Source of the DNA: Maricaulis sp.
GTDB lineage: Bacteria > Pseudomonadota > Alphaproteobacteria > Caulobacterales > Maricaulaceae
DNA length: 53,259 nucleotides
Assembly: GCF_017642925.1 (NCBI RefSeq)
Contig: NZ_JAEPOL010000025.1
Coordinates: 1 to 53,259 of the forward strand
Direction: 5' to 3'
The notes beneath the pieces are model-generated. The model worked only from the letters and a program-made list of their open reading frames with translations, was not told where the DNA came from and made no database searches. Positions 1-53,259 of this stretch are shown piece after piece. Position 1 is the stretch's first letter; every line of letters starts with the position of its first letter. A program made the position numbers and the translations under genes.

Positions 1-198
1 AAACCGGCGGGGACGGTCCGGTCGAGCTTTTTGCCGGTCGTCCCTGCCGATGGCCTCGCCGGAGCCTGCCGTGGTCAACCCGGCAGGCGCGGACAAGCTC
101 CGTACTCTTTGCACCCCCGGATAACCGGTCCGGGCCTCGAGTGGTGCGAAGACGGGGTGATTATGCGGCCGGTCCGAGGGGGTGGGTATAAATATTCT

Positions 199-361
199 TT
201 CCTCCCCACATCGTGGGGAGGGGGACCCGCGAAGCGGGGGAGGGGCCGCCGCGGCACGCGGCGGGGTGCCGGCGCCTTGCCTTACAGGCCTTCCGGCGCT
301 GGCGCGCCGCCCCTTCGACCCGATGCTGCGCATCGGCCCACTTCCCCATGGAATGGGGAAG
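199..361 (+). repeat. Dispersed palindromic repeat, family A (copy 1)
   Basis: The unit is bounded by two short palindromes, CTCCCC...GGGGAG at the left and CTTCCCC...GGGGAAG at the right, with GC-rich hairpins between. The reverse complement of 53070-53245 shows the same plan: the same left palindrome, a GCCCCTTCGACCC block in the middle and a CCCACTTCCCC right end. The window therefore holds an inverted pair of this family. No protein is encoded. It looks like a non-autonomous intergenic repeat of the REP or MITE kind. Confidence 0.7.
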
Positions 362-370
362 AAAGAGGCA

Positions 371-512
371 TGCGGGCGGGGATAAGCATCTGTTCTCCCG
401 GCCGGATGGCCCGCGAAGGCGGGCCGCAGCGCCGGGATCGACCGTGGGGCGCTTTCAGCGATGAGTCTCCCGTTGGTCCCGGACAGCGCTGCCGCGCTTC
501 CGGGAAAAACGG
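371..512 (+). repeat. Dispersed repeat, family B (copy 1)
   Basis: This roughly 140-bp block recurs in the same orientation at 2403-2545. Shared stretches include TGCGGGCGGGGATAAGC at the left end, CGGCCGGATGGCCCGCGAAG, GCGATGAGTCTCCCGT, GGTCCCGGACAGCGCT and CGCTTCCGGGAAAAA. Differences are clustered in the central part. The two copies flank the M61-like peptidase gene as a direct pair. Confidence 0.8.
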
Positions 513-617
513 GAAGTGGTGGTGTTTCCCGGATGCGGTGGCCATGCACGCACAGGGCGAATACACTGAGATGAACAGCCTGCAGGATGTTCAAGGCGGA
601 GCCGCAAGGGGGCGCTT

Positions 618-2363
618 TTGAGACTTTTCGGGAACTGGGACTGTCCTCCGATTTCTCCGCATGTTTTCGCCGGGCTGATTGCTGCAGTGACTCCGCTCCT
701 GGCCGGCATGGACACGGCCGCAACGCCCCCGGCTGTTGTCGAGGTCACCATCCTGCAGGACCGCGCCGACGGGGAAACGGCCTATCAGGTCGACATGACG
801 ATTCCGGTTGAGGGCGATCTTCCTCTCCTGGTGCTTCGTGACATGTCATACCCGGAGCCGAACTGTCCTGAACTCCAATTTACCTTCGGCCAGGTCGAGA
901 ATGCCCGCGTGCTTGATCTCGACCTGGACGACGACCGGCGCGTCCGGCTTGAACCTGTAGGCGACGGCCCGGTTTTCATCTCGTACCGGATCCAGACCGA
1001 TTTGCGGGCCGCCGATCTGACTGTCGCAGCCGTTAACGGGTGCAATATCCTGCTCGCGCGGCCGGACGGGGTTTTTCTGGACGGAGGAGCTCTGCTTCTG
1101 GCGCCGCGCTCGCCACCCGGCGTTTGGCCACCTTATCGCGTCGGCCGCACGGTTTTGCGGATAGAGGGATTGCCGCAAGGTACGCGGGTATCGGGGTCAC
1201 TCGCGAGACAGCAAGCTTCCCGTGAATGGGAGGTTGAGCGGTTTGACGATCTCAGGTTTGCCTTTTTTGCTACCGGGGCGTTCGCACGCGACCCGGCTGA
1301 CGAGGCGGGGACTTTCCGCATCCACGCACCGGATCTCGATCAGGAACGCCGCCAGCGTCTCCGCTCAGCCGGAGACCGGCTTGTCTCCCACTTCAGCCAG
1401 CATTGGCGCGAAGCGCGTTTCACGGACTATACCGCCTATGTGATCGAGACGACCGGGCGGGGCACCGACCTGGGCGAAAGTGTCGGGATGGCGCGGAGCA
1501 ATGCCCACGTCCTGTTCCACGGCCCAGCGACGGACTATGACAGCCTGCTGGTGATGTTCGCTCACGAGCTGGCGCATAGCTGGATCCCGTCGCGTCTGGG
1601 GCAGCTTGCCCCTGATCACGACTGGTCTTGGGTCCGCGAGGGGCTGACCGACTATCTTGCGCGCAAGGCACTCATCGAGCTTGACCTGGCCGAAGCCGGC
1701 AGTCTGGTCGACCGGCTCAATCTGGCTCTGCAGAACACGGTGCTCCGGCATACGCCTCAGCTGGAAGACTATGATGAGGGCCTTCTTCTCTGGGCGGCGA
1801 TGGACGCTTATGCCGGGTCGCGCGGTGAAGCGGCGAGCGTCGACGATCTGGCACGTACGCTCATGCAGCGGGAAAACGTCCCGCTGACGCCTGCCGAGGT
1901 CTGGCAGGTCGCACAGGCACTCGGTCTGTGGCCGGCGGACCAGCCGGACTTTGTCCCCGAGCGCGACCTCCCCTGCACGCTCGCCATGGACGGGCGGATC
2001 TATACGCTCGTGGAAGGGCGTTGGCCCCGGTACGAAATAGGCTGGCAGCTCTCCGAAGACAGGGCCGGGCTGGTCGAGCGGGTCGAACCCGGCTCGCCTG
2101 CAGCAAAGGCAGGATTGATGGCCGAGCACAGGATTGCGTCCGTTCGATCCGGTGGCTTCGGCAATGTGCACCGGCCGGTCGAGTTGAAGCTGGAGAGCGC
2201 CGGTGGGCCGGCCTCATTGTCTTTCATGCCGCGGGGCGCCACGGGTGATACGGCCTACCGTCAATATGTCGCTGACGTGGATGCGGCCGGGGCCTGGGCC
2301 GATGTCGAGCCCAGCAGGCAGTGCCGGGACGCCCTCCAAACAAGCGTCGCGACCCGCGGTTGA
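618..2363 (+). CDS. M61-like secreted metallopeptidase with C-terminal PDZ domain
   Basis: Predicted secreted zinc metallopeptidase of 581 residues. A zinc motif HELAH sits at residues 316-320, and a downstream EGLTDY (Glu341) supplies the likely third ligand, as in gluzincins of the M61 (glycyl aminopeptidase-like) group. The region around residues 470-550 reads as a PDZ fold (EPGSPAAKAGL), the usual M61 C-terminal partner. The N-terminus has a hydrophobic stretch (VFAGLIAAVTPLLAG) consistent with a signal peptide, so a periplasmic or exported location is likely. The start is a TTG with AAGGGGG just upstream; the next in-frame ATG (708) would remove the signal. The gene stands alone between two copies of repeat family B. 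Substrate is unknown. Family placement is moderately sure; metallopeptidase character is well supported. Confidence 0.75.
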   Translation: MRLFGNWDCPPISPHVFAGLIAAVTPLLAGMDTAATPPAVVEVTILQDRADGETAYQVDMTIPVEGDLPLLVLRDMSYPEPNCPELQFTFGQVENARVLDLDLDDDRRVRLEPVGDGPVFISYRIQTDLRAADLTVAAVNGCNILLARPDGVFLDGGALLLAPRSPPGVWPPYRVGRTVLRIEGLPQGTRVSGSLARQQASREWEVERFDDLRFAFFATGAFARDPADEAGTFRIHAPDLDQERRQRLRSAGDRLVSHFSQHWREARFTDYTAYVIETTGRGTDLGESVGMARSNAHVLFHGPATDYDSLLVMFAHELAHSWIPSRLGQLAPDHDWSWVREGLTDYLARKALIELDLAEAGSLVDRLNLALQNTVLRHTPQLEDYDEGLLLWAAMDAYAGSRGEAASVDDLARTLMQRENVPLTPAEVWQVAQALGLWPADQPDFVPERDLPCTLAMDGRIYTLVEGRWPRYEIGWQLSEDRAGLVERVEPGSPAAKAGLMAEHRIASVRSGGFGNVHRPVELKLESAGGPASLSFMPRGATGDTAYRQYVADVDAAGAWADVEPSRQCRDALQTSVATRG

Positions 2364-2402
2364 CACCGCGGCCCACGTTCCCGCGGGCGTGGCGAAGGCA
2401 GG

Positions 2403-2545
2403 TGCGGGCGGGGATAAGCGCGAATTTCTCCCGGCCGGATGGCCCGCGAAGGCGGGCCGCAGAGCCGGGACCGACCGAAGCTCATATCAAGCGATGAGTC
2501 TCCCGTCGGTCCCGGACAGCGCTCACGCGCTTCCGGGAAAAATGG
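2403..2545 (+). repeat. Dispersed repeat, family B (copy 2)
   Basis: Direct repeat of 371-512, sharing both ends and most of the interior. It lies immediately downstream of the peptidase gene, in the 405-bp gap before the convergent polyamine genes. Confidence 0.8.
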
Positions 2546-2574
2546 ATGGAGAGACCGACATCCATCGCCTTCAA

Positions 2575-2679
2575 CCGTCATCCTGACGAAAGTCAGGATC
2601 CAGGGCGCGAGACGCAATCGCGGCGGGATGGGAGCACCCGGTTTTATGATCTGGGCCCTGACTTTCGTCAGGGTGACGG
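2575..2679. repeat. Small MITE-like element with terminal inverted repeats
   Basis: About 105 bp with imperfect terminal inverted repeats of roughly 29 bp. The left end contains CCTGACGAAAGTCAGG and the right end contains CCTGACTTTCGTCAGG. Each end is itself a small palindrome. The interior is not coding. No target-site duplication could be fixed by eye. Confidence 0.7.
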
Positions 2680-2711
2680 TGGTTGGTGTCGTCCGTAGCA
2701 TTCAACCAAAC

Positions 2712-2745
2712 AAAAAAGCCCCGGCGCAGCGCACCGGGGCTCTTT
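2712..2745 (-). terminator. Rho-independent terminator of the polyamine operon
   Basis: On the minus strand AGCCCCGG pairs with CCGGGGCT around a 9-nt loop (2717-2724 with 2734-2741), followed by a run of T residues. It lies 24 bp past the stop of the minus-strand gene at 2769. Confidence 0.85.
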
Positions 2746-2768
2746 CATTCCAGCCATGCCCTTGGACC

Positions 2769-3815
2769 CTAGTCCTCGAACATATCCCCATAGCGGTGGC
2801 GCGGGCGCTTTTCCCAGGCCTTGCGGTGGTAGACGTCGGAGACGATGACTGGGGCCACTGTGGAGGCTTCGGCGTAGACCATCTGTTCCAGGGCCACGTC
2901 CACCTTGCCCCAGGAACAGGCTTCCTTGAGGGTGGAGGAGGAGCAGGCGCCGTCGCGCACATCGGCGACGGTGATCTGGACGGCATAGGCGTGCATGGGC
3001 ACGTCCTCGCCGAGGATTTCCGCGCACACGACCGTGTCCTGGGCGAAATTCTTCGGCACGCCGCCGCCGACCATGAAGAGGCCGGTTGTGCCGGCCTTGA
3101 TCTTGATGTCGGTCAGCTCGCGGAAGTCGGCCACGCTGTCGATCGACAGGTAGGGCTTGTTCGCCTTCATGCGTTCCACCTGGTGCTTCACCAGGCCGAA
3201 GCCGGCAGAGCAGTCGGAGAAGGCCGGGCAGAAGATCGGCACGCCCTGCTCATAGCATTCCTGGACGAGCGAGCCCTGTTTCTTGGCATTGCCTTCGGAC
3301 AGCCATTTGCCCATCGCCTTGATGTAGGAGCGCGAGGAGCGCGGTCCCGGCTCGAGCATGTCGGCGATTTCCTGCGTGACGTGATCGCACGCCTGCAGTT
3401 CTTCCTCGTCGATATAGGTGTCGTAGATGCGGTCGATATAGAGATCGCGCAGTTCGCGGTCGTCCGGGATCTCGCGGGCCTGGTAGTGCTTGAAGCCCAG
3501 GGCCTCGAAGAAGTCCATGTCGACGATGGAGGCGCCGGTCGACACGATGGCGTCGACCATGTTGTGACGCACCATGTCACGCCAGACGTGCATGCACCCA
3601 CCTGCGGACGTGGAACCGGCCAGGGTGAGGATCACCGAACAGTCCGGATCGGCCACGGCAGCCTGCAGGATGCGGGCGGCCCGCGCAGCATCGCGCGAGG
3701 TGAAGGACATCTTCTCCCAGCTGTCGATCAGCTCGCGGCCGTCGAATTCCGTGATGTCGATATGATGGATCGGGTTGGCGAGAAGTTCCGCCTTCCGGTT
3801 CGACATATCGGTCAT
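2769..3815 (-). CDS. Deoxyhypusine synthase-like protein, probable homospermidine synthase
   Basis: A 348-residue protein of the deoxyhypusine synthase family. The catalytic-lysine neighbourhood of the eukaryotic enzyme is recognisable near the C-terminus as EACSWGKV, with the lysine at residue 304. Gly-rich NAD-binding stretches are present (STGASIVDMD, FMVGGGVPKN). Bacteria lack eIF5A, so the classical role cannot apply. Family members in bacteria have been linked to polyamine synthesis, in particular transfer of an aminobutyl group to putrescine giving homospermidine. It overlaps the upstream ornithine decarboxylase-like gene by 4 bp (ATGA), so the two are translated together, which fits a putrescine-to-homospermidine pathway. 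Start ATG at 3815. Family membership is secure; the homospermidine product is inferred. Confidence 0.85.
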   Translation of the reverse strand: MTDMSNRKAELLANPIHHIDITEFDGRELIDSWEKMSFTSRDAARAARILQAAVADPDCSVILTLAGSTSAGGCMHVWRDMVRHNMVDAIVSTGASIVDMDFFEALGFKHYQAREIPDDRELRDLYIDRIYDTYIDEEELQACDHVTQEIADMLEPGPRSSRSYIKAMGKWLSEGNAKKQGSLVQECYEQGVPIFCPAFSDCSAGFGLVKHQVERMKANKPYLSIDSVADFRELTDIKIKAGTTGLFMVGGGVPKNFAQDTVVCAEILGEDVPMHAYAVQITVADVRDGACSSSTLKEACSWGKVDVALEQMVYAEASTVAPVIVSDVYHRKAWEKRPRHRYGDMFED

Positions 3816-5062
3816 GCGCGTCTCCTGAGTTTGGGCCGGCGCCGGCGGGCGCGGGCGAAGGAAATGACCGTCGCTTCGCTGTCGTCGGCCTTGTCGGGTT
3901 GGACTTCGAACATAGACGGCCAGGGCATGTCCTCAACCGTTACGTATTCGATGGCACCAAACCCGTTGAAATTCGTCGCCAGCGCGGTGCCGTAGGCGCC
4001 GAGCATGCCGATCTCGATGATGTCGCCCTCGGCAATGTCGGCCGGCAGTTCGAAGGGGCCGGAAATGGCGTCCATCGAATCGCAGGTCGGGCCGTAGAGG
4101 CGGAAGGATGCGGTCTCGCCGTCGGCATCGCCGGACGTGCTGCCCTTGCGGCGGTGCACACGGACCGGGAAGGGCCATTTGGCGTGCGCTGCGTCGAACA
4201 GGCGGCCATAGGCGCCGTCATTGAGGTAGAGGGCGTCGCCCTTGACCAGTTCGACCCGCGTGAGAACGCTTTCGGCCTCGGCGACCAGGGCGCGGCCCGG
4301 CTCGCACCAGAGGTCGGCATTCTCCAGCACCATCATCTCCTCGAACGCATCCTCGATGGACGAGATATAGTCGTCCATCGGCGGCGGGGTCATGCCCGGA
4401 TAGATCGAGGGGAAGCCGCCGCCGACATCGACGATGTCGACCGTCACGCCGGCCTGAACGATGAGGCGCGAGGCTTCCATCATGGCCGAGCGATAGGCGG
4501 AGGGCTGCATGCACTGGCTGCCGACATGGAAGCTCACACCGAGCTCGAAGGCGTGGGCCCGCGCCTTGCGGATCAGGTCGGACGCCTCATAGGCAGGCGC
4601 ACCGAACTTGCCGGCGAGCGAGAACATCGCGCCGTCATTCGACACGGCCAGGCGCACGATCAGGATCAGATCGTCGGCGTGGTTCGTCTCCTCGAGGATT
4701 TTGACCATCTCCGCCTCGCAATCGAGGGCGAAGATGCGCACGCCGAATTCATAATAGGCGCGCCGGATCGACTCGCGGCTTATTACCGGGTGCAGGAAGG
4801 CCATGCGGGCCTCGGGGCACCGTTCGCGGACGAGCTGAATCTCGGGAATCGAAGCGACGTCGAAGAAGCGCGTGCCGTTGGCATACAGCACGTCGAGAAT
4901 CCACGGGCTGGGATTCGCCTTCACCGCGTAGAGGACTTCGCCCGGAAAGTTTTCCTGGAACCAGTGGCTCGCTTGTGCAACGCGATCCGGACGTGCGCAG
5001 ACGACCGGGCTTTCTACGTGCCGTGAGCGGACCAGGTCCAGGGGAGTATGGTACGTGTGCAA
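3812..5062 (-). CDS. Ornithine/lysine decarboxylase, PLP fold-type III
   Basis: A 416-residue decarboxylase of the alanine-racemase-fold group (fold-type III). The PLP lysine is Lys48 in YAVKAN. The phosphate-binding Gly-rich loop is DVGGGFP (212-218), CEPGR follows at 253-257, and the catalytic Cys-Asp pair typical of ornithine decarboxylases is in GPTCDSMD (Cys327, Asp328). That last motif favours ornithine over diaminopimelate as substrate and so production of putrescine, though lysine activity is also known in the family. The start appears to be TTG at 5062, because no in-frame ATG exists near the expected N-terminus; a GGGGG run lies about 10 nt upstream. The C-terminus is a basic Arg/Lys tail. 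It is the first gene of a two-gene operon with the deoxyhypusine-synthase-like gene. Confidence 0.88.
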   Translation of the reverse strand: MHTYHTPLDLVRSRHVESPVVCARPDRVAQASHWFQENFPGEVLYAVKANPSPWILDVLYANGTRFFDVASIPEIQLVRERCPEARMAFLHPVISRESIRRAYYEFGVRIFALDCEAEMVKILEETNHADDLILIVRLAVSNDGAMFSLAGKFGAPAYEASDLIRKARAHAFELGVSFHVGSQCMQPSAYRSAMMEASRLIVQAGVTVDIVDVGGGFPSIYPGMTPPPMDDYISSIEDAFEEMMVLENADLWCEPGRALVAEAESVLTRVELVKGDALYLNDGAYGRLFDAAHAKWPFPVRVHRRKGSTSGDADGETASFRLYGPTCDSMDAISGPFELPADIAEGDIIEIGMLGAYGTALATNFNGFGAIEYVTVEDMPWPSMFEVQPDKADDSEATVISFARARRRRPKLRRRA

Positions 5063-5342
5063 TTCACGTGACCCCCTGTTGGCAGTTAACCCAATCCGGC
5101 ATCGTCGCCTCCGCCGGGAGAAGCGCGGATAAAGTCAAATACGGGCTGTGTAAAGCACGAATTTTACCTTGGACGCACTTTGTCATGTCGGGGGTCATTT
5201 CGGGGCCCCTTCGGTTGCTGAACGAGACCTTAGTGTTGCGGCTTGGCGCCGGAAGTGCAACCTCCACGCCAGGTGATCCGTATAGAAATCAATATTCGCC
5301 AATCCTCGACTTGGGCGATTCCAGTCATCACGGGCGTGAATT

Positions 5343-5360
5343 CCGTCAAACAAGTGTCAT
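5343..5360 (+). promoter_or_regulatory. Candidate PhoB box upstream of lipoprotein gene (distal)
   Basis: CCGTCAA, four bases, then GTGTCAT: two direct half sites 11 bp apart. Against the CTGTCAT half-site consensus they match 5 and 6 of 7 positions. It lies about 270 bp before the lipoprotein ATG, in the AT-richer part of the gap. A chance match is possible. Confidence 0.45.
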
Positions 5361-5524
5361 ACTGCGGATTGTCGCAAAAATTTCAATTTCGAATTCTTCC
5401 GATGTGGCGGAATTGCCACCGGCGCGAAATCCCTTGCATGGCCAGCATCTAGTGGGTGCCGGCGCGGTAAATCCCCACCCTTGGTGATGATGCGGTTCCG
5501 GTCTGCGGGCGCCGTCGCCGCGAT

Positions 5525-5542
5525 CTGTCATTCAGCCGTTAC
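5525..5542 (+). promoter_or_regulatory. Candidate PhoB box upstream of lipoprotein gene (proximal)
   Basis: A perfect half site CTGTCAT (5525-5531), four bases, then a weaker CCGTTAC (4 of 7). It is about 90 bp before the ATG of the lipoprotein gene. The first half is exact and the second degenerate, so this is weaker than the sites before phnC and the 41.2-kb receptor. Confidence 0.4.
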
Positions 5543-5630
5543 AATGCTGATGTTTATCCCCGGCCCAAGCGGCTGGGCCGGATACGCCGGTGCCACCGTG
5601 GTCGAGATTCATTCCTCTTGGGGGTCTTCC

Positions 5631-8474
5631 ATGTCGGTGAAGCACAATTTCCGCAAGCTGCTGCTTGTGACCACGTCCTGCGCGTTCTTTGCAGCGTGCG
5701 CGGATACGTCCATCTCCTCTCCGGGTGCCGAAAACCCGGGCACGCCTCCGGGCGATGGCGGCAACCCGCCGCCTGCAGGCCAGACGATCGATCTGATCCC
5801 GGCCGGTGGCTGCGGTACGGGCTCGATCCGCGAAACCTCCGTCACCAATGGCGACATCACCATCAATGCCTGTGAGATCACCGGCAATATCACGACCAAC
5901 ACGACGATTGCCCCGAATGCCGGCGTGATCATCACGGGCCCGACCTTCGTGGGTACCGATGACGGCGCCACCGGCGGCAGCGGCGCTCGCGCCACCCTGT
6001 CCATCGGCGCCGGTGCCACGCTGTTCGGTGCGGCCGGTTCCGACTACATCGTCGTGACCCGCGGATCGCGTATCGAAGCGCAGGGCACGGCCGACGCGCC
6101 GGTGATCTTCACCTCGCGCACGGACGTTGAAGGTTCGGTCGGCGAGAACGACAAGGGCCTGTGGGGCGGCCTGGTGCTGAACGGCCGCGCGCCGATCAAC
6201 GCCTGTACCGACGCCACGGCGGTCGGCGGTTCGGCCGATTGCGAAAAGTCCGGCGAAGGCTCCTCGGGCCTGTTCGGCGGCGCCGACGCAGCCGACAGCT
6301 CGGGCATCCTGAACTATGTCCAGGTCCGCTTCGCCGGCTTCAAGGTGAACAATGAGGACGAGCTGAACGGCATTGCCTTCCAGGGCGTCGGTTCCGGCAC
6401 CCAGGTCGACTACGTCCAGGTCCACAACAATTCGGACGACGGCGTCGAGATGTTCGGCGGTACGGTCGATCTGCGTCACCTGGTGCTGACCGGCAATGAC
6501 GACGACTCCATGGACTACACCGATGGCTGGCGCGGCCGCGCCCAGTTCGTGCTGGTCCGCCAGGGTCCGTCCGGCGATCAGGGCTTCGAGTTCGACAACC
6601 GCGGCGGCAACGACACGGCGAACAATCTCGAGCCGCGTTCCAACCCGATGATCTCGAACTTCACCCTGATCGGTAACCGCAACGGTTCGGGCTCGAACGA
6701 CAGCGACCAGGGCATGCTGATCCGTGAAGGTACGGCCGGCCGTCTCTATAACGGCATCGTGGCCGATTTCGGCGATGACTGTATCGACATCGACCAGGAC
6801 GCCACCTTCGCCCGCATCGGTGCGGCGACCGATCCGCTGGACATCCAGTCGGTCGTGCTGGACTGCGTGAACAATTTCGACGAAAGCACCGGCGATCCGG
6901 TGGACCTGTCGGACTGGTTCCTGTCCCGTCCGAACAATGCCGTGATCAACAACACGCTGAACGGCGTGTTCTCCGGCCCGGCCGAACAGGCCGTGACGGC
7001 GTTCGACGTGAACGGTGCCGACAGCTGGTTTGAAGATGTCGATTACATCGGCGCTTTCGCCGATGATGAGATCGCTGCGTCCAACTGGGCCTCGGGCTGG
7101 ACCTACAACCTGTTTGAAGATGCCGGTTGTCCGGAGGGCACGACGGAATCCGCGGAAACCATCAATGGCGCCCGCGTCTGCCAGATCACCGGCAACATCA
7201 CGTCCGATCTGCGCCTGACCCGCGGCAATATGTACGAGCTGATCGGTCCGGTCTTCGTCGGTGTCGACCGCGGCCCCGATCCGGCCAGCCCGCTGCCGTC
7301 CGGCATCGAAGCCACGCTGACGGTCGATCCGGGTGTGACGGTCTTCGGTTCGGCTGGTTCCGACTACATCGTCGTGACCCGCGGTTCGCAGCTGCGCTCG
7401 AACGGTACGGCCTCCTCGCCGGTCATCTTCACCGCCCGTACGGACATTGAAGGCACGGCCGGTGTGAACACCAAGGGTCAGTGGGGCGGTCTGGTGCTGA
7501 ACGGCCGCGCGCCGATCAACGCCTGTACCGACGCCACCGCCACCGGCGGCACGGTCGACTGTGAAAAGTCCGGCGAAGGCTCTTCGGGTCTGTTCGGCGG
7601 CGCCACGGCCGACGATACCTCCGGCTCCATCACCTATACGCAAGTCCGCTTCGCCGGCTTCAAGGTGAACAATGAGGACGAGCTGAACGGCATCGCCTTC
7701 CAGGGCGTCGGTTCGGGCACCTTCGTCGACTACGTCCAGGTCCACAACAATTCGGACGACGGCGTGGAAATGTTCGGCGGTGCGGTCGATCTGCGCCACC
7801 TGGTACTGACCGGCAATGACGACGACTCCATGGACTACACCGATGGCTGGCGCGGCCGCGCCCAGTACGTCATCGTCGTCCAGGGTGCCTCGGGCGACCA
7901 GGGCTTCGAGTTCGACAACCGTGGCGGCAACGACACGGCGAACAATCTGACGCCGCGTTCCAACCCGATGATCTCCAACTTCACCCTGATCGGTAACCGC
8001 AACGGTTCCGGTTCCAACGACAGTGACCAGGGCATGCTGATCCGTGAAGGTACGGCCGGCCAGCTCTACAACGGTCTCGTCGTGAACTTCGGTGATGACT
8101 GCATCGACGTCGACCAGCAGGCCACGTTCGACCGTATCGGCGCTGCCAGCGACTTCCTGGACATCCAGTCGGTCGCCCTGGATTGCGTCAACAACTTCGA
8201 CGAGAGCGCGGGTGAAACCCCGGCCGGCTTCGCCAATCTGGAAGCCTGGTTCCTGTCCCGCCCGAACAACACCGAATACACCAACTCGCTGACCGGCTTT
8301 GCCTTCTTCAGCGGTGGTACGGGTGTGGTTCCGGGTTCGGCCGAGACCGCTCTGATCTCGACCGACGTCAACGCCCTCGACACCTGGTTCGAGCCGGCCG
8401 GCTATGTCGGTGCCGTCGAGGACGCCAGCGACACCTGGTACCAGGGCTGGACCTTCGTTCCGGCGCAGCAGTAA
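5631..8474 (+). CDS. Large surface-type lipoprotein with internal duplication
   Basis: A 947-residue predicted lipoprotein. The chosen ATG (5631, preceded by GGGGG) gives a short basic N-terminus, a hydrophobic stretch and a lipobox ending FFAAC; an upstream frame extension to 5481 would bury this signal. After a Gly/Pro/Asn linker come two long copies of the same module, about residues 81-445 and 517-890. Both carry GLVLNGRAPINAC, KVNNEDELNGIAFQGVG, NNSDDGVEMFGG, GNDDDSMDYTDGW and GDDCID. The repeating short beta-type segments and Asp/Asn-rich turns suggest a right-handed beta-helix, perhaps calcium-binding. A TonB-dependent receptor gene follows directly and a type II secretion operon comes next. 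In Caulobacter the phosphate-starvation lipoprotein ElpS is encoded beside a T2SS locus; homology to ElpS is not established here. Function unknown; binding or capture of a nutrient for the receptor is inferred. Confidence 0.85.
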   Translation: MSVKHNFRKLLLVTTSCAFFAACADTSISSPGAENPGTPPGDGGNPPPAGQTIDLIPAGGCGTGSIRETSVTNGDITINACEITGNITTNTTIAPNAGVIITGPTFVGTDDGATGGSGARATLSIGAGATLFGAAGSDYIVVTRGSRIEAQGTADAPVIFTSRTDVEGSVGENDKGLWGGLVLNGRAPINACTDATAVGGSADCEKSGEGSSGLFGGADAADSSGILNYVQVRFAGFKVNNEDELNGIAFQGVGSGTQVDYVQVHNNSDDGVEMFGGTVDLRHLVLTGNDDDSMDYTDGWRGRAQFVLVRQGPSGDQGFEFDNRGGNDTANNLEPRSNPMISNFTLIGNRNGSGSNDSDQGMLIREGTAGRLYNGIVADFGDDCIDIDQDATFARIGAATDPLDIQSVVLDCVNNFDESTGDPVDLSDWFLSRPNNAVINNTLNGVFSGPAEQAVTAFDVNGADSWFEDVDYIGAFADDEIAASNWASGWTYNLFEDAGCPEGTTESAETINGARVCQITGNITSDLRLTRGNMYELIGPVFVGVDRGPDPASPLPSGIEATLTVDPGVTVFGSAGSDYIVVTRGSQLRSNGTASSPVIFTARTDIEGTAGVNTKGQWGGLVLNGRAPINACTDATATGGTVDCEKSGEGSSGLFGGATADDTSGSITYTQVRFAGFKVNNEDELNGIAFQGVGSGTFVDYVQVHNNSDDGVEMFGGAVDLRHLVLTGNDDDSMDYTDGWRGRAQYVIVVQGASGDQGFEFDNRGGNDTANNLTPRSNPMISNFTLIGNRNGSGSNDSDQGMLIREGTAGQLYNGLVVNFGDDCIDVDQQATFDRIGAASDFLDIQSVALDCVNNFDESAGETPAGFANLEAWFLSRPNNTEYTNSLTGFAFFSGGTGVVPGSAETALISTDVNALDTWFEPAGYVGAVEDASDTWYQGWTFVPAQQ

Positions 8475-8484
8475 CGCAGACGCC

Positions 8485-8518
8485 GCGGGTTCCGGGTGTG
8501 AAAGCGCCCGGGACCCGC
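8485..8518 (+). terminator. Hairpin between lipoprotein and receptor genes
   Basis: GCGGGTTCCGGG (8485-8496) pairs with CCCGGGACCCGC (8507-8518) with one G-U pair and a 10-nt loop. No T-run follows, so it is more likely a partial terminator or an mRNA-stabilising hairpin that sets the ratio of lipoprotein to receptor than a full stop. Confidence 0.6.
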
Positions 8519-8540
8519 AGCATCGTTTAATCGCAGTCTC

Positions 8541-11222
8541 ATGGTGATGAAGATGCAAACTACACGATATGCGCTCTCGGCTGCGTTGCTGGCGTCAACC
8601 ACGCTGGTTCCGGTCGCCGCTTTTGCGCAGGACGCTCCGTCCTCCGAAGCCGAAGACGTCATCACGGTCCGCTTCCAGTACATTCCGGATGACCGCCGCG
8701 TCACCTCGGAAGTGTCGGCGGCCCTGTCGATCGACGACCTTGAAACCACCGGCGATAGCGACTTGGCTGCGGCCCTGGTCCGCGTCACCGGCCTGTCGAC
8801 CACGGGCGGCAAGTTTGTCGTCGTCCGCGGCCTCAACGAACGCTACTCCAACACGCTCCTGAACGGCTCTCCGATGCCGTCTCCGGAGCCTTTCCGTCGC
8901 GCGGCGCCGCTCGACATCTTCCCGACCAATGTTCTCTCGAACGTGCTGGTCCAGAAGACCTTCTCCCCGGAATTCCCGGGCGAGTTCGGTGGCGGCGTGA
9001 TCGGTGTCGAAACGGCAACCCTGCCGGATGACCGCTTCCTCACCATCGGTGTGGGCGGCAGCTTCGACACGGTGACGACGGGCAATAACGGCCTGACCTA
9101 TGACGGTTCCGACACGGACTGGCTGGGTTATGACGACGGCCTGCGCGATCTGCCGGCCGAACTGGCCGAGATCTTCAACACGACCCGCGTCGGCAACAAC
9201 CTGCCGGCCGCGCAGCAGCAGGCCATCGGCCGCTCGCTGGTCAATTCGGAACTCTGGGTGCTCCAGACCGTCGATACGGACGCCAATGGCTCCATCGACT
9301 TCAGCGCCGGCGACCGTTTCGATTTCGACGGTTTCTCCCTCGGCCTCACCGCCGCCGGCTCCTACTCGAACGAGTGGGTGACGCGCGAAGGTATCCGTGG
9401 CCGTGGCGGTGTTGACGGCACGTCCGCCCGCTACATCAACGGTCCGGCCAATGACGACTTCTCCGACGTCGCCGCGCCGGAAGATGCCTCCGACAACTAT
9501 ATGGGCACCGAGAACGTCATCGACGTGTCCGGCATGCTGTCGGTCGGCATCGACTGGTACAATGACCACGAGATCAACTTCCTGACGATGGCCCTGCGCT
9601 CGACGTCCAAGGAAGCCCGGACCCAGACCGAGTTCAACGCGGGTGGCAACGGCGTCTTCCTGACCGACAGCCTGGAATGGTTCGAACGTCAGGTGCTGTT
9701 CAACCAGCTGTCCGGCGAGCACGTCTTCTCCTTCCTGGGCGATCTCGCCCTGGACTGGCGGATCTCGGACGCGACCGCCACGCGCGACGCGCCGTACCAG
9801 CGCGAATACCGCTACGAGTATTCCGGTGCGGGCCTGCAGTATGGCGGCAATGTTGCCGACAACCGCACGTCCTTTTCGGAAATCGAGGACAACACCCAGG
9901 ATGCAGGCTTCGATCTTGCCCTGCCGCTGACGGTGTTCGATCGCGATGTCGAGCTGAAAGCCGGTATGTCGGTGACCAGCCGCGAGCGTGAAGCCTACAC
10001 CCGGACCTTCTCCTTCGAGCAGGGTGGTGTGGGTCTGCCGTCCGATCTGCGCTTCAGCCGGATCGACTACATCTTCGCCCCGCAGAACATCGTCGACGAG
10101 CGTCTGCGCCTGGTGGAGACCGGCGGTCTGTCCTTCCCGGAAGCCTATGAAGGCCGGATGAATGTCCGCGCCTACTATGCCGGTGCCGATATCGCGGTGA
10201 ACGATTTCGTTCGCGCTGCGGTGGGTGCCCGCTTCGAAGACGGCGTCCAGAAGGTCGACACGTTCGCTTTCCCGGTTAATGCCGGCGACAGCGGCCTGCT
10301 GGAAACGCGGATCGAGGAAGACTACGTCCTGCCGGCGGTGACGCTGACCTGGACCTTCGCCGACAATCTGCAGCTGCGCACCGGCTATTCCCAGTCGATC
10401 GCCCGGCCGCAGTTCCGCGAACTGGCCTTCGCCGAATTCTTCAACACCGATACCGACCAGCGTTTCCAGGGCAACCCGTATCTCGTGAACACCGAGATCG
10501 AGTCCTACGATGCGCGTCTGGAATACTATTTCGGCCGCGAGGAATTCGTGACCGTCGGCGTGTTCCACAAGATCCTGGAAAACCCGATCGAGGAGTACAT
10601 CCTGCCGACGGGCGACAGCCTGGGCACCTCCTTCATCAATGCGCCTGAAGCGACCCTGACCGGTGCGGAATTCGAGTTCGAGAAAGTCTTCGATCTCTCC
10701 AACCGCTTCGATCGTCCGTTCTTCAATGACCGCGAATGGTTCATCAAGACGAACTACACCTACATCCAGTCGGAAGTGTCGGCTGACGGTACGGTGACGA
10801 TCGCCCAGGGTGCCTTCGGCCAGCCGTCTGCGAACGTGCTGGACGCGGCGGGCTTCATCGATGACGGCCGGGCCCTTCAGGGCCAGTCGGAACACCTGTT
10901 CAACGTCCAGCTCGGCTTCGAAACCTTCGATGGCCGGGCACGCGGCGCCCTGCTCTTCAACTACACCGGAGAGCGCACCCGGGCCGTGGCCGATCTGAAC
11001 ACCGGCAATCCGGCGATCATCGAGCAGGTCCCGAACTCGCTTGACCTGGTCTACAGCCGCACGCTCGATCTGCGCGGCAATGACTGGGATTTCGGGTTCT
11101 CGATCCGCAACATCCTTGGCGACGATTACGAAGCCACCCAGTCCGCGGGCGGGGTCGAACTGCCGGTCGACACCTATGATGTCGGCACGGAGTTCGCGAT
11201 CTCCATCAGCCGCAGCTGGTAA
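8541..11222 (+). CDS. TonB-dependent outer membrane receptor
   Basis: An 893-residue TonB-dependent receptor. The N-terminal signal peptide ends near AAFAQ. A TonB-box-like segment (DVITVR) follows, then a plug domain with VRGLNERYSNTLLNG and RAAPLDIFPTNVL, and a 22-strand-type barrel rich in alternating aromatic segments, ending ISRSW with a terminal aromatic residue as outer membrane barrels need. Three in-frame ATGs (8541, 8547, 8553) crowd the start and no clear ribosome binding site separates them; translational coupling to the lipoprotein gene 66 bp upstream is possible. The lipoprotein-receptor order recalls SusD/SusC-type pairs, but the lipoprotein is not SusD-like. The ligand is unknown; the PhoB-like sites upstream hint at a phosphorus compound. 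Confidence 0.92.
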   Translation: MVMKMQTTRYALSAALLASTTLVPVAAFAQDAPSSEAEDVITVRFQYIPDDRRVTSEVSAALSIDDLETTGDSDLAAALVRVTGLSTTGGKFVVVRGLNERYSNTLLNGSPMPSPEPFRRAAPLDIFPTNVLSNVLVQKTFSPEFPGEFGGGVIGVETATLPDDRFLTIGVGGSFDTVTTGNNGLTYDGSDTDWLGYDDGLRDLPAELAEIFNTTRVGNNLPAAQQQAIGRSLVNSELWVLQTVDTDANGSIDFSAGDRFDFDGFSLGLTAAGSYSNEWVTREGIRGRGGVDGTSARYINGPANDDFSDVAAPEDASDNYMGTENVIDVSGMLSVGIDWYNDHEINFLTMALRSTSKEARTQTEFNAGGNGVFLTDSLEWFERQVLFNQLSGEHVFSFLGDLALDWRISDATATRDAPYQREYRYEYSGAGLQYGGNVADNRTSFSEIEDNTQDAGFDLALPLTVFDRDVELKAGMSVTSREREAYTRTFSFEQGGVGLPSDLRFSRIDYIFAPQNIVDERLRLVETGGLSFPEAYEGRMNVRAYYAGADIAVNDFVRAAVGARFEDGVQKVDTFAFPVNAGDSGLLETRIEEDYVLPAVTLTWTFADNLQLRTGYSQSIARPQFRELAFAEFFNTDTDQRFQGNPYLVNTEIESYDARLEYYFGREEFVTVGVFHKILENPIEEYILPTGDSLGTSFINAPEATLTGAEFEFEKVFDLSNRFDRPFFNDREWFIKTNYTYIQSEVSADGTVTIAQGAFGQPSANVLDAAGFIDDGRALQGQSEHLFNVQLGFETFDGRARGALLFNYTGERTRAVADLNTGNPAIIEQVPNSLDLVYSRTLDLRGNDWDFGFSIRNILGDDYEATQSAGGVELPVDTYDVGTEFAISISRSW

Positions 11223-11234
11223 CACGCATTCGGG

Positions 11235-11258
11235 CGGGCGGACCTTCGGGTCCGCCCG
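11235..11258 (+). terminator. Terminator hairpin after the receptor gene
   Basis: CGGGCGGACC pairs perfectly with GGTCCGCCCG across a TTCG tetraloop, 13 bp past the receptor stop. No long T-run follows. It separates the receptor transcript from the secretion operon. Confidence 0.8.
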
Positions 11259-11287
11259 TCTGCATTCATCCGACGATTAATCCCGAA

Positions 11288-11305
11288 ACGTCGTAAAACT
11301 GACGT
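11288..11305. promoter_or_regulatory. Inverted repeat upstream of gspC
   Basis: ACGTC, eight bases, GACGT: a short perfect inverted repeat in the only non-coding gap before the secretion operon. It could be an operator for the promoter that must lie here. It does not match the PhoB consensus. Confidence 0.25.
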
Positions 11306-11415
11306 ACGCCACGTGTATCGGGGAGCGGATATCCGAAGCTTCGATACGGCATGCCCAAGGCGGGCGCCGGACGCCGGTTCGAAGCGGATGGCGACCGAAG
11401 GGACAGGCGATCATC

Positions 11416-12246
11416 GTGACGCATCAGTCGCAATCACTGCCGGCCGGACGGGGAGGGCGAACGCGCCTTCCGCGCAGTCTCGCGACCGTGCTCGCCCTGG
11501 CCGAACTCCTCCTGCTCGCCGGCCTGACCTATATCGCCGCGCGCCTGATCTGGCTCATCGCCTTCGGCGCCAGCGCGACCGATTTCCAGCAGGATCCGGC
11601 GGATGCCGGCCCGCGGTTCGGCGGCGCTCCGTCCTACCAGGCCGACCTCACGCAACTGGCTGAGACCGACCTGTTCGCTGACCGGCGTGCCGGGCCTGTC
11701 GATGCGGCGCCCGTTGCGGCGGCGATCCAGGAAACCAGCCTCGATCTCACCCTGCGCGGCATCCGCCGCGGCGCGACGCCGGACAGCGGTGGCGCCATCA
11801 TCCAGATCCCCGGTGGCCGCCAGAGCTTCTTTGCCGTGGGTGCGGAAGTCCTCGATGGCGTGACGCTGGAAGAGGTGCATGTCGACCATGTGCTGATCCG
11901 CCGCCGCGGCATCGCCGAATCGCTCTTCCTGCGCGACGAGGACACGCCGCGCGCGGCTGCGGCGCCCGCCGCCGCTGGCGGCCAGTCCGTCGCGGGCCTG
12001 TTCCGCGCCGAGCCGGTGCGCGAGGGCAATCGCCTCACCGGCTATCGCGTCAGCGAGGCCAGCCCGGCCCTCCTGTCGGCAACCGGCCTGCGCAATGGCG
12101 ATGTGATCCTGGCGGTGGATGGCCGTCCCGCCACCGATATTTCCGATCTTCCCGCTCTCTTCCGCCGTCTGCGCGAAGAGGACGGTTTCACCCTGTCGAT
12201 CAATCGGGGCGGCCTGCCCCTGACCCTTCAAGTGGACCTGCCGTGA
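11416..12246 (+). CDS. gspC: Type II secretion system inner membrane protein GspC
   Basis: GspC links the inner membrane platform of the type II secretion system to the outer membrane secretin. The 276-residue product has a short cytoplasmic N-terminus, one membrane segment at about residues 22-50, a periplasmic homology region (about 85-180, containing ETDLFADR and LRGI as in GspC HR domains), and a C-terminal PDZ domain (about 190-275, GLRNGDVILAVDGRPATD). The start is a GTG at 11416; the next in-frame GTG falls inside the membrane segment. The stop overlaps the start of gspD. First gene of a run of twelve gsp genes without internal gaps. Confidence 0.9.
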   Translation: MTHQSQSLPAGRGGRTRLPRSLATVLALAELLLLAGLTYIAARLIWLIAFGASATDFQQDPADAGPRFGGAPSYQADLTQLAETDLFADRRAGPVDAAPVAAAIQETSLDLTLRGIRRGATPDSGGAIIQIPGGRQSFFAVGAEVLDGVTLEEVHVDHVLIRRRGIAESLFLRDEDTPRAAAAPAAAGGQSVAGLFRAEPVREGNRLTGYRVSEASPALLSATGLRNGDVILAVDGRPATDISDLPALFRRLREEDGFTLSINRGGLPLTLQVDLP

Positions 12247-14204
12247 TGACCGATTTCGTGAACCGACTGATTGCGGGCCTCCTGGCGCTCGTCCTGTCTG
12301 CGATGGCACCGGCTGCCGTCTCGGCCCAGTCCGGCGGCCAAGGCAGCGTGGTCAATTTCAACCAGGCCGAAATCCAGGCCGTGATCGACGATGTATCGTC
12401 GGTGACCGGCTATACCTTCATCGTCGATCCCAATGTGCGCGGCCGGGTGACCATCACCTCGCAGGCGCCGCTGACGCCGGACCAGTATTTCCAGGTCTTC
12501 CTGTCGACCATGCGGGTGCATGGCTTTGCCGTCGTGCCGACCGCTTCGGGCGCCTACCAGATCATTCCCGAACAGGCCGGTGCGCGCACCTCCAGCCCGG
12601 TCAATTCCAACCTGCGCGGCGACCAGTATGTCACTGCCGTGGTGCGCCTGACCCATGCGGGCACCCGGGATGCGCTGACGGTCGTGCGGCCGATGGTCAG
12701 CCCGAACGGTTTCGTCAATGCGGCCGAGGGCGGCAATGCGCTGGTCATCGTCGACTATGCCGAGAATGTCGCGCGTATCCGCCAGGTCCTGCGTGACCTG
12801 GATCGCGACACTTCGGTGGTCGAGATGGTCGAACTGTCGAATGTGTCGGCCGGCGAGATGGCGCGCATCATCGAGACCATCCGCACCCGCAACACGTCCG
12901 GCGAAGACGATATGGCGTTCGGCGTCACCGTGGCGCCGATCCCGGCCTCCAACACGGTCGTGCTGCGCGGCAATCGTGACGCCGTGGCCGAGATGATGTC
13001 GCTGATCCGGCGGGTGGATGGCGTCAGCCGGTCCAACCAGGGCTTCCGGGTGATCTATCTCAGCCATGCCGACGGCGAGGACCTGCTGCCCATCCTGCAG
13101 CAGGTGGTCGAGACCATGGCCGATGACGAGACCATGGCCCGGCGTCCGTCCGTCTCCTATCACGCGCCGACCAATGCCGTGGTCGTCAACGCCGATCCCG
13201 ACATCCAGCGCGAGCTGGAACTGGTGATCCGCCAGCTCGACATCCGCCGTCCGCAAGTGCTGGTCGAGGGCATCGTGGTCGAGATGTCCGACACGGTTGC
13301 CGACGAGCTGGGCGTGCAGATGCTGCTGGCCGGCGGCGAGGGCGATGCGCCCCTGGCGATGACCCGCTTCGGGTCGAATACGCCGGATCTTCTGGCCCTG
13401 ACCGGGGCGATCACTTCGCCCGGCGATGACGACAGCGACTTCAATGACGATCTGCGCCAGGCGGCCCTCAACTCGCTGCTCGGCGCCACGGGCGGCACGA
13501 TCGGTTTCGGCGGACAGAATGGTGACGGCACGCTCTTCGGCCTGGTGCTGAACGCGGTGGAGAGCGACCGCAATTCCAACGTCCTGGCGACGCCGTCCAT
13601 CCTGGCGATGGACAATGAGGAAGCCTCCTTCCTGTCCGGCCAGGAAATCCCCGTCACCACCGGTGAAGTGCTGGGCGACGACAATTCCAACCCGTTCCGC
13701 ACGGTGCAGCGCCAGGAAGTCGGCGTGCGCCTGCATGTGCGCCCGCAGATCACCGAGGGCAATACGATACGCCTGCTGATCGAGCAGGAAGTTTCCTCGG
13801 TCGCGGGCACTGTCAATGACGACACGACCGACCTGATCACCAACAAGCGTGAGATTCAGACGACGGTGCTGGCCGATAATGGCGAGATCATCGTGCTGGG
13901 CGGGCTGATCCAGCAGGAAGACGAGGATTCGGTGACCGGTGTGCCGGGCCTGTCCCGCGTGCCGGGCGTGGGCCGTCTGTTCCGGTCCGAGGGCACCGAG
14001 CGCCGCCGCACCAATCTCATGGTCTTCATCCGCCCGACCATCATCCGCGACGAGGCCGACATGCGTGCGGTGACCGACAATCGCTACGGCTATATCCGCG
14101 GCCAGCAGATCGCCAACGATCCGCAGGGTGCGAGTTCGCTGGAATCCATCGTCGAGATGATGATGATCGACATGCCGCGGGGCAGCGCCGACGATGGCGA
14201 GTGA
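12246..14204 (+). CDS. gspD: Type II secretion system secretin GspD
   Basis: GspD forms the outer membrane channel. The 652 residues comprise a signal peptide ending SAQSG near residue 29, an N0 domain (about 34-110, VVNFNQAEIQAVIDDVS), N1-N3 ring domains (about 125-335) and the secretin core (about 440-600) with the signature VPGLSRVPGVGRLF at 566-579. Length is normal for the family. No obvious extended S-domain follows the core, so pilotin targeting, if any, would have to differ from that in enterobacteria. ATG at 12246 is chosen; a GTG lies one codon upstream. The last bases overlap gspE. Confidence 0.95.
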   Translation: MTDFVNRLIAGLLALVLSAMAPAAVSAQSGGQGSVVNFNQAEIQAVIDDVSSVTGYTFIVDPNVRGRVTITSQAPLTPDQYFQVFLSTMRVHGFAVVPTASGAYQIIPEQAGARTSSPVNSNLRGDQYVTAVVRLTHAGTRDALTVVRPMVSPNGFVNAAEGGNALVIVDYAENVARIRQVLRDLDRDTSVVEMVELSNVSAGEMARIIETIRTRNTSGEDDMAFGVTVAPIPASNTVVLRGNRDAVAEMMSLIRRVDGVSRSNQGFRVIYLSHADGEDLLPILQQVVETMADDETMARRPSVSYHAPTNAVVVNADPDIQRELELVIRQLDIRRPQVLVEGIVVEMSDTVADELGVQMLLAGGEGDAPLAMTRFGSNTPDLLALTGAITSPGDDDSDFNDDLRQAALNSLLGATGGTIGFGGQNGDGTLFGLVLNAVESDRNSNVLATPSILAMDNEEASFLSGQEIPVTTGEVLGDDNSNPFRTVQRQEVGVRLHVRPQITEGNTIRLLIEQEVSSVAGTVNDDTTDLITNKREIQTTVLADNGEIIVLGGLIQQEDEDSVTGVPGLSRVPGVGRLFRSEGTERRRTNLMVFIRPTIIRDEADMRAVTDNRYGYIRGQQIANDPQGASSLESIVEMMMIDMPRGSADDGE

Positions 14205-15711
14205 AACGGATACCAGCCCGGCCCGCGAGGCCAGCCCGGTCACCTATGCCTTCGCCCGCCAGAAGGGCGTCGCCTACCGGCCCGGTGCCGAGCCGGCCTT
14301 CCTGTTGCGTCAGGGCGGGGACCGCCGGGCGCTGCTGGAAGTGCGGCGCGTGGTCGGGGCCACGCATCCGGTTGTCGAGTGCGATGCCGGCCGGTTCGAC
14401 CAGGCCCTGTCGGATATCTACGCCTATGCCGGTCTGGGAGCGGACAGTGCGGACGCCGATGCGGCGGACGGCGAAAGCCTGTCCCGGCTGATCGACGAGA
14501 TCCCCAAGACCGAGGACCTGCTGGACAGCGCGTCCGACGCACCGATCATCCGCCTGATCAACGGCATGATTGCCGAGGCCGTGCGCACGGCAGCATCGGA
14601 CATCCACGTCGAGCCCTTCGAGGACCGGGTCTCCATCCGCTACCGCGTCGATGGCGTGCTGCATGAGACAGTCTCGGTCTCGCCGCGCCTGGCGCCGCCG
14701 CTGGTCAGCCGGATCAAGGTGATGGCGCGGCTGGATATTGCCGAAAAGCGCGTGCCGCAGGATGGCCGCCTGACGATTGCCCTGGGCGGCAAGTCGATCG
14801 ATGTGCGGGTCTCCACCCTGCCGTCGCGTCATGGCGAACGCGTCGTGCTGCGTCTGCTGGACAATTCCCAGGCCCGCTTCCGTCTGGACGATCTGGGCAT
14901 GCCCCAGGCCATGCTGGCGGATATGAAGAAGGCGCTGGCCCAGCCCAACGGCATCATCCTCGTCACCGGTCCGACCGGCGCGGGCAAGACCACCACGCTC
15001 TATGCCGGGCTCAACCTTCTCAACGAGGAGACCCGCAACATCCTCACCGTCGAGGATCCGGTGGAATACGCCATCGACGGGATCGGCCAGACCCAGGTCA
15101 ATGCCAAGGTCGGCATGACCTTCGCCGCCGGCCTGCGCGCCATCCTGCGCCAGGACCCGGACATCGTGATGGTCGGCGAGATCCGTGATGTCGAGACGGC
15201 CCAGATCGCCGTCCAGGCCAGCCTGACCGGTCACCTCGTCCTGTCCACCGTGCACACGAATTCCGCCGTCGCCGCCATTGCCCGCCTGCGCGATATGGGC
15301 GTGGAGAGCTATCTGCTGGCTTCGACTCTGTCGGCGATTGTCGCCCAGCGCCTGGTGCGCCGCCTGTGTACGCATTGCCGTGAGGTCTACACGCCGGACG
15401 CGGCCGAGCTGGAGCTGCTGGGGCTGGCAGGCCGCAGCGATGTGACGCTGCACCGTCCGGCGGGGTGCTCGCACTGCAAGCAGACCGGCTATGACGGCCG
15501 GACCGGGGTCTACGAGATCGTCGTGGTCGACGACACGCTGCGCAAGCAGATCCACGACGATGCCCGCGAGAGCGAGATCGCGGCCCACGCCTTCACCCGC
15601 CGCAAGACCCTGTTCCAGAACGGTGTCGATCTGGTCCTGGCCGGCACGACCAGCCTGTCCGAAGTCCTGCGCGTCAGCCGCGAGGAGGGGGAGCGACATG
15701 CCGGCGTTTGA
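14194..15711 (+). CDS. gspE: Type II secretion system ATPase GspE
   Basis: Cytoplasmic hexameric ATPase that powers pseudopilus assembly. In the 505 residues, Walker A is GPTGAGKT (259-266), the Asp box is near 288, Walker B is IVMVGEIRD (324-332) and the His box is STVHTN (351-356). A zinc site is formed by two CxxC pairs (Cys392/395 and Cys425/428), as in GspE and PilB. An N1E-like segment precedes the core and should bind GspL. The ATG overlaps the gspD stop by 11 bp. Confidence 0.96.
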   Translation: MASETDTSPAREASPVTYAFARQKGVAYRPGAEPAFLLRQGGDRRALLEVRRVVGATHPVVECDAGRFDQALSDIYAYAGLGADSADADAADGESLSRLIDEIPKTEDLLDSASDAPIIRLINGMIAEAVRTAASDIHVEPFEDRVSIRYRVDGVLHETVSVSPRLAPPLVSRIKVMARLDIAEKRVPQDGRLTIALGGKSIDVRVSTLPSRHGERVVLRLLDNSQARFRLDDLGMPQAMLADMKKALAQPNGIILVTGPTGAGKTTTLYAGLNLLNEETRNILTVEDPVEYAIDGIGQTQVNAKVGMTFAAGLRAILRQDPDIVMVGEIRDVETAQIAVQASLTGHLVLSTVHTNSAVAAIARLRDMGVESYLLASTLSAIVAQRLVRRLCTHCREVYTPDAAELELLGLAGRSDVTLHRPAGCSHCKQTGYDGRTGVYEIVVVDDTLRKQIHDDARESEIAAHAFTRRKTLFQNGVDLVLAGTTSLSEVLRVSREEGERHAGV

Positions 15712-16936
15712 GTATGAAGCGCTGGATGCCCGCGGCAAGAAGTCGAAAGGCCTGATCACCGCGGACAGCGAGCTGGCAGCCCGGCGCGAACTGCGCGGCC
15801 GGTCGATGGCGCCGCTCTCCGTGCGCTCGGCCGACGGCCGGCGCGCAGCTGCGGTCGCAGGCGACCAGACCTCGCTGATGGACCGGCTGCGCCGGCAGGA
15901 CCTGTCCAGCCGCGAACTCATGCTGGTCACGCGCCAGCTGGCCAGCCTGATCGGCGCCGGCATGCCGATCGCCGAGTCGCTGGGCCTGCTGGCCCGCCAG
16001 GGCGGCCGTCACAACATGCAGCGCGTGCTGATGGCGGTGCGGGCCCGGGTGTCCGAGGGCGACCGGTTGTCCGTCGCCATGGACGGTTTCCCGAAATCCT
16101 TCCCCGCCGTCTACCGCGCCATGATCGCGGCCGGCGAGAGCGCGGGCGGGCTGGGCCATGTGCTCGAACGGCTGGCCGACTATCTGGAAAAGGAACAGGC
16201 GGTGCGCAACCGGATCACCGGCGCGCTGGTCTATCCGGCGGTGCTGACCGTGGTCGCCATGGGCGTGGTGACGATGCTGATGACATTCGTCGTGCCCCGC
16301 ATCGCCGAACAATTCACCGGTATGGGCATGGCGCTGCCACTCCTGACCCGGATCATGATCGGCCTGTCGGGCGGATTGCAGGCGGGCTGGCCTTTCATTG
16401 CTGCCGGTCTCGTCGTGCTGATCGTTGGCAGTGCGCTGGCGCTGCGCCAGGCGCCGGTGCGCACCGCATTCGACGGGCTTCTGGTGGGACTACCCCTGCT
16501 AGGCGGTTTCCTGCGCAAGGCTGAGGCGGCGCGGTTTGCCCGTACGATGGGCATCCTGATCGAAAGCGGCGCTGTGCTGCCGGATGCCCTGCGGGCCGCG
16601 GCGCGGGCGAGCGGCAATCTCGCCGTGCGCAAGCGGATCGGCCAGGTCGTTACCGATGTGGAAAGCGGGCGCGGCCTGTCGGACGCGCTCTCCACGCGCG
16701 GCCGCTTCCCCGCCCTGATGCTGTTCATGGTCGCGGCCGGCGAACGCTCCGGTGCGCTGGGGGAGATGTTCCGCCGCTCTGCCGACCAGATGGACCAGGA
16801 GATCGACGGGGCCATCACGGTCGGCCTCAACCTTCTGGAACCCGGCATCATTCTCGTCCTGGGTGTGGTGGTGGTGATGATCGTGCTGTCGATCCTGCTG
16901 CCCATCCTGCAACTCAACACTTTGGCTCTTGGCTAG
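15698..16936 (+). CDS. gspF: Type II secretion system platform protein GspF
   Basis: Polytopic inner membrane platform protein of 412 residues that couples the ATPase to pseudopilin assembly. The start is the ATG at 15698, which gives the family's typical MPAFEYEALDARG beginning and sits behind GAGGAGGGGGAG; the open frame runs further upstream inside gspE but that part is antifamily sequence. Two GspF/PilC domains are visible, with membrane spans near ALVYPAVLTVVAMGVVTML, at GWPFIAAGLVVLIVGSAL and at the C-terminus (IILVLGVVVVMIVLSIL). It overlaps gspE by 14 bp. Confidence 0.95.
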   Translation: MPAFEYEALDARGKKSKGLITADSELAARRELRGRSMAPLSVRSADGRRAAAVAGDQTSLMDRLRRQDLSSRELMLVTRQLASLIGAGMPIAESLGLLARQGGRHNMQRVLMAVRARVSEGDRLSVAMDGFPKSFPAVYRAMIAAGESAGGLGHVLERLADYLEKEQAVRNRITGALVYPAVLTVVAMGVVTMLMTFVVPRIAEQFTGMGMALPLLTRIMIGLSGGLQAGWPFIAAGLVVLIVGSALALRQAPVRTAFDGLLVGLPLLGGFLRKAEAARFARTMGILIESGAVLPDALRAAARASGNLAVRKRIGQVVTDVESGRGLSDALSTRGRFPALMLFMVAAGERSGALGEMFRRSADQMDQEIDGAITVGLNLLEPGIILVLGVVVVMIVLSILLPILQLNTLALG

Positions 16937-16946
16937 GGAGATTTCG

Positions 16947-17402
16947 ATGCAGACCCGTTCGGCCGCTCAGACGACTGACGACATGCAGGAAGACCGCGAG
17001 GCCGGTTTCTCCCTGCTGGAGATCATGATCTCGATCACCATTCTGGGCCTTCTGGCCACGATCGTGGTGATCAATGTCCTGCCCGCGCAGGACCAGGCGA
17101 TGGTGCAGAAGGCCCGCACCGATATCGCCACGCTGGAACAGGCGCTCGATGCCTACCGGCTCGACATGCGCGAATATCCCTCGACCGAGGACAGTCTGCA
17201 GGCGCTGGTCGAGGCGCCGCGCGGGGCGGAGAATTATCGCGAGGGCGGCTATGTGCGCCGCCTGCCGGACGATCCCTGGGGCAATCCCTACCAGTACGCC
17301 TATCCGGGCCAGCACGGCATGCTGGACATCTGGTCGCTGGGCCGGGACGGCCGCGAGGGCGGCGAGGAGCTCGACGCCGATATCGGCAACTGGCAGGGCT
17401 GA
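16947..17402 (+). CDS. gspG: Type II secretion system major pseudopilin GspG
   Basis: Major pseudopilin, 151 residues. The prepilin site is EAG|FSLLEIM, with cleavage after Gly20 and the conserved Glu at mature position 5. The hydrophobic helix follows. The C-terminal half has the GspG pattern DPWGNPYQYAYPGQHG and DIWSLGRDG, associated with calcium binding. The ATG at 16947 is preceded by AGGGAG; an upstream TTG (16929) within gspF is unlikely. The prepilin peptidase at 23091-23573 is the likely processing enzyme. Confidence 0.95.
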   Translation: MQTRSAAQTTDDMQEDREAGFSLLEIMISITILGLLATIVVINVLPAQDQAMVQKARTDIATLEQALDAYRLDMREYPSTEDSLQALVEAPRGAENYREGGYVRRLPDDPWGNPYQYAYPGQHGMLDIWSLGRDGREGGEELDADIGNWQG

Positions 17403-17920
17403 TGACGGCCATGCCCGCCCATACGCCCAGCCGTGAAGCCGGCCTGTCGCTGATCGAGATCCTGGTGGGGATCTCGATCCTGGCGATTGTCGCCTTTGCG
17501 GTGACGCTGTCGATCACGCCGGGCGGGCCGGCGATCGAACGCGAGGCCGATCGTCTCGCGGCCAGGCTCAACCAGGCCGAGGCCGAGGCGATTGCGTCCG
17601 GCGCGCCGGTGGGACTGGCGGTCGAGGGCGCCGGCGAAGGCTATGCCTTCTACCGCCTGGTCGACGGACGCTGGTGGCCGGTGCGCGACCATCCCACACT
17701 GACGGAATACCGCTTTGAAGACGCGCTGCGCCTGCGGGTCGAGGAGACGCGGCCGGTGGCGCCCGAGGCCGCGGCCCGGGCCGCGCTCTACCCGGCGATC
17801 TGGTTCGACCCGGCCGGCATGACCGAACCTTTCCGCCTGCGCCTGTCGGCTGATGACGGTGCCGAAATCGAACTGGACTGGCAGGCTGCCGGCCGGATCG
17901 AACGCACGGCGCGGGGCTGA
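17402..17920 (+). CDS. gspH: Type II secretion system minor pseudopilin GspH
   Basis: Minor pseudopilin of 172 residues. The prepilin motif REAG|LSLIEIL gives Glu at mature position 5 (residue 19) followed by a hydrophobic helix. The rest is the variable GspH globular domain, with FYRLVDGRWWPV as a recognisable segment. The ATG overlaps the gspG stop by one base. The gspG-H-I-J-K order supports the assignment better than sequence alone. Confidence 0.88.
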   Translation: MTAMPAHTPSREAGLSLIEILVGISILAIVAFAVTLSITPGGPAIEREADRLAARLNQAEAEAIASGAPVGLAVEGAGEGYAFYRLVDGRWWPVRDHPTLTEYRFEDALRLRVEETRPVAPEAAARAALYPAIWFDPAGMTEPFRLRLSADDGAEIELDWQAAGRIERTARG

Positions 17921-17923
17921 TCC

Positions 17924-18295
17924 ATGCGCGCGCCGGTCTCCAGTCCTGAAAGCGGGTTCACGCTGATCGAGATGATGATGGCGCTCGCCGTCCTCTCGGT
18001 AGCGGGGCTCGCCCTGATGAACATGACCCAGGCGACGACGCGCAACACCGCCGCCGTCCAGGAGCGGGCGCTGGCAATGGTGGCGGCCGAGAACATTCTG
18101 AACAGCCAGATCCTGCGCCCCGGCCCGCCGCAATCCGGTTCGGGCGAATATGCGATTGCCGGGGTGGGTTATGACTGGTCGCTGGCGGTCAGCGCGACCG
18201 ACGATGCCGGTCTCGTCCGGCTGCACCTGGAAGTGCGCGAGGCGCAGAGCGGGCATCTCGGCGCCGAGCTCGACACGTTCCGGAGGGCGCAATGA
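17924..18295 (+). CDS. gspI: Type II secretion system minor pseudopilin GspI
   Basis: Minor pseudopilin of 123 residues, one of the tip proteins with GspJ and GspK. Prepilin site ESG|FTLIEMM with Glu at mature position 5 (residue 16). ALAMVAAENIL is the GspI-typical segment after the helix. The stop overlaps the gspJ start (ATGA). Confidence 0.92.
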   Translation: MRAPVSSPESGFTLIEMMMALAVLSVAGLALMNMTQATTRNTAAVQERALAMVAAENILNSQILRPGPPQSGSGEYAIAGVGYDWSLAVSATDDAGLVRLHLEVREAQSGHLGAELDTFRRAQ

Positions 18296-18942
18296 GCGCG
18301 GCCGCACCGGCGCGCGAGGCCGGCTTCTCCCTCGTCGAGATCCTCGTCTCGGTTTTCGTCTTCGCGATCATCGGCACGATCTCGGTCGCGCTGATGGCGT
18401 CGAGCGTGGGCGCGCGGGAAATCAATTCGGACGTGCTCGAGCGGACCGCGATGATCGACCGTGCCCGCACCCTCCTGCGCGAGGATCTGGGACAGATCGC
18501 CCGCCGCGCCGTTCGCGACGAGGCCGGCTATCGCGACCCCTGGATCCTGGCCGGCGCGGCGACCGGGCTGGCCGACTACGAGACCGATGCGACAGAGCGG
18601 GTGCTGATGGTGTTTACCCGGCATGGCCGCGCCAATCCGGGCCTGATACGGCCGCGCAGCTCGCTGCTTCATGTCACCTATCTGATACGCGGCGGCGATC
18701 TCGTTCGCCGGGTGCGCGACTATCCCGACCCCGGCGAAGCGACCCGGATCACCGACCAGGTGCTGATCGCGGGCGGCGAGGATTTCACGATCGAGTTTCT
18801 CGTCGGCGCGGTCTGGCAGAACCGGGTCTTCCTGTCGCAGACCGGCCAGGGCGTGATGCCGGCGGCCGTGCGCCTGCGCTACGATCTGCCGCCGCTGGGG
18901 GCGATGGAGCATGTGCTTCTGACACCGGAGGCGCAGCCATGA
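18292..18942 (+). CDS. gspJ: Type II secretion system minor pseudopilin GspJ
   Basis: Minor pseudopilin of 216 residues. Prepilin site REAG-less form EA-G|FSLVEIL, cleavage after Gly11, Glu at residue 16. The larger globular domain carries DRARTLLREDLGQIARR and a C-terminal strand region (VRLRYDLPPLG), as expected for GspJ. Overlaps gspI and gspK by 4 bp each. Confidence 0.92.
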   Translation: MSAAAPAREAGFSLVEILVSVFVFAIIGTISVALMASSVGAREINSDVLERTAMIDRARTLLREDLGQIARRAVRDEAGYRDPWILAGAATGLADYETDATERVLMVFTRHGRANPGLIRPRSSLLHVTYLIRGGDLVRRVRDYPDPGEATRITDQVLIAGGEDFTIEFLVGAVWQNRVFLSQTGQGVMPAAVRLRYDLPPLGAMEHVLLTPEAQP

Positions 18943-19925
18943 GCCGGCCGGTTCTCGACAGCCATCGCGAGCGCGGCGCCTCGCTGGTTTCGGCCTTGCT
19001 GCTGGTGGCGGTGATGGCCAGCCTCGCCATGGCGCTGGCCGGCGATCTGCGCTTTGCCATGCGCCGGTCGGCCAATATGGATGTGCGCGACCAGGCCTAC
19101 TGGTATGCGATCGGCGCGCGCGAGTTCACCGAAGGCCTGATCGCGCGGGCGATGGACGATCCGCGCCGGGCCCTGCGGCCGGACGCTGACTGGCTGAACG
19201 GACCGCGCACTTTCCCGATCGAGCAGGGCGTGTTGACGGGCCGGGTGCGCGACGGAAACAATTGTTTCAACCTCAACAGCCTGGCGCCGGCCGGTGCATC
19301 GGGCGAGCGGCAGGCCGATACTGCCCGGATACAGCGTTTCGAACAGCTGATGCGCGCCGTGGATATCCCGGCTGCCCGTGCGGTGCGGATCGCCGCGCAG
19401 GCGGCCGACTGGATCGACAGCGATATACGCCCGGTCGCTTCGGGCGGCGAGGACGAGCTTTATCCGGGTTATCGCACTGCCAATGCGCCGATGGCCGAGC
19501 GGGCCGAGCTGCTGGCGTTGGAAGCGATAACACCGGACATCTATGAGCGCCTGCGCCCGCTGGTCTGCGTGCGACCGACCGGCGAAGCCCTGGCGCTCAA
19601 TATCAACACACTGACCGCCGCGCAGTGGCCGCTGCTCGCAGTGGCCTTCGATGGCGGGCTGTCGCGTTCGGCCATCGAGGGCCTGCTTCTGAACCGGCCG
19701 GCCTCGGGGTTCGAAACGGAAGAGGCGTTCTGGGCGCTGGACACGGTGCGCGAGCTCGATCCGGACGCCACGGTGCGCGAACGCGTCGGCATCGAGACCC
19801 GCTATTTCGAGATCGAGATCCACGTCGCCCATGCCGGCCAGCGCTTTGCGCTGAACGGTCTGGTGCAGAGTCTGGGAGGCGGGCAGGTGCGCCGTCTCTC
19901 GCAGAACTACGGAAGCGTTTCATGA
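18939..19925 (+). CDS. gspK: Type II secretion system tip pseudopilin GspK
   Basis: Tip pseudopilin of 328 residues, the largest of the set. The N-terminus reads ERG|ASLVSALLLV; mature position 5 is Ser rather than Glu, the normal exception in GspK. Family motifs include YAIGAREF, NCFNLNSL and, in the C-terminal part, LNINTLTAAQWPLLA, which belongs to the helical T2SSK domain. The ATG at 18939 overlaps the gspJ stop; a longer open frame extends upstream but is out of place there. The C-terminal stop overlaps gspL by 4 bp. Confidence 0.94.
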   Translation: MSRPVLDSHRERGASLVSALLLVAVMASLAMALAGDLRFAMRRSANMDVRDQAYWYAIGAREFTEGLIARAMDDPRRALRPDADWLNGPRTFPIEQGVLTGRVRDGNNCFNLNSLAPAGASGERQADTARIQRFEQLMRAVDIPAARAVRIAAQAADWIDSDIRPVASGGEDELYPGYRTANAPMAERAELLALEAITPDIYERLRPLVCVRPTGEALALNINTLTAAQWPLLAVAFDGGLSRSAIEGLLLNRPASGFETEEAFWALDTVRELDPDATVRERVGIETRYFEIEIHVAHAGQRFALNGLVQSLGGGQVRRLSQNYGSVS

Positions 19926-21142
19926 GCCAGGACCTGATCCTCAGGCTGGACGGGCAGGACAGGCTGCACTGGTCCATCATCGACCGCGCCGGCCAGGTGC
20001 GCCGCGCGTCCGGTGCCGCCGGACCCGGCGAGCTGCTGGACCTGCCGGACACACACGGCGTCAGCCGGACCCTGATCCTGGTGCCGTCGGAAGATATCTT
20101 TCTCGGCCTGATCGATCTGCCCGCGCGCGGTGAGCGCGAGGCCCGCCAGGCGGCGCCCTACATGATTGAGGAGGCGCTCGCCTCATCGCTCGCCGCGACC
20201 GAGATCGTGCCCGGTGCCCGCGCCGAGGATGGCCGCCGCTGGGTGATGGCGGCAGATCGCGATCGCGTGGCGCAATGGGCGACACGGATCGGCGACGCGA
20301 TCGTTCGCCCGGCCTGGGTGATGCCCGACTGCATCGCCGCTGCCGAGCGCGATGTGGCGCTGACCCTGTTCGACCGCGGCGACAGCATTCTCTGGCTCTA
20401 TGGCGCCGATACCCGCAAGCCCGGTGAGGCGGCCGGCGGTGCCATGGATCCCAAACTCTTCGGTCCGGTGATCGGTCCGCTGATCGAGGGGGCGGGCGGC
20501 GGCACGGTGGCCGTTTCGGCTTCGCTCGGCCTGGCGGGCGAGAATTTCCGCCAGGTGCCGCGCGGCGATCTCGATCTCAAGGCCAGCGCCCTGCCGGCCG
20601 AATTTATTGCGGCGCTGCCGCCGCTGCTGGGTGATCGGCTGAAGGCGACGATCGACTGGCGCGGCCTGCTGGGACCGATCCGCAGACCGGTGGCGCTGGC
20701 GGCGGGTCTGCTGGTGGCTTTCTGTGCGCTCATGGCGGGCGAGGGCGTCTACTACCGCCTGCAGGCCGAGCGTTTCGATGCGGCGAGTATCGCCGAGTTC
20801 CGCGCCGCGGTGCCGGACGTGACCCGTCGGGTTATTCCGGCCGAGGCCGAGCGCCTGCTGGCGGCGCGCCTGTCCGGTCTCGGCGGCGGGGAGGCCTCGT
20901 CCTACCTGCAGCTGATGGCGGCACTGGGTGAGCTGACTTCGGGCAATGAGCGGGTGCGGATCGATGATGTGCGGTTCGACCAGGCCCGGTCCGAACTGTC
21001 TGTCTCGGCGATCTATAGCGATTTTGCCGATTTCGATGCGCTCAACGCCCGCGCCGGCACGCTGGGTATTGCGCTGGAGGATGGCGGTGCGCGCGAGAGC
21101 GGCCAGGCCATCCAGGGCGAGTTTACGGTGAGGCTGCGATGA
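19922..21142 (+). CDS. gspL: Type II secretion system protein GspL
   Basis: Bitopic inner membrane protein of 406 residues that recruits GspE. It has an actin-like cytoplasmic domain (about 1-245, VPSEDIFLGLIDLPARGEREARQAAPYMIEE), one membrane span at about 255-273 and a periplasmic ferredoxin-like domain. The ATG at 19922 overlaps the gspK stop, and an in-frame extension to 19625 is just gspK read in another frame. Overlaps gspM by 4 bp. Confidence 0.93.
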   Translation: MSQDLILRLDGQDRLHWSIIDRAGQVRRASGAAGPGELLDLPDTHGVSRTLILVPSEDIFLGLIDLPARGEREARQAAPYMIEEALASSLAATEIVPGARAEDGRRWVMAADRDRVAQWATRIGDAIVRPAWVMPDCIAAAERDVALTLFDRGDSILWLYGADTRKPGEAAGGAMDPKLFGPVIGPLIEGAGGGTVAVSASLGLAGENFRQVPRGDLDLKASALPAEFIAALPPLLGDRLKATIDWRGLLGPIRRPVALAAGLLVAFCALMAGEGVYYRLQAERFDAASIAEFRAAVPDVTRRVIPAEAERLLAARLSGLGGGEASSYLQLMAALGELTSGNERVRIDDVRFDQARSELSVSAIYSDFADFDALNARAGTLGIALEDGGARESGQAIQGEFTVRLR

Positions 21143-21642
21143 ATGCTGTGACCCGCATGTTCGAACAGGTCTGGGGCGGCCGCAGCCTGCGCGAGCAGGT
21201 CCTGCTCGGGGTCGCCGGCGGCCTGGTCCTGGTGCTGGCGGTCAGCGTGCTGGTCGTGCAGCCGCTGATCGGCTTCAACGATCGTGCCCGCGACGATTAT
21301 GCCGCGGCGATGCGGCTCTACCGTTCGATCCAGGACGATGCCCGCACCTATCGCCAGCTGGCAGCGCAAACGCGTGAAGAGGCCGATACCGGCCGCTCGC
21401 TGCGGGCTGTGGCCGGGGCGACGGCCCTGCGTCACGAGATTTCACTGGCGCGCATGGTCCCGGCGGACGACGGCTCGCTGACCGTGAATATCGACCGCGC
21501 CGACAGCCGCGCCGTGATGGCCTGGCTGGTCGAGCTGGAGACGGGCTTCGGCATCCAGGTGGCCTCCTCCACAATGGACCGGGCGGGTGAAGGCGTTGTT
21601 GAGGCATCCTTCGTTCTGCGCCGTCAGGGAGGCGGCCGATGA
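21139..21642 (+). CDS. gspM: Type II secretion system protein GspM
   Basis: Inner membrane partner of GspL, 167 residues. One membrane span at about 19-42 (VLLGVAGGLVLVLAVSVLVV) is followed by a small periplasmic domain. The pattern SLREQVLL at the beginning and the position between gspL and gspN support the call. Overlaps both neighbours by 4 bp. Confidence 0.92.
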   Translation: MNAVTRMFEQVWGGRSLREQVLLGVAGGLVLVLAVSVLVVQPLIGFNDRARDDYAAAMRLYRSIQDDARTYRQLAAQTREEADTGRSLRAVAGATALRHEISLARMVPADDGSLTVNIDRADSRAVMAWLVELETGFGIQVASSTMDRAGEGVVEASFVLRRQGGGR

Positions 21643-22373
21643 TCGGGCGCATTCTCCTTGTGCTGGCGCTGCTGGCGGTCTGGCTGGTCGTGCTCTTGCC
21701 GCTGAAGGCTGTGGCGATTGCCGCCGGTGGCGTTGCGCAGTTGGGCTATGACGATGTGTTCGGCACGGTCTGGAACGGGCGCGTCTATGGTCTGCGTCTC
21801 GGTGGCGAGCGCATTCGCGAAACGGCCGTGTCCGTGTCGCCGCTGGCGTTCCTGACCGGACGCGTAGCCGTGGACTGGCGCTTGGCGGACAGTGGTCTGT
21901 CCGGCGACGGGCATGCGATCCTCGCGCCGGGCCGGGTACAGCTGGAAAACGTGTCGCTGACCGTGCCGCTGGGCCGTCTGACGGAGACGGGCGGCACCGG
22001 GCTGGACCCGCGTGCGCCGGTCTTCGTCCGTGTCGCTCAGCTCGACCTGTTGGACGGGCGTTGCGAAAGCGCCACCGGTTCGGCGCGCTCGGATGCGCTG
22101 ACGGCGCTCGCTGCGCCTTACAATATCGAGGCGCCGGCCCTGGACGGCGTGCTCGCCTGCAATGGCGACGATCTCGAACTCGTCTTTTCCGGCGAAAGTG
22201 CCGACATGACGGTCGAGGGCAGCGCCCGGCTTCGCGTCGAGGGCTATGACTGGCAGGTCTCGGTCGATACGGTGCGTCCGGAACTGGCCGAGGCGCTGGC
22301 GCTGGCCGGTTTCGAGGCCGAAGGCGAAATCTGGCAGGCACAGGGACGGGGAGTTTATGGTGCGAACCGCTGA
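21639..22373 (+). CDS. gspN: Type II secretion system protein GspN
   Basis: Accessory inner membrane protein of 244 residues. An N-terminal membrane span (ILLVLALLAVWLVVLLPL) is followed by a periplasmic region with the GspN pattern VFGTVWNGRVYGL. GspN is present in only some T2SS clusters and its role is poorly defined. It ends inside the start of the following lipoprotein gene (17-bp overlap). Confidence 0.88.
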   Translation: MIGRILLVLALLAVWLVVLLPLKAVAIAAGGVAQLGYDDVFGTVWNGRVYGLRLGGERIRETAVSVSPLAFLTGRVAVDWRLADSGLSGDGHAILAPGRVQLENVSLTVPLGRLTETGGTGLDPRAPVFVRVAQLDLLDGRCESATGSARSDALTALAAPYNIEAPALDGVLACNGDDLELVFSGESADMTVEGSARLRVEGYDWQVSVDTVRPELAEALALAGFEAEGEIWQAQGRGVYGANR

Positions 22374-22890
22374 CGGACTTCTTCTTCTTCTCGCGGCCGG
22401 GCTGGTCCTGTCAGCCTGCACGGCGACGGCTGGCAGCGCTTCCACGCAATTGCAGAGGCCGCCGGCGCTGAGCCAGGCCCGCCCGGATCCGGCTCCGGCG
22501 GCGGCCGTTGAAACGGCCGGCGCGCTGCCGCCGCAAACGCTGGAAGCCGGTGCCTGTGCCACCTTCTTCTGGACTGCAGATCCGGCGCATCGCTTTGTCG
22601 CTTTCGAAAACGAGACCGAGGGCTTTGCCCGCGTCTACGCCAATGGCGCCGAGCATGGTTTCTATACGCCGCCGCGCGAGGCGCCCTATGTGGCAGGCGA
22701 GACCTATCGGCGCGATTATGTCGATCCGGCCCGCGGGCTGGACATCCGCCTCACCGGCCGGGTCGGCGAGCCCTTGCCGACAGGCCAGCGGATCGAGCGG
22801 GTTGTGATGCGGGTGCTGCAGCCGAACGGCCAGACCCGCGTCGTGCCGCTGATCGGGCATTATGCCTGCCGGACGGTGGCGGAGGGGTGA
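22357..22890 (+). CDS. Small lipoprotein at the end of the gsp operon
   Basis: A 177-residue protein that I do not recognise. The ATG at 22357, inside the end of gspN, gives a signal sequence with lipobox LVLSAC (Cys20). A Pro/Ala-rich linker is followed by a compact domain with three further Cys (CATFFW, HYAC and surrounding) and a C-terminal segment on the pattern VLQPNGQTRVVPLIGHYACR. It is translationally coupled to gspN, so it is probably made with the secretion machinery. A pilotin-like or periplasmic accessory role is possible, but sequence gives no direct support. Confidence 0.75.
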   Translation: MVRTADGLLLLLAAGLVLSACTATAGSASTQLQRPPALSQARPDPAPAAAVETAGALPPQTLEAGACATFFWTADPAHRFVAFENETEGFARVYANGAEHGFYTPPREAPYVAGETYRRDYVDPARGLDIRLTGRVGEPLPTGQRIERVVMRVLQPNGQTRVVPLIGHYACRTVAEG

Positions 22891-22905
22891 GGGCGGTCGC
22901 TTCCC

Positions 22906-23073
22906 TTGTCATCCCGGCCGGATGGCCCGCGAAAGCGGGTCGTAGAGCCGGGCCCCATACGCTCGCTCTCGGCCGGAAGCGGGCTCGATATTGAAGGCAG
23001 CCCGGTGAGCACCGGGATTATGGGTCCCGGATCTCCGCCCGGCTCAAGGCCGGGCATGCGTCCGGGATGACAA
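22906..23073. repeat. MITE-like repeat with GTCATCCCGG ends
   Basis: Starts TTGTCATCCCGG and ends CCGGGATGACAA, giving perfect 12-bp terminal inverted repeats around about 168 bp. The segment CGGCCGGATGGCCCGCGAA is shared with repeat family B at 371 and 2403. It fills the gap between the convergent gsp operon and the prepilin peptidase gene, and may end both transcripts. Confidence 0.75.
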
Positions 23074-23090
23074 TGTTAAAGTCAGCTGTC

Positions 23091-23573
23091 TCACAGCACC
23101 GGATAAAGGCCCGGCCCGTAGGCGCGGTAGATCCAGCCGGCGGCAATCCCCACAGCCAGCCAGGGACCGAAGGCGAAGGCTTCGTCGCGTCCCGGCAGGC
23201 GCCGCTGCACAAGCGCTTTGCCCAGCACAAACAGGAGCGCGCTGCCCGTGCCCACCAGGACAATGGCGGGCAGGAGCCAGCCGCCGCACCAGGCGCCGCC
23301 CGCCGCGATCAGCTTGGCATCGCCGCGGCCCAGCCCGTTGCGGCCGGTCAGCCGGCGGAAGCCGGTCTCGACGGCGACAAAGGCGAGATAGCCTGCGACG
23401 GCCCCGATCAGTGACACCCACGGCGTGGAAAACACGAACGCGTTGAGTGCCAGGCCGGCTGCAATCAGCGGCAATGTTATTGCGTCGGGCAGGCGGTATG
23501 TACGAAAGTCGATCCAGAACAGGGCGCTAAGCGCAATGATGAGAATCAGGGTTGCGGCGTGGGTGAGAAACAT
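23091..23573 (-). CDS. Prepilin peptidase, short form (A24 family)
   Basis: Aspartic prepilin peptidase of 160 residues that would cleave the GspG-K leaders. The two active Asp residues are visible: Asp22 in [11 protein letters not shown] and Asp85 in GRGDAK, the GxGD motif. Several hydrophobic spans fill the rest. The zinc-binding N-terminal methylase domain of full-length GspO/PilD (about 100 extra residues) is absent, as in CpaA/TadV-type enzymes. Adjacency to the gsp operon suggests T2SS use, but a Tad-pilus role cannot be ruled out. It is divergent from phnC with a PhoB-like box in the 69-bp gap. Confidence 0.9.
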
Positions 23574-23580
23574 GCTGCTC

Positions 23581-23598
23581 CTGTCACAAAAGTGTCAT
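23581..23598 (+). promoter_or_regulatory. PhoB box between prepilin peptidase and phnC
   Basis: CTGTCAC, AAAA, GTGTCAT: two direct half sites 11 bp apart, each matching 6 of 7 bases of CTGTCAT, with an A-tract spacer as in classical Pho boxes. It lies 45 bp before the phnC ATG and only 7 bp before the start codon of the divergent peptidase. The best-formed single Pho box in the window. Confidence 0.75.
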
Positions 23599-23642
23599 GC
23601 GACTGCGCCACAAGGGCGGGGCGTACAAGGGGTGTTTTCAAG

Positions 23643-24437
23643 ATGACAGACGCCGTGCCGGCGCTCAAAGCCGAAAATGTCCGTATGACATTCGGCGAGA
23701 CCCGAGCGCTCGACGATGTCAGCCTTGCGGTTGAACCAGGTGAAATGGTGGCTCTGATCGGGCCGTCCGGATCGGGCAAGTCCACCCTCCTGCGCGTGGC
23801 AGCCGCGCTGCAACCGGCGGACAGCACGTCCGGGCCGGTTGCCGTGCTGGGCCAGACGATGCAGTCGCGCGGCAAGATTGCCTCGCGTGTCCGCAAGAAC
23901 CGTGCGCGGCTGGGCTTCATCTTCCAGCAGTTCAATCTGGTCGGGCGCCTGTCGCTGTTCGGCAATGTCATGCTGGGTGCTCTCGGCCGCCTGCCGGTCT
24001 GGCGCGGCGCGCTGGGGATGTTCCCCAATTCGGTCAAGCAGGCCGCCATGGACGCGCTGGAGCGTGTCGGCATGGAAGAGTTTGCAGCCCGGCGTGCGTC
24101 CAACCTGTCCGGCGGCCAGCAACAGCGCGGCGCGATTGCCCGCGCGCTGGTGCAGGGTGCCGAGGTCCTGTTTGCCGACGAGCCGATTGCCTCGCTCGAC
24201 CCGGTCTCCGCACGCAAGGTCATGGAATTGCTGCGCGAGCTGAACCAGAGCGACGGCCTGACCGTCGTCGTGACGCTGCACCAGGTCGACTATGCCCAGC
24301 GCTATTGCGACCGCACAGTTGCGCTCAACAAGGGCCGGATTGTCTATGACGGCCCGTCCAATGGCCTCGATCGGGAGAAGCTGATCGAGATCTATGGTCC
24401 CGAGTTCGAAACCGCCTTCTATGGAGGCGAGGAATGA
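23643..24437 (+). CDS. phnC: Phosphonate/phosphate ABC transporter ATP-binding protein PhnC
   Basis: ATPase subunit of a PhnCDE-type importer for phosphonates, phosphite or phosphate. In the 264 residues, Walker A is GPSGSGKS (40-47), the Q-loop follows, the ABC signature is LSGGQQQRG and Walker B is EVLFADEP. The ATG at 23643 begins the family-like [18 protein letters not shown]; an upstream in-frame start lies before the Pho box region and is not favoured. The gene overlaps the phnDE fusion by 4 bp and is probably induced by phosphate limitation through the box just upstream. Confidence 0.92.
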
Positions 24438-26446
24438 TCCGCGCGCTCTGCCAGATCCTCGTCCGGATCACGCTTGTCAGCCTCGTTCTGGGCCTGTCGG
24501 CCTGTTCCGCTCCGCAGGCCGGACCGGATGCAGCGTCCGGTGCCGACCCGGAAAGCGGCGAACGGCGCACGCTGAATTTCGGCATTATCGCCACGGAAAG
24601 CTCGTCCAACCTGGAATCCAACTGGCGCCCCTTCATCGCCGCGATGGAAGAATGGACCGGCTATGACGTCGAGCCCTTCTACGCCTCCGACTATGCCGGC
24701 ATGATCCAGGCCATGCGCTATGGCTCGATCCAGGTGGCGTGGTTCTCCAACTTCTCCGGTCTGCAGGCTGTGCGCCTGGGCGGCGGCCAGGTCTTTGCCA
24801 AGGCGACCTATCCGGACGGTTCGGAAGGCTATAACTCGGTGCTCATCGTGCCGGTCGACAGTCCGATCCAGTCGGTCGAAGACGTGCTGTCCTGTGACAG
24901 ATCGATCGATTTCGGCATGGGCGACCCGAATTCCACCTCCGGCTATCTTGTGCCGTCGGCCTTCATCTTCGCGCCGCGCGGTATCGATCCGGGCGAGTGT
25001 TTCAACTCGGTGCGCAACGCCAATCACGAAGCCAATGCGCTCGCTGTGGCGAACGGTCTGGTCGATGTGGCGACCAACAACACGACCAATATGACCCTGC
25101 TGGCGCGGACGCGTCCGGATATCGCCAGCCGTATCCGCGTCGTGTGGACCTCGCCGGCGATCCAGACCGACCCGATCATCTGGCGTGCGGACCTGGACGA
25201 GGAAGCCAAGCAGCGCCTGCAATACTTCTTCATGAATTACGGCCGCATGGGCACGCCGGAAGAGATCGCCGCTGCCCGCGACGTGCTGAACCCGCTCTAT
25301 TTCGGTCTCTTCCTGCCGTCCTCGAACGCCCACCTCGATCCCATCGTCCAGCTGGAGATCGTGCGCGACCTGACCGAGGCACGGAATGATCCGGACCTGA
25401 CCGAGGCGGAGCGGGAAGCGCGGGTGGCCGAGCTTGAACAGCGCCTAGCCGAAGTCGAAGCCGGCAATACCGGCCTGATCAGCCAGGCGAGCGCTGTGGA
25501 TGGTCTCGCGGCGGCCGGCCCGGCCGAGGCGGCTGCCGGCTCGCAGATCAACTGGATAGCTTCCGGCGTGATACTGGTGCTCGTTGTGGTGCTGCTGACC
25601 CTCCTACTGTGGGCCTCTGCGCCACGCGGCCCCGGTCCGCGTGTGCCGCTGACCGAACGCGTCGCCAATGCCGTGATCGCGGCCGGTGTGGTGATCATCC
25701 TCGTCTGGAGCTTCGACAGCGCCGACATGGACCGGTCCTACCTGCTGGTCGAGAATGCCGGCGATATGGGCGAGTTCATTGCCGGCTTCTTCCCGGAAGA
25801 TCTTTCGCCGGCCTCGCGCGCCAGCTACTGGCAGAACCTGACCCATGGCTTCAGCGAAGCCGTGCCGCAGATGATCATCACCGTGCAGATCGCGATCTGG
25901 GGCACATTCATCGCCGTCTTCGCCGCGATCCCGTTCGGCCTGCTGTCGGCCCGCAATGTGGCGCCGGCCTGGATCGTCCAACCGGTCCGCCGGCTTATGG
26001 ATGTGTTCCGCTCGATCAACGAACTGATCATTGCGCTGGTCTTCATCGCCGCCGTCGGCCTCGGACCTCTGGCCGGTGTGATGGCGCTTGCCGTGCACAC
26101 GACCGGTGTGCTGGCCAAACTGTTCTCGGAGGCCGTCGAGGCTGTCGATGACGGTCCGGTCGAGGGCGTGCGGGCGACCGGTGCCGTGCCGCTGCACGAG
26201 GTGATCTGGGCGGTGATTCCCCAAGTCGCGCCGCTGTGGACTTCCTTCGGTCTCTACCGGTTCGAGTCGAATGCGCGCTCGGCAACGGTGCTGGGCCTGA
26301 TCGGCGCCGGCGGTATCGGCCAGATCCTGTTCGAAGCCGTCCGCGCCTTCGACTACCAGCGCACCGCCGCCATCGTCATTGTCATCGTCATCGCCGTCAG
26401 CGCCATCGACCTCTTGTCGCAATTGCTGCGCAAGCGCCTGGTCTAG
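24434..26446 (+). CDS. Fused PhnD-PhnE: substrate-binding lipoprotein plus permease
   Basis: A single 670-residue frame joins two normally separate subunits. Residues 1-24 are a lipoprotein-type signal with lipobox LSAC (Cys24). Residues about 45-310 are a PhnD-type binding domain ([40 protein letters not shown]). A charged helical linker follows (about 315-345), then a span at 373-396, another at about 410-427, and the PhnE permease core (about 470-665) with the EAA-type loop [21 protein letters not shown]. No frameshift or start signal is seen at the junction, so the fusion is read through. If the signal is cleaved and Cys24 lipidated, the binding domain is held at the inner membrane surface next to its own permease. 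Substrate (phosphate, phosphite or phosphonate) is open; no C-P lyase genes lie nearby, which favours phosphate or phosphite. Confidence 0.88.
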
Positions 26447-26540
26447 CCGGACGGTGCCCGCTCATCGGATAGGACTTGGTTTCGTCCCAATTCGGCGCTA
26501 GGCGAAACCGCGAAAAGCCAACTACGGGGGACCCCCACCC

Positions 26541-27602
26541 ATGTCAGCGTTCAACAAACTCACCGCGGCGCTCCTGGCGGCCGCTGTCGGCACGGCCGGC
26601 GCCTATGCCATCCAGCAGCGCGAGCAGATCCGCATCGTCGGTTCCTCCACGGTCTTCCCTTTCTCCACGGCGGTGGCCGAGAGCTTCGGCGCCAAGACCC
26701 AGTTCTCCACGCCGGTGGTCGAGTCGACCGGCTCGGGCGGCGGGTTCCGCCTGTTCTGCGCCGGTGTCGGTGCCGAGCATCCGGACATCGTGAACTCCTC
26801 GCGCCGCATGCATGCCTCCGAGTTCGAGCGCTGCCAGAACAATGGCGTGCGCGAGATCACCGAAGTGCGGATCGGCTATGACGGTATCGTCATGGGTTCG
26901 GCCAATGACGAGGTTGCCGATCTCGACCTGACGCTGACCCAGCTCTGGCTGGCGCTGGCGGCCGAGGTGCCGGCCGACGACACCTGCTCGTCCTTTGTTG
27001 CCAATCCGAACGAGCGCTGGTCGGACATCGACCCGTCCCTGCCGCGTCAGCGGATCGAGGTGTTCGGCCCGCCGCCGACCTCGGGCACGCGCGACGCCTT
27101 CGTGGAACTGGCCATGCAGGCCGGTGCCGCCGGCATCGATTGCATGTCGGACCTCGCCGATGCCGATCACGACCGCTTTGAAACCATTGCCGGCCGGATC
27201 CGCGAAGACGGCCGCTGGATCGATGCGGGCGAGAATGACAACGCGATCGTCCAGACGCTGGTCAACACGCCCGACGCGTTCGGTGTGTTCGGCTATTCCT
27301 TCCTCGACCAGAATTACGACCGTCTCTACGGCGTGACGATCGACGGCGTGGCGCCGGAATTCGACGCGATCTCCGACGGCACCTATCCGGTCTCCCGTTC
27401 TCTCTTCTTCTATGTGAAGAACCAGCACGCCGCGATCGTGCCGGGCCTGGCCGACTATGTCGCCGAGTTCACTTCGGACGCCGCCTGGGGCGAATTCGGC
27501 TATCTGACCGATCGCGGCCTGATCCCGCTCGCGGATGCTGACCGCGACGCGATCGCCAACCAGGCGCAATCGCTGGAAGCGATGACGCAGGCGCCGGAAT
27601 AG
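26541..27602 (+). CDS. PstS-family phosphate-binding protein
   Basis: Periplasmic phosphate-binding protein of 353 residues. A signal-like N-terminus (LTAALLAAAVGTAGAYA) is followed by IRIVGSSTVFPFS and ESTGSGGGF, the phosphate-contacting loops of the PstS fold. SGTRDAFVE supplies the third loop. No pstC, pstA or pstB gene follows; a strong terminator comes immediately after. It lies 94 bp behind the phnDE fusion on the same strand and may be cotranscribed or have its own promoter in that gap, which contains a GGTTTCG/CGAAACC hairpin (26478-26509). It may feed a Pst transporter encoded elsewhere, or act as a phosphate scavenger. Confidence 0.88.
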   Translation: MSAFNKLTAALLAAAVGTAGAYAIQQREQIRIVGSSTVFPFSTAVAESFGAKTQFSTPVVESTGSGGGFRLFCAGVGAEHPDIVNSSRRMHASEFERCQNNGVREITEVRIGYDGIVMGSANDEVADLDLTLTQLWLALAAEVPADDTCSSFVANPNERWSDIDPSLPRQRIEVFGPPPTSGTRDAFVELAMQAGAAGIDCMSDLADADHDRFETIAGRIREDGRWIDAGENDNAIVQTLVNTPDAFGVFGYSFLDQNYDRLYGVTIDGVAPEFDAISDGTYPVSRSLFFYVKNQHAAIVPGLADYVAEFTSDAAWGEFGYLTDRGLIPLADADRDAIANQAQSLEAMTQAPE

Positions 27603-27627
27603 AGGCAGTCACAGCGACCAAAACAAT

Positions 27628-27657
27628 AAAAAAGCGCCGGCAAGACCGGCGCTTTTT
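27628..27657. terminator. Bidirectional terminator
   Basis: GCGCCGG pairs with CCGGCGC around CAAGA, flanked by A-run on the left and T-run on the right. It ends the pstS-like gene on the plus strand and the glycosyltransferase gene on the minus strand. Confidence 0.92.
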
Positions 27658-27684
27658 CTTTATTCGATCGGGGCCGCCGCTGCC

Positions 27685-28851
27685 TCAGTACAGCGACTTC
27701 TGGCGTCGCAGGCGGCGCCAGAAGCGGCGGCGTTCCGGCTTGGGGTGCGGCGTGAGGTTTTCGACGAAGTCGATGGCGCACTGTTTCCAGGAGTGCTTTT
27801 CGGCGTGGGCCCGCGGCGCGGCACGGTCGATCTCCAGACAATCCAGGCAGGCCTGGCGCAGATCGTCATTGATGAAGCCGCCACCGGAGCCGGGGATGAT
27901 GTCCTTGGGACCGTGGGCCGGGAAGGCCGCAACCGGCGTGCCGCAGGCCATCGCTTCCAGATTTACCAGGCCGAACGTGTCGGTCCAGGACGGGAAGACG
28001 AAGACGTCGGCATCGGCGAAATAGCGCGCCAGCTCCTCACCGAATTTCGGGCCCGGGAAGACCGCGTCGGGGAATTTCTGCTTCAGCTCCTCGCGCTGCG
28101 GGCCGTCGCCGACGACGACCTTGGTGCCCGGCAGGTCAAGCTTGAGGAAAGTCTCGATATTCTTTTCGACCGCGATCCGGCCGACATTCACCCAGATCGG
28201 ACGCTCCAGGCCTTCATAGACATCCTCGCCATTCACGCGGCGCTTGTCCGGGTTGAACAGTTCGATATCGACGCCGCGCGCCCAGGCGGTGAGATTCTTG
28301 AAACCGCGGGCCGCGAGATCGTCGCGCATCGAGGGCGTTGTCACCATGATGCGACCCGATGCGTTGTGGAACCAGCGCATGAAGGCATAGCCCGCCGAGA
28401 GCGGGATGAAGGGGAAGCGGGCGTTGACGTATTCCGGGAATTTCGTGTGGTAGCTCGTCGTGAAGGGCAGGCCCCACTTCTTGCAGATCCCGCGCGCCGC
28501 CTGGCCCAGCGGGCCCTCAGTCGCGATATGAATCGCCTCCGGCTCGAACTCCTTGAAGCGCCGGGCGATGTCGCCGCGCGCATTGATGGCGAGCTGAATC
28601 TCAGGATAGGTGGGCAGCGGGAAGGTCTTGTAGCCGAGGCCCGGATGGATCACCTCGATCTGGTGCCCCATGGCGCGGCATTCATCGACCGTGCGCGACA
28701 GGGTGCGTACGACCCCGTTCATCTGCGGTTCCCAGGCATCCGTGACCAGCATGATCCGCTGGGGGCGTTCTTCGGTATCCTCCGCTGTGGTCTGCACCTG
28801 CGTGCCGGTTTGAGCGGTTTCGTGTTCGAGGGGCTGGCTGTTGTCGGTCAT
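27685..28851 (-). CDS. GT4-family glycosyltransferase
   Basis: A 388-residue retaining glycosyltransferase of the GT4 group. The N-terminal acceptor domain reads IMLVTDAWEPQMNGVVRTLSRT and PEAIHIATEGPLGQAAR. The C-terminal nucleotide-sugar domain has NVGRIAVEKNIETFL, the EX7E-type segment DTFGLVNLEAMACGTPVAAFP, and a basic tail. The acidic N-terminal extension of about 30 residues is not conserved in the family. The pattern is close to enzymes that add sugars to lipid acceptors (SqdX and mannosyltransferase-like). Since its 3' end meets the phosphate uptake genes, a role in phosphorus-free glycolipid synthesis is imaginable, but no Pho box was seen before it. Confidence 0.85.
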   Translation of the reverse strand: MTDNSQPLEHETAQTGTQVQTTAEDTEERPQRIMLVTDAWEPQMNGVVRTLSRTVDECRAMGHQIEVIHPGLGYKTFPLPTYPEIQLAINARGDIARRFKEFEPEAIHIATEGPLGQAARGICKKWGLPFTTSYHTKFPEYVNARFPFIPLSAGYAFMRWFHNASGRIMVTTPSMRDDLAARGFKNLTAWARGVDIELFNPDKRRVNGEDVYEGLERPIWVNVGRIAVEKNIETFLKLDLPGTKVVVGDGPQREELKQKFPDAVFPGPKFGEELARYFADADVFVFPSWTDTFGLVNLEAMACGTPVAAFPAHGPKDIIPGSGGGFINDDLRQACLDCLEIDRAAPRAHAEKHSWKQCAIDFVENLTPHPKPERRRFWRRLRRQKSLY

Positions 28852-29257
28852 CTCGATCCGTTTTCCGGGCCGCTTTCGGGCCGATAGTGTGGCCGGTTCA
28901 ACCGGGGTCCCGCCGCGTTTAGCGGAACCGGTCCGGCATGTCAGCCATTAGCATACTGGCGAAAGCGCTGGCTTGAAGGAAAGAAAGCGGTTATCCGCCG
29001 CGCGGACTGCGTCCGGTGGGCGCTCTGCTGCGCAAAATACCCTGCCGCCGCCGACCGGAATGCGGACAGGAAATTGTTCGTTGGCGGGTCGCGAACCAAG
29101 ATCACGCAATGTTTGGGCGAAGTTACGGGGTCCCGGGTGTTTCGCGGTTATAAATTAGCCGCACGCGAACACAAATGACCCGCACACTTGTCTTGCCCCG
29201 ACGAAAAGACCGGACCATTGTCCGGGCTGTTCACTTACTGGAGTGGGAGTTTCAGTT
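28852..29257. other. Divergent gap between glycosyltransferase and putA
   Basis: A 406-bp stretch without a credible gene; one 61-codon plus frame has no coding character. It must hold promoters for both neighbours. The AT-richer piece at 29140-29180 (GGTTATAAATTAG) is the likeliest promoter area for putA. A 16-bp palindrome at 29210-29225 is listed separately. Confidence 0.45.
29210..29225. promoter_or_regulatory. Palindrome upstream of putA
   Basis: CCGGAC, CATT, GTCCGG: perfect 6-bp arms, 33 bp before the putA ATG. It could be an operator or a hairpin in the leader. No match to a known motif could be fixed. Confidence 0.3.
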
Positions 29258-32200
29258 ATGAATGTCCAGACCCGTGAAGCCCTGCGCTGGGATGATTTGG
29301 ATTCGGTGAAGTTCGCCGACGAGAGCGCTGCCGTGAAGCGTCTCGCGGATGAAACGGGTCTGGATGCCGACGCTCGCAAGCGCGTTCATGACGGTGCCAT
29401 CGAGCTGGTGAAGACGGCGCGTGCGACCACGCGTTCGCGCGGCCTGATGGACAGCTTCCTGCAGGAATTCGGCCTGTCCAACAAGGAAGGCCTCGCCCTG
29501 ATGTGCCTGGCCGAGGCGCTGCTGCGTGTGCCGGATGCGCCGACGGCCGACCGGCTGATCGCGGAAAAGATTTCCGGCGGTGCCTGGGCCGAGCATATGG
29601 GCCGCTCCGAGAACTGGCTGGTCAATGCGTCCACGCTGGGTCTGATGCTGACGGGTTCGATCATCGACGTCGATCCGGACGCACGCCAGAATCCGGGCGA
29701 TTACTGGCGCAAGATGACGGCGCGCCTTGGCGAGCCGGTGATCCGGGCGGCGGTGTTCCGCGCCATGGGGATCATGGGCGAGCAATTCGTTCTGGGCCGC
29801 AGCATTTCCGAAGGCATCAAGCGGGCCAAGAAGGGCGAGGGCGCCCTGTGCTCCTTCGACATGCTGGGCGAGGGCGCCCGCACCGCCGCCGATGCCGAGC
29901 GCTATCACAAGCGTTATATCGAGGCGATCGATGCTGTCGGCAAGGTGCGCGGCGACAAGCCGGTGGAGCTGGAACACGGCGTGTCCGTGAAGCTCTCGGC
30001 GCTGCATCCGAAATACCTGGCGGTGAAGGAAGAGCGGGTGATGGCCGAGCTCTATCCGAAACTGCTCGAACAGGCCAAGCTGGCGAAATCCTACGATATC
30101 GGCTTCTGCCTGGATGCCGAGGAGGCGGATCGCCTGGTCGTCTCGCTGAAACTGCTCGAGCGGCTGGCGCGCGAGCCGGATCTGGCCGGCTGGCAGGGGC
30201 TGGGGCTGGCGGTGCAGGCCTATCAGAAGCGCGCACGGTTCGTGATCGAGCGCCTGATCGAGCTGGGCCGCGAAACCCAACGCCGTTTCCTGGTGCGCCT
30301 GGTGAAGGGCGCCTACTGGGATACCGAGATCAAGTTCTCGCACCAGATGGGCTGGCCGGACTTCCCGGTCTGGACTACCAAGCCGGCGACGGATCTGAAC
30401 TATCTCGCCTGCGCGCGGGTGATGCTGACCGCGCCGGACCAGATCTATTCCCAGTTCGCCACCCACAACGCCCACTCACTGTGTGCCGTGCGTGAAATGG
30501 CGCAGCAGGCCGGTGTGGAGCATTACGAGTTCCAGCGCCTGCACGGCATGGGCGATGCGCTCTATGCCGCCGCTGCCAAGCTTCACGAGGAACGTCCGGT
30601 GCGTATCTATGCACCGGTCGGCAGCCATGAGGACCTGCTGCCCTATCTCGTGCGCCGCCTGCTGGAGAACGGCGCCAACACATCCTTCGTGCATTCCTTC
30701 CTTGATCCGGACGTACCGGTGGAAGACGTGGCGCGCGGCCCGTTCCGCGATGCCGAGACGATCGACCGTCATGCCCGCATCTCGCTGCCCGGCGATCTTT
30801 ACGGCGAGGAGCGTCCGAACTCGAAAGGACTGGACCTGGCCCAGGCGCGGGTCCGCGCCAGCCTGGCGAAGGCCTTCCGCGATTTCGAAAAGTCCGAACC
30901 GATCACGGCTGCGCCGCTGGTCAATGGCAAGCTGCTCGACGGCGCCGCCCACCAGATCATGTCGCCGGTCGATTCGGGCGAGTATGTCGGCACGGCGGTG
31001 GACGCCTCGGTCGATGATGTGAATGCCGCCTTCGAAATCGCCATTGCGGCCCAGCCGGCCTGGGATGCGCGCGGAGGCAAGGCGCGCGGCGCAATCCTGC
31101 GCGCCATGGGCGATGCGCTGGAAGCGGACATGGAACGCCTCATCGTGCTGATGGCGCGCGAGGCCGGCAAGACACTCAATGACGGCATCGCCGAAGTCCG
31201 CGAGGCGGTCGACTTCTGCCGCTATTACGCAGCCCAGGCTGAGCGCGAGTTCGATTCGGATGTCCGCCTGCCCGGACCGGCCGGCGAGACCAACCATCTG
31301 GGCCTGAAGGGCCGGGGTGTCTTCGTCTGTATCAGCCCGTGGAATTTCCCGCTGGCAATCTTCGTCGGCCAGGTCGCAGCGGCTCTGGCCGCGGGCAATG
31401 CCGTTATCGCCAAGCCCGCGGAACAGACCCCGCTTGTCGCCTTCGAGGCCGTCCGCATGTTCCAGAAGGCGGGGCTGCCGGCCAGTGTGCTGCACTTCCT
31501 GCCCGGTACGGGTGAGATCATCGGTGCGGCCCTGACCAATGACCCGCGGACGCAAGGCGTCGCCTTCACGGGCTCGACGGAAGTCGCCCGCGCGATCAAC
31601 CGGTCGCTGGCCGCGCGGGAGACCGCAATCGCACCGTTGATCGCGGAGACCGGCGGTCTCAACGGCATGTTCGTGGACACCACGGCCCTGCGCGAACAGG
31701 TCGTCGACGATGCCATCATGTCGGCCTTCGGATCGGCCGGTCAGCGCTGTTCGGCGCTGCGCATCATCTTCGTGCCGGAAGACACGGCGGACGAGCTGAT
31801 CGAGTCGCTGGCCGGTGCGATGGACGAGCTGCAGCTGGGCGATCCCATGGATCCCGCGACCGATGTCGGCCCGGTGATCGACAACGAACAGCGTGAACTT
31901 CTGCTGCGCCACATGGAGCGTATGGAAGCGGCCGCGAAGGTGATCAAGAAGATCGACGATGTGGAGCTTTCCGAGCGCGGCTTCTTCTTCGGGCCCGCCC
32001 TGGTCGAACTGCCCTCGCTCGACATGCTGGACCGCGAAGTGTTCGGCCCGATTCTGCACGTGGTGCGCTACAAGCGCCGCGATGTCGGTGCGATTGCGCG
32101 CGAGCTGGCAGCGAAGGGTTACGGGCTCACCTTGGGCATTCATTCGCGCCTGGCATCTTTCCACAGGCAAATTCAGTCCATCGTTCCGGCGGGCAATGTC

Positions 32201-32383
32201 TATGTGAACCGGAACATGGTCGGCGCCGTTGTCGGCGTGCAGCCTTTCGGCGGGGAAGGCCTGTCAGGCACGGGTCCCAAGGCCGGCGGTCCGCACTATC
32301 TGCACCGGTTTGCCGGCGAGCGGACGGTCACGATCAACATCGCGGCCCAGGGTGGCGACCCGGAATTGCTGAACCTGTCCTGA
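29258..32383 (+). CDS. putA: Bifunctional proline dehydrogenase / P5C dehydrogenase PutA
   Basis: Oxidises proline to glutamate in two steps, passing electrons to the quinone pool through FAD and then reducing NAD. 1041 residues. The proline dehydrogenase barrel covers about residues 130-450 (RRFLVRLVKGAYWD, FATHNAHS, EFQRLHGMGDALY). The aldehyde dehydrogenase half covers about 520-1030, with ETGGLNGMF and the catalytic Cys831 in GSAGQRCSALR. There is no ribbon-helix-helix DNA-binding domain at the N-terminus, so this is a short, non-autoregulatory PutA. The ATG at 29258 follows GTGGGAG with good spacing; the GTG at 29243 is part of that binding site. No adjacent Lrp-type putR gene is seen. 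Confidence 0.95.
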   Translation: MNVQTREALRWDDLDSVKFADESAAVKRLADETGLDADARKRVHDGAIELVKTARATTRSRGLMDSFLQEFGLSNKEGLALMCLAEALLRVPDAPTADRLIAEKISGGAWAEHMGRSENWLVNASTLGLMLTGSIIDVDPDARQNPGDYWRKMTARLGEPVIRAAVFRAMGIMGEQFVLGRSISEGIKRAKKGEGALCSFDMLGEGARTAADAERYHKRYIEAIDAVGKVRGDKPVELEHGVSVKLSALHPKYLAVKEERVMAELYPKLLEQAKLAKSYDIGFCLDAEEADRLVVSLKLLERLAREPDLAGWQGLGLAVQAYQKRARFVIERLIELGRETQRRFLVRLVKGAYWDTEIKFSHQMGWPDFPVWTTKPATDLNYLACARVMLTAPDQIYSQFATHNAHSLCAVREMAQQAGVEHYEFQRLHGMGDALYAAAAKLHEERPVRIYAPVGSHEDLLPYLVRRLLENGANTSFVHSFLDPDVPVEDVARGPFRDAETIDRHARISLPGDLYGEERPNSKGLDLAQARVRASLAKAFRDFEKSEPITAAPLVNGKLLDGAAHQIMSPVDSGEYVGTAVDASVDDVNAAFEIAIAAQPAWDARGGKARGAILRAMGDALEADMERLIVLMAREAGKTLNDGIAEVREAVDFCRYYAAQAEREFDSDVRLPGPAGETNHLGLKGRGVFVCISPWNFPLAIFVGQVAAALAAGNAVIAKPAEQTPLVAFEAVRMFQKAGLPASVLHFLPGTGEIIGAALTNDPRTQGVAFTGSTEVARAINRSLAARETAIAPLIAETGGLNGMFVDTTALREQVVDDAIMSAFGSAGQRCSALRIIFVPEDTADELIESLAGAMDELQLGDPMDPATDVGPVIDNEQRELLLRHMERMEAAAKVIKKIDDVELSERGFFFGPALVELPSLDMLDREVFGPILHVVRYKRRDVGAIARELAAKGYGLTLGIHSRLASFHRQIQSIVPAGNVYVNRNMVGAVVGVQPFGGEGLSGTGPKAGGPHYLHRFAGERTVTINIAAQGGDPELLNLS

Positions 32384-32532
32384 TCGCCTGTATTAACGGG
32401 ATTTAACCCTGTTGCGGGGCCCTCTCATCCGGTTTAATCGGGTGTGACGGGCCCCGCTGCGCATTCAGGATTTGTTAACCAAAAAATCCGCCCGCGGACC
32501 ATTCTGGGCGTTGACCGACCCTTTTCATTGAT

Positions 32533-32581
32533 CCACTATATGTTGGGTCGGCTGGTCACAGCGACACACTATACAGAGTTT
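32533..32581 (+). promoter_or_regulatory. Tandem NrdR boxes upstream of nrdA
   Basis: Box 1, CCACTATATGTTGGGT (32533-32548), and box 2, ACACTATACAGAGTTT (32566-32581), each match 13 of 16 positions of the NrdR consensus ACACWATATATWGTGT. Start-to-start distance is 33 bp, close to three helical turns. NrdR represses ribonucleotide reductase genes when dATP is high. Confidence 0.82.
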
Positions 32582-32669
32582 CTTTCGACCTTTCGGGTTC
32601 GTTCGCTGCGCGGCGCTGTCTACCGCGCGACAGGACTTTTTTGCCTCGGGCTTGGGGAGTAATGCCATC

Positions 32670-34565
32670 ATGTCGCCACTGGATTCGGCCACAAATCGCC
32701 AGATGGAAACCGATGTTGCCAGCACGCGTCCTGCGCGCCGCGGCAAGCCCAAATCCTCGGCCGGCGCACATCTGCGTCTGGTTGAAAGCGTCAAGATCGA
32801 CCGGTCGCGCGATGCGCTGCTGACCGAGTTCGGCAAGAAGACGCTGGAAGACCGCTACCTGCTGCCGGGGGAGTCCTATCAGGACATGTTTGCGCGCGTC
32901 GCGACGGCCTATGCCGATGACGGTGAGCACGCCCAGCGTCTTTATGACTATATCTCGCGCCTGTGGTTCATGCCGGCCACGCCCGTCTTGTCCAATGGCG
33001 GCGCCGATCGCGGTCTGCCGATCTCCTGCTTCCTGAATTCGGTCGGGGATTCGCTCGACGAGATCGTCGGCACCTGGACCGAGAATGTCTGGCTCGCCTC
33101 CAATGGCGGCGGCATCGGCACCTATTGGGGCAGCGTGCGCTCGATCGGCGAGAAGATCGGCAAGAACGGCCAGACCTCGGGCATCATTCCCTTCATCCGC
33201 GTGATGGACAGCCTGACCCTGGCGATTTCCCAGGGCTCGCTGCGCCGTGGCTCTGCCGCTGTCTATCTGGATGTCCACCATCCGGAAATCGAGGAGTTCC
33301 TCGAGATCCGCAAGCCGTCGGGCGACTTCAACCGCAAGTCCCTGAACCTGCACCACGGCCTCAACATCTCCGACGCCTTCATGAACGCCGTCGCCAATGA
33401 CGAGGAGTTCGAGCTGAAGTCGCCGAAGTCCGGCGAGGTGGTGAAGACGGTCAATGCCCGCAAGCTGTGGCAGAAGATCATCGAGCTGCGCCTGCAGACC
33501 GGCGAGCCCTATATCATCTTCTCCGACACGGTGAACAACGCCCTGCCGGCACACCAGCGCAAGCTGGGCCTGAAAGTGCGCCAGTCCAACCTGTGCGCCG
33601 AGATCATGCTGCCCACCGGTTTCGACCACAAGGGTAAGGAACGTACGGCCGTGTGCTGTCTCTCCTCGCTGAACGCGGCGAAATATCTGGAGTGGAAGGA
33701 CGATCCGGACTTCATCGAGGACATCTATCGCTTCCTCGACAATGTCCTGCAGGACTTCATCGACCGCGCGCCGGCCGAGATGGACCGCGCCGTCTATTCC
33801 GCGATCCAGGAGCGCTCGGTCGGTCTGGGCCTGATGGGCTTCCACACCTTCCTGCAGCAGATGAATGCACCGTTCGAATCCGCGATGGCCAAGTCGTGGA
33901 ACATGAAGCTGTTCAAGCATATCCGCACGGCAGCCGATGCGGCGTCGGTGAAGCTGGCCGAAGAGCGCGGGGCCTGCCCGGATGCCGAGGCGTCGGGCGT
34001 GAAGGCGCGCTTCTCGCACAAGCTGGCGATTGCGCCGACCGCGTCGATCTCGATCATCTGTGGCGGTGTGTCCGCCGGCATCGAGCCGATCCCGGCCAAT
34101 GTCTACACCCACAAGACCCTGTCGGGCTCCACGACGGTGAAGAACCCGAAGCTGGAAGAAGCGCTGGAGGCCAAGGGGCTCAATACGCCGGCCGTCTGGG
34201 CTTCGATCCTCGAGCACGAAGGTTCGGTGCAGCATCTCGACGGCTTGGACGAGCATGAGAAGGCGCTGTTCCGCACTGCGTTCGAGATCGACCAGCGCTG
34301 GGTGATCGAGCACGCGGCCGACCGCACGCCCTTCGTGTGCCAGTCGCAATCGCTCAACATCTTCCTGCCGGGCGATATCGATAAGTGGGACCTGCACATG
34401 CTGCACTGGTCGGCCTGGGAGAAGGGCGTGAAGTCGCTCTACTACTGCCGCTCCAAATCGGTGCAGCGGGCGGCCTATGCCGGCTCCGAGAAAAAGTCGG
34501 AAACCGAAAAATCGATGGAAGCCGCCGCGCCGACGGATTACGAAGAGTGCCTCGCCTGCCAGTAG
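32670..34565 (+). CDS. nrdA: Class I ribonucleotide reductase, alpha subunit
   Basis: Catalytic subunit that reduces ribonucleoside diphosphates to deoxy forms. In 631 residues: Cys120 (ISCFLNS) and one of Cys329/Cys330 are the substrate-reducing pair; Cys309 in NLCAEIMLP is the thiyl radical site with Asn307 and Glu311; Tyr591-Tyr592 belong to the radical path; and the C-terminal ECLACQ (Cys627, Cys630) is the thioredoxin-reducible tail. The usual N-terminal ATP-cone of about 90 residues is missing, so overall dATP inhibition through that site is not expected. ATG at 32670 follows GGGGAG; the upstream TTG (32652) overlaps that site. Two NrdR boxes precede the gene. Confidence 0.95.
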   Translation: MSPLDSATNRQMETDVASTRPARRGKPKSSAGAHLRLVESVKIDRSRDALLTEFGKKTLEDRYLLPGESYQDMFARVATAYADDGEHAQRLYDYISRLWFMPATPVLSNGGADRGLPISCFLNSVGDSLDEIVGTWTENVWLASNGGGIGTYWGSVRSIGEKIGKNGQTSGIIPFIRVMDSLTLAISQGSLRRGSAAVYLDVHHPEIEEFLEIRKPSGDFNRKSLNLHHGLNISDAFMNAVANDEEFELKSPKSGEVVKTVNARKLWQKIIELRLQTGEPYIIFSDTVNNALPAHQRKLGLKVRQSNLCAEIMLPTGFDHKGKERTAVCCLSSLNAAKYLEWKDDPDFIEDIYRFLDNVLQDFIDRAPAEMDRAVYSAIQERSVGLGLMGFHTFLQQMNAPFESAMAKSWNMKLFKHIRTAADAASVKLAEERGACPDAEASGVKARFSHKLAIAPTASISIICGGVSAGIEPIPANVYTHKTLSGSTTVKNPKLEEALEAKGLNTPAVWASILEHEGSVQHLDGLDEHEKALFRTAFEIDQRWVIEHAADRTPFVCQSQSLNIFLPGDIDKWDLHMLHWSAWEKGVKSLYYCRSKSVQRAAYAGSEKKSETEKSMEAAAPTDYEECLACQ

Positions 34566-34614
34566 GCGAGCGCGACATACCGGCCGGTCCTTCGAGGGGG
34601 AGAGACCGGCCCCG

Positions 34615-34645
34615 GAAAGGGGATGGCGCTTCGCTGTCCCCTTTC
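34615..34645 (+). terminator. Terminator after nrdA
   Basis: GAAAGGGGA pairs with TCCCCTTTC (34615-34623 with 34637-34645), with a small GCG/CGC inner stem, followed by TCATTTCG. It lies 50 bp past the nrdA stop. Confidence 0.75.
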
Positions 34646-34829
34646 TCATTTCGTCCCTGCCCGGGCCCGCTACTTATTACTCCCGTCAATGAACGCGCCT
34701 GCGATATTGCGCTGTGTCATGGTCTTGTGATGGACCGTCTGACGCGTGCGGGTTAACCTTTCCTCGCGTCTGGAGTGAATCGGCATGCGACTCGCGCGCC
34801 GATTGCTAATCTGGACGCAGAGGGGATGA

Positions 34830-35660
34830 ATGATGCGACTGGGCCGGACAGCCGAGCTTGTGACAGCCGGCGCAATTGCGCTGGGCGGCATTGCCTACGT
34901 GCTCATCGAGCCAGGCGATGCCGCGAGCGAGTGGGCGTCGTCCTCCCGCATGATCCAGGATCAGTTCCGCGCCGAGGGCGAGGTCCGGCCGCTGTCGCCG
35001 GCAGCTGCCCGTGTAGCCTTGTCTGCGCTCTCCATGAATGACGACCCGTTCGGCGGCGCGCCGCTTGCCTCGCTGACATCGCAGCAGGGCGCCCGCGTCG
35101 ATCTCGGCGAGGCGGGCACGCTGGAAGTGGCGATTGTCGATCCGGCCGGCGACGAACGGGCACAGCGTCTCTTCTCGCCGCGCGGAGACGGGTATTCGCC
35201 GGTCGTGATCGACCGCGGCCAGCGCGAAGCGACGGTGGCGGTCAATTATGAGCGACGCTTCGAGACCCAGGGGCAGGGCGAAGAGCTCGATGTGTCCTTT
35301 ACGCCCAGAGCCGGCCTGAGCGTCGGTCCGGAGGGCTCTGCAGCCGGGGCGGGCGCAGAGGTTCGGGTCGGCCAGTATTTGCGCGGCGGCGAAGGCGAGC
35401 GGCCGCGCTGGTATGTCTTCGCCGGGGCCGACCGGCGGGCCCTGATGTACGATCCGTCCAAGGGAGTCGACTTCTCCAACGCCATGCAACTGGCCCAGCG
35501 CCAGGTCGTTGGCGATGCCCAGGCCGGTGTCGCGGTGCGGGTCGGCGAGGTGGACCTGTCGCTGGCCTATGTGCGCCGCGAGTACAAGCACGTCGCCGGC
35601 GTCACCAGTTTCGATGAGACCGAGGAGTTCGGCGCCGTCACGGTGAACTGGACCTGGTAG
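34830..35660 (+). CDS. Hypothetical exported protein, probable outer membrane barrel
   Basis: A 276-residue protein without a clear family. The N-terminal hydrophobic stretch (LVTAGAIALGGIAYVLI) can act as a signal or anchor. From about residue 130 the chain has alternating polar/apolar strands with many aromatics (TVAVNYERRFET, RWYVFAGADRRALMY, VDLSLAYVRREYKHV) and ends in VTVNWTW, a terminal aromatic typical of outer membrane beta-barrels. The ATG at 34830 (or 34833) follows AGAGGGG. It lies between nrdA and nrdB but has no obvious link to nucleotide reduction. Confidence 0.75.
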   Translation: MMRLGRTAELVTAGAIALGGIAYVLIEPGDAASEWASSSRMIQDQFRAEGEVRPLSPAAARVALSALSMNDDPFGGAPLASLTSQQGARVDLGEAGTLEVAIVDPAGDERAQRLFSPRGDGYSPVVIDRGQREATVAVNYERRFETQGQGEELDVSFTPRAGLSVGPEGSAAGAGAEVRVGQYLRGGEGERPRWYVFAGADRRALMYDPSKGVDFSNAMQLAQRQVVGDAQAGVAVRVGEVDLSLAYVRREYKHVAGVTSFDETEEFGAVTVNWTW

Positions 35661-35760
35661 GGCGGTTCGGGGCCGGACACAGCGCCGCACCTGCATGAGC
35701 CAGGCATGGCGAATTGCAGGCGAATCGCGCACTCTCCACAGCCGCCTGCCGTCCAGAGCG

Positions 35761-35807
35761 CATCAAGCTGTAGACGTTTTGGAAAGGATAGGCACAATAT
35801 CTTGTGT
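35761..35807 (+). promoter_or_regulatory. NrdR boxes upstream of nrdB
   Basis: The strong box GCACAATATCTTGTGT (35792-35807) matches 14 of 16 positions of ACACWATATATWGTGT. Exactly 31 bp upstream (35761-35776) is a degenerate partner with core CAAGCTGTAG. The pair spacing fits NrdR. It supports a start for nrdB downstream, because a GTG at 35804 would lie inside the box. Confidence 0.82.
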
Positions 35808-35845
35808 TCGATCCGATTCCGTTCCGCCCCATGGGAGCTGCGACC

Positions 35846-36880
35846 ATGACCCTGTCCGCCGAGAAAGCGCCGACTCTTTTGAGCCCGAGCCTGACCTACA
35901 AGCCCTTCCGCTATCCGTGGGCCTATGACTTCTGGCAGCGTCAGCAGCAGGTTCACTGGATGCCGGAAGAAGTTCCGCTCGGCGAGGACTGCAAGGACTG
36001 GGCGACCAAGCTGACGGACAAGGAGCGCAATCTGCTGACGCAGATCTTCCGCTTCTTCACCCAGTCGGACGTCGAGGTCGGCGCCAACTACATGGAAAAC
36101 TACATGCCGCTCTTCAAACCGGTTGAAGTGCGCATGATGCTGGCGGCCTTCTCCAACATGGAGACGATCCACATCGCGGCCTACGCGCTGCTGCTGGAAA
36201 CCATCGGCATGCCGGACAGCGAATTCTCCGCCTTCATGGAATACCAGGAGATGGCGGCGAAGCATGATTATCTCGGCCAGTTCGGCTGCGACACCGAGAA
36301 GGACATCCTGACCTCGATGGCCGTGTTCGGCGGCTTCACCGAGGGGCTGCAGCTGTTTGCCTCCTTCGCCATGCTGATGAACTTCCCGCGCTTCAACAAG
36401 ATGAAGGGGATGGGGCAGATCGTCTCCTGGTCGGTGCGCGATGAGTCGCTGCACTGTGAAGGCATGATGCGCCTCTTCCATACATTCGCGGCCGAGACCG
36501 GCGCCCTGACCCAGGGCGTGAAGGACGACATTGCCGATTGCTGCAAGACGGTGGTGAAGCTGGAAGACAAGTTCATCGAGCTGGCCTTCGAGGCGGGTGA
36601 GGTGGAAGGCATGACGCCCGAGGACATCAAGCAGTACATTCGCTACATCGCCGACTGGCGCATGAAGCAGCTCAAACTGCCGACGATCTATGGGGTCAAG
36701 GAACACCCGATCCCGTGGCTGACGGAAATCCTCAATGGCGTCGAGCACGCCAACTTCTTCGAGGCCCGCGCCACCGAATACTCCAAGGGTGCCACCAAGG
36801 GCGCCTGGCACGGCGATAACGGCGTGTGGGAGATGTTCGACAAGATGAAGAAGAAGGATGACAGCGTCCCGGCGGAGTAG
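35846..36880 (+). CDS. nrdB: Class Ia ribonucleotide reductase, beta subunit
   Basis: Radical-generating subunit, 344 residues from the ATG at 35846, which follows GGGAG at good distance; ATG 35831 and GTG 35804 are alternatives. Diiron ligands can be placed at Asp75, Glu106 and His109 (METIH), Glu166, Glu200 and His203 (RDESLH). The tyrosyl radical residue is Tyr113, four after His109 as in the E. coli enzyme, so this is a tyrosine-type class Ia subunit. No ATP-cone is appended. It carries its own NrdR boxes and is separated from nrdA by an unrelated gene. Confidence 0.95.
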   Translation: MTLSAEKAPTLLSPSLTYKPFRYPWAYDFWQRQQQVHWMPEEVPLGEDCKDWATKLTDKERNLLTQIFRFFTQSDVEVGANYMENYMPLFKPVEVRMMLAAFSNMETIHIAAYALLLETIGMPDSEFSAFMEYQEMAAKHDYLGQFGCDTEKDILTSMAVFGGFTEGLQLFASFAMLMNFPRFNKMKGMGQIVSWSVRDESLHCEGMMRLFHTFAAETGALTQGVKDDIADCCKTVVKLEDKFIELAFEAGEVEGMTPEDIKQYIRYIADWRMKQLKLPTIYGVKEHPIPWLTEILNGVEHANFFEARATEYSKGATKGAWHGDNGVWEMFDKMKKKDDSVPAE

Positions 36881-36965
36881 GGCACGCTCGCTCTCGCTTT
36901 CCGGGGTTCCATCGCCCGAGGTTTCGACGTAAAGTTGCGTGCGTTGCGCTTTTGCGGAGGGATCC

Positions 36966-37571
36966 ATGGGCACTCAAAGGCATGCGGCCGTCGCTGTTGC
37001 GGCCGTGGTCGCAGTCTCGCTCGTGGCGGGTGCAAGCCGGCGCGCACCAGCCGGCGAGCCAGGTCATGCGCTGATCAAGATCGACATGAGCGCCGCGGAC
37101 TGCGGAACTCATAACGCCGTTGGGCTGAGCATCGAGCGGTTCGTCGAGCTGCCGGCATCTGGGCCGCTCATTCTGGACGCCGGCCTCGTGCAGGAAGGCG
37201 TCAACGTGCCGGCCGGGGGAGAGCTGCTCAATCCGCTCCTCGACGAGCTCAGGATCCCGATCCTGGCTGACTTTGTCACCATTGTGAGCGGCGAAGTTCC
37301 CGATGCACCTGCCATGCTCAGCCTGGTTCCGGGCGAGGGCGGCGAATGGCACGGTCAGATCTCGGCACAGCTGGGCGCGTCTGCCGGGGAATGGAAGATA
37401 TCCACCGCCGGCACAGAAGATGACCTGGTCACCAATCCGGAGAATTACTGGCGGTTTGATGTGTCCCTCGATCGCCGTCCCTTCTGGCAACGCTGGCTGC
37501 AGCTTGGCGAGGCTGATTACAGCTCTGTCGCCAATGAGGGTGGCGGTGCGTGCCCCGAAATGAATAGCTGA
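36966..37571 (+). CDS. Hypothetical secreted protein
   Basis: A 201-residue protein I do not recognise. The ATG at 36966, behind GGAGGG, gives a signal peptide (VAVAAVVAVSLVAGASRRA). The mature part is acidic, with two Cys residues (DCGTH near the start, GACPEMN at the end) that could form a disulphide, and a segment ENYWRFDVSLDRRPFWQRW rich in aromatics. Neighbours nrdB and folP give no functional hint. Confidence 0.7.
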   Translation: MGTQRHAAVAVAAVVAVSLVAGASRRAPAGEPGHALIKIDMSAADCGTHNAVGLSIERFVELPASGPLILDAGLVQEGVNVPAGGELLNPLLDELRIPILADFVTIVSGEVPDAPAMLSLVPGEGGEWHGQISAQLGASAGEWKISTAGTEDDLVTNPENYWRFDVSLDRRPFWQRWLQLGEADYSSVANEGGGACPEMNS

Positions 37572-37619
37572 CCAATCAGTCCGCTTGCCAAGCCTGACGG
37601 CGGGGACTAGCTAGCGGTC

Positions 37620-38450
37620 ATGCCGAAGTTCCGCACCCGCCGAAATTCTGACATCCCCTTTGTCATGGGCGTGCTCAATGTCACGCCCGACAGCTTTTCC
37701 GATGGCGGGCAGTGGATCGACCAGGATGCCGCGGTGCGCCGCGCCCTGGAAATGCTGAAGAACGGTGCCGATGTGATCGATATCGGTGGCGAATCGACCC
37801 GGCCGGGTGCCGATCCGGTGCCCGAGGCCGAGGAGTTGCGGCGCGTTGTTCCGGTCATCAAGGCGCTGCGCGACGAAACGGCGGCAAGGATCTCTATCGA
37901 CACCTTCAAGCCCTCTGTCGCGCGTGCCGCGATCGAGGCCGGTGCGGATATCTGGAACGATGTCATGGCGCTGCGCTATGAGGGCGCGGTGGAAACGGCG
38001 GCCAAACTGGGCGTGCCGGTGATCCTGATGCACATGTCCGGCACGCCTCAGGACATGCAGAAAAATCCGCAGTATGACGATGTCGTCTCCGAGGTCTGCG
38101 ACTTCCTGACCGAGCGCGCCGATATCGCCATGGCGGCCGGGGTAAGTGCGGACAGTATCTGGCTCGATCCGGGCATCGGTTTCGGCAAGTCTCTGGATCA
38201 CAATCTGGCCCTCATGCACGACCTCGATGAGGTGATCGGTCTGGGCTATCCGGTCCTGTTCGGCGCCTCACGCAAGCGCTTCATCGCGGCGATCGACGAA
38301 GGCGCTGCCGAAATGGAACGGCTGGGTGGCTCGCTCGCTGCGGCCCTGCGTGCCGCCCAGGCCGGTGCGGCAATGGTGCGTGTGCACGATGTGCGCATGA
38401 CGGTGCAGGCACTGAAGGTCCAGGCCGCCATTCGCAAGGGACGTTCGTGA
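37620..38450 (+). CDS. folP: Dihydropteroate synthase
   Basis: Joins 6-hydroxymethyl-dihydropterin diphosphate with p-aminobenzoate in folate synthesis; the sulphonamide target. The 276 residues contain the family motifs MGVLNVTPDSFSDGG, DIGGESTRPGA, IDTFKPSVARAA, LDPGIGFGK and GASRKRFI in the usual order. ATG at 37620. Its stop overlaps the start of the SMR gene. Confidence 0.95.
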   Translation: MPKFRTRRNSDIPFVMGVLNVTPDSFSDGGQWIDQDAAVRRALEMLKNGADVIDIGGESTRPGADPVPEAEELRRVVPVIKALRDETAARISIDTFKPSVARAAIEAGADIWNDVMALRYEGAVETAAKLGVPVILMHMSGTPQDMQKNPQYDDVVSEVCDFLTERADIAMAAGVSADSIWLDPGIGFGKSLDHNLALMHDLDEVIGLGYPVLFGASRKRFIAAIDEGAAEMERLGGSLAAALRAAQAGAAMVRVHDVRMTVQALKVQAAIRKGRS

Positions 38451-38794
38451 TGATGGCGCTGTTCGGTCCGTGGACCCTGCTCGTGCTCGGCGGAATCCTG
38501 GAAATGGTCTGGGCGCTGGGTTTCAAATATGTCGGCCGTGACGCGCCCTGGTGGCAGCAGGGCGGCGTCGTGCTGGCGCTGATCGGATCGATGACGCTGC
38601 TCTTCCTGGCGATGAAGCAATTGCCCGCCGGCACGGCCTATGCCGTGTGGACGGGAATCGGCGCCCTGGGCGTTGCAACGCTCGGCATCCTGGTCTTCAA
38701 GGAACCGGCGACGCTGGCCCGTATCGTCTTTCTGGCACTGATCCTGATCGGCATTATCGGGCTGAAGGCAACCAGCGGCTCCAGCGCCGGCTGA
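38450..38794 (+). CDS. Small multidrug resistance protein, Gdx/SugE-like
   Basis: A 114-residue four-helix inner membrane exporter of the SMR family. The essential Glu is Glu18 in ILEMVWALGFKY, and the tail LILIGIIGLKATSG fits the fourth helix. The pattern around Glu and the lack of the EmrB-like Tyr/Trp set suggest the Gdx (guanidinium exporter, formerly SugE) branch, which I cannot prove by eye. ATG at 38450 overlaps the folP stop; a GTG at 38447 and an ATG at 38453 are alternatives. Confidence 0.85.
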   Translation: MMALFGPWTLLVLGGILEMVWALGFKYVGRDAPWWQQGGVVLALIGSMTLLFLAMKQLPAGTAYAVWTGIGALGVATLGILVFKEPATLARIVFLALILIGIIGLKATSGSSAG

Positions 38795-38800
38795 CCGGTC

Positions 38801-40009
38801 TCAACCGAAGGGGTCGTCGATCGACTTCGAGGGCTCGGTGAACCAGCGCGGGCCGTCGTCGGTCATGTAGAAATGATCTTCCAGCCGGATGCCGAATTCG
38901 CCGGGCACGCAAATCATCGGCTCGTTCGAGAAACACATGCCGGGCGCCAGCGGTGTCGTGTCGCCACCGACGAGATAGGGCCCTTCATGGATGTCCAGCC
39001 CGATGCCGTGGCCGGTGCGGTGCGGGATGCCGGGCAGGGCATAGCCCGGGCCCAGGCCGCGGCGTTCGGCCTCGGCGCGTCCGGCCGCGTCGACATCGGC
39101 ACAAGGCGTGCCGATCCGGGCGGCGTCGAAGGCGGCCAGCTGACAGGCCTTCTCGGCGTTCCAGATATCGCGCTGCCGGTCCGTCGGCGTGCCGAAGACA
39201 TAGGAGCGGGTGATGTCGGACTGATAGCCATGCATGGCGCAGCCGGTATCGATCAGCACCATGTCGCCCTCATCCAGCGCTTTCGGTCGCGCCACCCCGT
39301 GCGGGAAGGCGGTGTCCTGCCCGAACAGCACGATGCAGAAGGTCGAGCCGCCGGGCGCGCCGATCTTCTTGTGGGCGGCATGAATGAACTCGGTCACTTC
39401 GGCGGTCGAGATGCCGGCGCGCAGGATGCGGGCGGCGGCCTTGTGGACCTCGATCGTTGCCGTCTTCGTGGCCTGCATCAGCGCCAGCTCGTCCGCGTCC
39501 TTGCGGGCACGGGCGCCCAGGACGATCCCGGCCGCATCCGCCGTCGGGCCGGTCCAGGCCCCGTTGAGGGCGTTGGCGGTGATCAGCGGCGTATCGGGTG
39601 ACAGCGCGAGCGTTGCGTTCGGCCGGCCGAGCGAGGCGACGAGGGCGAAGGGATCTTCATGCTCTTCCCAGACGGCCAGCGGCGCATCGAGGCGCAGATA
39701 GCTTTCCAGCGTGCCGGTCTCGAAGGCCGGTCCGACATAGGTTAGCCCGGCGTCCACGCTGACGAGGGCGCCGACCAGCCGCTCCGTCGCCGGCCAGCGC
39801 AGCCCAGTATAATAGGTGAGATTAGAACCGGCATTCAGCCAGATTGCGCCGATCCCGGCATCCCGCATCCGCCCGCGCAGCCCGTCCAGCCGCCGGCGGA
39901 AGCTCGCCTCGGGGATCGGCTTGCAATGCCCCAGCATGTCGCTCAGGCGCGAGAGTTCCGTCGCAGCGTCGGATCCACCCACTCCGCGTGTCATCAGCAT
40001 TTCGGCCAT
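38801..40009 (-). CDS. M24-family metallopeptidase (Xaa-Pro aminopeptidase-like)
   Basis: A 402-residue two-domain peptidase: a creatinase N-terminal domain (about 30-165) and a pita-bread M24 domain. Metal ligands are Asp254 and Asp265 (VLIDTGCAMHGYQSDITRSY), His334 (RTGHGIGLD), Glu363 (FSNEPM) and Glu377 (GIRLEDHF), so it should be active on Xaa-Pro bonds. Two ATGs are adjacent; 40009 is chosen since AGGAGGAG is only 0-2 nt from the one at 40012. Open frame further upstream overlaps the next gene and is not used. Confidence 0.9.
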   Translation of the reverse strand: MAEMLMTRGVGGSDAATELSRLSDMLGHCKPIPEASFRRRLDGLRGRMRDAGIGAIWLNAGSNLTYYTGLRWPATERLVGALVSVDAGLTYVGPAFETGTLESYLRLDAPLAVWEEHEDPFALVASLGRPNATLALSPDTPLITANALNGAWTGPTADAAGIVLGARARKDADELALMQATKTATIEVHKAAARILRAGISTAEVTEFIHAAHKKIGAPGGSTFCIVLFGQDTAFPHGVARPKALDEGDMVLIDTGCAMHGYQSDITRSYVFGTPTDRQRDIWNAEKACQLAAFDAARIGTPCADVDAAGRAEAERRGLGPGYALPGIPHRTGHGIGLDIHEGPYLVGGDTTPLAPGMCFSNEPMICVPGEFGIRLEDHFYMTDDGPRWFTEPSKSIDDPFG

Positions 40010-40034
40010 CATCTCCTCCTGAACAATTCTGCGG

Positions 40035-41042
40035 CTAGAGCCGCTCGAGAAACTTCTCCAGCCGTTCCATGTCTTTCGGCAGCTCGCTTTCAAACCGCAT
40101 GTCTTCGCCGGTCACGGGGTGTTCGAAACCCAGAATGGCGGCGTGCAGGGCCTGGCGGCGGAAATCCTTCAGCTCGCGGCCATTGTCCGAGATCGCCAGG
40201 ATATTGCCGCGCTTGTTGCCATAGACCGGATCGCCCAGCAGCGGACAGCCGATATGGGCCATGTGGACCCGGATCTGGTGCGTACGGCCGGTTTCCAGGC
40301 GGCATTCCACCTTGGCGGCCAGCCCGGTGCCGATCGCGGCGCCCGGCGCTTGGCCGTAGCGGGCGAGGGTGGCGTAATTGGTGATCGCATGCTTGCCGGC
40401 TTCGCTGTGCGGATCCCGGGGCACGACGAATTTCTTGCGGTCCTGCGGCGAGCGGGCGATGCGGGTCTCGATCCGGCCGGCCTTGGGCGAGGGGGCGTTG
40501 CGGGTGAAGGCGATATAGGCGCGTTCGACCGTGTGCGCGGCAAACTGCGCGGCCAGGCCCTGGTGTGCGGCATCCGACTTTGCGACGACCATCACGCCGG
40601 ACGTGTCCTTGTCCAGCCGGTGCACGATGCCCGGACGCTCCACCCCGCCAATGCCGGACAGTGAGCCGGCGCAGTGATGCAGGAGGCCGTGCACCAGCGT
40701 GCCGGTCCAGTTGCCTGCAGCGGGATGGACGGCCAGCCCGGCAGGCTTGAGCAGGACGATCAGGTCGTCATCCTCGTGCAGCACGTCGAGATCCATCTTC
40801 TCGGGCACGGGCTCGGCCGCCCGCGGCGCCGGGACCTCCAGGGCATAGATCGAGCCGGCAGCGATCTTGGCAGACGGGTCGTTCAGGACCGTACCGTCAA
40901 CCCGAAGCTGACCCTGTTCGATCAGCGCTTTCAGGCGCGAGCGCGACAGGGTTTCGATCTGGCCGGCCAGCCAGCGGTCGAGGCGTTCGCCGGCGGCATC
41001 GGCGTCGGCAGTGAGTTCGGTGAGCTGGGCTGTTCCGGTCAT
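40035..41042 (-). CDS. RluA-family 23S rRNA pseudouridine synthase
   Basis: A 335-residue pseudouridine synthase with an N-terminal S4 domain (about 17-75, RLDRWLAGQIETLSRSRLKALI) and the RluA catalytic domain. The catalytic Asp144 is in HRLDKDTSG, and LETGRTHQIRVHMAH and CPLLGDPVYG are the other conserved segments. The S4 domain makes an RluD-like enzyme likeliest. ATG at 41042 is chosen; the upstream extension to 41105 is low-complexity and lies over the PhoB array. Confidence 0.93.
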   Translation of the reverse strand: MTGTAQLTELTADADAAGERLDRWLAGQIETLSRSRLKALIEQGQLRVDGTVLNDPSAKIAAGSIYALEVPAPRAAEPVPEKMDLDVLHEDDDLIVLLKPAGLAVHPAAGNWTGTLVHGLLHHCAGSLSGIGGVERPGIVHRLDKDTSGVMVVAKSDAAHQGLAAQFAAHTVERAYIAFTRNAPSPKAGRIETRIARSPQDRKKFVVPRDPHSEAGKHAITNYATLARYGQAPGAAIGTGLAAKVECRLETGRTHQIRVHMAHIGCPLLGDPVYGNKRGNILAISDNGRELKDFRRQALHAAILGFEHPVTGEDMRFESELPKDMERLEKFLERL

Positions 41043-41098
41043 GGGCGGATCGTCCTCCAGGCGATGCAGGAATGCAACGCGCGGCTGAATGCTGCAGC

Positions 41099-41138
41099 GC
41101 GTCATCTACCTGTCACGGCTCTGTCGGCAAAGCGTCAT
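41099..41138 (+). promoter_or_regulatory. Array of four PhoB-like half sites
   Basis: Four direct half sites spaced exactly 11 bp start to start: GCGTCAT (41099), CTGTCAC (41110), CTGTCGG (41121), GCGTCAT (41132), with 4-bp spacers. They match CTGTCAT at 5, 6, 5 and 5 of 7 positions. The run ends 67 bp before the receptor ATG at 41205. Regular 11-bp phasing over 40 bp is the hallmark of overlapping Pho boxes binding several PhoB dimers. Confidence 0.78.
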
Positions 41139-41204
41139 GGCCACTTTCTAGACAGGCGCATCGGATCGCGACCGGAGGGGTCGCGTAACTGCAAGGACTT
41201 AGCC

Positions 41205-43556
41205 ATGACGTTGAAAGCGCGCCTGATGGCGGCCGCGGCGATTGCTGCGCCCCTGTTTTTCGCACCCGCAGCGATTGCCCAGGACGACAACACGGTGGAT
41301 GTGATCACGGTCACCACCCAGTTCCGCGAACAGTCTGTCGCCGACGTGCCGATCAATGTCAGCGCCTTCGACGAGGGCCTGCTGGAGGATCTCGCCATTG
41401 CCGACTTCGAGGACCTGGCTGCTTTCACGCCGGGCCTGATCGTGCAGGAACAGTCGCCGAACAATACCGGCTACTCGATCCGCGGCATCACGACCGATAG
41501 TGGCGAGGCCACGTCGGAAACCCGCGTGGCCGTGTTCCGCGACGGTGTGTCGATCACGCGTTCGCGCGGCTCCTATATCGAGCTGTTCGACATCGAGCGT
41601 ATCGAGGTGGCCAAGGGCCCGCAGCCGACCCTGTTCGGCCGTGGCGCACTGATCGGCGGCATCAACATCATTCAGAACAAGGCTGAGGACGAGAATTCCG
41701 GCTCGTTCGAAATGGGCTTCGGCAATGAGGGCCAGGTCGAGGCGCGCGGCCACTATAATTTCCGTCTCGCCGACGGTTATGGCCTGCGTATCTCCGGCGT
41801 GTCGCGCGAACGCGACGGCTATATCGCGAACACCGAAGGCGGCGACCTGCAGGGCCGCGACACCCAGGCCGTGCGTCTGGTGCTGTCCGGCACGCCGAAT
41901 GACGTCTTCTCCTTCGACCTGATCGCCAATTATCAGCAGGACACCCCTCCGGGCACCTCGTTCAAGTCCGGCACGCTGCCGGCTGTGGGCGGCGATACCG
42001 ATCCGTTCACCGCGGCCTCGCTGAACACGTTCGGCGGTTTCGAGGGCGGTGCCGAGCTGGGCCTGGACCGCGAAGTGCGCGAGCTGACCTTCCTGGCCGA
42101 TTTCCAGCTGTCCGACGCCTGGACGCTGAACGCGATCACCGGCTGGCGTGATTTCGACTCCGTCGAGATATTCGATCCGGACGGCATGGCGCTGCCCTTC
42201 CTCGTCATCGCCGAAGACGCGACCGGCGAGCAGTTCAGCCAGGAATTCCGCCTGTCCTATGATGCCGGCGGCGCCTGGACGGGGTCGCTCGGTGCCCTCT
42301 ACTTCCACGAGGAAGGCGAGCAGCGCATTCCGATCGGCATGAATGAGGCCGTCGCCCAGGCGATCCTCGCACCGACCCTGGCTGCCGGTTTCGGCGCCAC
42401 CGTGGCGCAGCTCGAAGGCCTCCTGGCGCTCAACGGCTTCCCTGGTGTCGATCTGGACAACCCGCTCAACCCCTTCCCCTATTCGGTGGCAGCCCTGCTG
42501 CAACAGCAACAGCTGGTGCCGCTGCGCGACTTCTACCTGGAAGAGGGTTCCAACTCCGGCGAGACGACGTCCTTCGACATCTTCGCCGACACGTCCTACG
42601 CCGTGACCGACCGTCTGACCCTCACCGCCGGCCTGCGCTGGACCTATGAGGACAAGACCTCGTCGGGTTATGGCCGCAATATCAACGGCCCGAACTTCGT
42701 GACCTTCGCCAACACGCTGGTGACGCCCTACACGCCGAATGGCGAAACGGTCAGCCAGTCTGGCGAGTTCGACGACTTCACCTGGCGTTTCGCGGCCTCC
42801 TACGCCGTCAACGACATGCTGAACACCTGGATCAGCTATGCTCGCGGCCGCCGCCCGGACGTGATCTCGGTCGATACCGACAGCCCGACCTTCTTCTCGG
42901 AAGCTCCGGCAGAAATCATCGACTCGGTCGAAGCCGGCGCCTTCTGGACCTTCTCGCGCGGCACGCTGTCCGGCTCGGTCTTCTATTCGGAATACGAGAA
43001 CTTCCAGACCACCCGTTTTGATCCGGGCACGGTCAGCTTCGTCACCGACAATGCGGGCAATGCCACGCAGTACGGTGCCGAGCTGCAGGGCCAGTTCGAC
43101 ATCACCGACCGGGCCGAGCTGTTCGCCAGCTATGCCTACAATTCGGCGACTTTCGACGACACCGACTCGAACGGCAATGCGCTGGAGCTGGCGGGCAATA
43201 CCTTCCGCTATGCCCCGGAACACACGCTCGCTCTGGGTCTGAACTGGGAAGTGGCGGCCGGAAACTGGGGTTCGCTGCGCTTCCTGCCGACCTATAGCTG
43301 GCAGTCGAAAATCTACTTCGACAACGATAATGACCGCTTTGGCGGCATCCTGCACCAGGACGCCTATGGCCTGCTCAATGCGCGCCTGCGCTACGAGAAT
43401 GCCGACGAACGCTTCCACGTCGAGCTCTACGGCACCAACCTGACCGACGAGGAATACCTGATCGACGCCGGCAATACCGGCGGCAGCTTCGGCATGCCGA
43501 CCTTCATCGCCGGTTCGCCGATGCTCTACGGCATCCGCGGCGGCGTCGAATTCTAA
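41205..43556 (+). CDS. TonB-dependent outer membrane receptor, PhoB-type promoter
   Basis: A 783-residue TonB-dependent receptor. The signal peptide (AAAAIAAPLFFAPAAIAQ) is followed by a TonB-box-like DVITVTT, a plug domain (SVADVPINVSAF, GYSIRGITTDSG, IERIEVAKGPQPTLFGRGA) and a barrel ending GIRGGVEF with terminal Phe. The start is ATG 41205; an open frame continues upstream through the promoter but has no signal peptide. A PhoB-like array sits directly upstream, and a PhoD-type phosphatase gene follows on the same strand beyond a terminator. Import of a phosphate ester or metal-phosphate complex is inferred. Confidence 0.93.
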   Translation: MTLKARLMAAAAIAAPLFFAPAAIAQDDNTVDVITVTTQFREQSVADVPINVSAFDEGLLEDLAIADFEDLAAFTPGLIVQEQSPNNTGYSIRGITTDSGEATSETRVAVFRDGVSITRSRGSYIELFDIERIEVAKGPQPTLFGRGALIGGINIIQNKAEDENSGSFEMGFGNEGQVEARGHYNFRLADGYGLRISGVSRERDGYIANTEGGDLQGRDTQAVRLVLSGTPNDVFSFDLIANYQQDTPPGTSFKSGTLPAVGGDTDPFTAASLNTFGGFEGGAELGLDREVRELTFLADFQLSDAWTLNAITGWRDFDSVEIFDPDGMALPFLVIAEDATGEQFSQEFRLSYDAGGAWTGSLGALYFHEEGEQRIPIGMNEAVAQAILAPTLAAGFGATVAQLEGLLALNGFPGVDLDNPLNPFPYSVAALLQQQQLVPLRDFYLEEGSNSGETTSFDIFADTSYAVTDRLTLTAGLRWTYEDKTSSGYGRNINGPNFVTFANTLVTPYTPNGETVSQSGEFDDFTWRFAASYAVNDMLNTWISYARGRRPDVISVDTDSPTFFSEAPAEIIDSVEAGAFWTFSRGTLSGSVFYSEYENFQTTRFDPGTVSFVTDNAGNATQYGAELQGQFDITDRAELFASYAYNSATFDDTDSNGNALELAGNTFRYAPEHTLALGLNWEVAAGNWGSLRFLPTYSWQSKIYFDNDNDRFGGILHQDAYGLLNARLRYENADERFHVELYGTNLTDEEYLIDAGNTGGSFGMPTFIAGSPMLYGIRGGVEF

Positions 43557-43576
43557 TTCCCCAGGGGGCTGGGGCG

Positions 43577-43611
43577 GGTGGCGCGCCGGGCGGGGAGCCC
43601 GGTGTGCCACC
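43577..43611 (+). terminator. Terminator after the second receptor gene
   Basis: GGTGGCGCGCCGGGC pairs with GCCCGGTGTGCCACC (two G-U pairs) around GGGGA, followed by TTCGTTTAT. A 15-bp stem, 20 bp past the receptor stop. Confidence 0.8.
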
Positions 43612-43702
43612 TTCGTTTATGAGCGTAGTGAACCCGTCGCGAAATTGCGCTAATGATCGGTGTTAACCGCCGGTCTGCGCGCGGAAGTCTGGGGGGAGAC
43701 CC

Positions 43703-45400
43703 ATGAGCAAGATGAAGCTGACACGCCGTACCGCCCTGATCGGTGCCGCCGGTGCGGGCCTAGCCGTAAGCGCCTGCTCGAGCGGGTCGGAACGATTCGA
43801 ACCGCGTGCCGAGGGACATTTCCGGCATGGCGTGGCGTCGGGGGATCCGGACACGAACAGCATCATGCTCTGGACCGCACTGAGCGACGATGCCGGCGGC
43901 TGGCGCGGGGTCGAGGTCGCGCGCGACGAGGCCTTTGACGACGTGGTGTTCCAACAGGGCGAAGAGATCACCTATATCCAGCCGCAAGCGCTGGGCACGC
44001 TGAAAATCCTGGCGACGGGCCTGCAGCCGGGCGAGCGGTATTTCTACCGCTTCCGCCTCAACGAGACCTATTCTCCCGTTGGCGTCACCCGCACCCTGCC
44101 CGAAGGCGCGGTCGAGCAATTCCGGATCGGTGTCTTCTCCTGCTCAAACTTTCCGGCCGGGCATTTCAACGTCTATCGCGAGGCGGCGGAGAATGGCGAG
44201 CTGGATCTCGTCCTGCACCTGGGCGACTACATCTACGAATACGCGATGGGCGAGTATGCGACCGGCGACGCCGAGGCGCTGAATCGTGTGCCCGATCCGG
44301 TGCACGAGATCGTGTCGCATGCCGACTATGTCGCGCGGCACGCCCAGTACAAGTCCGACCCGGACCTGCAGGCGCTGCATGCGGCGGCGCCCTGGATCAT
44401 GAGCTGGGACGATCACGAGACGGCGAACAATTCCTGGACCGGCGGCGCCCAGAACCACAATGACGGCGAGGGGCGCTGGGAAGACCGGCGCGAGGCCGCG
44501 CTGCGGGCCTGGTATGACTGGACGCCCTCGCGGGAGCCGGAAGATCTGCGCAATCGCTATGGCGTCTACGAGATCGGCAATCTGGCGACGCTGTGCCTGA
44601 TCGAGAGCCGTCTGTCGGCACGCGACCAGGAGATCCTGAACGAGACGTTCCCGGTCGCCTCGGATGCCGATATCGAGGATCCCGAAGTCGTGGCCGCCGT
44701 CGATGCGTGGAAGCGCGATGTTGTCGGGGCCGAGGATCGCGAGCTGATCGGCGCGGCCCAGATCGCCGGCATCCGCGAAGCCTGCGCGGCCTCTATCGCC
44801 GCGGGCAAGCCGTGGCGCATCCTGGCCAACCAGGTGATCATGAGCCGGGTGAATTTCCCGAATTTCGCCGAGGAAATGCCGGGATGGCTGCGCTGGTGGG
44901 CGACGCGGGACAGCGAGTTCGCCCGCAATTTCATCATGCGCACGCGGTTCGAAATCCCGTTCAATCTGGATATGTGGGATGGTTATCCGGCCGAGCGCGA
45001 GCGTCTGTTTGCAGCCCTTCGCGAGGCCGATGCCGACGTCATCACGCTGACCGGCGATGTGCACTCCTTCTGGGCCAACGAGCTGACGGATGCGCAGGGC
45101 AATCTTGTCGGGACGGAGTTCGTCGGCTCGTCAGTGACCTCACCGGCGCCTTTCTCCAGCTTCGCTGCGCCCGGTGTCGACTATGGCCAGATGATGCGTG
45201 ACGCCAATCCCGATGTTGCCCACTGCAACATGGTCGATCATGGCTATATCCGCCTGACCCTGACGCCCGGCGAGGCACAGGCCGACTATGTCACCGTGTC
45301 GACCATCCTGCAGCGCGACTACCGGGCCGGACTGGACAGCCAGTGGCGTATCGGCCGCCCGTCAAACGGCAGCGTTCCGCGTGTCGAGCGGCTGGGCTAG
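43703..45400 (+). CDS. phoD: PhoD-type alkaline phosphatase, Tat lipoprotein
   Basis: Phosphodiesterase/alkaline phosphatase of the PhoD family, 565 residues. The N-terminus joins a twin-arginine motif (KLTRRTALIG) with a lipobox (AVSAC, Cys25), so it is predicted to be folded in the cytoplasm, exported by Tat and lipidated. Metal and active-site motifs are FSCSNFPAG (146-154), HLGDYIYEY (172-180), SWDDHETANN (234-243) and, later, LTGDVHSFWANEL. The family uses calcium and iron. It lies behind the PhoB-controlled receptor; no separate Pho box is visible in the 146-bp gap, so read-through or an unrecognised promoter must drive it. Confidence 0.92.
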   Translation: MSKMKLTRRTALIGAAGAGLAVSACSSGSERFEPRAEGHFRHGVASGDPDTNSIMLWTALSDDAGGWRGVEVARDEAFDDVVFQQGEEITYIQPQALGTLKILATGLQPGERYFYRFRLNETYSPVGVTRTLPEGAVEQFRIGVFSCSNFPAGHFNVYREAAENGELDLVLHLGDYIYEYAMGEYATGDAEALNRVPDPVHEIVSHADYVARHAQYKSDPDLQALHAAAPWIMSWDDHETANNSWTGGAQNHNDGEGRWEDRREAALRAWYDWTPSREPEDLRNRYGVYEIGNLATLCLIESRLSARDQEILNETFPVASDADIEDPEVVAAVDAWKRDVVGAEDRELIGAAQIAGIREACAASIAAGKPWRILANQVIMSRVNFPNFAEEMPGWLRWWATRDSEFARNFIMRTRFEIPFNLDMWDGYPAERERLFAALREADADVITLTGDVHSFWANELTDAQGNLVGTEFVGSSVTSPAPFSSFAAPGVDYGQMMRDANPDVAHCNMVDHGYIRLTLTPGEAQADYVTVSTILQRDYRAGLDSQWRIGRPSNGSVPRVERLG

Positions 45401-45459
45401 AGCATTTTCAGCGAAAGCGGGCACCGGTTTCGCGGTTCGAAAATGCGGCCGCGGAAGCA

Positions 45460-45825
45460 CTAACTTGTTGCGCAGGCGTTGGCGGACCGTTTCAGACGGG
45501 TGCCCACGTCGACGATGGCCTCGATCACCGGCAGCAACTCGCGGCCGAGCTCGGTCAGTGCGTATTCGACGCTGGGCGGCGAGGTCGGCTGCACGGTGCG
45601 CACCACCACGCCCTTCCTGCCGAGCTCCTTCAGGCGTGCAGAAAGTACCTTGGCCGAGATTGGCGGGATGTCGGCCTCCAGTTCGGAGAAGCGGCGCGGA
45701 CCGCCGGCGAGGTGCCAGATCACATAGGGCGTCCAGGCCCCGCCGAGCAGTTGCATGCACTCGTTCACGGGGCAGTGCGTGCCGTCATCGAGGGGCCGGG
45801 ATGTGTTGCGGCGGCGTTTCAGCAT
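45460..45825 (-). CDS. HxlR-family transcriptional regulator
   Basis: A 121-residue winged-helix regulator. HCPVNECMQLLGGAWTPYVIWHLAGG at 17-42 is the opening of the HxlR domain, with RFSELEADIPPISAKVLSARLKEL as the recognition region. Cys18 and Cys23 are placed where redox- or quinone-sensing members (YodB, QorR) carry their reactive Cys. It is divergent from nitronate monooxygenase and glutathione transferase genes, which it probably controls. Confidence 0.9.
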   Translation of the reverse strand: MLKRRRNTSRPLDDGTHCPVNECMQLLGGAWTPYVIWHLAGGPRRFSELEADIPPISAKVLSARLKELGRKGVVVRTVQPTSPPSVEYALTELGRELLPVIEAIVDVGTRLKRSANACATS

Positions 45826-45890
45826 GCTGGGGCTCCGGAAAGCTGCTTACCGCGGGGATAGTACAAAACGCCGCTTACGCCTACTCACAA

Positions 45891-45907
45891 GGTTACATTT
45901 CGTAATC
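45891..45907. promoter_or_regulatory. Candidate HxlR operator
   Basis: GGTTAC, ATTTC, GTAATC: an imperfect inverted repeat (11 of 12 arm positions pair) in the divergent gap, with core TTAC-N5-GTAA resembling operators of HxlR regulators. Confidence 0.5.
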
Positions 45908-45951
45908 ACGTGCCCATCTGTCTCCCGACCGCAGCGGACAGGAGGCAAGCG

Positions 45952-47028
45952 ATGGCGGAGCGAAGCGAGGTTCAATCACGGATCGGGATCGAGCATCCGG
46001 TGGTGCAGGGACCGTTCGGCGGCGGACTGTCGACGGTTGAACTGACGACGGCCGTATCGAATGCCGGCGGGCTTGGCTCGTTCGGTGCCCATATTCTCGA
46101 ACCGGACGGCATCGAGGCCCTGGCACGCGATCTGAGAGCGGCAACGGACGGGCCTTTCGCGCTCAATCTCTGGGTCAGCGATCACGATCCGGGCGGGGAT
46201 CCCTTTCCGAAGGCGGCGTTTGACGCTGTCTGGCCAGTCTTCGAACCCTATTTCCGCGAATACGGCCTCGACCGGCCGGAACCGCCGGCGCGCTACCATC
46301 CGCGTTTTGAAGACCAGGTCGAGGCGATCCTGGCTGTGCAGCCGCGGGTCTTCTCCTTTGTGTTCGGCGTGCCCGACCGCGCCATCCTGGAGGCGTGCCG
46401 CAGCCGGGACATCCTGACGCTGGGCGCCGCGACGACACTGGCCGAAGCCGAGGCGCTCGCGGATGCCGGTGTCGATATCGTTCTCGCCACGGGTTTCGAG
46501 GCCGGCGGCCATCGCCCCGCCTTTCTCGAACCGGCCGAAGCCAATCTGATCGGCACCCTGCCGCTGACCCGCCAGATCGCGGCGCATCTTCGCGTGCCGG
46601 TGATTGCGGCCGGCGGAATTGCCGACCGGGCCGGTATCGATGCGGCCCTCACGCTGGGCGCCGGCGCGGCGCAACTGGGCACGGCCTTCCTGGCCTGCGC
46701 CGAGTCCGGCACCAATGACGCCCACCGCGATGTGCTGTTCTCACCGCGGGCCCGGCACACCGTCCTGACCCGTGCCTATACCGGCCGGCTGGCCCGCGGC
46801 ATTCCCAATCGCGTCATCGCCGAAATGGAAGCGCGCGCTGACCGCCTTCCGCCCTTTCCGGTGCAGGCCTGGTTCCTGGGTCATCTCAAGCATGCCGCGA
46901 TTGCGGCCGGCGATGAGGATTTTGCCTCGCTCTATGCCGGGCAGGGTGCGCCCCTGCTCCGCCACCGCAAGGCGGCCGATCTGATGGCGGATCTGAGCCG
47001 TCCAGCCGAGGTCCGGGCTGTCGCCTGA
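45952..47028 (+). CDS. Nitronate monooxygenase family flavoprotein
   Basis: An FMN-dependent TIM-barrel enzyme of 358 residues that oxidises nitronates such as propionate-3-nitronate. Motifs include HPVVQGPFGGGLST at the start, GAATTLAEAEALADAGVDIVLATGFEAGGHRP with the catalytic-type His, VIAAGGIADRAGIDAALTLGAGAAQLGTAFL for the FMN phosphate. ATG at 45952 follows AGGAGGC; the upstream extension to 45910 crosses the operator and is rejected. Quinone reductase activity is known in the family, which would suit the HxlR neighbour. Confidence 0.88.
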   Translation: MAERSEVQSRIGIEHPVVQGPFGGGLSTVELTTAVSNAGGLGSFGAHILEPDGIEALARDLRAATDGPFALNLWVSDHDPGGDPFPKAAFDAVWPVFEPYFREYGLDRPEPPARYHPRFEDQVEAILAVQPRVFSFVFGVPDRAILEACRSRDILTLGAATTLAEAEALADAGVDIVLATGFEAGGHRPAFLEPAEANLIGTLPLTRQIAAHLRVPVIAAGGIADRAGIDAALTLGAGAAQLGTAFLACAESGTNDAHRDVLFSPRARHTVLTRAYTGRLARGIPNRVIAEMEARADRLPPFPVQAWFLGHLKHAAIAAGDEDFASLYAGQGAPLLRHRKAADLMADLSRPAEVRAVA

Positions 47029-47072
47029 TCTCTCCCTCCACAACTTGCCAACCCCAGAAAGGATACCTTCCG

Positions 47073-47696
47073 ATGAAACTCTATTTTGCTCCGGGCGCCT
47101 GTTCGCTTTCGCCCCATATTGTCCTGCGCGAGGCCGGTGTACCGGTTGAGCTGGAGCGCGTCGATCTGGCCGAGGGCCGGATCGTGTCGACCGGCGAAGC
47201 TTTCCGCTCGGTCAATCCGAAGGGCTATGTGCCGGCGCTGGAAGTCACGCCGGGCGAGGTCGTCACTGAAGGCGCGGCCATCGTTCAGCACATCGCGGAT
47301 TCCAATCCCCAGGCCGGATTGGCACCGGCCGCCGGCACGCTGGCGCGGGCCCGGGTGAATGAGTGGCTGACCTTCCTCTCCTCCGAACTTCACAAGGCCT
47401 TCTCGCCCCTGTTTCGCCCCGACAACAGCGAGGAGGTGAAGTCTGCCGCGATCGAACGCGTTGCCAATCGCCTCGACCATATCGAAAGCGTGCTGGACGA
47501 TGGCCGCAGCTATCTGACCGGCGACACCTTCACCATCGCCGACGCCTATCTCTTCACCCTCACCAACTGGACCGGTCCCACGGGTATCGGCCTGGGCAGC
47601 CGGTCGAAGCTGATGGCCTACATGGACCGCGTGCGCCAGCGGCCGGCGGTTCTGGCTGCACTGGAGGCCGAAGGCCTGCTGCAGCCGGCGGCCTGA
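47073..47696 (+). CDS. Glutathione S-transferase, beta-class like
   Basis: Conjugates glutathione to electrophiles. 207 residues with the bacterial beta-class start MKLYFAPGACSLSPHIVLREAG, Cys10 being the class's key residue. The thioredoxin-like domain continues with NPKGYVPALEV and EGAAIVQHIAD, then the helical domain with FTIADAYLFTLTNW. It follows the nitronate monooxygenase gene by 44 bp and is probably cotranscribed, forming a detoxification unit with the HxlR regulator. Confidence 0.92.
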   Translation: MKLYFAPGACSLSPHIVLREAGVPVELERVDLAEGRIVSTGEAFRSVNPKGYVPALEVTPGEVVTEGAAIVQHIADSNPQAGLAPAAGTLARARVNEWLTFLSSELHKAFSPLFRPDNSEEVKSAAIERVANRLDHIESVLDDGRSYLTGDTFTIADAYLFTLTNWTGPTGIGLGSRSKLMAYMDRVRQRPAVLAALEAEGLLQPAA

Positions 47697-47708
47697 TCCG
47701 GATACGAA

Positions 47709-47734
47709 AACGGGCGGCCGAAGGGCCGCCCGTT
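47709..47734. terminator. Bidirectional terminator
   Basis: AACGGGCGGCC pairs perfectly with GGCCGCCCGTT over GAAG. It separates the convergent gst and DUF4168-like genes. Confidence 0.88.
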
Positions 47735-47762
47735 CATTCCCGCTGTCAAGCGTGTCTGCGGC

Positions 47763-48155
47763 CTAGTTGCCGGCCTGCGCCTGGGCTTCGGCCTGGATGC
47801 GGGCCGCAACGCTCTGGTCGGTGCGGGCGGCATTGGCGATGGAGTTGTACTCGACCACGGTCAGTCCGGCGTCCTGTACAATGGTCTCCATCTCGGCCTG
47901 GGCCTCCTGCTGGATCTGGGCCTGAGCTTCCTGGCTTTCGGCTGCCTGCATGCGCGGCTGGATGTCCTGGACGAGGGCGTTGATGCCGTTGGCGGCTTCC
48001 ACGAAAGCGGTGACCTGCGCATCGGTGAGGGTGAAGGTCTCGGCCGCTCCGGCTTCGGCGCCGGCCTGGGCCGGGTCCTGGGCGAATACGGGGGCGGCGG
48101 CAGCGCCTGCCAGCGCGGTTGCAGACAGGGCGGCGGTCAAAATCTTGTGCATCAT
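47763..48155 (-). CDS. DUF4168-like secreted protein
   Basis: A 130-residue exported protein. A signal peptide (ILTAALSATALAGAAAAPVFAQ) precedes an Ala/Gln-rich helical domain with TDAQVTAFVEAANGINALVQDIQPRM and YNSIANAARTDQSVAARIQ, matching the DUF4168 layout. Function unknown. Two ATGs are adjacent at the start (48155 and 48152). Confidence 0.82.
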   Translation of the reverse strand: MMHKILTAALSATALAGAAAAPVFAQDPAQAGAEAGAAETFTLTDAQVTAFVEAANGINALVQDIQPRMQAAESQEAQAQIQQEAQAEMETIVQDAGLTVVEYNSIANAARTDQSVAARIQAEAQAQAGN

Positions 48156-48344
48156 GAGAGTGTCTTCCCGGTTGCTGAACAGTATCTGGGTTCAATGGCC
48201 CAATAGCGTGGGAACGACACCGGTCTAACAATGTTCCATTACAATTTCACCACATGTATACAGCTCATGGTTTTGCCGCATTTGTTGTGACGGGACCAAA
48301 AAGTACTGAGATTGTATTTCTTGATAACTCAACCGGCCTGGTTC

Positions 48345-49241
48345 TCAGGGTTTGCGGTATCGCAGTGCCTCGACGAAAAGTCTGAGTGCCGGCGGCATCT
48401 GGCGGCGGCTGGGATAATAAAGATGGTATCCGGGAAAGGGCGGGCACCAGTCCTCCAGCACACGTACGAGCCGGCCTGCTTCGATATCCTCGCGCAAATA
48501 GTCTTCAGGCAGGCAGGTCAGGCCGAGACCGGCCCGGGCCGCGGCGAGCACCACACGCGGATCATTGCAGGTGAATTGTCCGGAGACGCGCACATTCAGT
48601 GCCCGGCCGTCCTGCTCGAACTCCCAGGCATAAAGACCGCCGCGCGTCGGCAGGCGCAGATTGATGCAGGCGTGCCGGGTGAGGTTGTGCGGCGTCGCGG
48701 GCTGGCCGTGCTGCCTGAAATAGTCCGGCGTGGCAGCCACAGCCATGCGGATGTCGGGACTGATCGGGATCGCGATCATGTCCTTCTCGACTTCCTCGCC
48801 CAGGCGCACGCCGGCGTCGAACCGGCCTGCGACGATGTCGACGAGACGCTGGTCGATGGCGATCTCGATCTCGATACCGGGATGTTCGGCCATGATCCGG
48901 GCTGCCGCGGGCAGAAGCAGGGTCTCGGCGATGTCCAGACTGCTGGTCACGCGCAGCGTTCCTGCCGGGCGCCCGCCCATGGAGGCCACCGTATCGAGTT
49001 CCGACTGGATGCTGGAGAACGCCGGGCGCAGGGTGGCGGCGAGCTGCTCGCCGGCCGCCGTGGGAGCTACATTGCGGGTGGTCCGGGTGAGCAGGCGCAC
49101 GCCTAGCCGGTCCTCAAGCCGCCGGACCGCATGACTGAGTGCGGATTGCGACGTCCCGAGCTGCGCCGCCGCGCCCGTAAAGCTGCGCGCATCGGCCACC
49201 CCGAGAAAGGCGATCAGGTCGCCGAGTTCCTCTCGTCTCAT
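48345..49241 (-). CDS. LysR-family transcriptional regulator
   Basis: A 298-residue LysR regulator. The N-terminal winged helix-turn-helix reads DLIAFLGVADARSFTGAAAQLGTSQSALSHAVRRLEDRLGVRLLTRTTRNVAPT in family style, followed by the effector domain (GTLRVTSSLDIAETLLLPA, DAGVRLGEEVEKDMIAIPI). It is close to the CrgA/AaeR-type group that often controls oxidoreductases. Divergent from the alcohol dehydrogenase gene, with a nested inverted repeat between them. Confidence 0.93.
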   Translation of the reverse strand: MRREELGDLIAFLGVADARSFTGAAAQLGTSQSALSHAVRRLEDRLGVRLLTRTTRNVAPTAAGEQLAATLRPAFSSIQSELDTVASMGGRPAGTLRVTSSLDIAETLLLPAAARIMAEHPGIEIEIAIDQRLVDIVAGRFDAGVRLGEEVEKDMIAIPISPDIRMAVAATPDYFRQHGQPATPHNLTRHACINLRLPTRGGLYAWEFEQDGRALNVRVSGQFTCNDPRVVLAAARAGLGLTCLPEDYLREDIEAGRLVRVLEDWCPPFPGYHLYYPSRRQMPPALRLFVEALRYRKP

Positions 49242-49255
49242 TCATGAAACTCCGG

Positions 49256-49308
49256 TATAGGCTTATTGCTGATTATGCGGGTTCAGCGAATAAGTCACCT
49301 CGCCTATA
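49256..49308. promoter_or_regulatory. Nested inverted repeat in the lysR-adh gap
   Basis: Outer arms TATAGGC (49256-49262) and GCCTATA (49302-49308) are perfect complements. Inner arms CTTATTGCTGA (49262-49272) and TCAGCGAATAAG (49283-49294) differ by one extra base. This is a likely LysR operator covering both divergent promoters. Confidence 0.65.
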
Positions 49309-49383
49309 TCAGGCTCAAGCGCGCCGCCGATGCAGCGCGCACCGCTTGCCGGTCCCGGAACAAATCCATTCGAGAGAGCTGAC

Positions 49384-50442
49384 ATGAAGACGATTGGCTA
49401 TGCCGCCCACAGCGCTGACACACCCTTGGTGCCATACACATTCGAGCGCCGCGGCCTGCGTGCCGACGATGTGGCGATCGATATCCTCTATTGCGGTGTC
49501 TGCCATTCAGACCTGCACACCGCGCGTGGCGACTGGGCGGGTACGGTCTACCCCAACATCCCCGGTCACGAGATTGTCGGCCGTGTGACGGCGGTCGGTC
49601 CGGATGTCAGCAAGTTCGCCGTCGGCGATACCGTCGCCGTGGGCTGCATGGTCGACAGCTGCCAGGATTGCGATCGCTGCCACGACGACGAAGAGCAATA
49701 CTGCCGCAACGGGTTCACCGCGACCTATAACAGCCCGGACCGGATCACCGGCGACAACACGCTGGGCGGCTATTCCAAACATGTCATCGTGCGTGAGGCC
49801 TTTGTCCTGCGTGTGCCGGCAACGCTCGACGTGTCGCGGGTGGCGCCGCTCCTGTGTGCCGGCATCACCACTTATTCACCGCTGCGCACCTGGAATGTCG
49901 GCAAGGGCAGCCGGGTCGGAGTGGTCGGCATGGGCGGTCTGGGGCATATGGCGATCAAGCTGGCTGTCGGCCTCGGTGCCCATGTCACCGTGATCAGCCG
50001 CAGCCCGTCCAAGGAGGCCGATGCGAGCGAACTCGGTGCCGATGCCTTCCTGATCTCGTCGGACAAGGCGGCGATGAAGGCGGCGCGCAACAGTTTCGAC
50101 CTGATCGTGGACACCGTGCCGGTCAAGCACGACCTCAACCCCTACATGCCCCTGCTCGACGTCGACGGCACGCTGTGCCTGGTCGGACAGGTCGGCCCGC
50201 TGGAGGAACTGGTGTCCGTGCCGCTGATCATGGGCCGCCGCCGGGTCGCGGGTTCCCTCATCGGGGGTATCGCCGAGACCCAGGAAGTCCTCGATTTCTG
50301 TGGCCGGATGAACATCCTGCCGGAATGCGAGATGATCCGGATGGATGAGATCAACACGGCTTTCGAGCGCATGGAAAAAGCCGATGTGCGCTACCGCTTC
50401 GTGATCGACATGTCGTCGCTGGAGGTGCCGGACGCCGCCTAG
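49384..50442 (+). CDS. Zinc-dependent alcohol dehydrogenase (YahK/CAD-like)
   Basis: NAD(P)-dependent aldehyde/alcohol oxidoreductase of 352 residues. Catalytic zinc ligands: Cys40 in CGVCHSD, His62 in PGHEIVG and a later Cys in PLLCAGITTY. Structural zinc: Cys93, Cys96, Cys99 and Cys107. The Rossmann motif is VGVVGMGGLGHMAI. The pattern is that of the YahK/cinnamyl-alcohol-dehydrogenase branch, normally NADPH-dependent. ATG at 49384 follows GAGAG. The divergent LysR gene is the probable regulator, activating in response to an aldehyde. Confidence 0.92.
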   Translation: MKTIGYAAHSADTPLVPYTFERRGLRADDVAIDILYCGVCHSDLHTARGDWAGTVYPNIPGHEIVGRVTAVGPDVSKFAVGDTVAVGCMVDSCQDCDRCHDDEEQYCRNGFTATYNSPDRITGDNTLGGYSKHVIVREAFVLRVPATLDVSRVAPLLCAGITTYSPLRTWNVGKGSRVGVVGMGGLGHMAIKLAVGLGAHVTVISRSPSKEADASELGADAFLISSDKAAMKAARNSFDLIVDTVPVKHDLNPYMPLLDVDGTLCLVGQVGPLEELVSVPLIMGRRRVAGSLIGGIAETQEVLDFCGRMNILPECEMIRMDEINTAFERMEKADVRYRFVIDMSSLEVPDAA

Positions 50443-50467
50443 GCGCTCCGGCGCTGTCCGAAAAAAG

Positions 50468-50497
50468 AAAAGCCCCGTCCGGCCGGACGGGGCTTTT
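50468..50497. terminator. Bidirectional terminator
   Basis: AAAAGCCCCGTCC pairs with GGACGGGGCTTTT over GGCC, serving both the alcohol dehydrogenase gene and the convergent folE. Confidence 0.93.
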
Positions 50498-50518
50498 CTC
50501 TCGAACCGGTGTTTCGCG

Positions 50519-51142
50519 TCAGGCGCGTTCGACCATGCGGATGAAGCGGTCCTTCAGGGCCGGGTCGGTCTTGAACTCACCGGTGAAGGTGGTGGTGATG
50601 GTCGACACATTCGGGTGGTGCACGCCGCGGGTGGTCATGCACTGGTGCTTGGCGTCGATCAGGACGGCCACGCCCAGCGGCTGCATCGCCTCGGTCAGCG
50701 CGTCGGCGATCTGGGCCGTCATGGTTTCCTGCGTCTGCATGCGCTTGGAGAAGATCTCCACCACGCGGGCAATCTTGGAAATGCCGACCACGGCCTTGCG
50801 CGGCAGGTAGGCGACATGGGCCACGCCCAGGATCGGCGCGAGGTGGTGTTCGCAATGGCTCTCGACATCGATATTGGTCAGCATGACCATGTCGTCATAG
50901 CCCTGCACGTCCTCGAACGTCTTGCCGAGAGCGGCCATCGGATCGGCTTCATAGCCGGAGAACCATTCCGACCAGGCTTTCACGACGCGCTTGGGCGTGT
51001 CGATCAGGCCTTCGCGGGCCGGGTCGTCGCCCGCCCAGGCGATCAGCGTGCGGACGGCCTCCTCGGCCTCCTCGCGGGTCGGTTTGGAGTTTTTCACGCC
51101 AGCCAGGCGCGCAGCTTCAGGTGTCACGGCGTCCATCCCCAT
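50519..51142 (-). CDS. folE: GTP cyclohydrolase I
   Basis: First enzyme of tetrahydrofolate synthesis, converting GTP to dihydroneopterin triphosphate. 207 residues. Zinc ligands Cys97 and His100 are in [10 protein letters not shown] and the third is Cys168 in HQCMTTRG; the family ending FIRMVE is present. The start is ATG 51142 behind AAAGGA, with 51136 as alternative; the frame extends upstream but lacks family resemblance. Divergent from cysS. FolP is encoded 12 kb away. Confidence 0.95.
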
Positions 51143-51287
51143 GGATCCTTTCGTTGTCGGGTCGGTCCTGCGCGTATACGACAGGGCCGTAGTGCCGGTT
51201 TCCGGATCGAGGATGCAGAGCCGGATTTTTTCACCCGGAGCCTGAAATCCTCTGTTTTCGCGCCTCGGCGCTTGACGGTATTTAGGC

Positions 51288-51326
51288 CTTCCCTGCGTGA
51301 AATCCAATGATATGACCGCAGGGAAG
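51288..51326. promoter_or_regulatory. Long inverted repeat in the folE-cysS gap
   Basis: CTTCCCTGCG (51288-51297) and CGCAGGGAAG (51317-51326) are perfect 10-bp complements with a 19-nt spacer; a second small palindrome GTGAATTTTTCAC follows at 51329-51341. Either an operator or a leader hairpin for cysS. Confidence 0.4.
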
Positions 51327-51371
51327 ATGTGAATTTTTCACGCCCTTGACACAAACGGAACAGACAAGAAC

Positions 51372-52757
51372 ATGAAATCGCTCACCCTTTACGATACGAT
51401 GGCGCGGCGAAAGCGCGCATTCGAACCGATCGATCAGGACCGGGTGACGATGTATGTCTGCGGTCCGACGGTCTACAGCTACGCCCATATCGGCAATGCG
51501 CGTCCGCCGGTCGTGTTCGATGTGCTGCGCCGGGTGCTCGGATATCTCTACGGTGCCGAGAGCGTCGTGCTGGCGGCCAATATCACCGATATCGACGACA
51601 AGATCATGGCCGCCGCCCGCGAGAGCGGCGAGGGGATCGAGGCCGTGGCGACGAAGTTTGCCCGCATCTATCGCGAGGATCTCGATGCGCTGGGCATCGT
51701 GCCGCCGACGCTGGAGCCCAAGGCGACCGATCACATCCAGCCGATGATCGCCATGATGCAGCGCCTGGTCGATGGCGGTCATGCCTATGCGGCGGAAGGC
51801 CATGTCCTCTTCTCGGTGAAGTCCTACGAGGCCTATGGCGCGCTGTCCAAGCGCTCGCTCGACGACATGATCGCCGGGGCCCGGGTCGAGGTGGCGCCCT
51901 ACAAGAAGGACCCGTGCGATTTCGTGCTGTGGAAGCCGTCTGCCGATGACGAGCCGGGCTGGGACAGCCCCTGGGGCCGCGGCCGTCCGGGCTGGCACCT
52001 GGAATGCTCGGCCATGTGCGAGACGCATCTGGGCGAAACGATCGACATTCATGGCGGCGGCATCGACCTGGTCTTCCCGCACCATGAGAACGAGATCGCC
52101 CAGTCGACCTGCGCCCATGGCGGCAAGTCGATGGCCAATTACTGGCTGCACAATGGCTTTCTCAACATGGGCTCGGACAAGATGTCCAAGTCGCTGGGCA
52201 ATGTCGCGCTGATCCACGATCTCCTGAAATCCTGGCCGGGCGAAGTGCTGCGCTGCGCGCTGCTGACGGCGCATTATCGGGCTCCGCTGACCTGGAATTC
52301 GGATCTCCTGGCCAAGACCCGCCGTTCGCTCGACCGGATTTATGGCGTGCTGCGCCGCCTGGGCCATCTTGAAGCCGCGCCCGGCGATGTGCCCGAGGCC
52401 TTCCTCGATGCCCTGCTGGACGACATCAATACGCCCAAGGCGATGTCGGAGCTTTTCGCGCTGGCCGGTGAGGCCAACAAGGCGGAGACGCCGCAGGAAA
52501 AGGCCGAGGCCAAGGGCCGTCTGCTGGCAGCCGGTGCCCTGATGGGGCTGGGCCAGGCCGATCCGGATGCCTGGTTCGGCCTGACCGATATCGACCCGGA
52601 GGAACGCGCCGCGATCGATGCCCTCATCCTCAAGCGCCAGGAGGCGCGCGAGGCCAAGGACTGGGCGCTCGCCGACGAGGTGCGTGACGAACTCAATGCG
52701 CGGCAGATCCAGGTCGATGACGGGCCGGAAGGCTCGACCTGGCGGAAGATGGGATAA
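51372..52757 (+). CDS. cysS: Cysteinyl-tRNA synthetase
   Basis: Charges tRNA-Cys with cysteine. 461 residues of a class I synthetase: zinc-binding Cys30 in MYVCGPTVY, HIGN (39-42) as the HIGH motif, WHLECSAM and HHENEIAQS as further zinc/cysteine site segments, and KMSKS at 270-274. Length is normal. It is followed after 4 bp by a small acidic protein gene. Confidence 0.96.
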   Translation: MKSLTLYDTMARRKRAFEPIDQDRVTMYVCGPTVYSYAHIGNARPPVVFDVLRRVLGYLYGAESVVLAANITDIDDKIMAAARESGEGIEAVATKFARIYREDLDALGIVPPTLEPKATDHIQPMIAMMQRLVDGGHAYAAEGHVLFSVKSYEAYGALSKRSLDDMIAGARVEVAPYKKDPCDFVLWKPSADDEPGWDSPWGRGRPGWHLECSAMCETHLGETIDIHGGGIDLVFPHHENEIAQSTCAHGGKSMANYWLHNGFLNMGSDKMSKSLGNVALIHDLLKSWPGEVLRCALLTAHYRAPLTWNSDLLAKTRRSLDRIYGVLRRLGHLEAAPGDVPEAFLDALLDDINTPKAMSELFALAGEANKAETPQEKAEAKGRLLAAGALMGLGQADPDAWFGLTDIDPEERAAIDALILKRQEAREAKDWALADEVRDELNARQIQVDDGPEGSTWRKMG

Positions 52758-52761
52758 CACC

Positions 52762-53028
52762 ATGGCCCTCAAGGGCTTCAATGTGATGCTGCAGGCCGAG
52801 GACGCGGTCGGCCCGTGCTTTGTCGCCTATGGCGTGGTGGCCGAAACCGAGGAACAGGCCGCCCGCCTGGCCGAAGGCGCGGCGCAGGCCGAAGGCTTCT
52901 GGTCGGTCGAGACCGACGAAGTCTGGCAGCCCGAACCGGATGGCGACGAGGACTTCGGGGACATCCCCGAAGTCCTCGGCCGCAATGATCCCACCTATCT
53001 CGACGAGGACGAGGAAGACTGGGACTGA
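52762..53028 (+). CDS. Small acidic hypothetical protein
   Basis: An 88-residue protein beginning MALKGFNVMLQAED, directly behind cysS and therefore likely cotranscribed. The first half looks like a small alpha/beta domain (CFVAYGVVAETEEQAARLA); the tail is very acidic (DEDFGDIPE, YLDEDEEDWD). No family recognised. The frame continues upstream into cysS, but ATG 52762 gives the natural start. Confidence 0.75.
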   Translation: MALKGFNVMLQAEDAVGPCFVAYGVVAETEEQAARLAEGAAQAEGFWSVETDEVWQPEPDGDEDFGDIPEVLGRNDPTYLDEDEEDWD

Positions 53029-53069
53029 GGCCGCGGTTTTCTCCCTCACTCTCTCGCCACTTTCTCTTT

Positions 53070-53245
53070 CTTCCCCACGCTGTGGGGAAGTGGGCCCTCC
53101 GTAGCCTTGGCGAAGGAGGGGTCGAAGGGGCCGGCGCGGAGCGCTGGGAGGCGGTGGAGCTTGGCATCAACATAACGCCGCTGACGCGGCGCCCCTCCGT
53201 CTCGCCGCCTTGCGGCGATCCACCTCCCCATGAAATGGGGAGGAA
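53070..53245 (-). repeat. Dispersed palindromic repeat, family A (copy 2, inverted)
   Basis: Inverted relative to the copy at 199-361: its reverse complement begins TTCCTCCCCATTTCATGGGG and ends in a CCCACTTCCCCACAGCGTGG-type palindrome, with the shared GCCCCTTCGACCC block inside. The middle part has diverged or been replaced. No coding sequence. Confidence 0.7.
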
Positions 53246-53259
53246 TGGCGTGTCAGCAC

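Follow-up and report, generated by a model that had tools for sequence, protein, structure and literature searches.

The window analyzed here, a 53-kb stretch of DNA from Maricaulis sp., a marine bacterium related to Caulobacter, includes, in the region under study (5343..27602), an elpS-like lipoprotein gene followed by genes for a TonB-dependent receptor (TBDR), a type II secretion system (T2SS), a PhnCDE-type importer and a PstS-like phosphate-binding protein (Table 1). All the components listed in the first-pass annotation, that is, the elpS-like lipoprotein, TBDR, gspC-N, gspO, phnC, the fused phnD-phnE and, at the end of the region, the PstS-like gene, are present; all but the lipoprotein were identified by Pfam and NCBIfam searches (E-values up to 0.001). 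The T2SS set, C to N plus the prepilin peptidase O, is complete: between the two repeats where that annotation had placed a full gsp operon, each of GspC to GspN was detected, with GspO on the minus strand. The small lipoprotein LpX, whose gene closes the gsp operon, has no Pfam match when read from 22363.

Table 1. Genes and sequence elements of the region, with one Pho-box array outside it
Feature	Position	Strand	Evidence and remarks
Distal Pho-box-like repeat before elpS	5343..5360	+	17.2 bits; G049 and G068 have a counterpart at the same distance
Proximal Pho-box-like repeat before elpS	5525..5542	+	15.8 bits; in G054, G113, G123, G093 and G088, a counterpart lies 98 to 116 bp upstream of elpS
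elpS-like lipoprotein, two tandem domains, 947 aa	5631..8474	+	Signal and lipobox-like FAAC read from sequence; repeats 71.7% identical
TBDR partner	8541..11222	+	PF00593 E 5.2e-23, PF07715 E 3.4e-8
Terminator-like GC-rich 14-bp hairpin just behind TBDR stop	11231..11262	+	Comparable hairpin in 9/9 Maricaulis, own included
gspC	11416..12246	+	PF11356 E 1.3e-24
gspD secretin	12243..14204	+	PF00263, PF03958, PF21305
gspE	14194..15711	+	PF00437 E 7.2e-150
gspF (approximate start)	15716..16936	+	PF00482 E 3.3e-59
gspG, gspH, gspI, gspJ pseudopilins	16929..18942	+	PF08334, PF12019, PF02501, PF11612
gspK, gspL (approximate start), gspM, gspN	18939..22373	+	PF21687/PF03934, PF12693/PF05134, PF04612, PF01203
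lpX, small uncharacterized lipoprotein	22357..22890	+	HMM: 41 matching ORFs in 114 loci
gspO prepilin peptidase	23091..23573	-	PF01478 E 3e-18
Pho box between divergent gspO and phnC	23581..23598	+	20.5 bits
phnC ATPase	23643..24437	+	TIGR02315 280.4 bits (cut-off 266.1)
phnD-phnE fusion, lipobox-like start, binding domain and permease	24434..26446	+	TIGR01097 286.5 bits (cut-off 216.7), TIGR01098 232.5 bits (cut-off 112.05)
PstS-like phosphate-binding protein	26541..27602	+	PF12849 E 4.5e-40; 9jwy E 1.3e-78; below TIGR02136 cut-off
Pho-box array before second TBDR-phoD pair, outside the studied range	41099..41137	+	18.5 bits

The ElpS-type locus and the adjacent importer

The elpS-like protein is built of two domains in tandem (aa 60-492 and 499-942; 306 of the 427 aligned residues are identical) and has no match in Pfam or NCBIfam, the best PDB match being no better than E 0.77; its homology to Caulobacter ElpS rests on relatives, for example that in Caulobacter sp. 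RHG1. The elpS-TBDR-gspC-N-gspO succession is the already published Caulobacter ElpS arrangement: in Caulobacter crescentus, elpS (cc0170) is followed by the TBDR gene cc0171, gspC-N (cc0172-0184) and a reversed gspO (PMC2996285), and the elpS-T2SS order has also been described for Hyphomonas, Sphingomonas and Xanthomonas. The Caulobacter precedent invoked in the first-pass annotation thus holds for both the kind of lipoprotein and the layout, with the elpS homolog followed by the TBDR and gspC-N genes and the reversed gspO behind them; the two loci share gene order, orientation, the lipoprotein signal, the TBDR partner and the inversion of gspO after gspN, a likeness judged via named and unnamed relatives rather than from the Caulobacter sequence itself. 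The Maricaulis protein, however, is a two-domain one of 947 aa, compared to about 50 kDa for C. crescentus ElpS, and, unlike the C. crescentus locus, the one described here has a phn-pst operon next door and two Pho-like boxes before elpS.

In the importer, PhnD and PhnE are encoded in one frame (phosphonate-binding domain at aa 49-300, PhnE at aa 409-669). Compared to the E. coli type PhnCDE, PhnC and PhnE score above the NCBIfam equivalog cut-offs and the PhnD domain is equally close to 3n5l (E 2.2e-78) and 3p7i (E 2.3e-78), the latter of which we take to be PhnD of E. coli. The differences are that the two parts are joined in a single protein and separated there by a hydrophobic stretch, as read from the sequence, that the PhnD equivalog cut-off is narrowly missed (TIGR03431, 251.3 bits against 261.1) and that PhnJ was not found in the genome. 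The search for the C-P lyase subunit PhnJ was negative at E 0.001 in all 16 genomes, with a positive E. coli control; a role of PhnCDE in feeding C-P lyase was therefore rejected, and the importer probably carries phosphate, phosphite or a phosphonate that is broken down by another route. For PhnX of the phosphonatase pathway, none of the 16 genomes passes the TIGR01422 cut-off and all 16 have weaker matches; none of the 14 control genomes passes it either. Fused PhnD-PhnE frames are present in 18 of the 150 genomes of the order and are not confined to one family, three genomes of another family having the fusion; four further fusions suggested by open-frame length (G061, G096, G131, G146) were rejected because of stops between the two parts.

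The PstS-like protein strongly matches the solved phosphate-binding protein 9jwy and differs from PstS proper in its location beside phn and its score under the family cut-off; contig C18 carries pstC and a pstA-like gene. In six Maricaulis genomes and two genomes of a sister genus (g3), a Porin_O_P gene lies between phnDE and the pstS-like gene. The OprO/OprP phosphate-selective porin (PF07396) is missing from this spot in the window, with one copy elsewhere in the genome, and was rejected as a member of the window's operon. Around gsp in 80 loci, oprP (3), phoD (4) and pstS-like genes (2) are no more common than the comparators putA (4) and gt4 (4), and hence no enrichment is claimed.

Pho-box-like sites and the control of secretion genes

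Pho boxes, taken as CTGTCAY-like 7-mers repeated at least once with an 11-bp spacing, were scored in bits with a weighted matrix derived from a consensus after two of the window sites had been viewed. The window contains five sites of at least 14 bits, compared to a mean of 0.63 (maximum 3) for 30 column-permuted matrices, and of the five, two precede elpS, one precedes phnC and one a TBDR-phoD pair. The PhoB-type 11-bp repeats that had been reported before the lipoprotein gene and phnC (the sites at 5343 and 23581) are thereby confirmed, and both are conserved in relatives. The sites at 5525 and 41099 are additional to those named in the earlier note.

A box of at least 14 bits stands upstream of elpS in 19 of the 30 loci scanned from the order (permuted matrices: mean 0.52, maximum 5), with one locus (L117) that has no safe elpS start, the match beginning at residue 86, counted as a miss, and in 18 of the 53 named loci (permuted matrices: mean 1.02, maximum 9); these locus counts are not independent because the loci are related and some are nearly identical. 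The phnC box (p 0.015 or less) is present in 10 of 14 genomes, including all seven relatives with phnC whose genus we infer to be Maricaulis and both g3 genomes, in all nine of which it sits at -60 to -65; it was not found in the two g2 genomes or in two of the three g7 genomes. Among 55 control regions upstream of seven other genes, a single one, the odc/phnC gap of L076, reached p 0.05 or less. Among the 10 homologous TBDR-phoD loci, own included, 9 have a site of at least 12 bits and all 10 have phoD downstream; in the pst control, which covered 8 loci (of 16 genomes), only 4 score 12.5 bits or higher, the own locus having 13.1. In Caulobacter sp. RHG1 (L165), no elpS box was found, even in a wider rescan, despite the known response of elpS in Caulobacter; hence either the matrix misses real cases or control differs.

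A consensus search with three mismatches allowed performs no better than chance in the window (9 sites found, 9.93 expected), and the genome-wide pattern yields 83 sites compared to 51 for the reversed pattern, which is too noisy for a regulon list to be drawn from it. Both results could be cited in favor of the boxes being chance matches, an explanation that we nevertheless consider extremely unlikely, given the conservation of position and sequence across species and the enrichment over permuted matrices. There is good reason to predict, from the boxes, that both the elpS cluster and the phn operon answer to phosphate shortage.

The gsp genes present a different picture. The region upstream of gspC lacks a scoring Pho box in the window (4.5 bits), with values of 4.3-7.2 bits across the window and six Maricaulis relatives, and the hairpin behind the TBDR gene, which was not listed by a mechanical terminator scan because it lacks a T run, is matched by a comparable one in each of the nine Maricaulis genomes, own included. 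Thus, the window does not support PhoB acting directly on the T2SS encoded here. These features, together with the constitutive expression of gsp reported for Caulobacter in 2010 (PMC2996285), would fit a T2SS that is used for polymer breakdown in general and is without a phosphate-related function in Maricaulis, with the Pho regulon limited to elpS-TBDR and phn. We regard this as rather unlikely: 17 of the 48 named loci have a site of at least 12 bits behind the TBDR gene (permuted matrices: mean 1.12, maximum 9), as does the relocated elpS-gsp cluster of G088 (15.7 bits); the T2SS is listed in the Caulobacter PhoB regulon published in 2024 (PMC11208175), and read-through beyond the hairpin may occur. 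The 2010 report of constitutive gsp and TBDR expression (PMC2996285) conflicts with the inclusion of the T2SS in the 2024 regulon (PMC11208175).

Adjacency of the elpS-gsp and phn genes

The elpS-TBDR-gsp-phnC-phnDE order was found outside this genome in six of eight Maricaulis relatives and in both g3 genomes, the latter without a gspO match between gsp and phn. Across the order, 54 genomes have both elpS and a PhnDE-type match, and the two are within 20 kb of each other in nine (the own genome, six Maricaulis and two of the sister genus). In 43 genomes, they are not found within 60 kb on one contig, a count in which draft contigs can hide adjacency; in the remaining two (G006, G075), they are 49-51 kb apart and the match is only a partial PhnE-like one. 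In the Maricaulis genome G088, gspO-phn-porin-pstS is retained and elpS-gsp is on another contig, and in all three g7 genomes elpS and phn either lie on separate contigs or are 188 kb from each other; in g2, elpS was not found.

The first-pass annotation had treated the stretch as one phosphate-scavenging region and a single system. The Pho boxes and the conserved order stand, but the phn genes have their own box, the gene sets are apart in G088 and g7, and a hairpin follows the TBDR gene. A single outside-to-inside phosphorus system, in which the T2SS, ElpS-TBDR and PhnCDE-PstS are mutually dependent, would account for the collinear genes with Pho boxes at both ends and for the order retained in close relatives; considering how often the components are separated, we find it improbable. 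The adjacency in only 9 of the 54 genomes and the separate conserved boxes point instead to a co-regulated neighborhood rather than one obligate system.

Proposed roles of the two gene sets

Judging from gene content and order, the conserved boxes and hairpin, and the separability of the parts, the region quite probably comprises two neighboring, separately promoted phosphate-starvation modules. The first would be the counterpart of the Caulobacter ElpS locus: phosphorylated PhoB would bind the boxes before elpS and switch on the two-domain, putatively surface-exposed lipoprotein and the TBDR, with the T2SS behind them probably expressed from its own promoter. Enzymes secreted through the T2SS, among which a protease has been inferred in Caulobacter, would release the lipoprotein and help to free phosphate from extracellular organic matter. 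The second module, under its own Pho box, would supply the PhnC/PhnD-PhnE importer and the PstS-like binding protein, to which most Maricaulis relatives add the phosphate-selective porin that is absent at this spot here. A literature search on Maricaulis with phosphate and type II secretion returned no paper.

Homologs of elpS are present in 115 of the 150 genomes of the order and at 55 of 80 named GspD loci. At all 55, a TBDR gene comes next, within 1.2 kb; one also follows elpS in 20 of 20 further loci, five of which lack gsp behind the pair. This association, along with the functional link between ElpS and the TBDR suggested in 2010 (PMC2996285), is compatible with a capture-and-import pair for an organophosphorus ligand, in the manner of SusD/SusC, next to a T2SS that is a general enzyme exporter. 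Such a pair is a possible, if tentative, alternative, given that release of Caulobacter ElpS requires the T2SS and deletion of cc0171 left ElpS production intact (PMC2996285), and that the lipoprotein has no match to the SusD family in Pfam.

Under the two-module reading, the conserved Pho signal extends the Caulobacter ElpS result to many aquatic and plant-associated bacteria and yields the testable claim that many such T2SS loci are phosphate-scavenging devices, with gsp under PhoB or not depending on the lineage; the inseparable core is predicted to be the elpS-TBDR pair, not the T2SS. More speculatively, and with considerable doubt on our part, ElpS-TBDR could be a general PhoB-controlled outer-membrane pair for organophosphorus capture and import whose extracellular enzyme arm is the T2SS, and would have been retained in Caulobacterales, Kordiimonadales, Sphingomonadales and Xanthomonadales; individual lineages would have gained or lost the Pho box at the gsp promoter, and the whole set would have been packed beside an inner-membrane phosphate/phosphonate importer in Maricaulis and its sister genus. 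A gene set of the ElpS-TBDR type was also seen in one of four SAR86 loci.

The elpS locus and its phn neighbourhood

The region between 5.3 and 27.6 kb of the window (contig C12; genome size 3.61 Mb) is real, well ordered and phosphate-linked, and is mostly a fresh example of the described elpS locus adjoining a second Pho operon. The lipoprotein, TonB-dependent receptor (TBDR), full gsp set of a type II secretion system (T2SS), prepilin peptidase gene gspO, phnD-phnE fusion (PhnDE) and PstS-like gene reported in the first-pass annotation were all read within this interval, where every gene except gspO lies on the plus strand. The Caulobacter ElpS precedent invoked there also holds: the elpS-TBDR-gsp-gspO layout is that of the published Caulobacter locus, with further examples in Hyphomonas, Sphingomonas and Xanthomonas, and the authors suggest that ElpS is not itself an alkaline phosphatase (PMC2996285).

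Features of the phosphate-linked region and Pho-box-like sites in the window
Feature	Position	Strand	Remark
Pho-box-like site	5343		before elpS; at least 14 bits
Pho-box-like site	5525		before elpS; at least 14 bits
Two-domain lipoprotein (elpS-like)	5631-8474	+	
TBDR	8541-11222	+	
gspC to gspN	between TBDR and lpX	+	
lpX, small lipoprotein	22357-22890	+	end of gsp operon
gspO	23091-23573	-	reversed
Pho-box-like site	23581		before phnC; at least 14 bits
phnC, phnD-phnE fusion, PstS-like gene	in series 3' of gspO, to 27.6 kb	+	
Pho-like site	34714-34731		14.6 bits; 116 bp before LpxR-like outer-membrane protein ORF (34830-35660)
Pho-box-like site	41099		before second TBDR, then phoD; at least 14 bits

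In a set of named loci anchored on GspD rather than on elpS (the best 80 of at least 584 confirmed stretches), elpS is present in 55 of the 80, and in 10 of the 25 loci lacking it the upstream DNA spans under 6.5 kb. In 55/55 of these elpS loci, a same-strand TBDR follows no more than 1.2 kb away. Among 20 further neighbourhoods that we picked across the order, one of them from Maricaulis (G088), elpS is followed by a TBDR in all 20 and by gsp genes in 15. The ElpS proteins of the 55 named loci comprise 15 two-domain forms of 887-959 aa, 39 of 434-555 aa and one that is cut. A contig end divides elpS in the Maricaulis genome G103 (L245 1-1555, L246 1-575), possibly owing to the internal duplication of the gene. 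We found no mention of the two-domain ElpS or the adjoining phn neighbourhood in the available parts of PMC2996285 and PMC11208175.

Matches to lpX number 41 ORFs in 114 loci searched, some of which overlap, with only part of the positions compared with gspN; one match lies in a locus without elpS (L160, Hyphomonas atlantica). Its position and lipobox make lpX a candidate secretin pilotin. Three Luteimonas loci (L202, L212, L215) carry a phosphate-selective porin homologue near gsp, with comparators about equally frequent in the 80 loci (best 80 of at least 584).

PhnD and PhnE share one stop-free frame in 18/150 genomes of the order: the source genome and seven other Maricaulis, two genomes each of genus g2 and the sister genus g3, and three each of g7 and g12, the latter from another family. 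The PhnDE of a relative, G068, is 88% identical to the window protein. In six Maricaulis (G049, G054, G068, G088, G113, G123) and two g3 genomes, phnDE and the pstS-like gene flank a Porin_O_P gene; none was found there in the window, and at the G093 locus neither the porin nor the pstS-like gene was found. Since 16 genomes yielded no PhnJ match and no phosphonatase over the cut-off (the latter in a search without a positive control), the candidate cargoes of the importer are phosphate, phosphite or a phosphonate handled by an unrecognised route. A pstC gene is present elsewhere in the genome.

Synteny of the two modules

The annotation treated the region as a single phosphorus acquisition system, and the adjoined order elpS-TBDR-gsp-phnC-phnDE indeed extends beyond this genome, to 6/8 Maricaulis relatives and 2/2 g3 genomes. 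However, elpS-gsp and phn-pst are two modules, separable in relatives. In G088, odc-gspO-phn-porin-pstS occupies one site and elpS-gsp a separate contig; in g7, odc is directly followed by phn (3/3), with elpS 188 kb away or on a different contig. Both an elpS match and a PhnDE-type match occur in 54 of the sampled genomes. The two lie within 20 kb of each other in nine (the source genome, six Maricaulis and two g3) and 49-51 kb apart in two more, where the PhnE-like match is partial; in the remaining 43, no contig carries them less than 60 kb apart.

The g3 genomes have dhs-odc on the far side, like the window, and no gspO match was found before phnC. G103 has the order odc-elpS-TBDR-gsp, broken in elpS at the contig end, and yielded no PhnDE match. 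No elpS was found in g2 (G004, G014); distant gsp- or pilus-like genes, with gspD-like products 23-28% identical, occur within 20 kb upstream of phnC-phnDE there (L071, L072). The phnC query matched 3/80 named loci (best 80 of at least 584), in window order in L150 (M. parjimensis) and upstream of gsp, perhaps in other ABC ATPases, in L200 and L222; these loci end near the expected phnC start and so say little about phnC absence.

Pho boxes before elpS, phnC and the second TBDR

The Pho matrix (two half-sites, 11-bp spacing) finds five sites of at least 14 bits in the 53-kb window; its 30 column-permuted versions average 0.63 such sites and never exceed 3. Because it was built from a consensus after two window sites had been seen, the main weight rests on the comparison between genomes. 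Of 30 elpS upstream regions from the order (the best 30 among 115 matching genomes), 12 bits are reached by 25 (permuted mean 1.23, maximum 10) and 14 bits by 19 (0.52, 5), the latter including 8/8 Maricaulis rows, the source genome among them and the elpS-split G103 left out. Among the 55 named elpS loci, 53 had at least 200 nt upstream, and for these the counts are 32 (2.57, 17) and 18 (1.02, 9), respectively. Relatedness among the loci, near-identity in some cases, means that the counts cannot be treated as independent trials. No box scores before elpS in L165, a Caulobacter.

Upstream of phnC, a site at p <= 0.015 occurs in 10/14 genomes (Maricaulis relatives 7/7, g3 2/2, g7 1/3, g2 0/2), and all three g7 genomes have a site before the pstS-like gene. 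Control upstream regions (phnDE, gspC, tbdr, gt4, putA, odc, dhs) reach p <= 0.05 in 1/55, the odc/phnC gap of L076; p values were derived from mononucleotide shuffles throughout, with some gene starts approximate. The 11-bp repeats that the annotation placed before the lipoprotein gene and phnC are thus borne out by window sites and counterparts in relatives. The pst operon was only a fair positive control, with 4/8 loci reaching 12.5 bits. The second TBDR with phoD behind it and an array of 11-bp-spaced Pho half-sites in front (41099-45400 in all) has a box of at least 12 bits in 9/10 homologous loci.

T2SS regulation

A strong GC hairpin immediately follows the TBDR stop in 9/9 Maricaulis; its sequence varies yet still folds, and a T run stands behind it in some. 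The window hairpin lacks the T run and is not listed by a mechanical terminator scan.

No gspC-side site scored in the window (4.5 bits) or six relatives (4.3-7.2 bits); at the relocated G088 locus, a site scores 15.7 bits. Within 350 nt downstream of the TBDR, 17 of the 48 usable named loci (those among the best 80 of at least 584 with TBDR and gspD correctly ordered and sufficient sequence) reach at least 12 bits (permuted mean 1.12, maximum 9). In a second set of 32 neighbourhoods, window included, 3 of the 27 that qualify do so, which is not clearly above the permuted control (mean 0.67, maximum 4). With gsp boxes in some lineages and none scoring in the window, direct PhoB control of gsp looks lineage-dependent. 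A score below threshold, as also seen before elpS in L165, does not prove that control is absent. We infer that this lineage dependence may bear on the 2010 description of the Caulobacter T2SS as constitutive versus its 2024 listing within the PhoB regulon (PMC2996285, PMC11208175); in the accessible parts of both papers, we found no mention of broad elpS Pho-box conservation, the hairpin or a lineage-dependent gsp box. Upstream of gspC in L066 (5148-5450), a CGTCGTAAAAC element, not a good Pho box, is repeated about 21 bp apart and is partly conserved in the gspC upstream regions of other Maricaulis.
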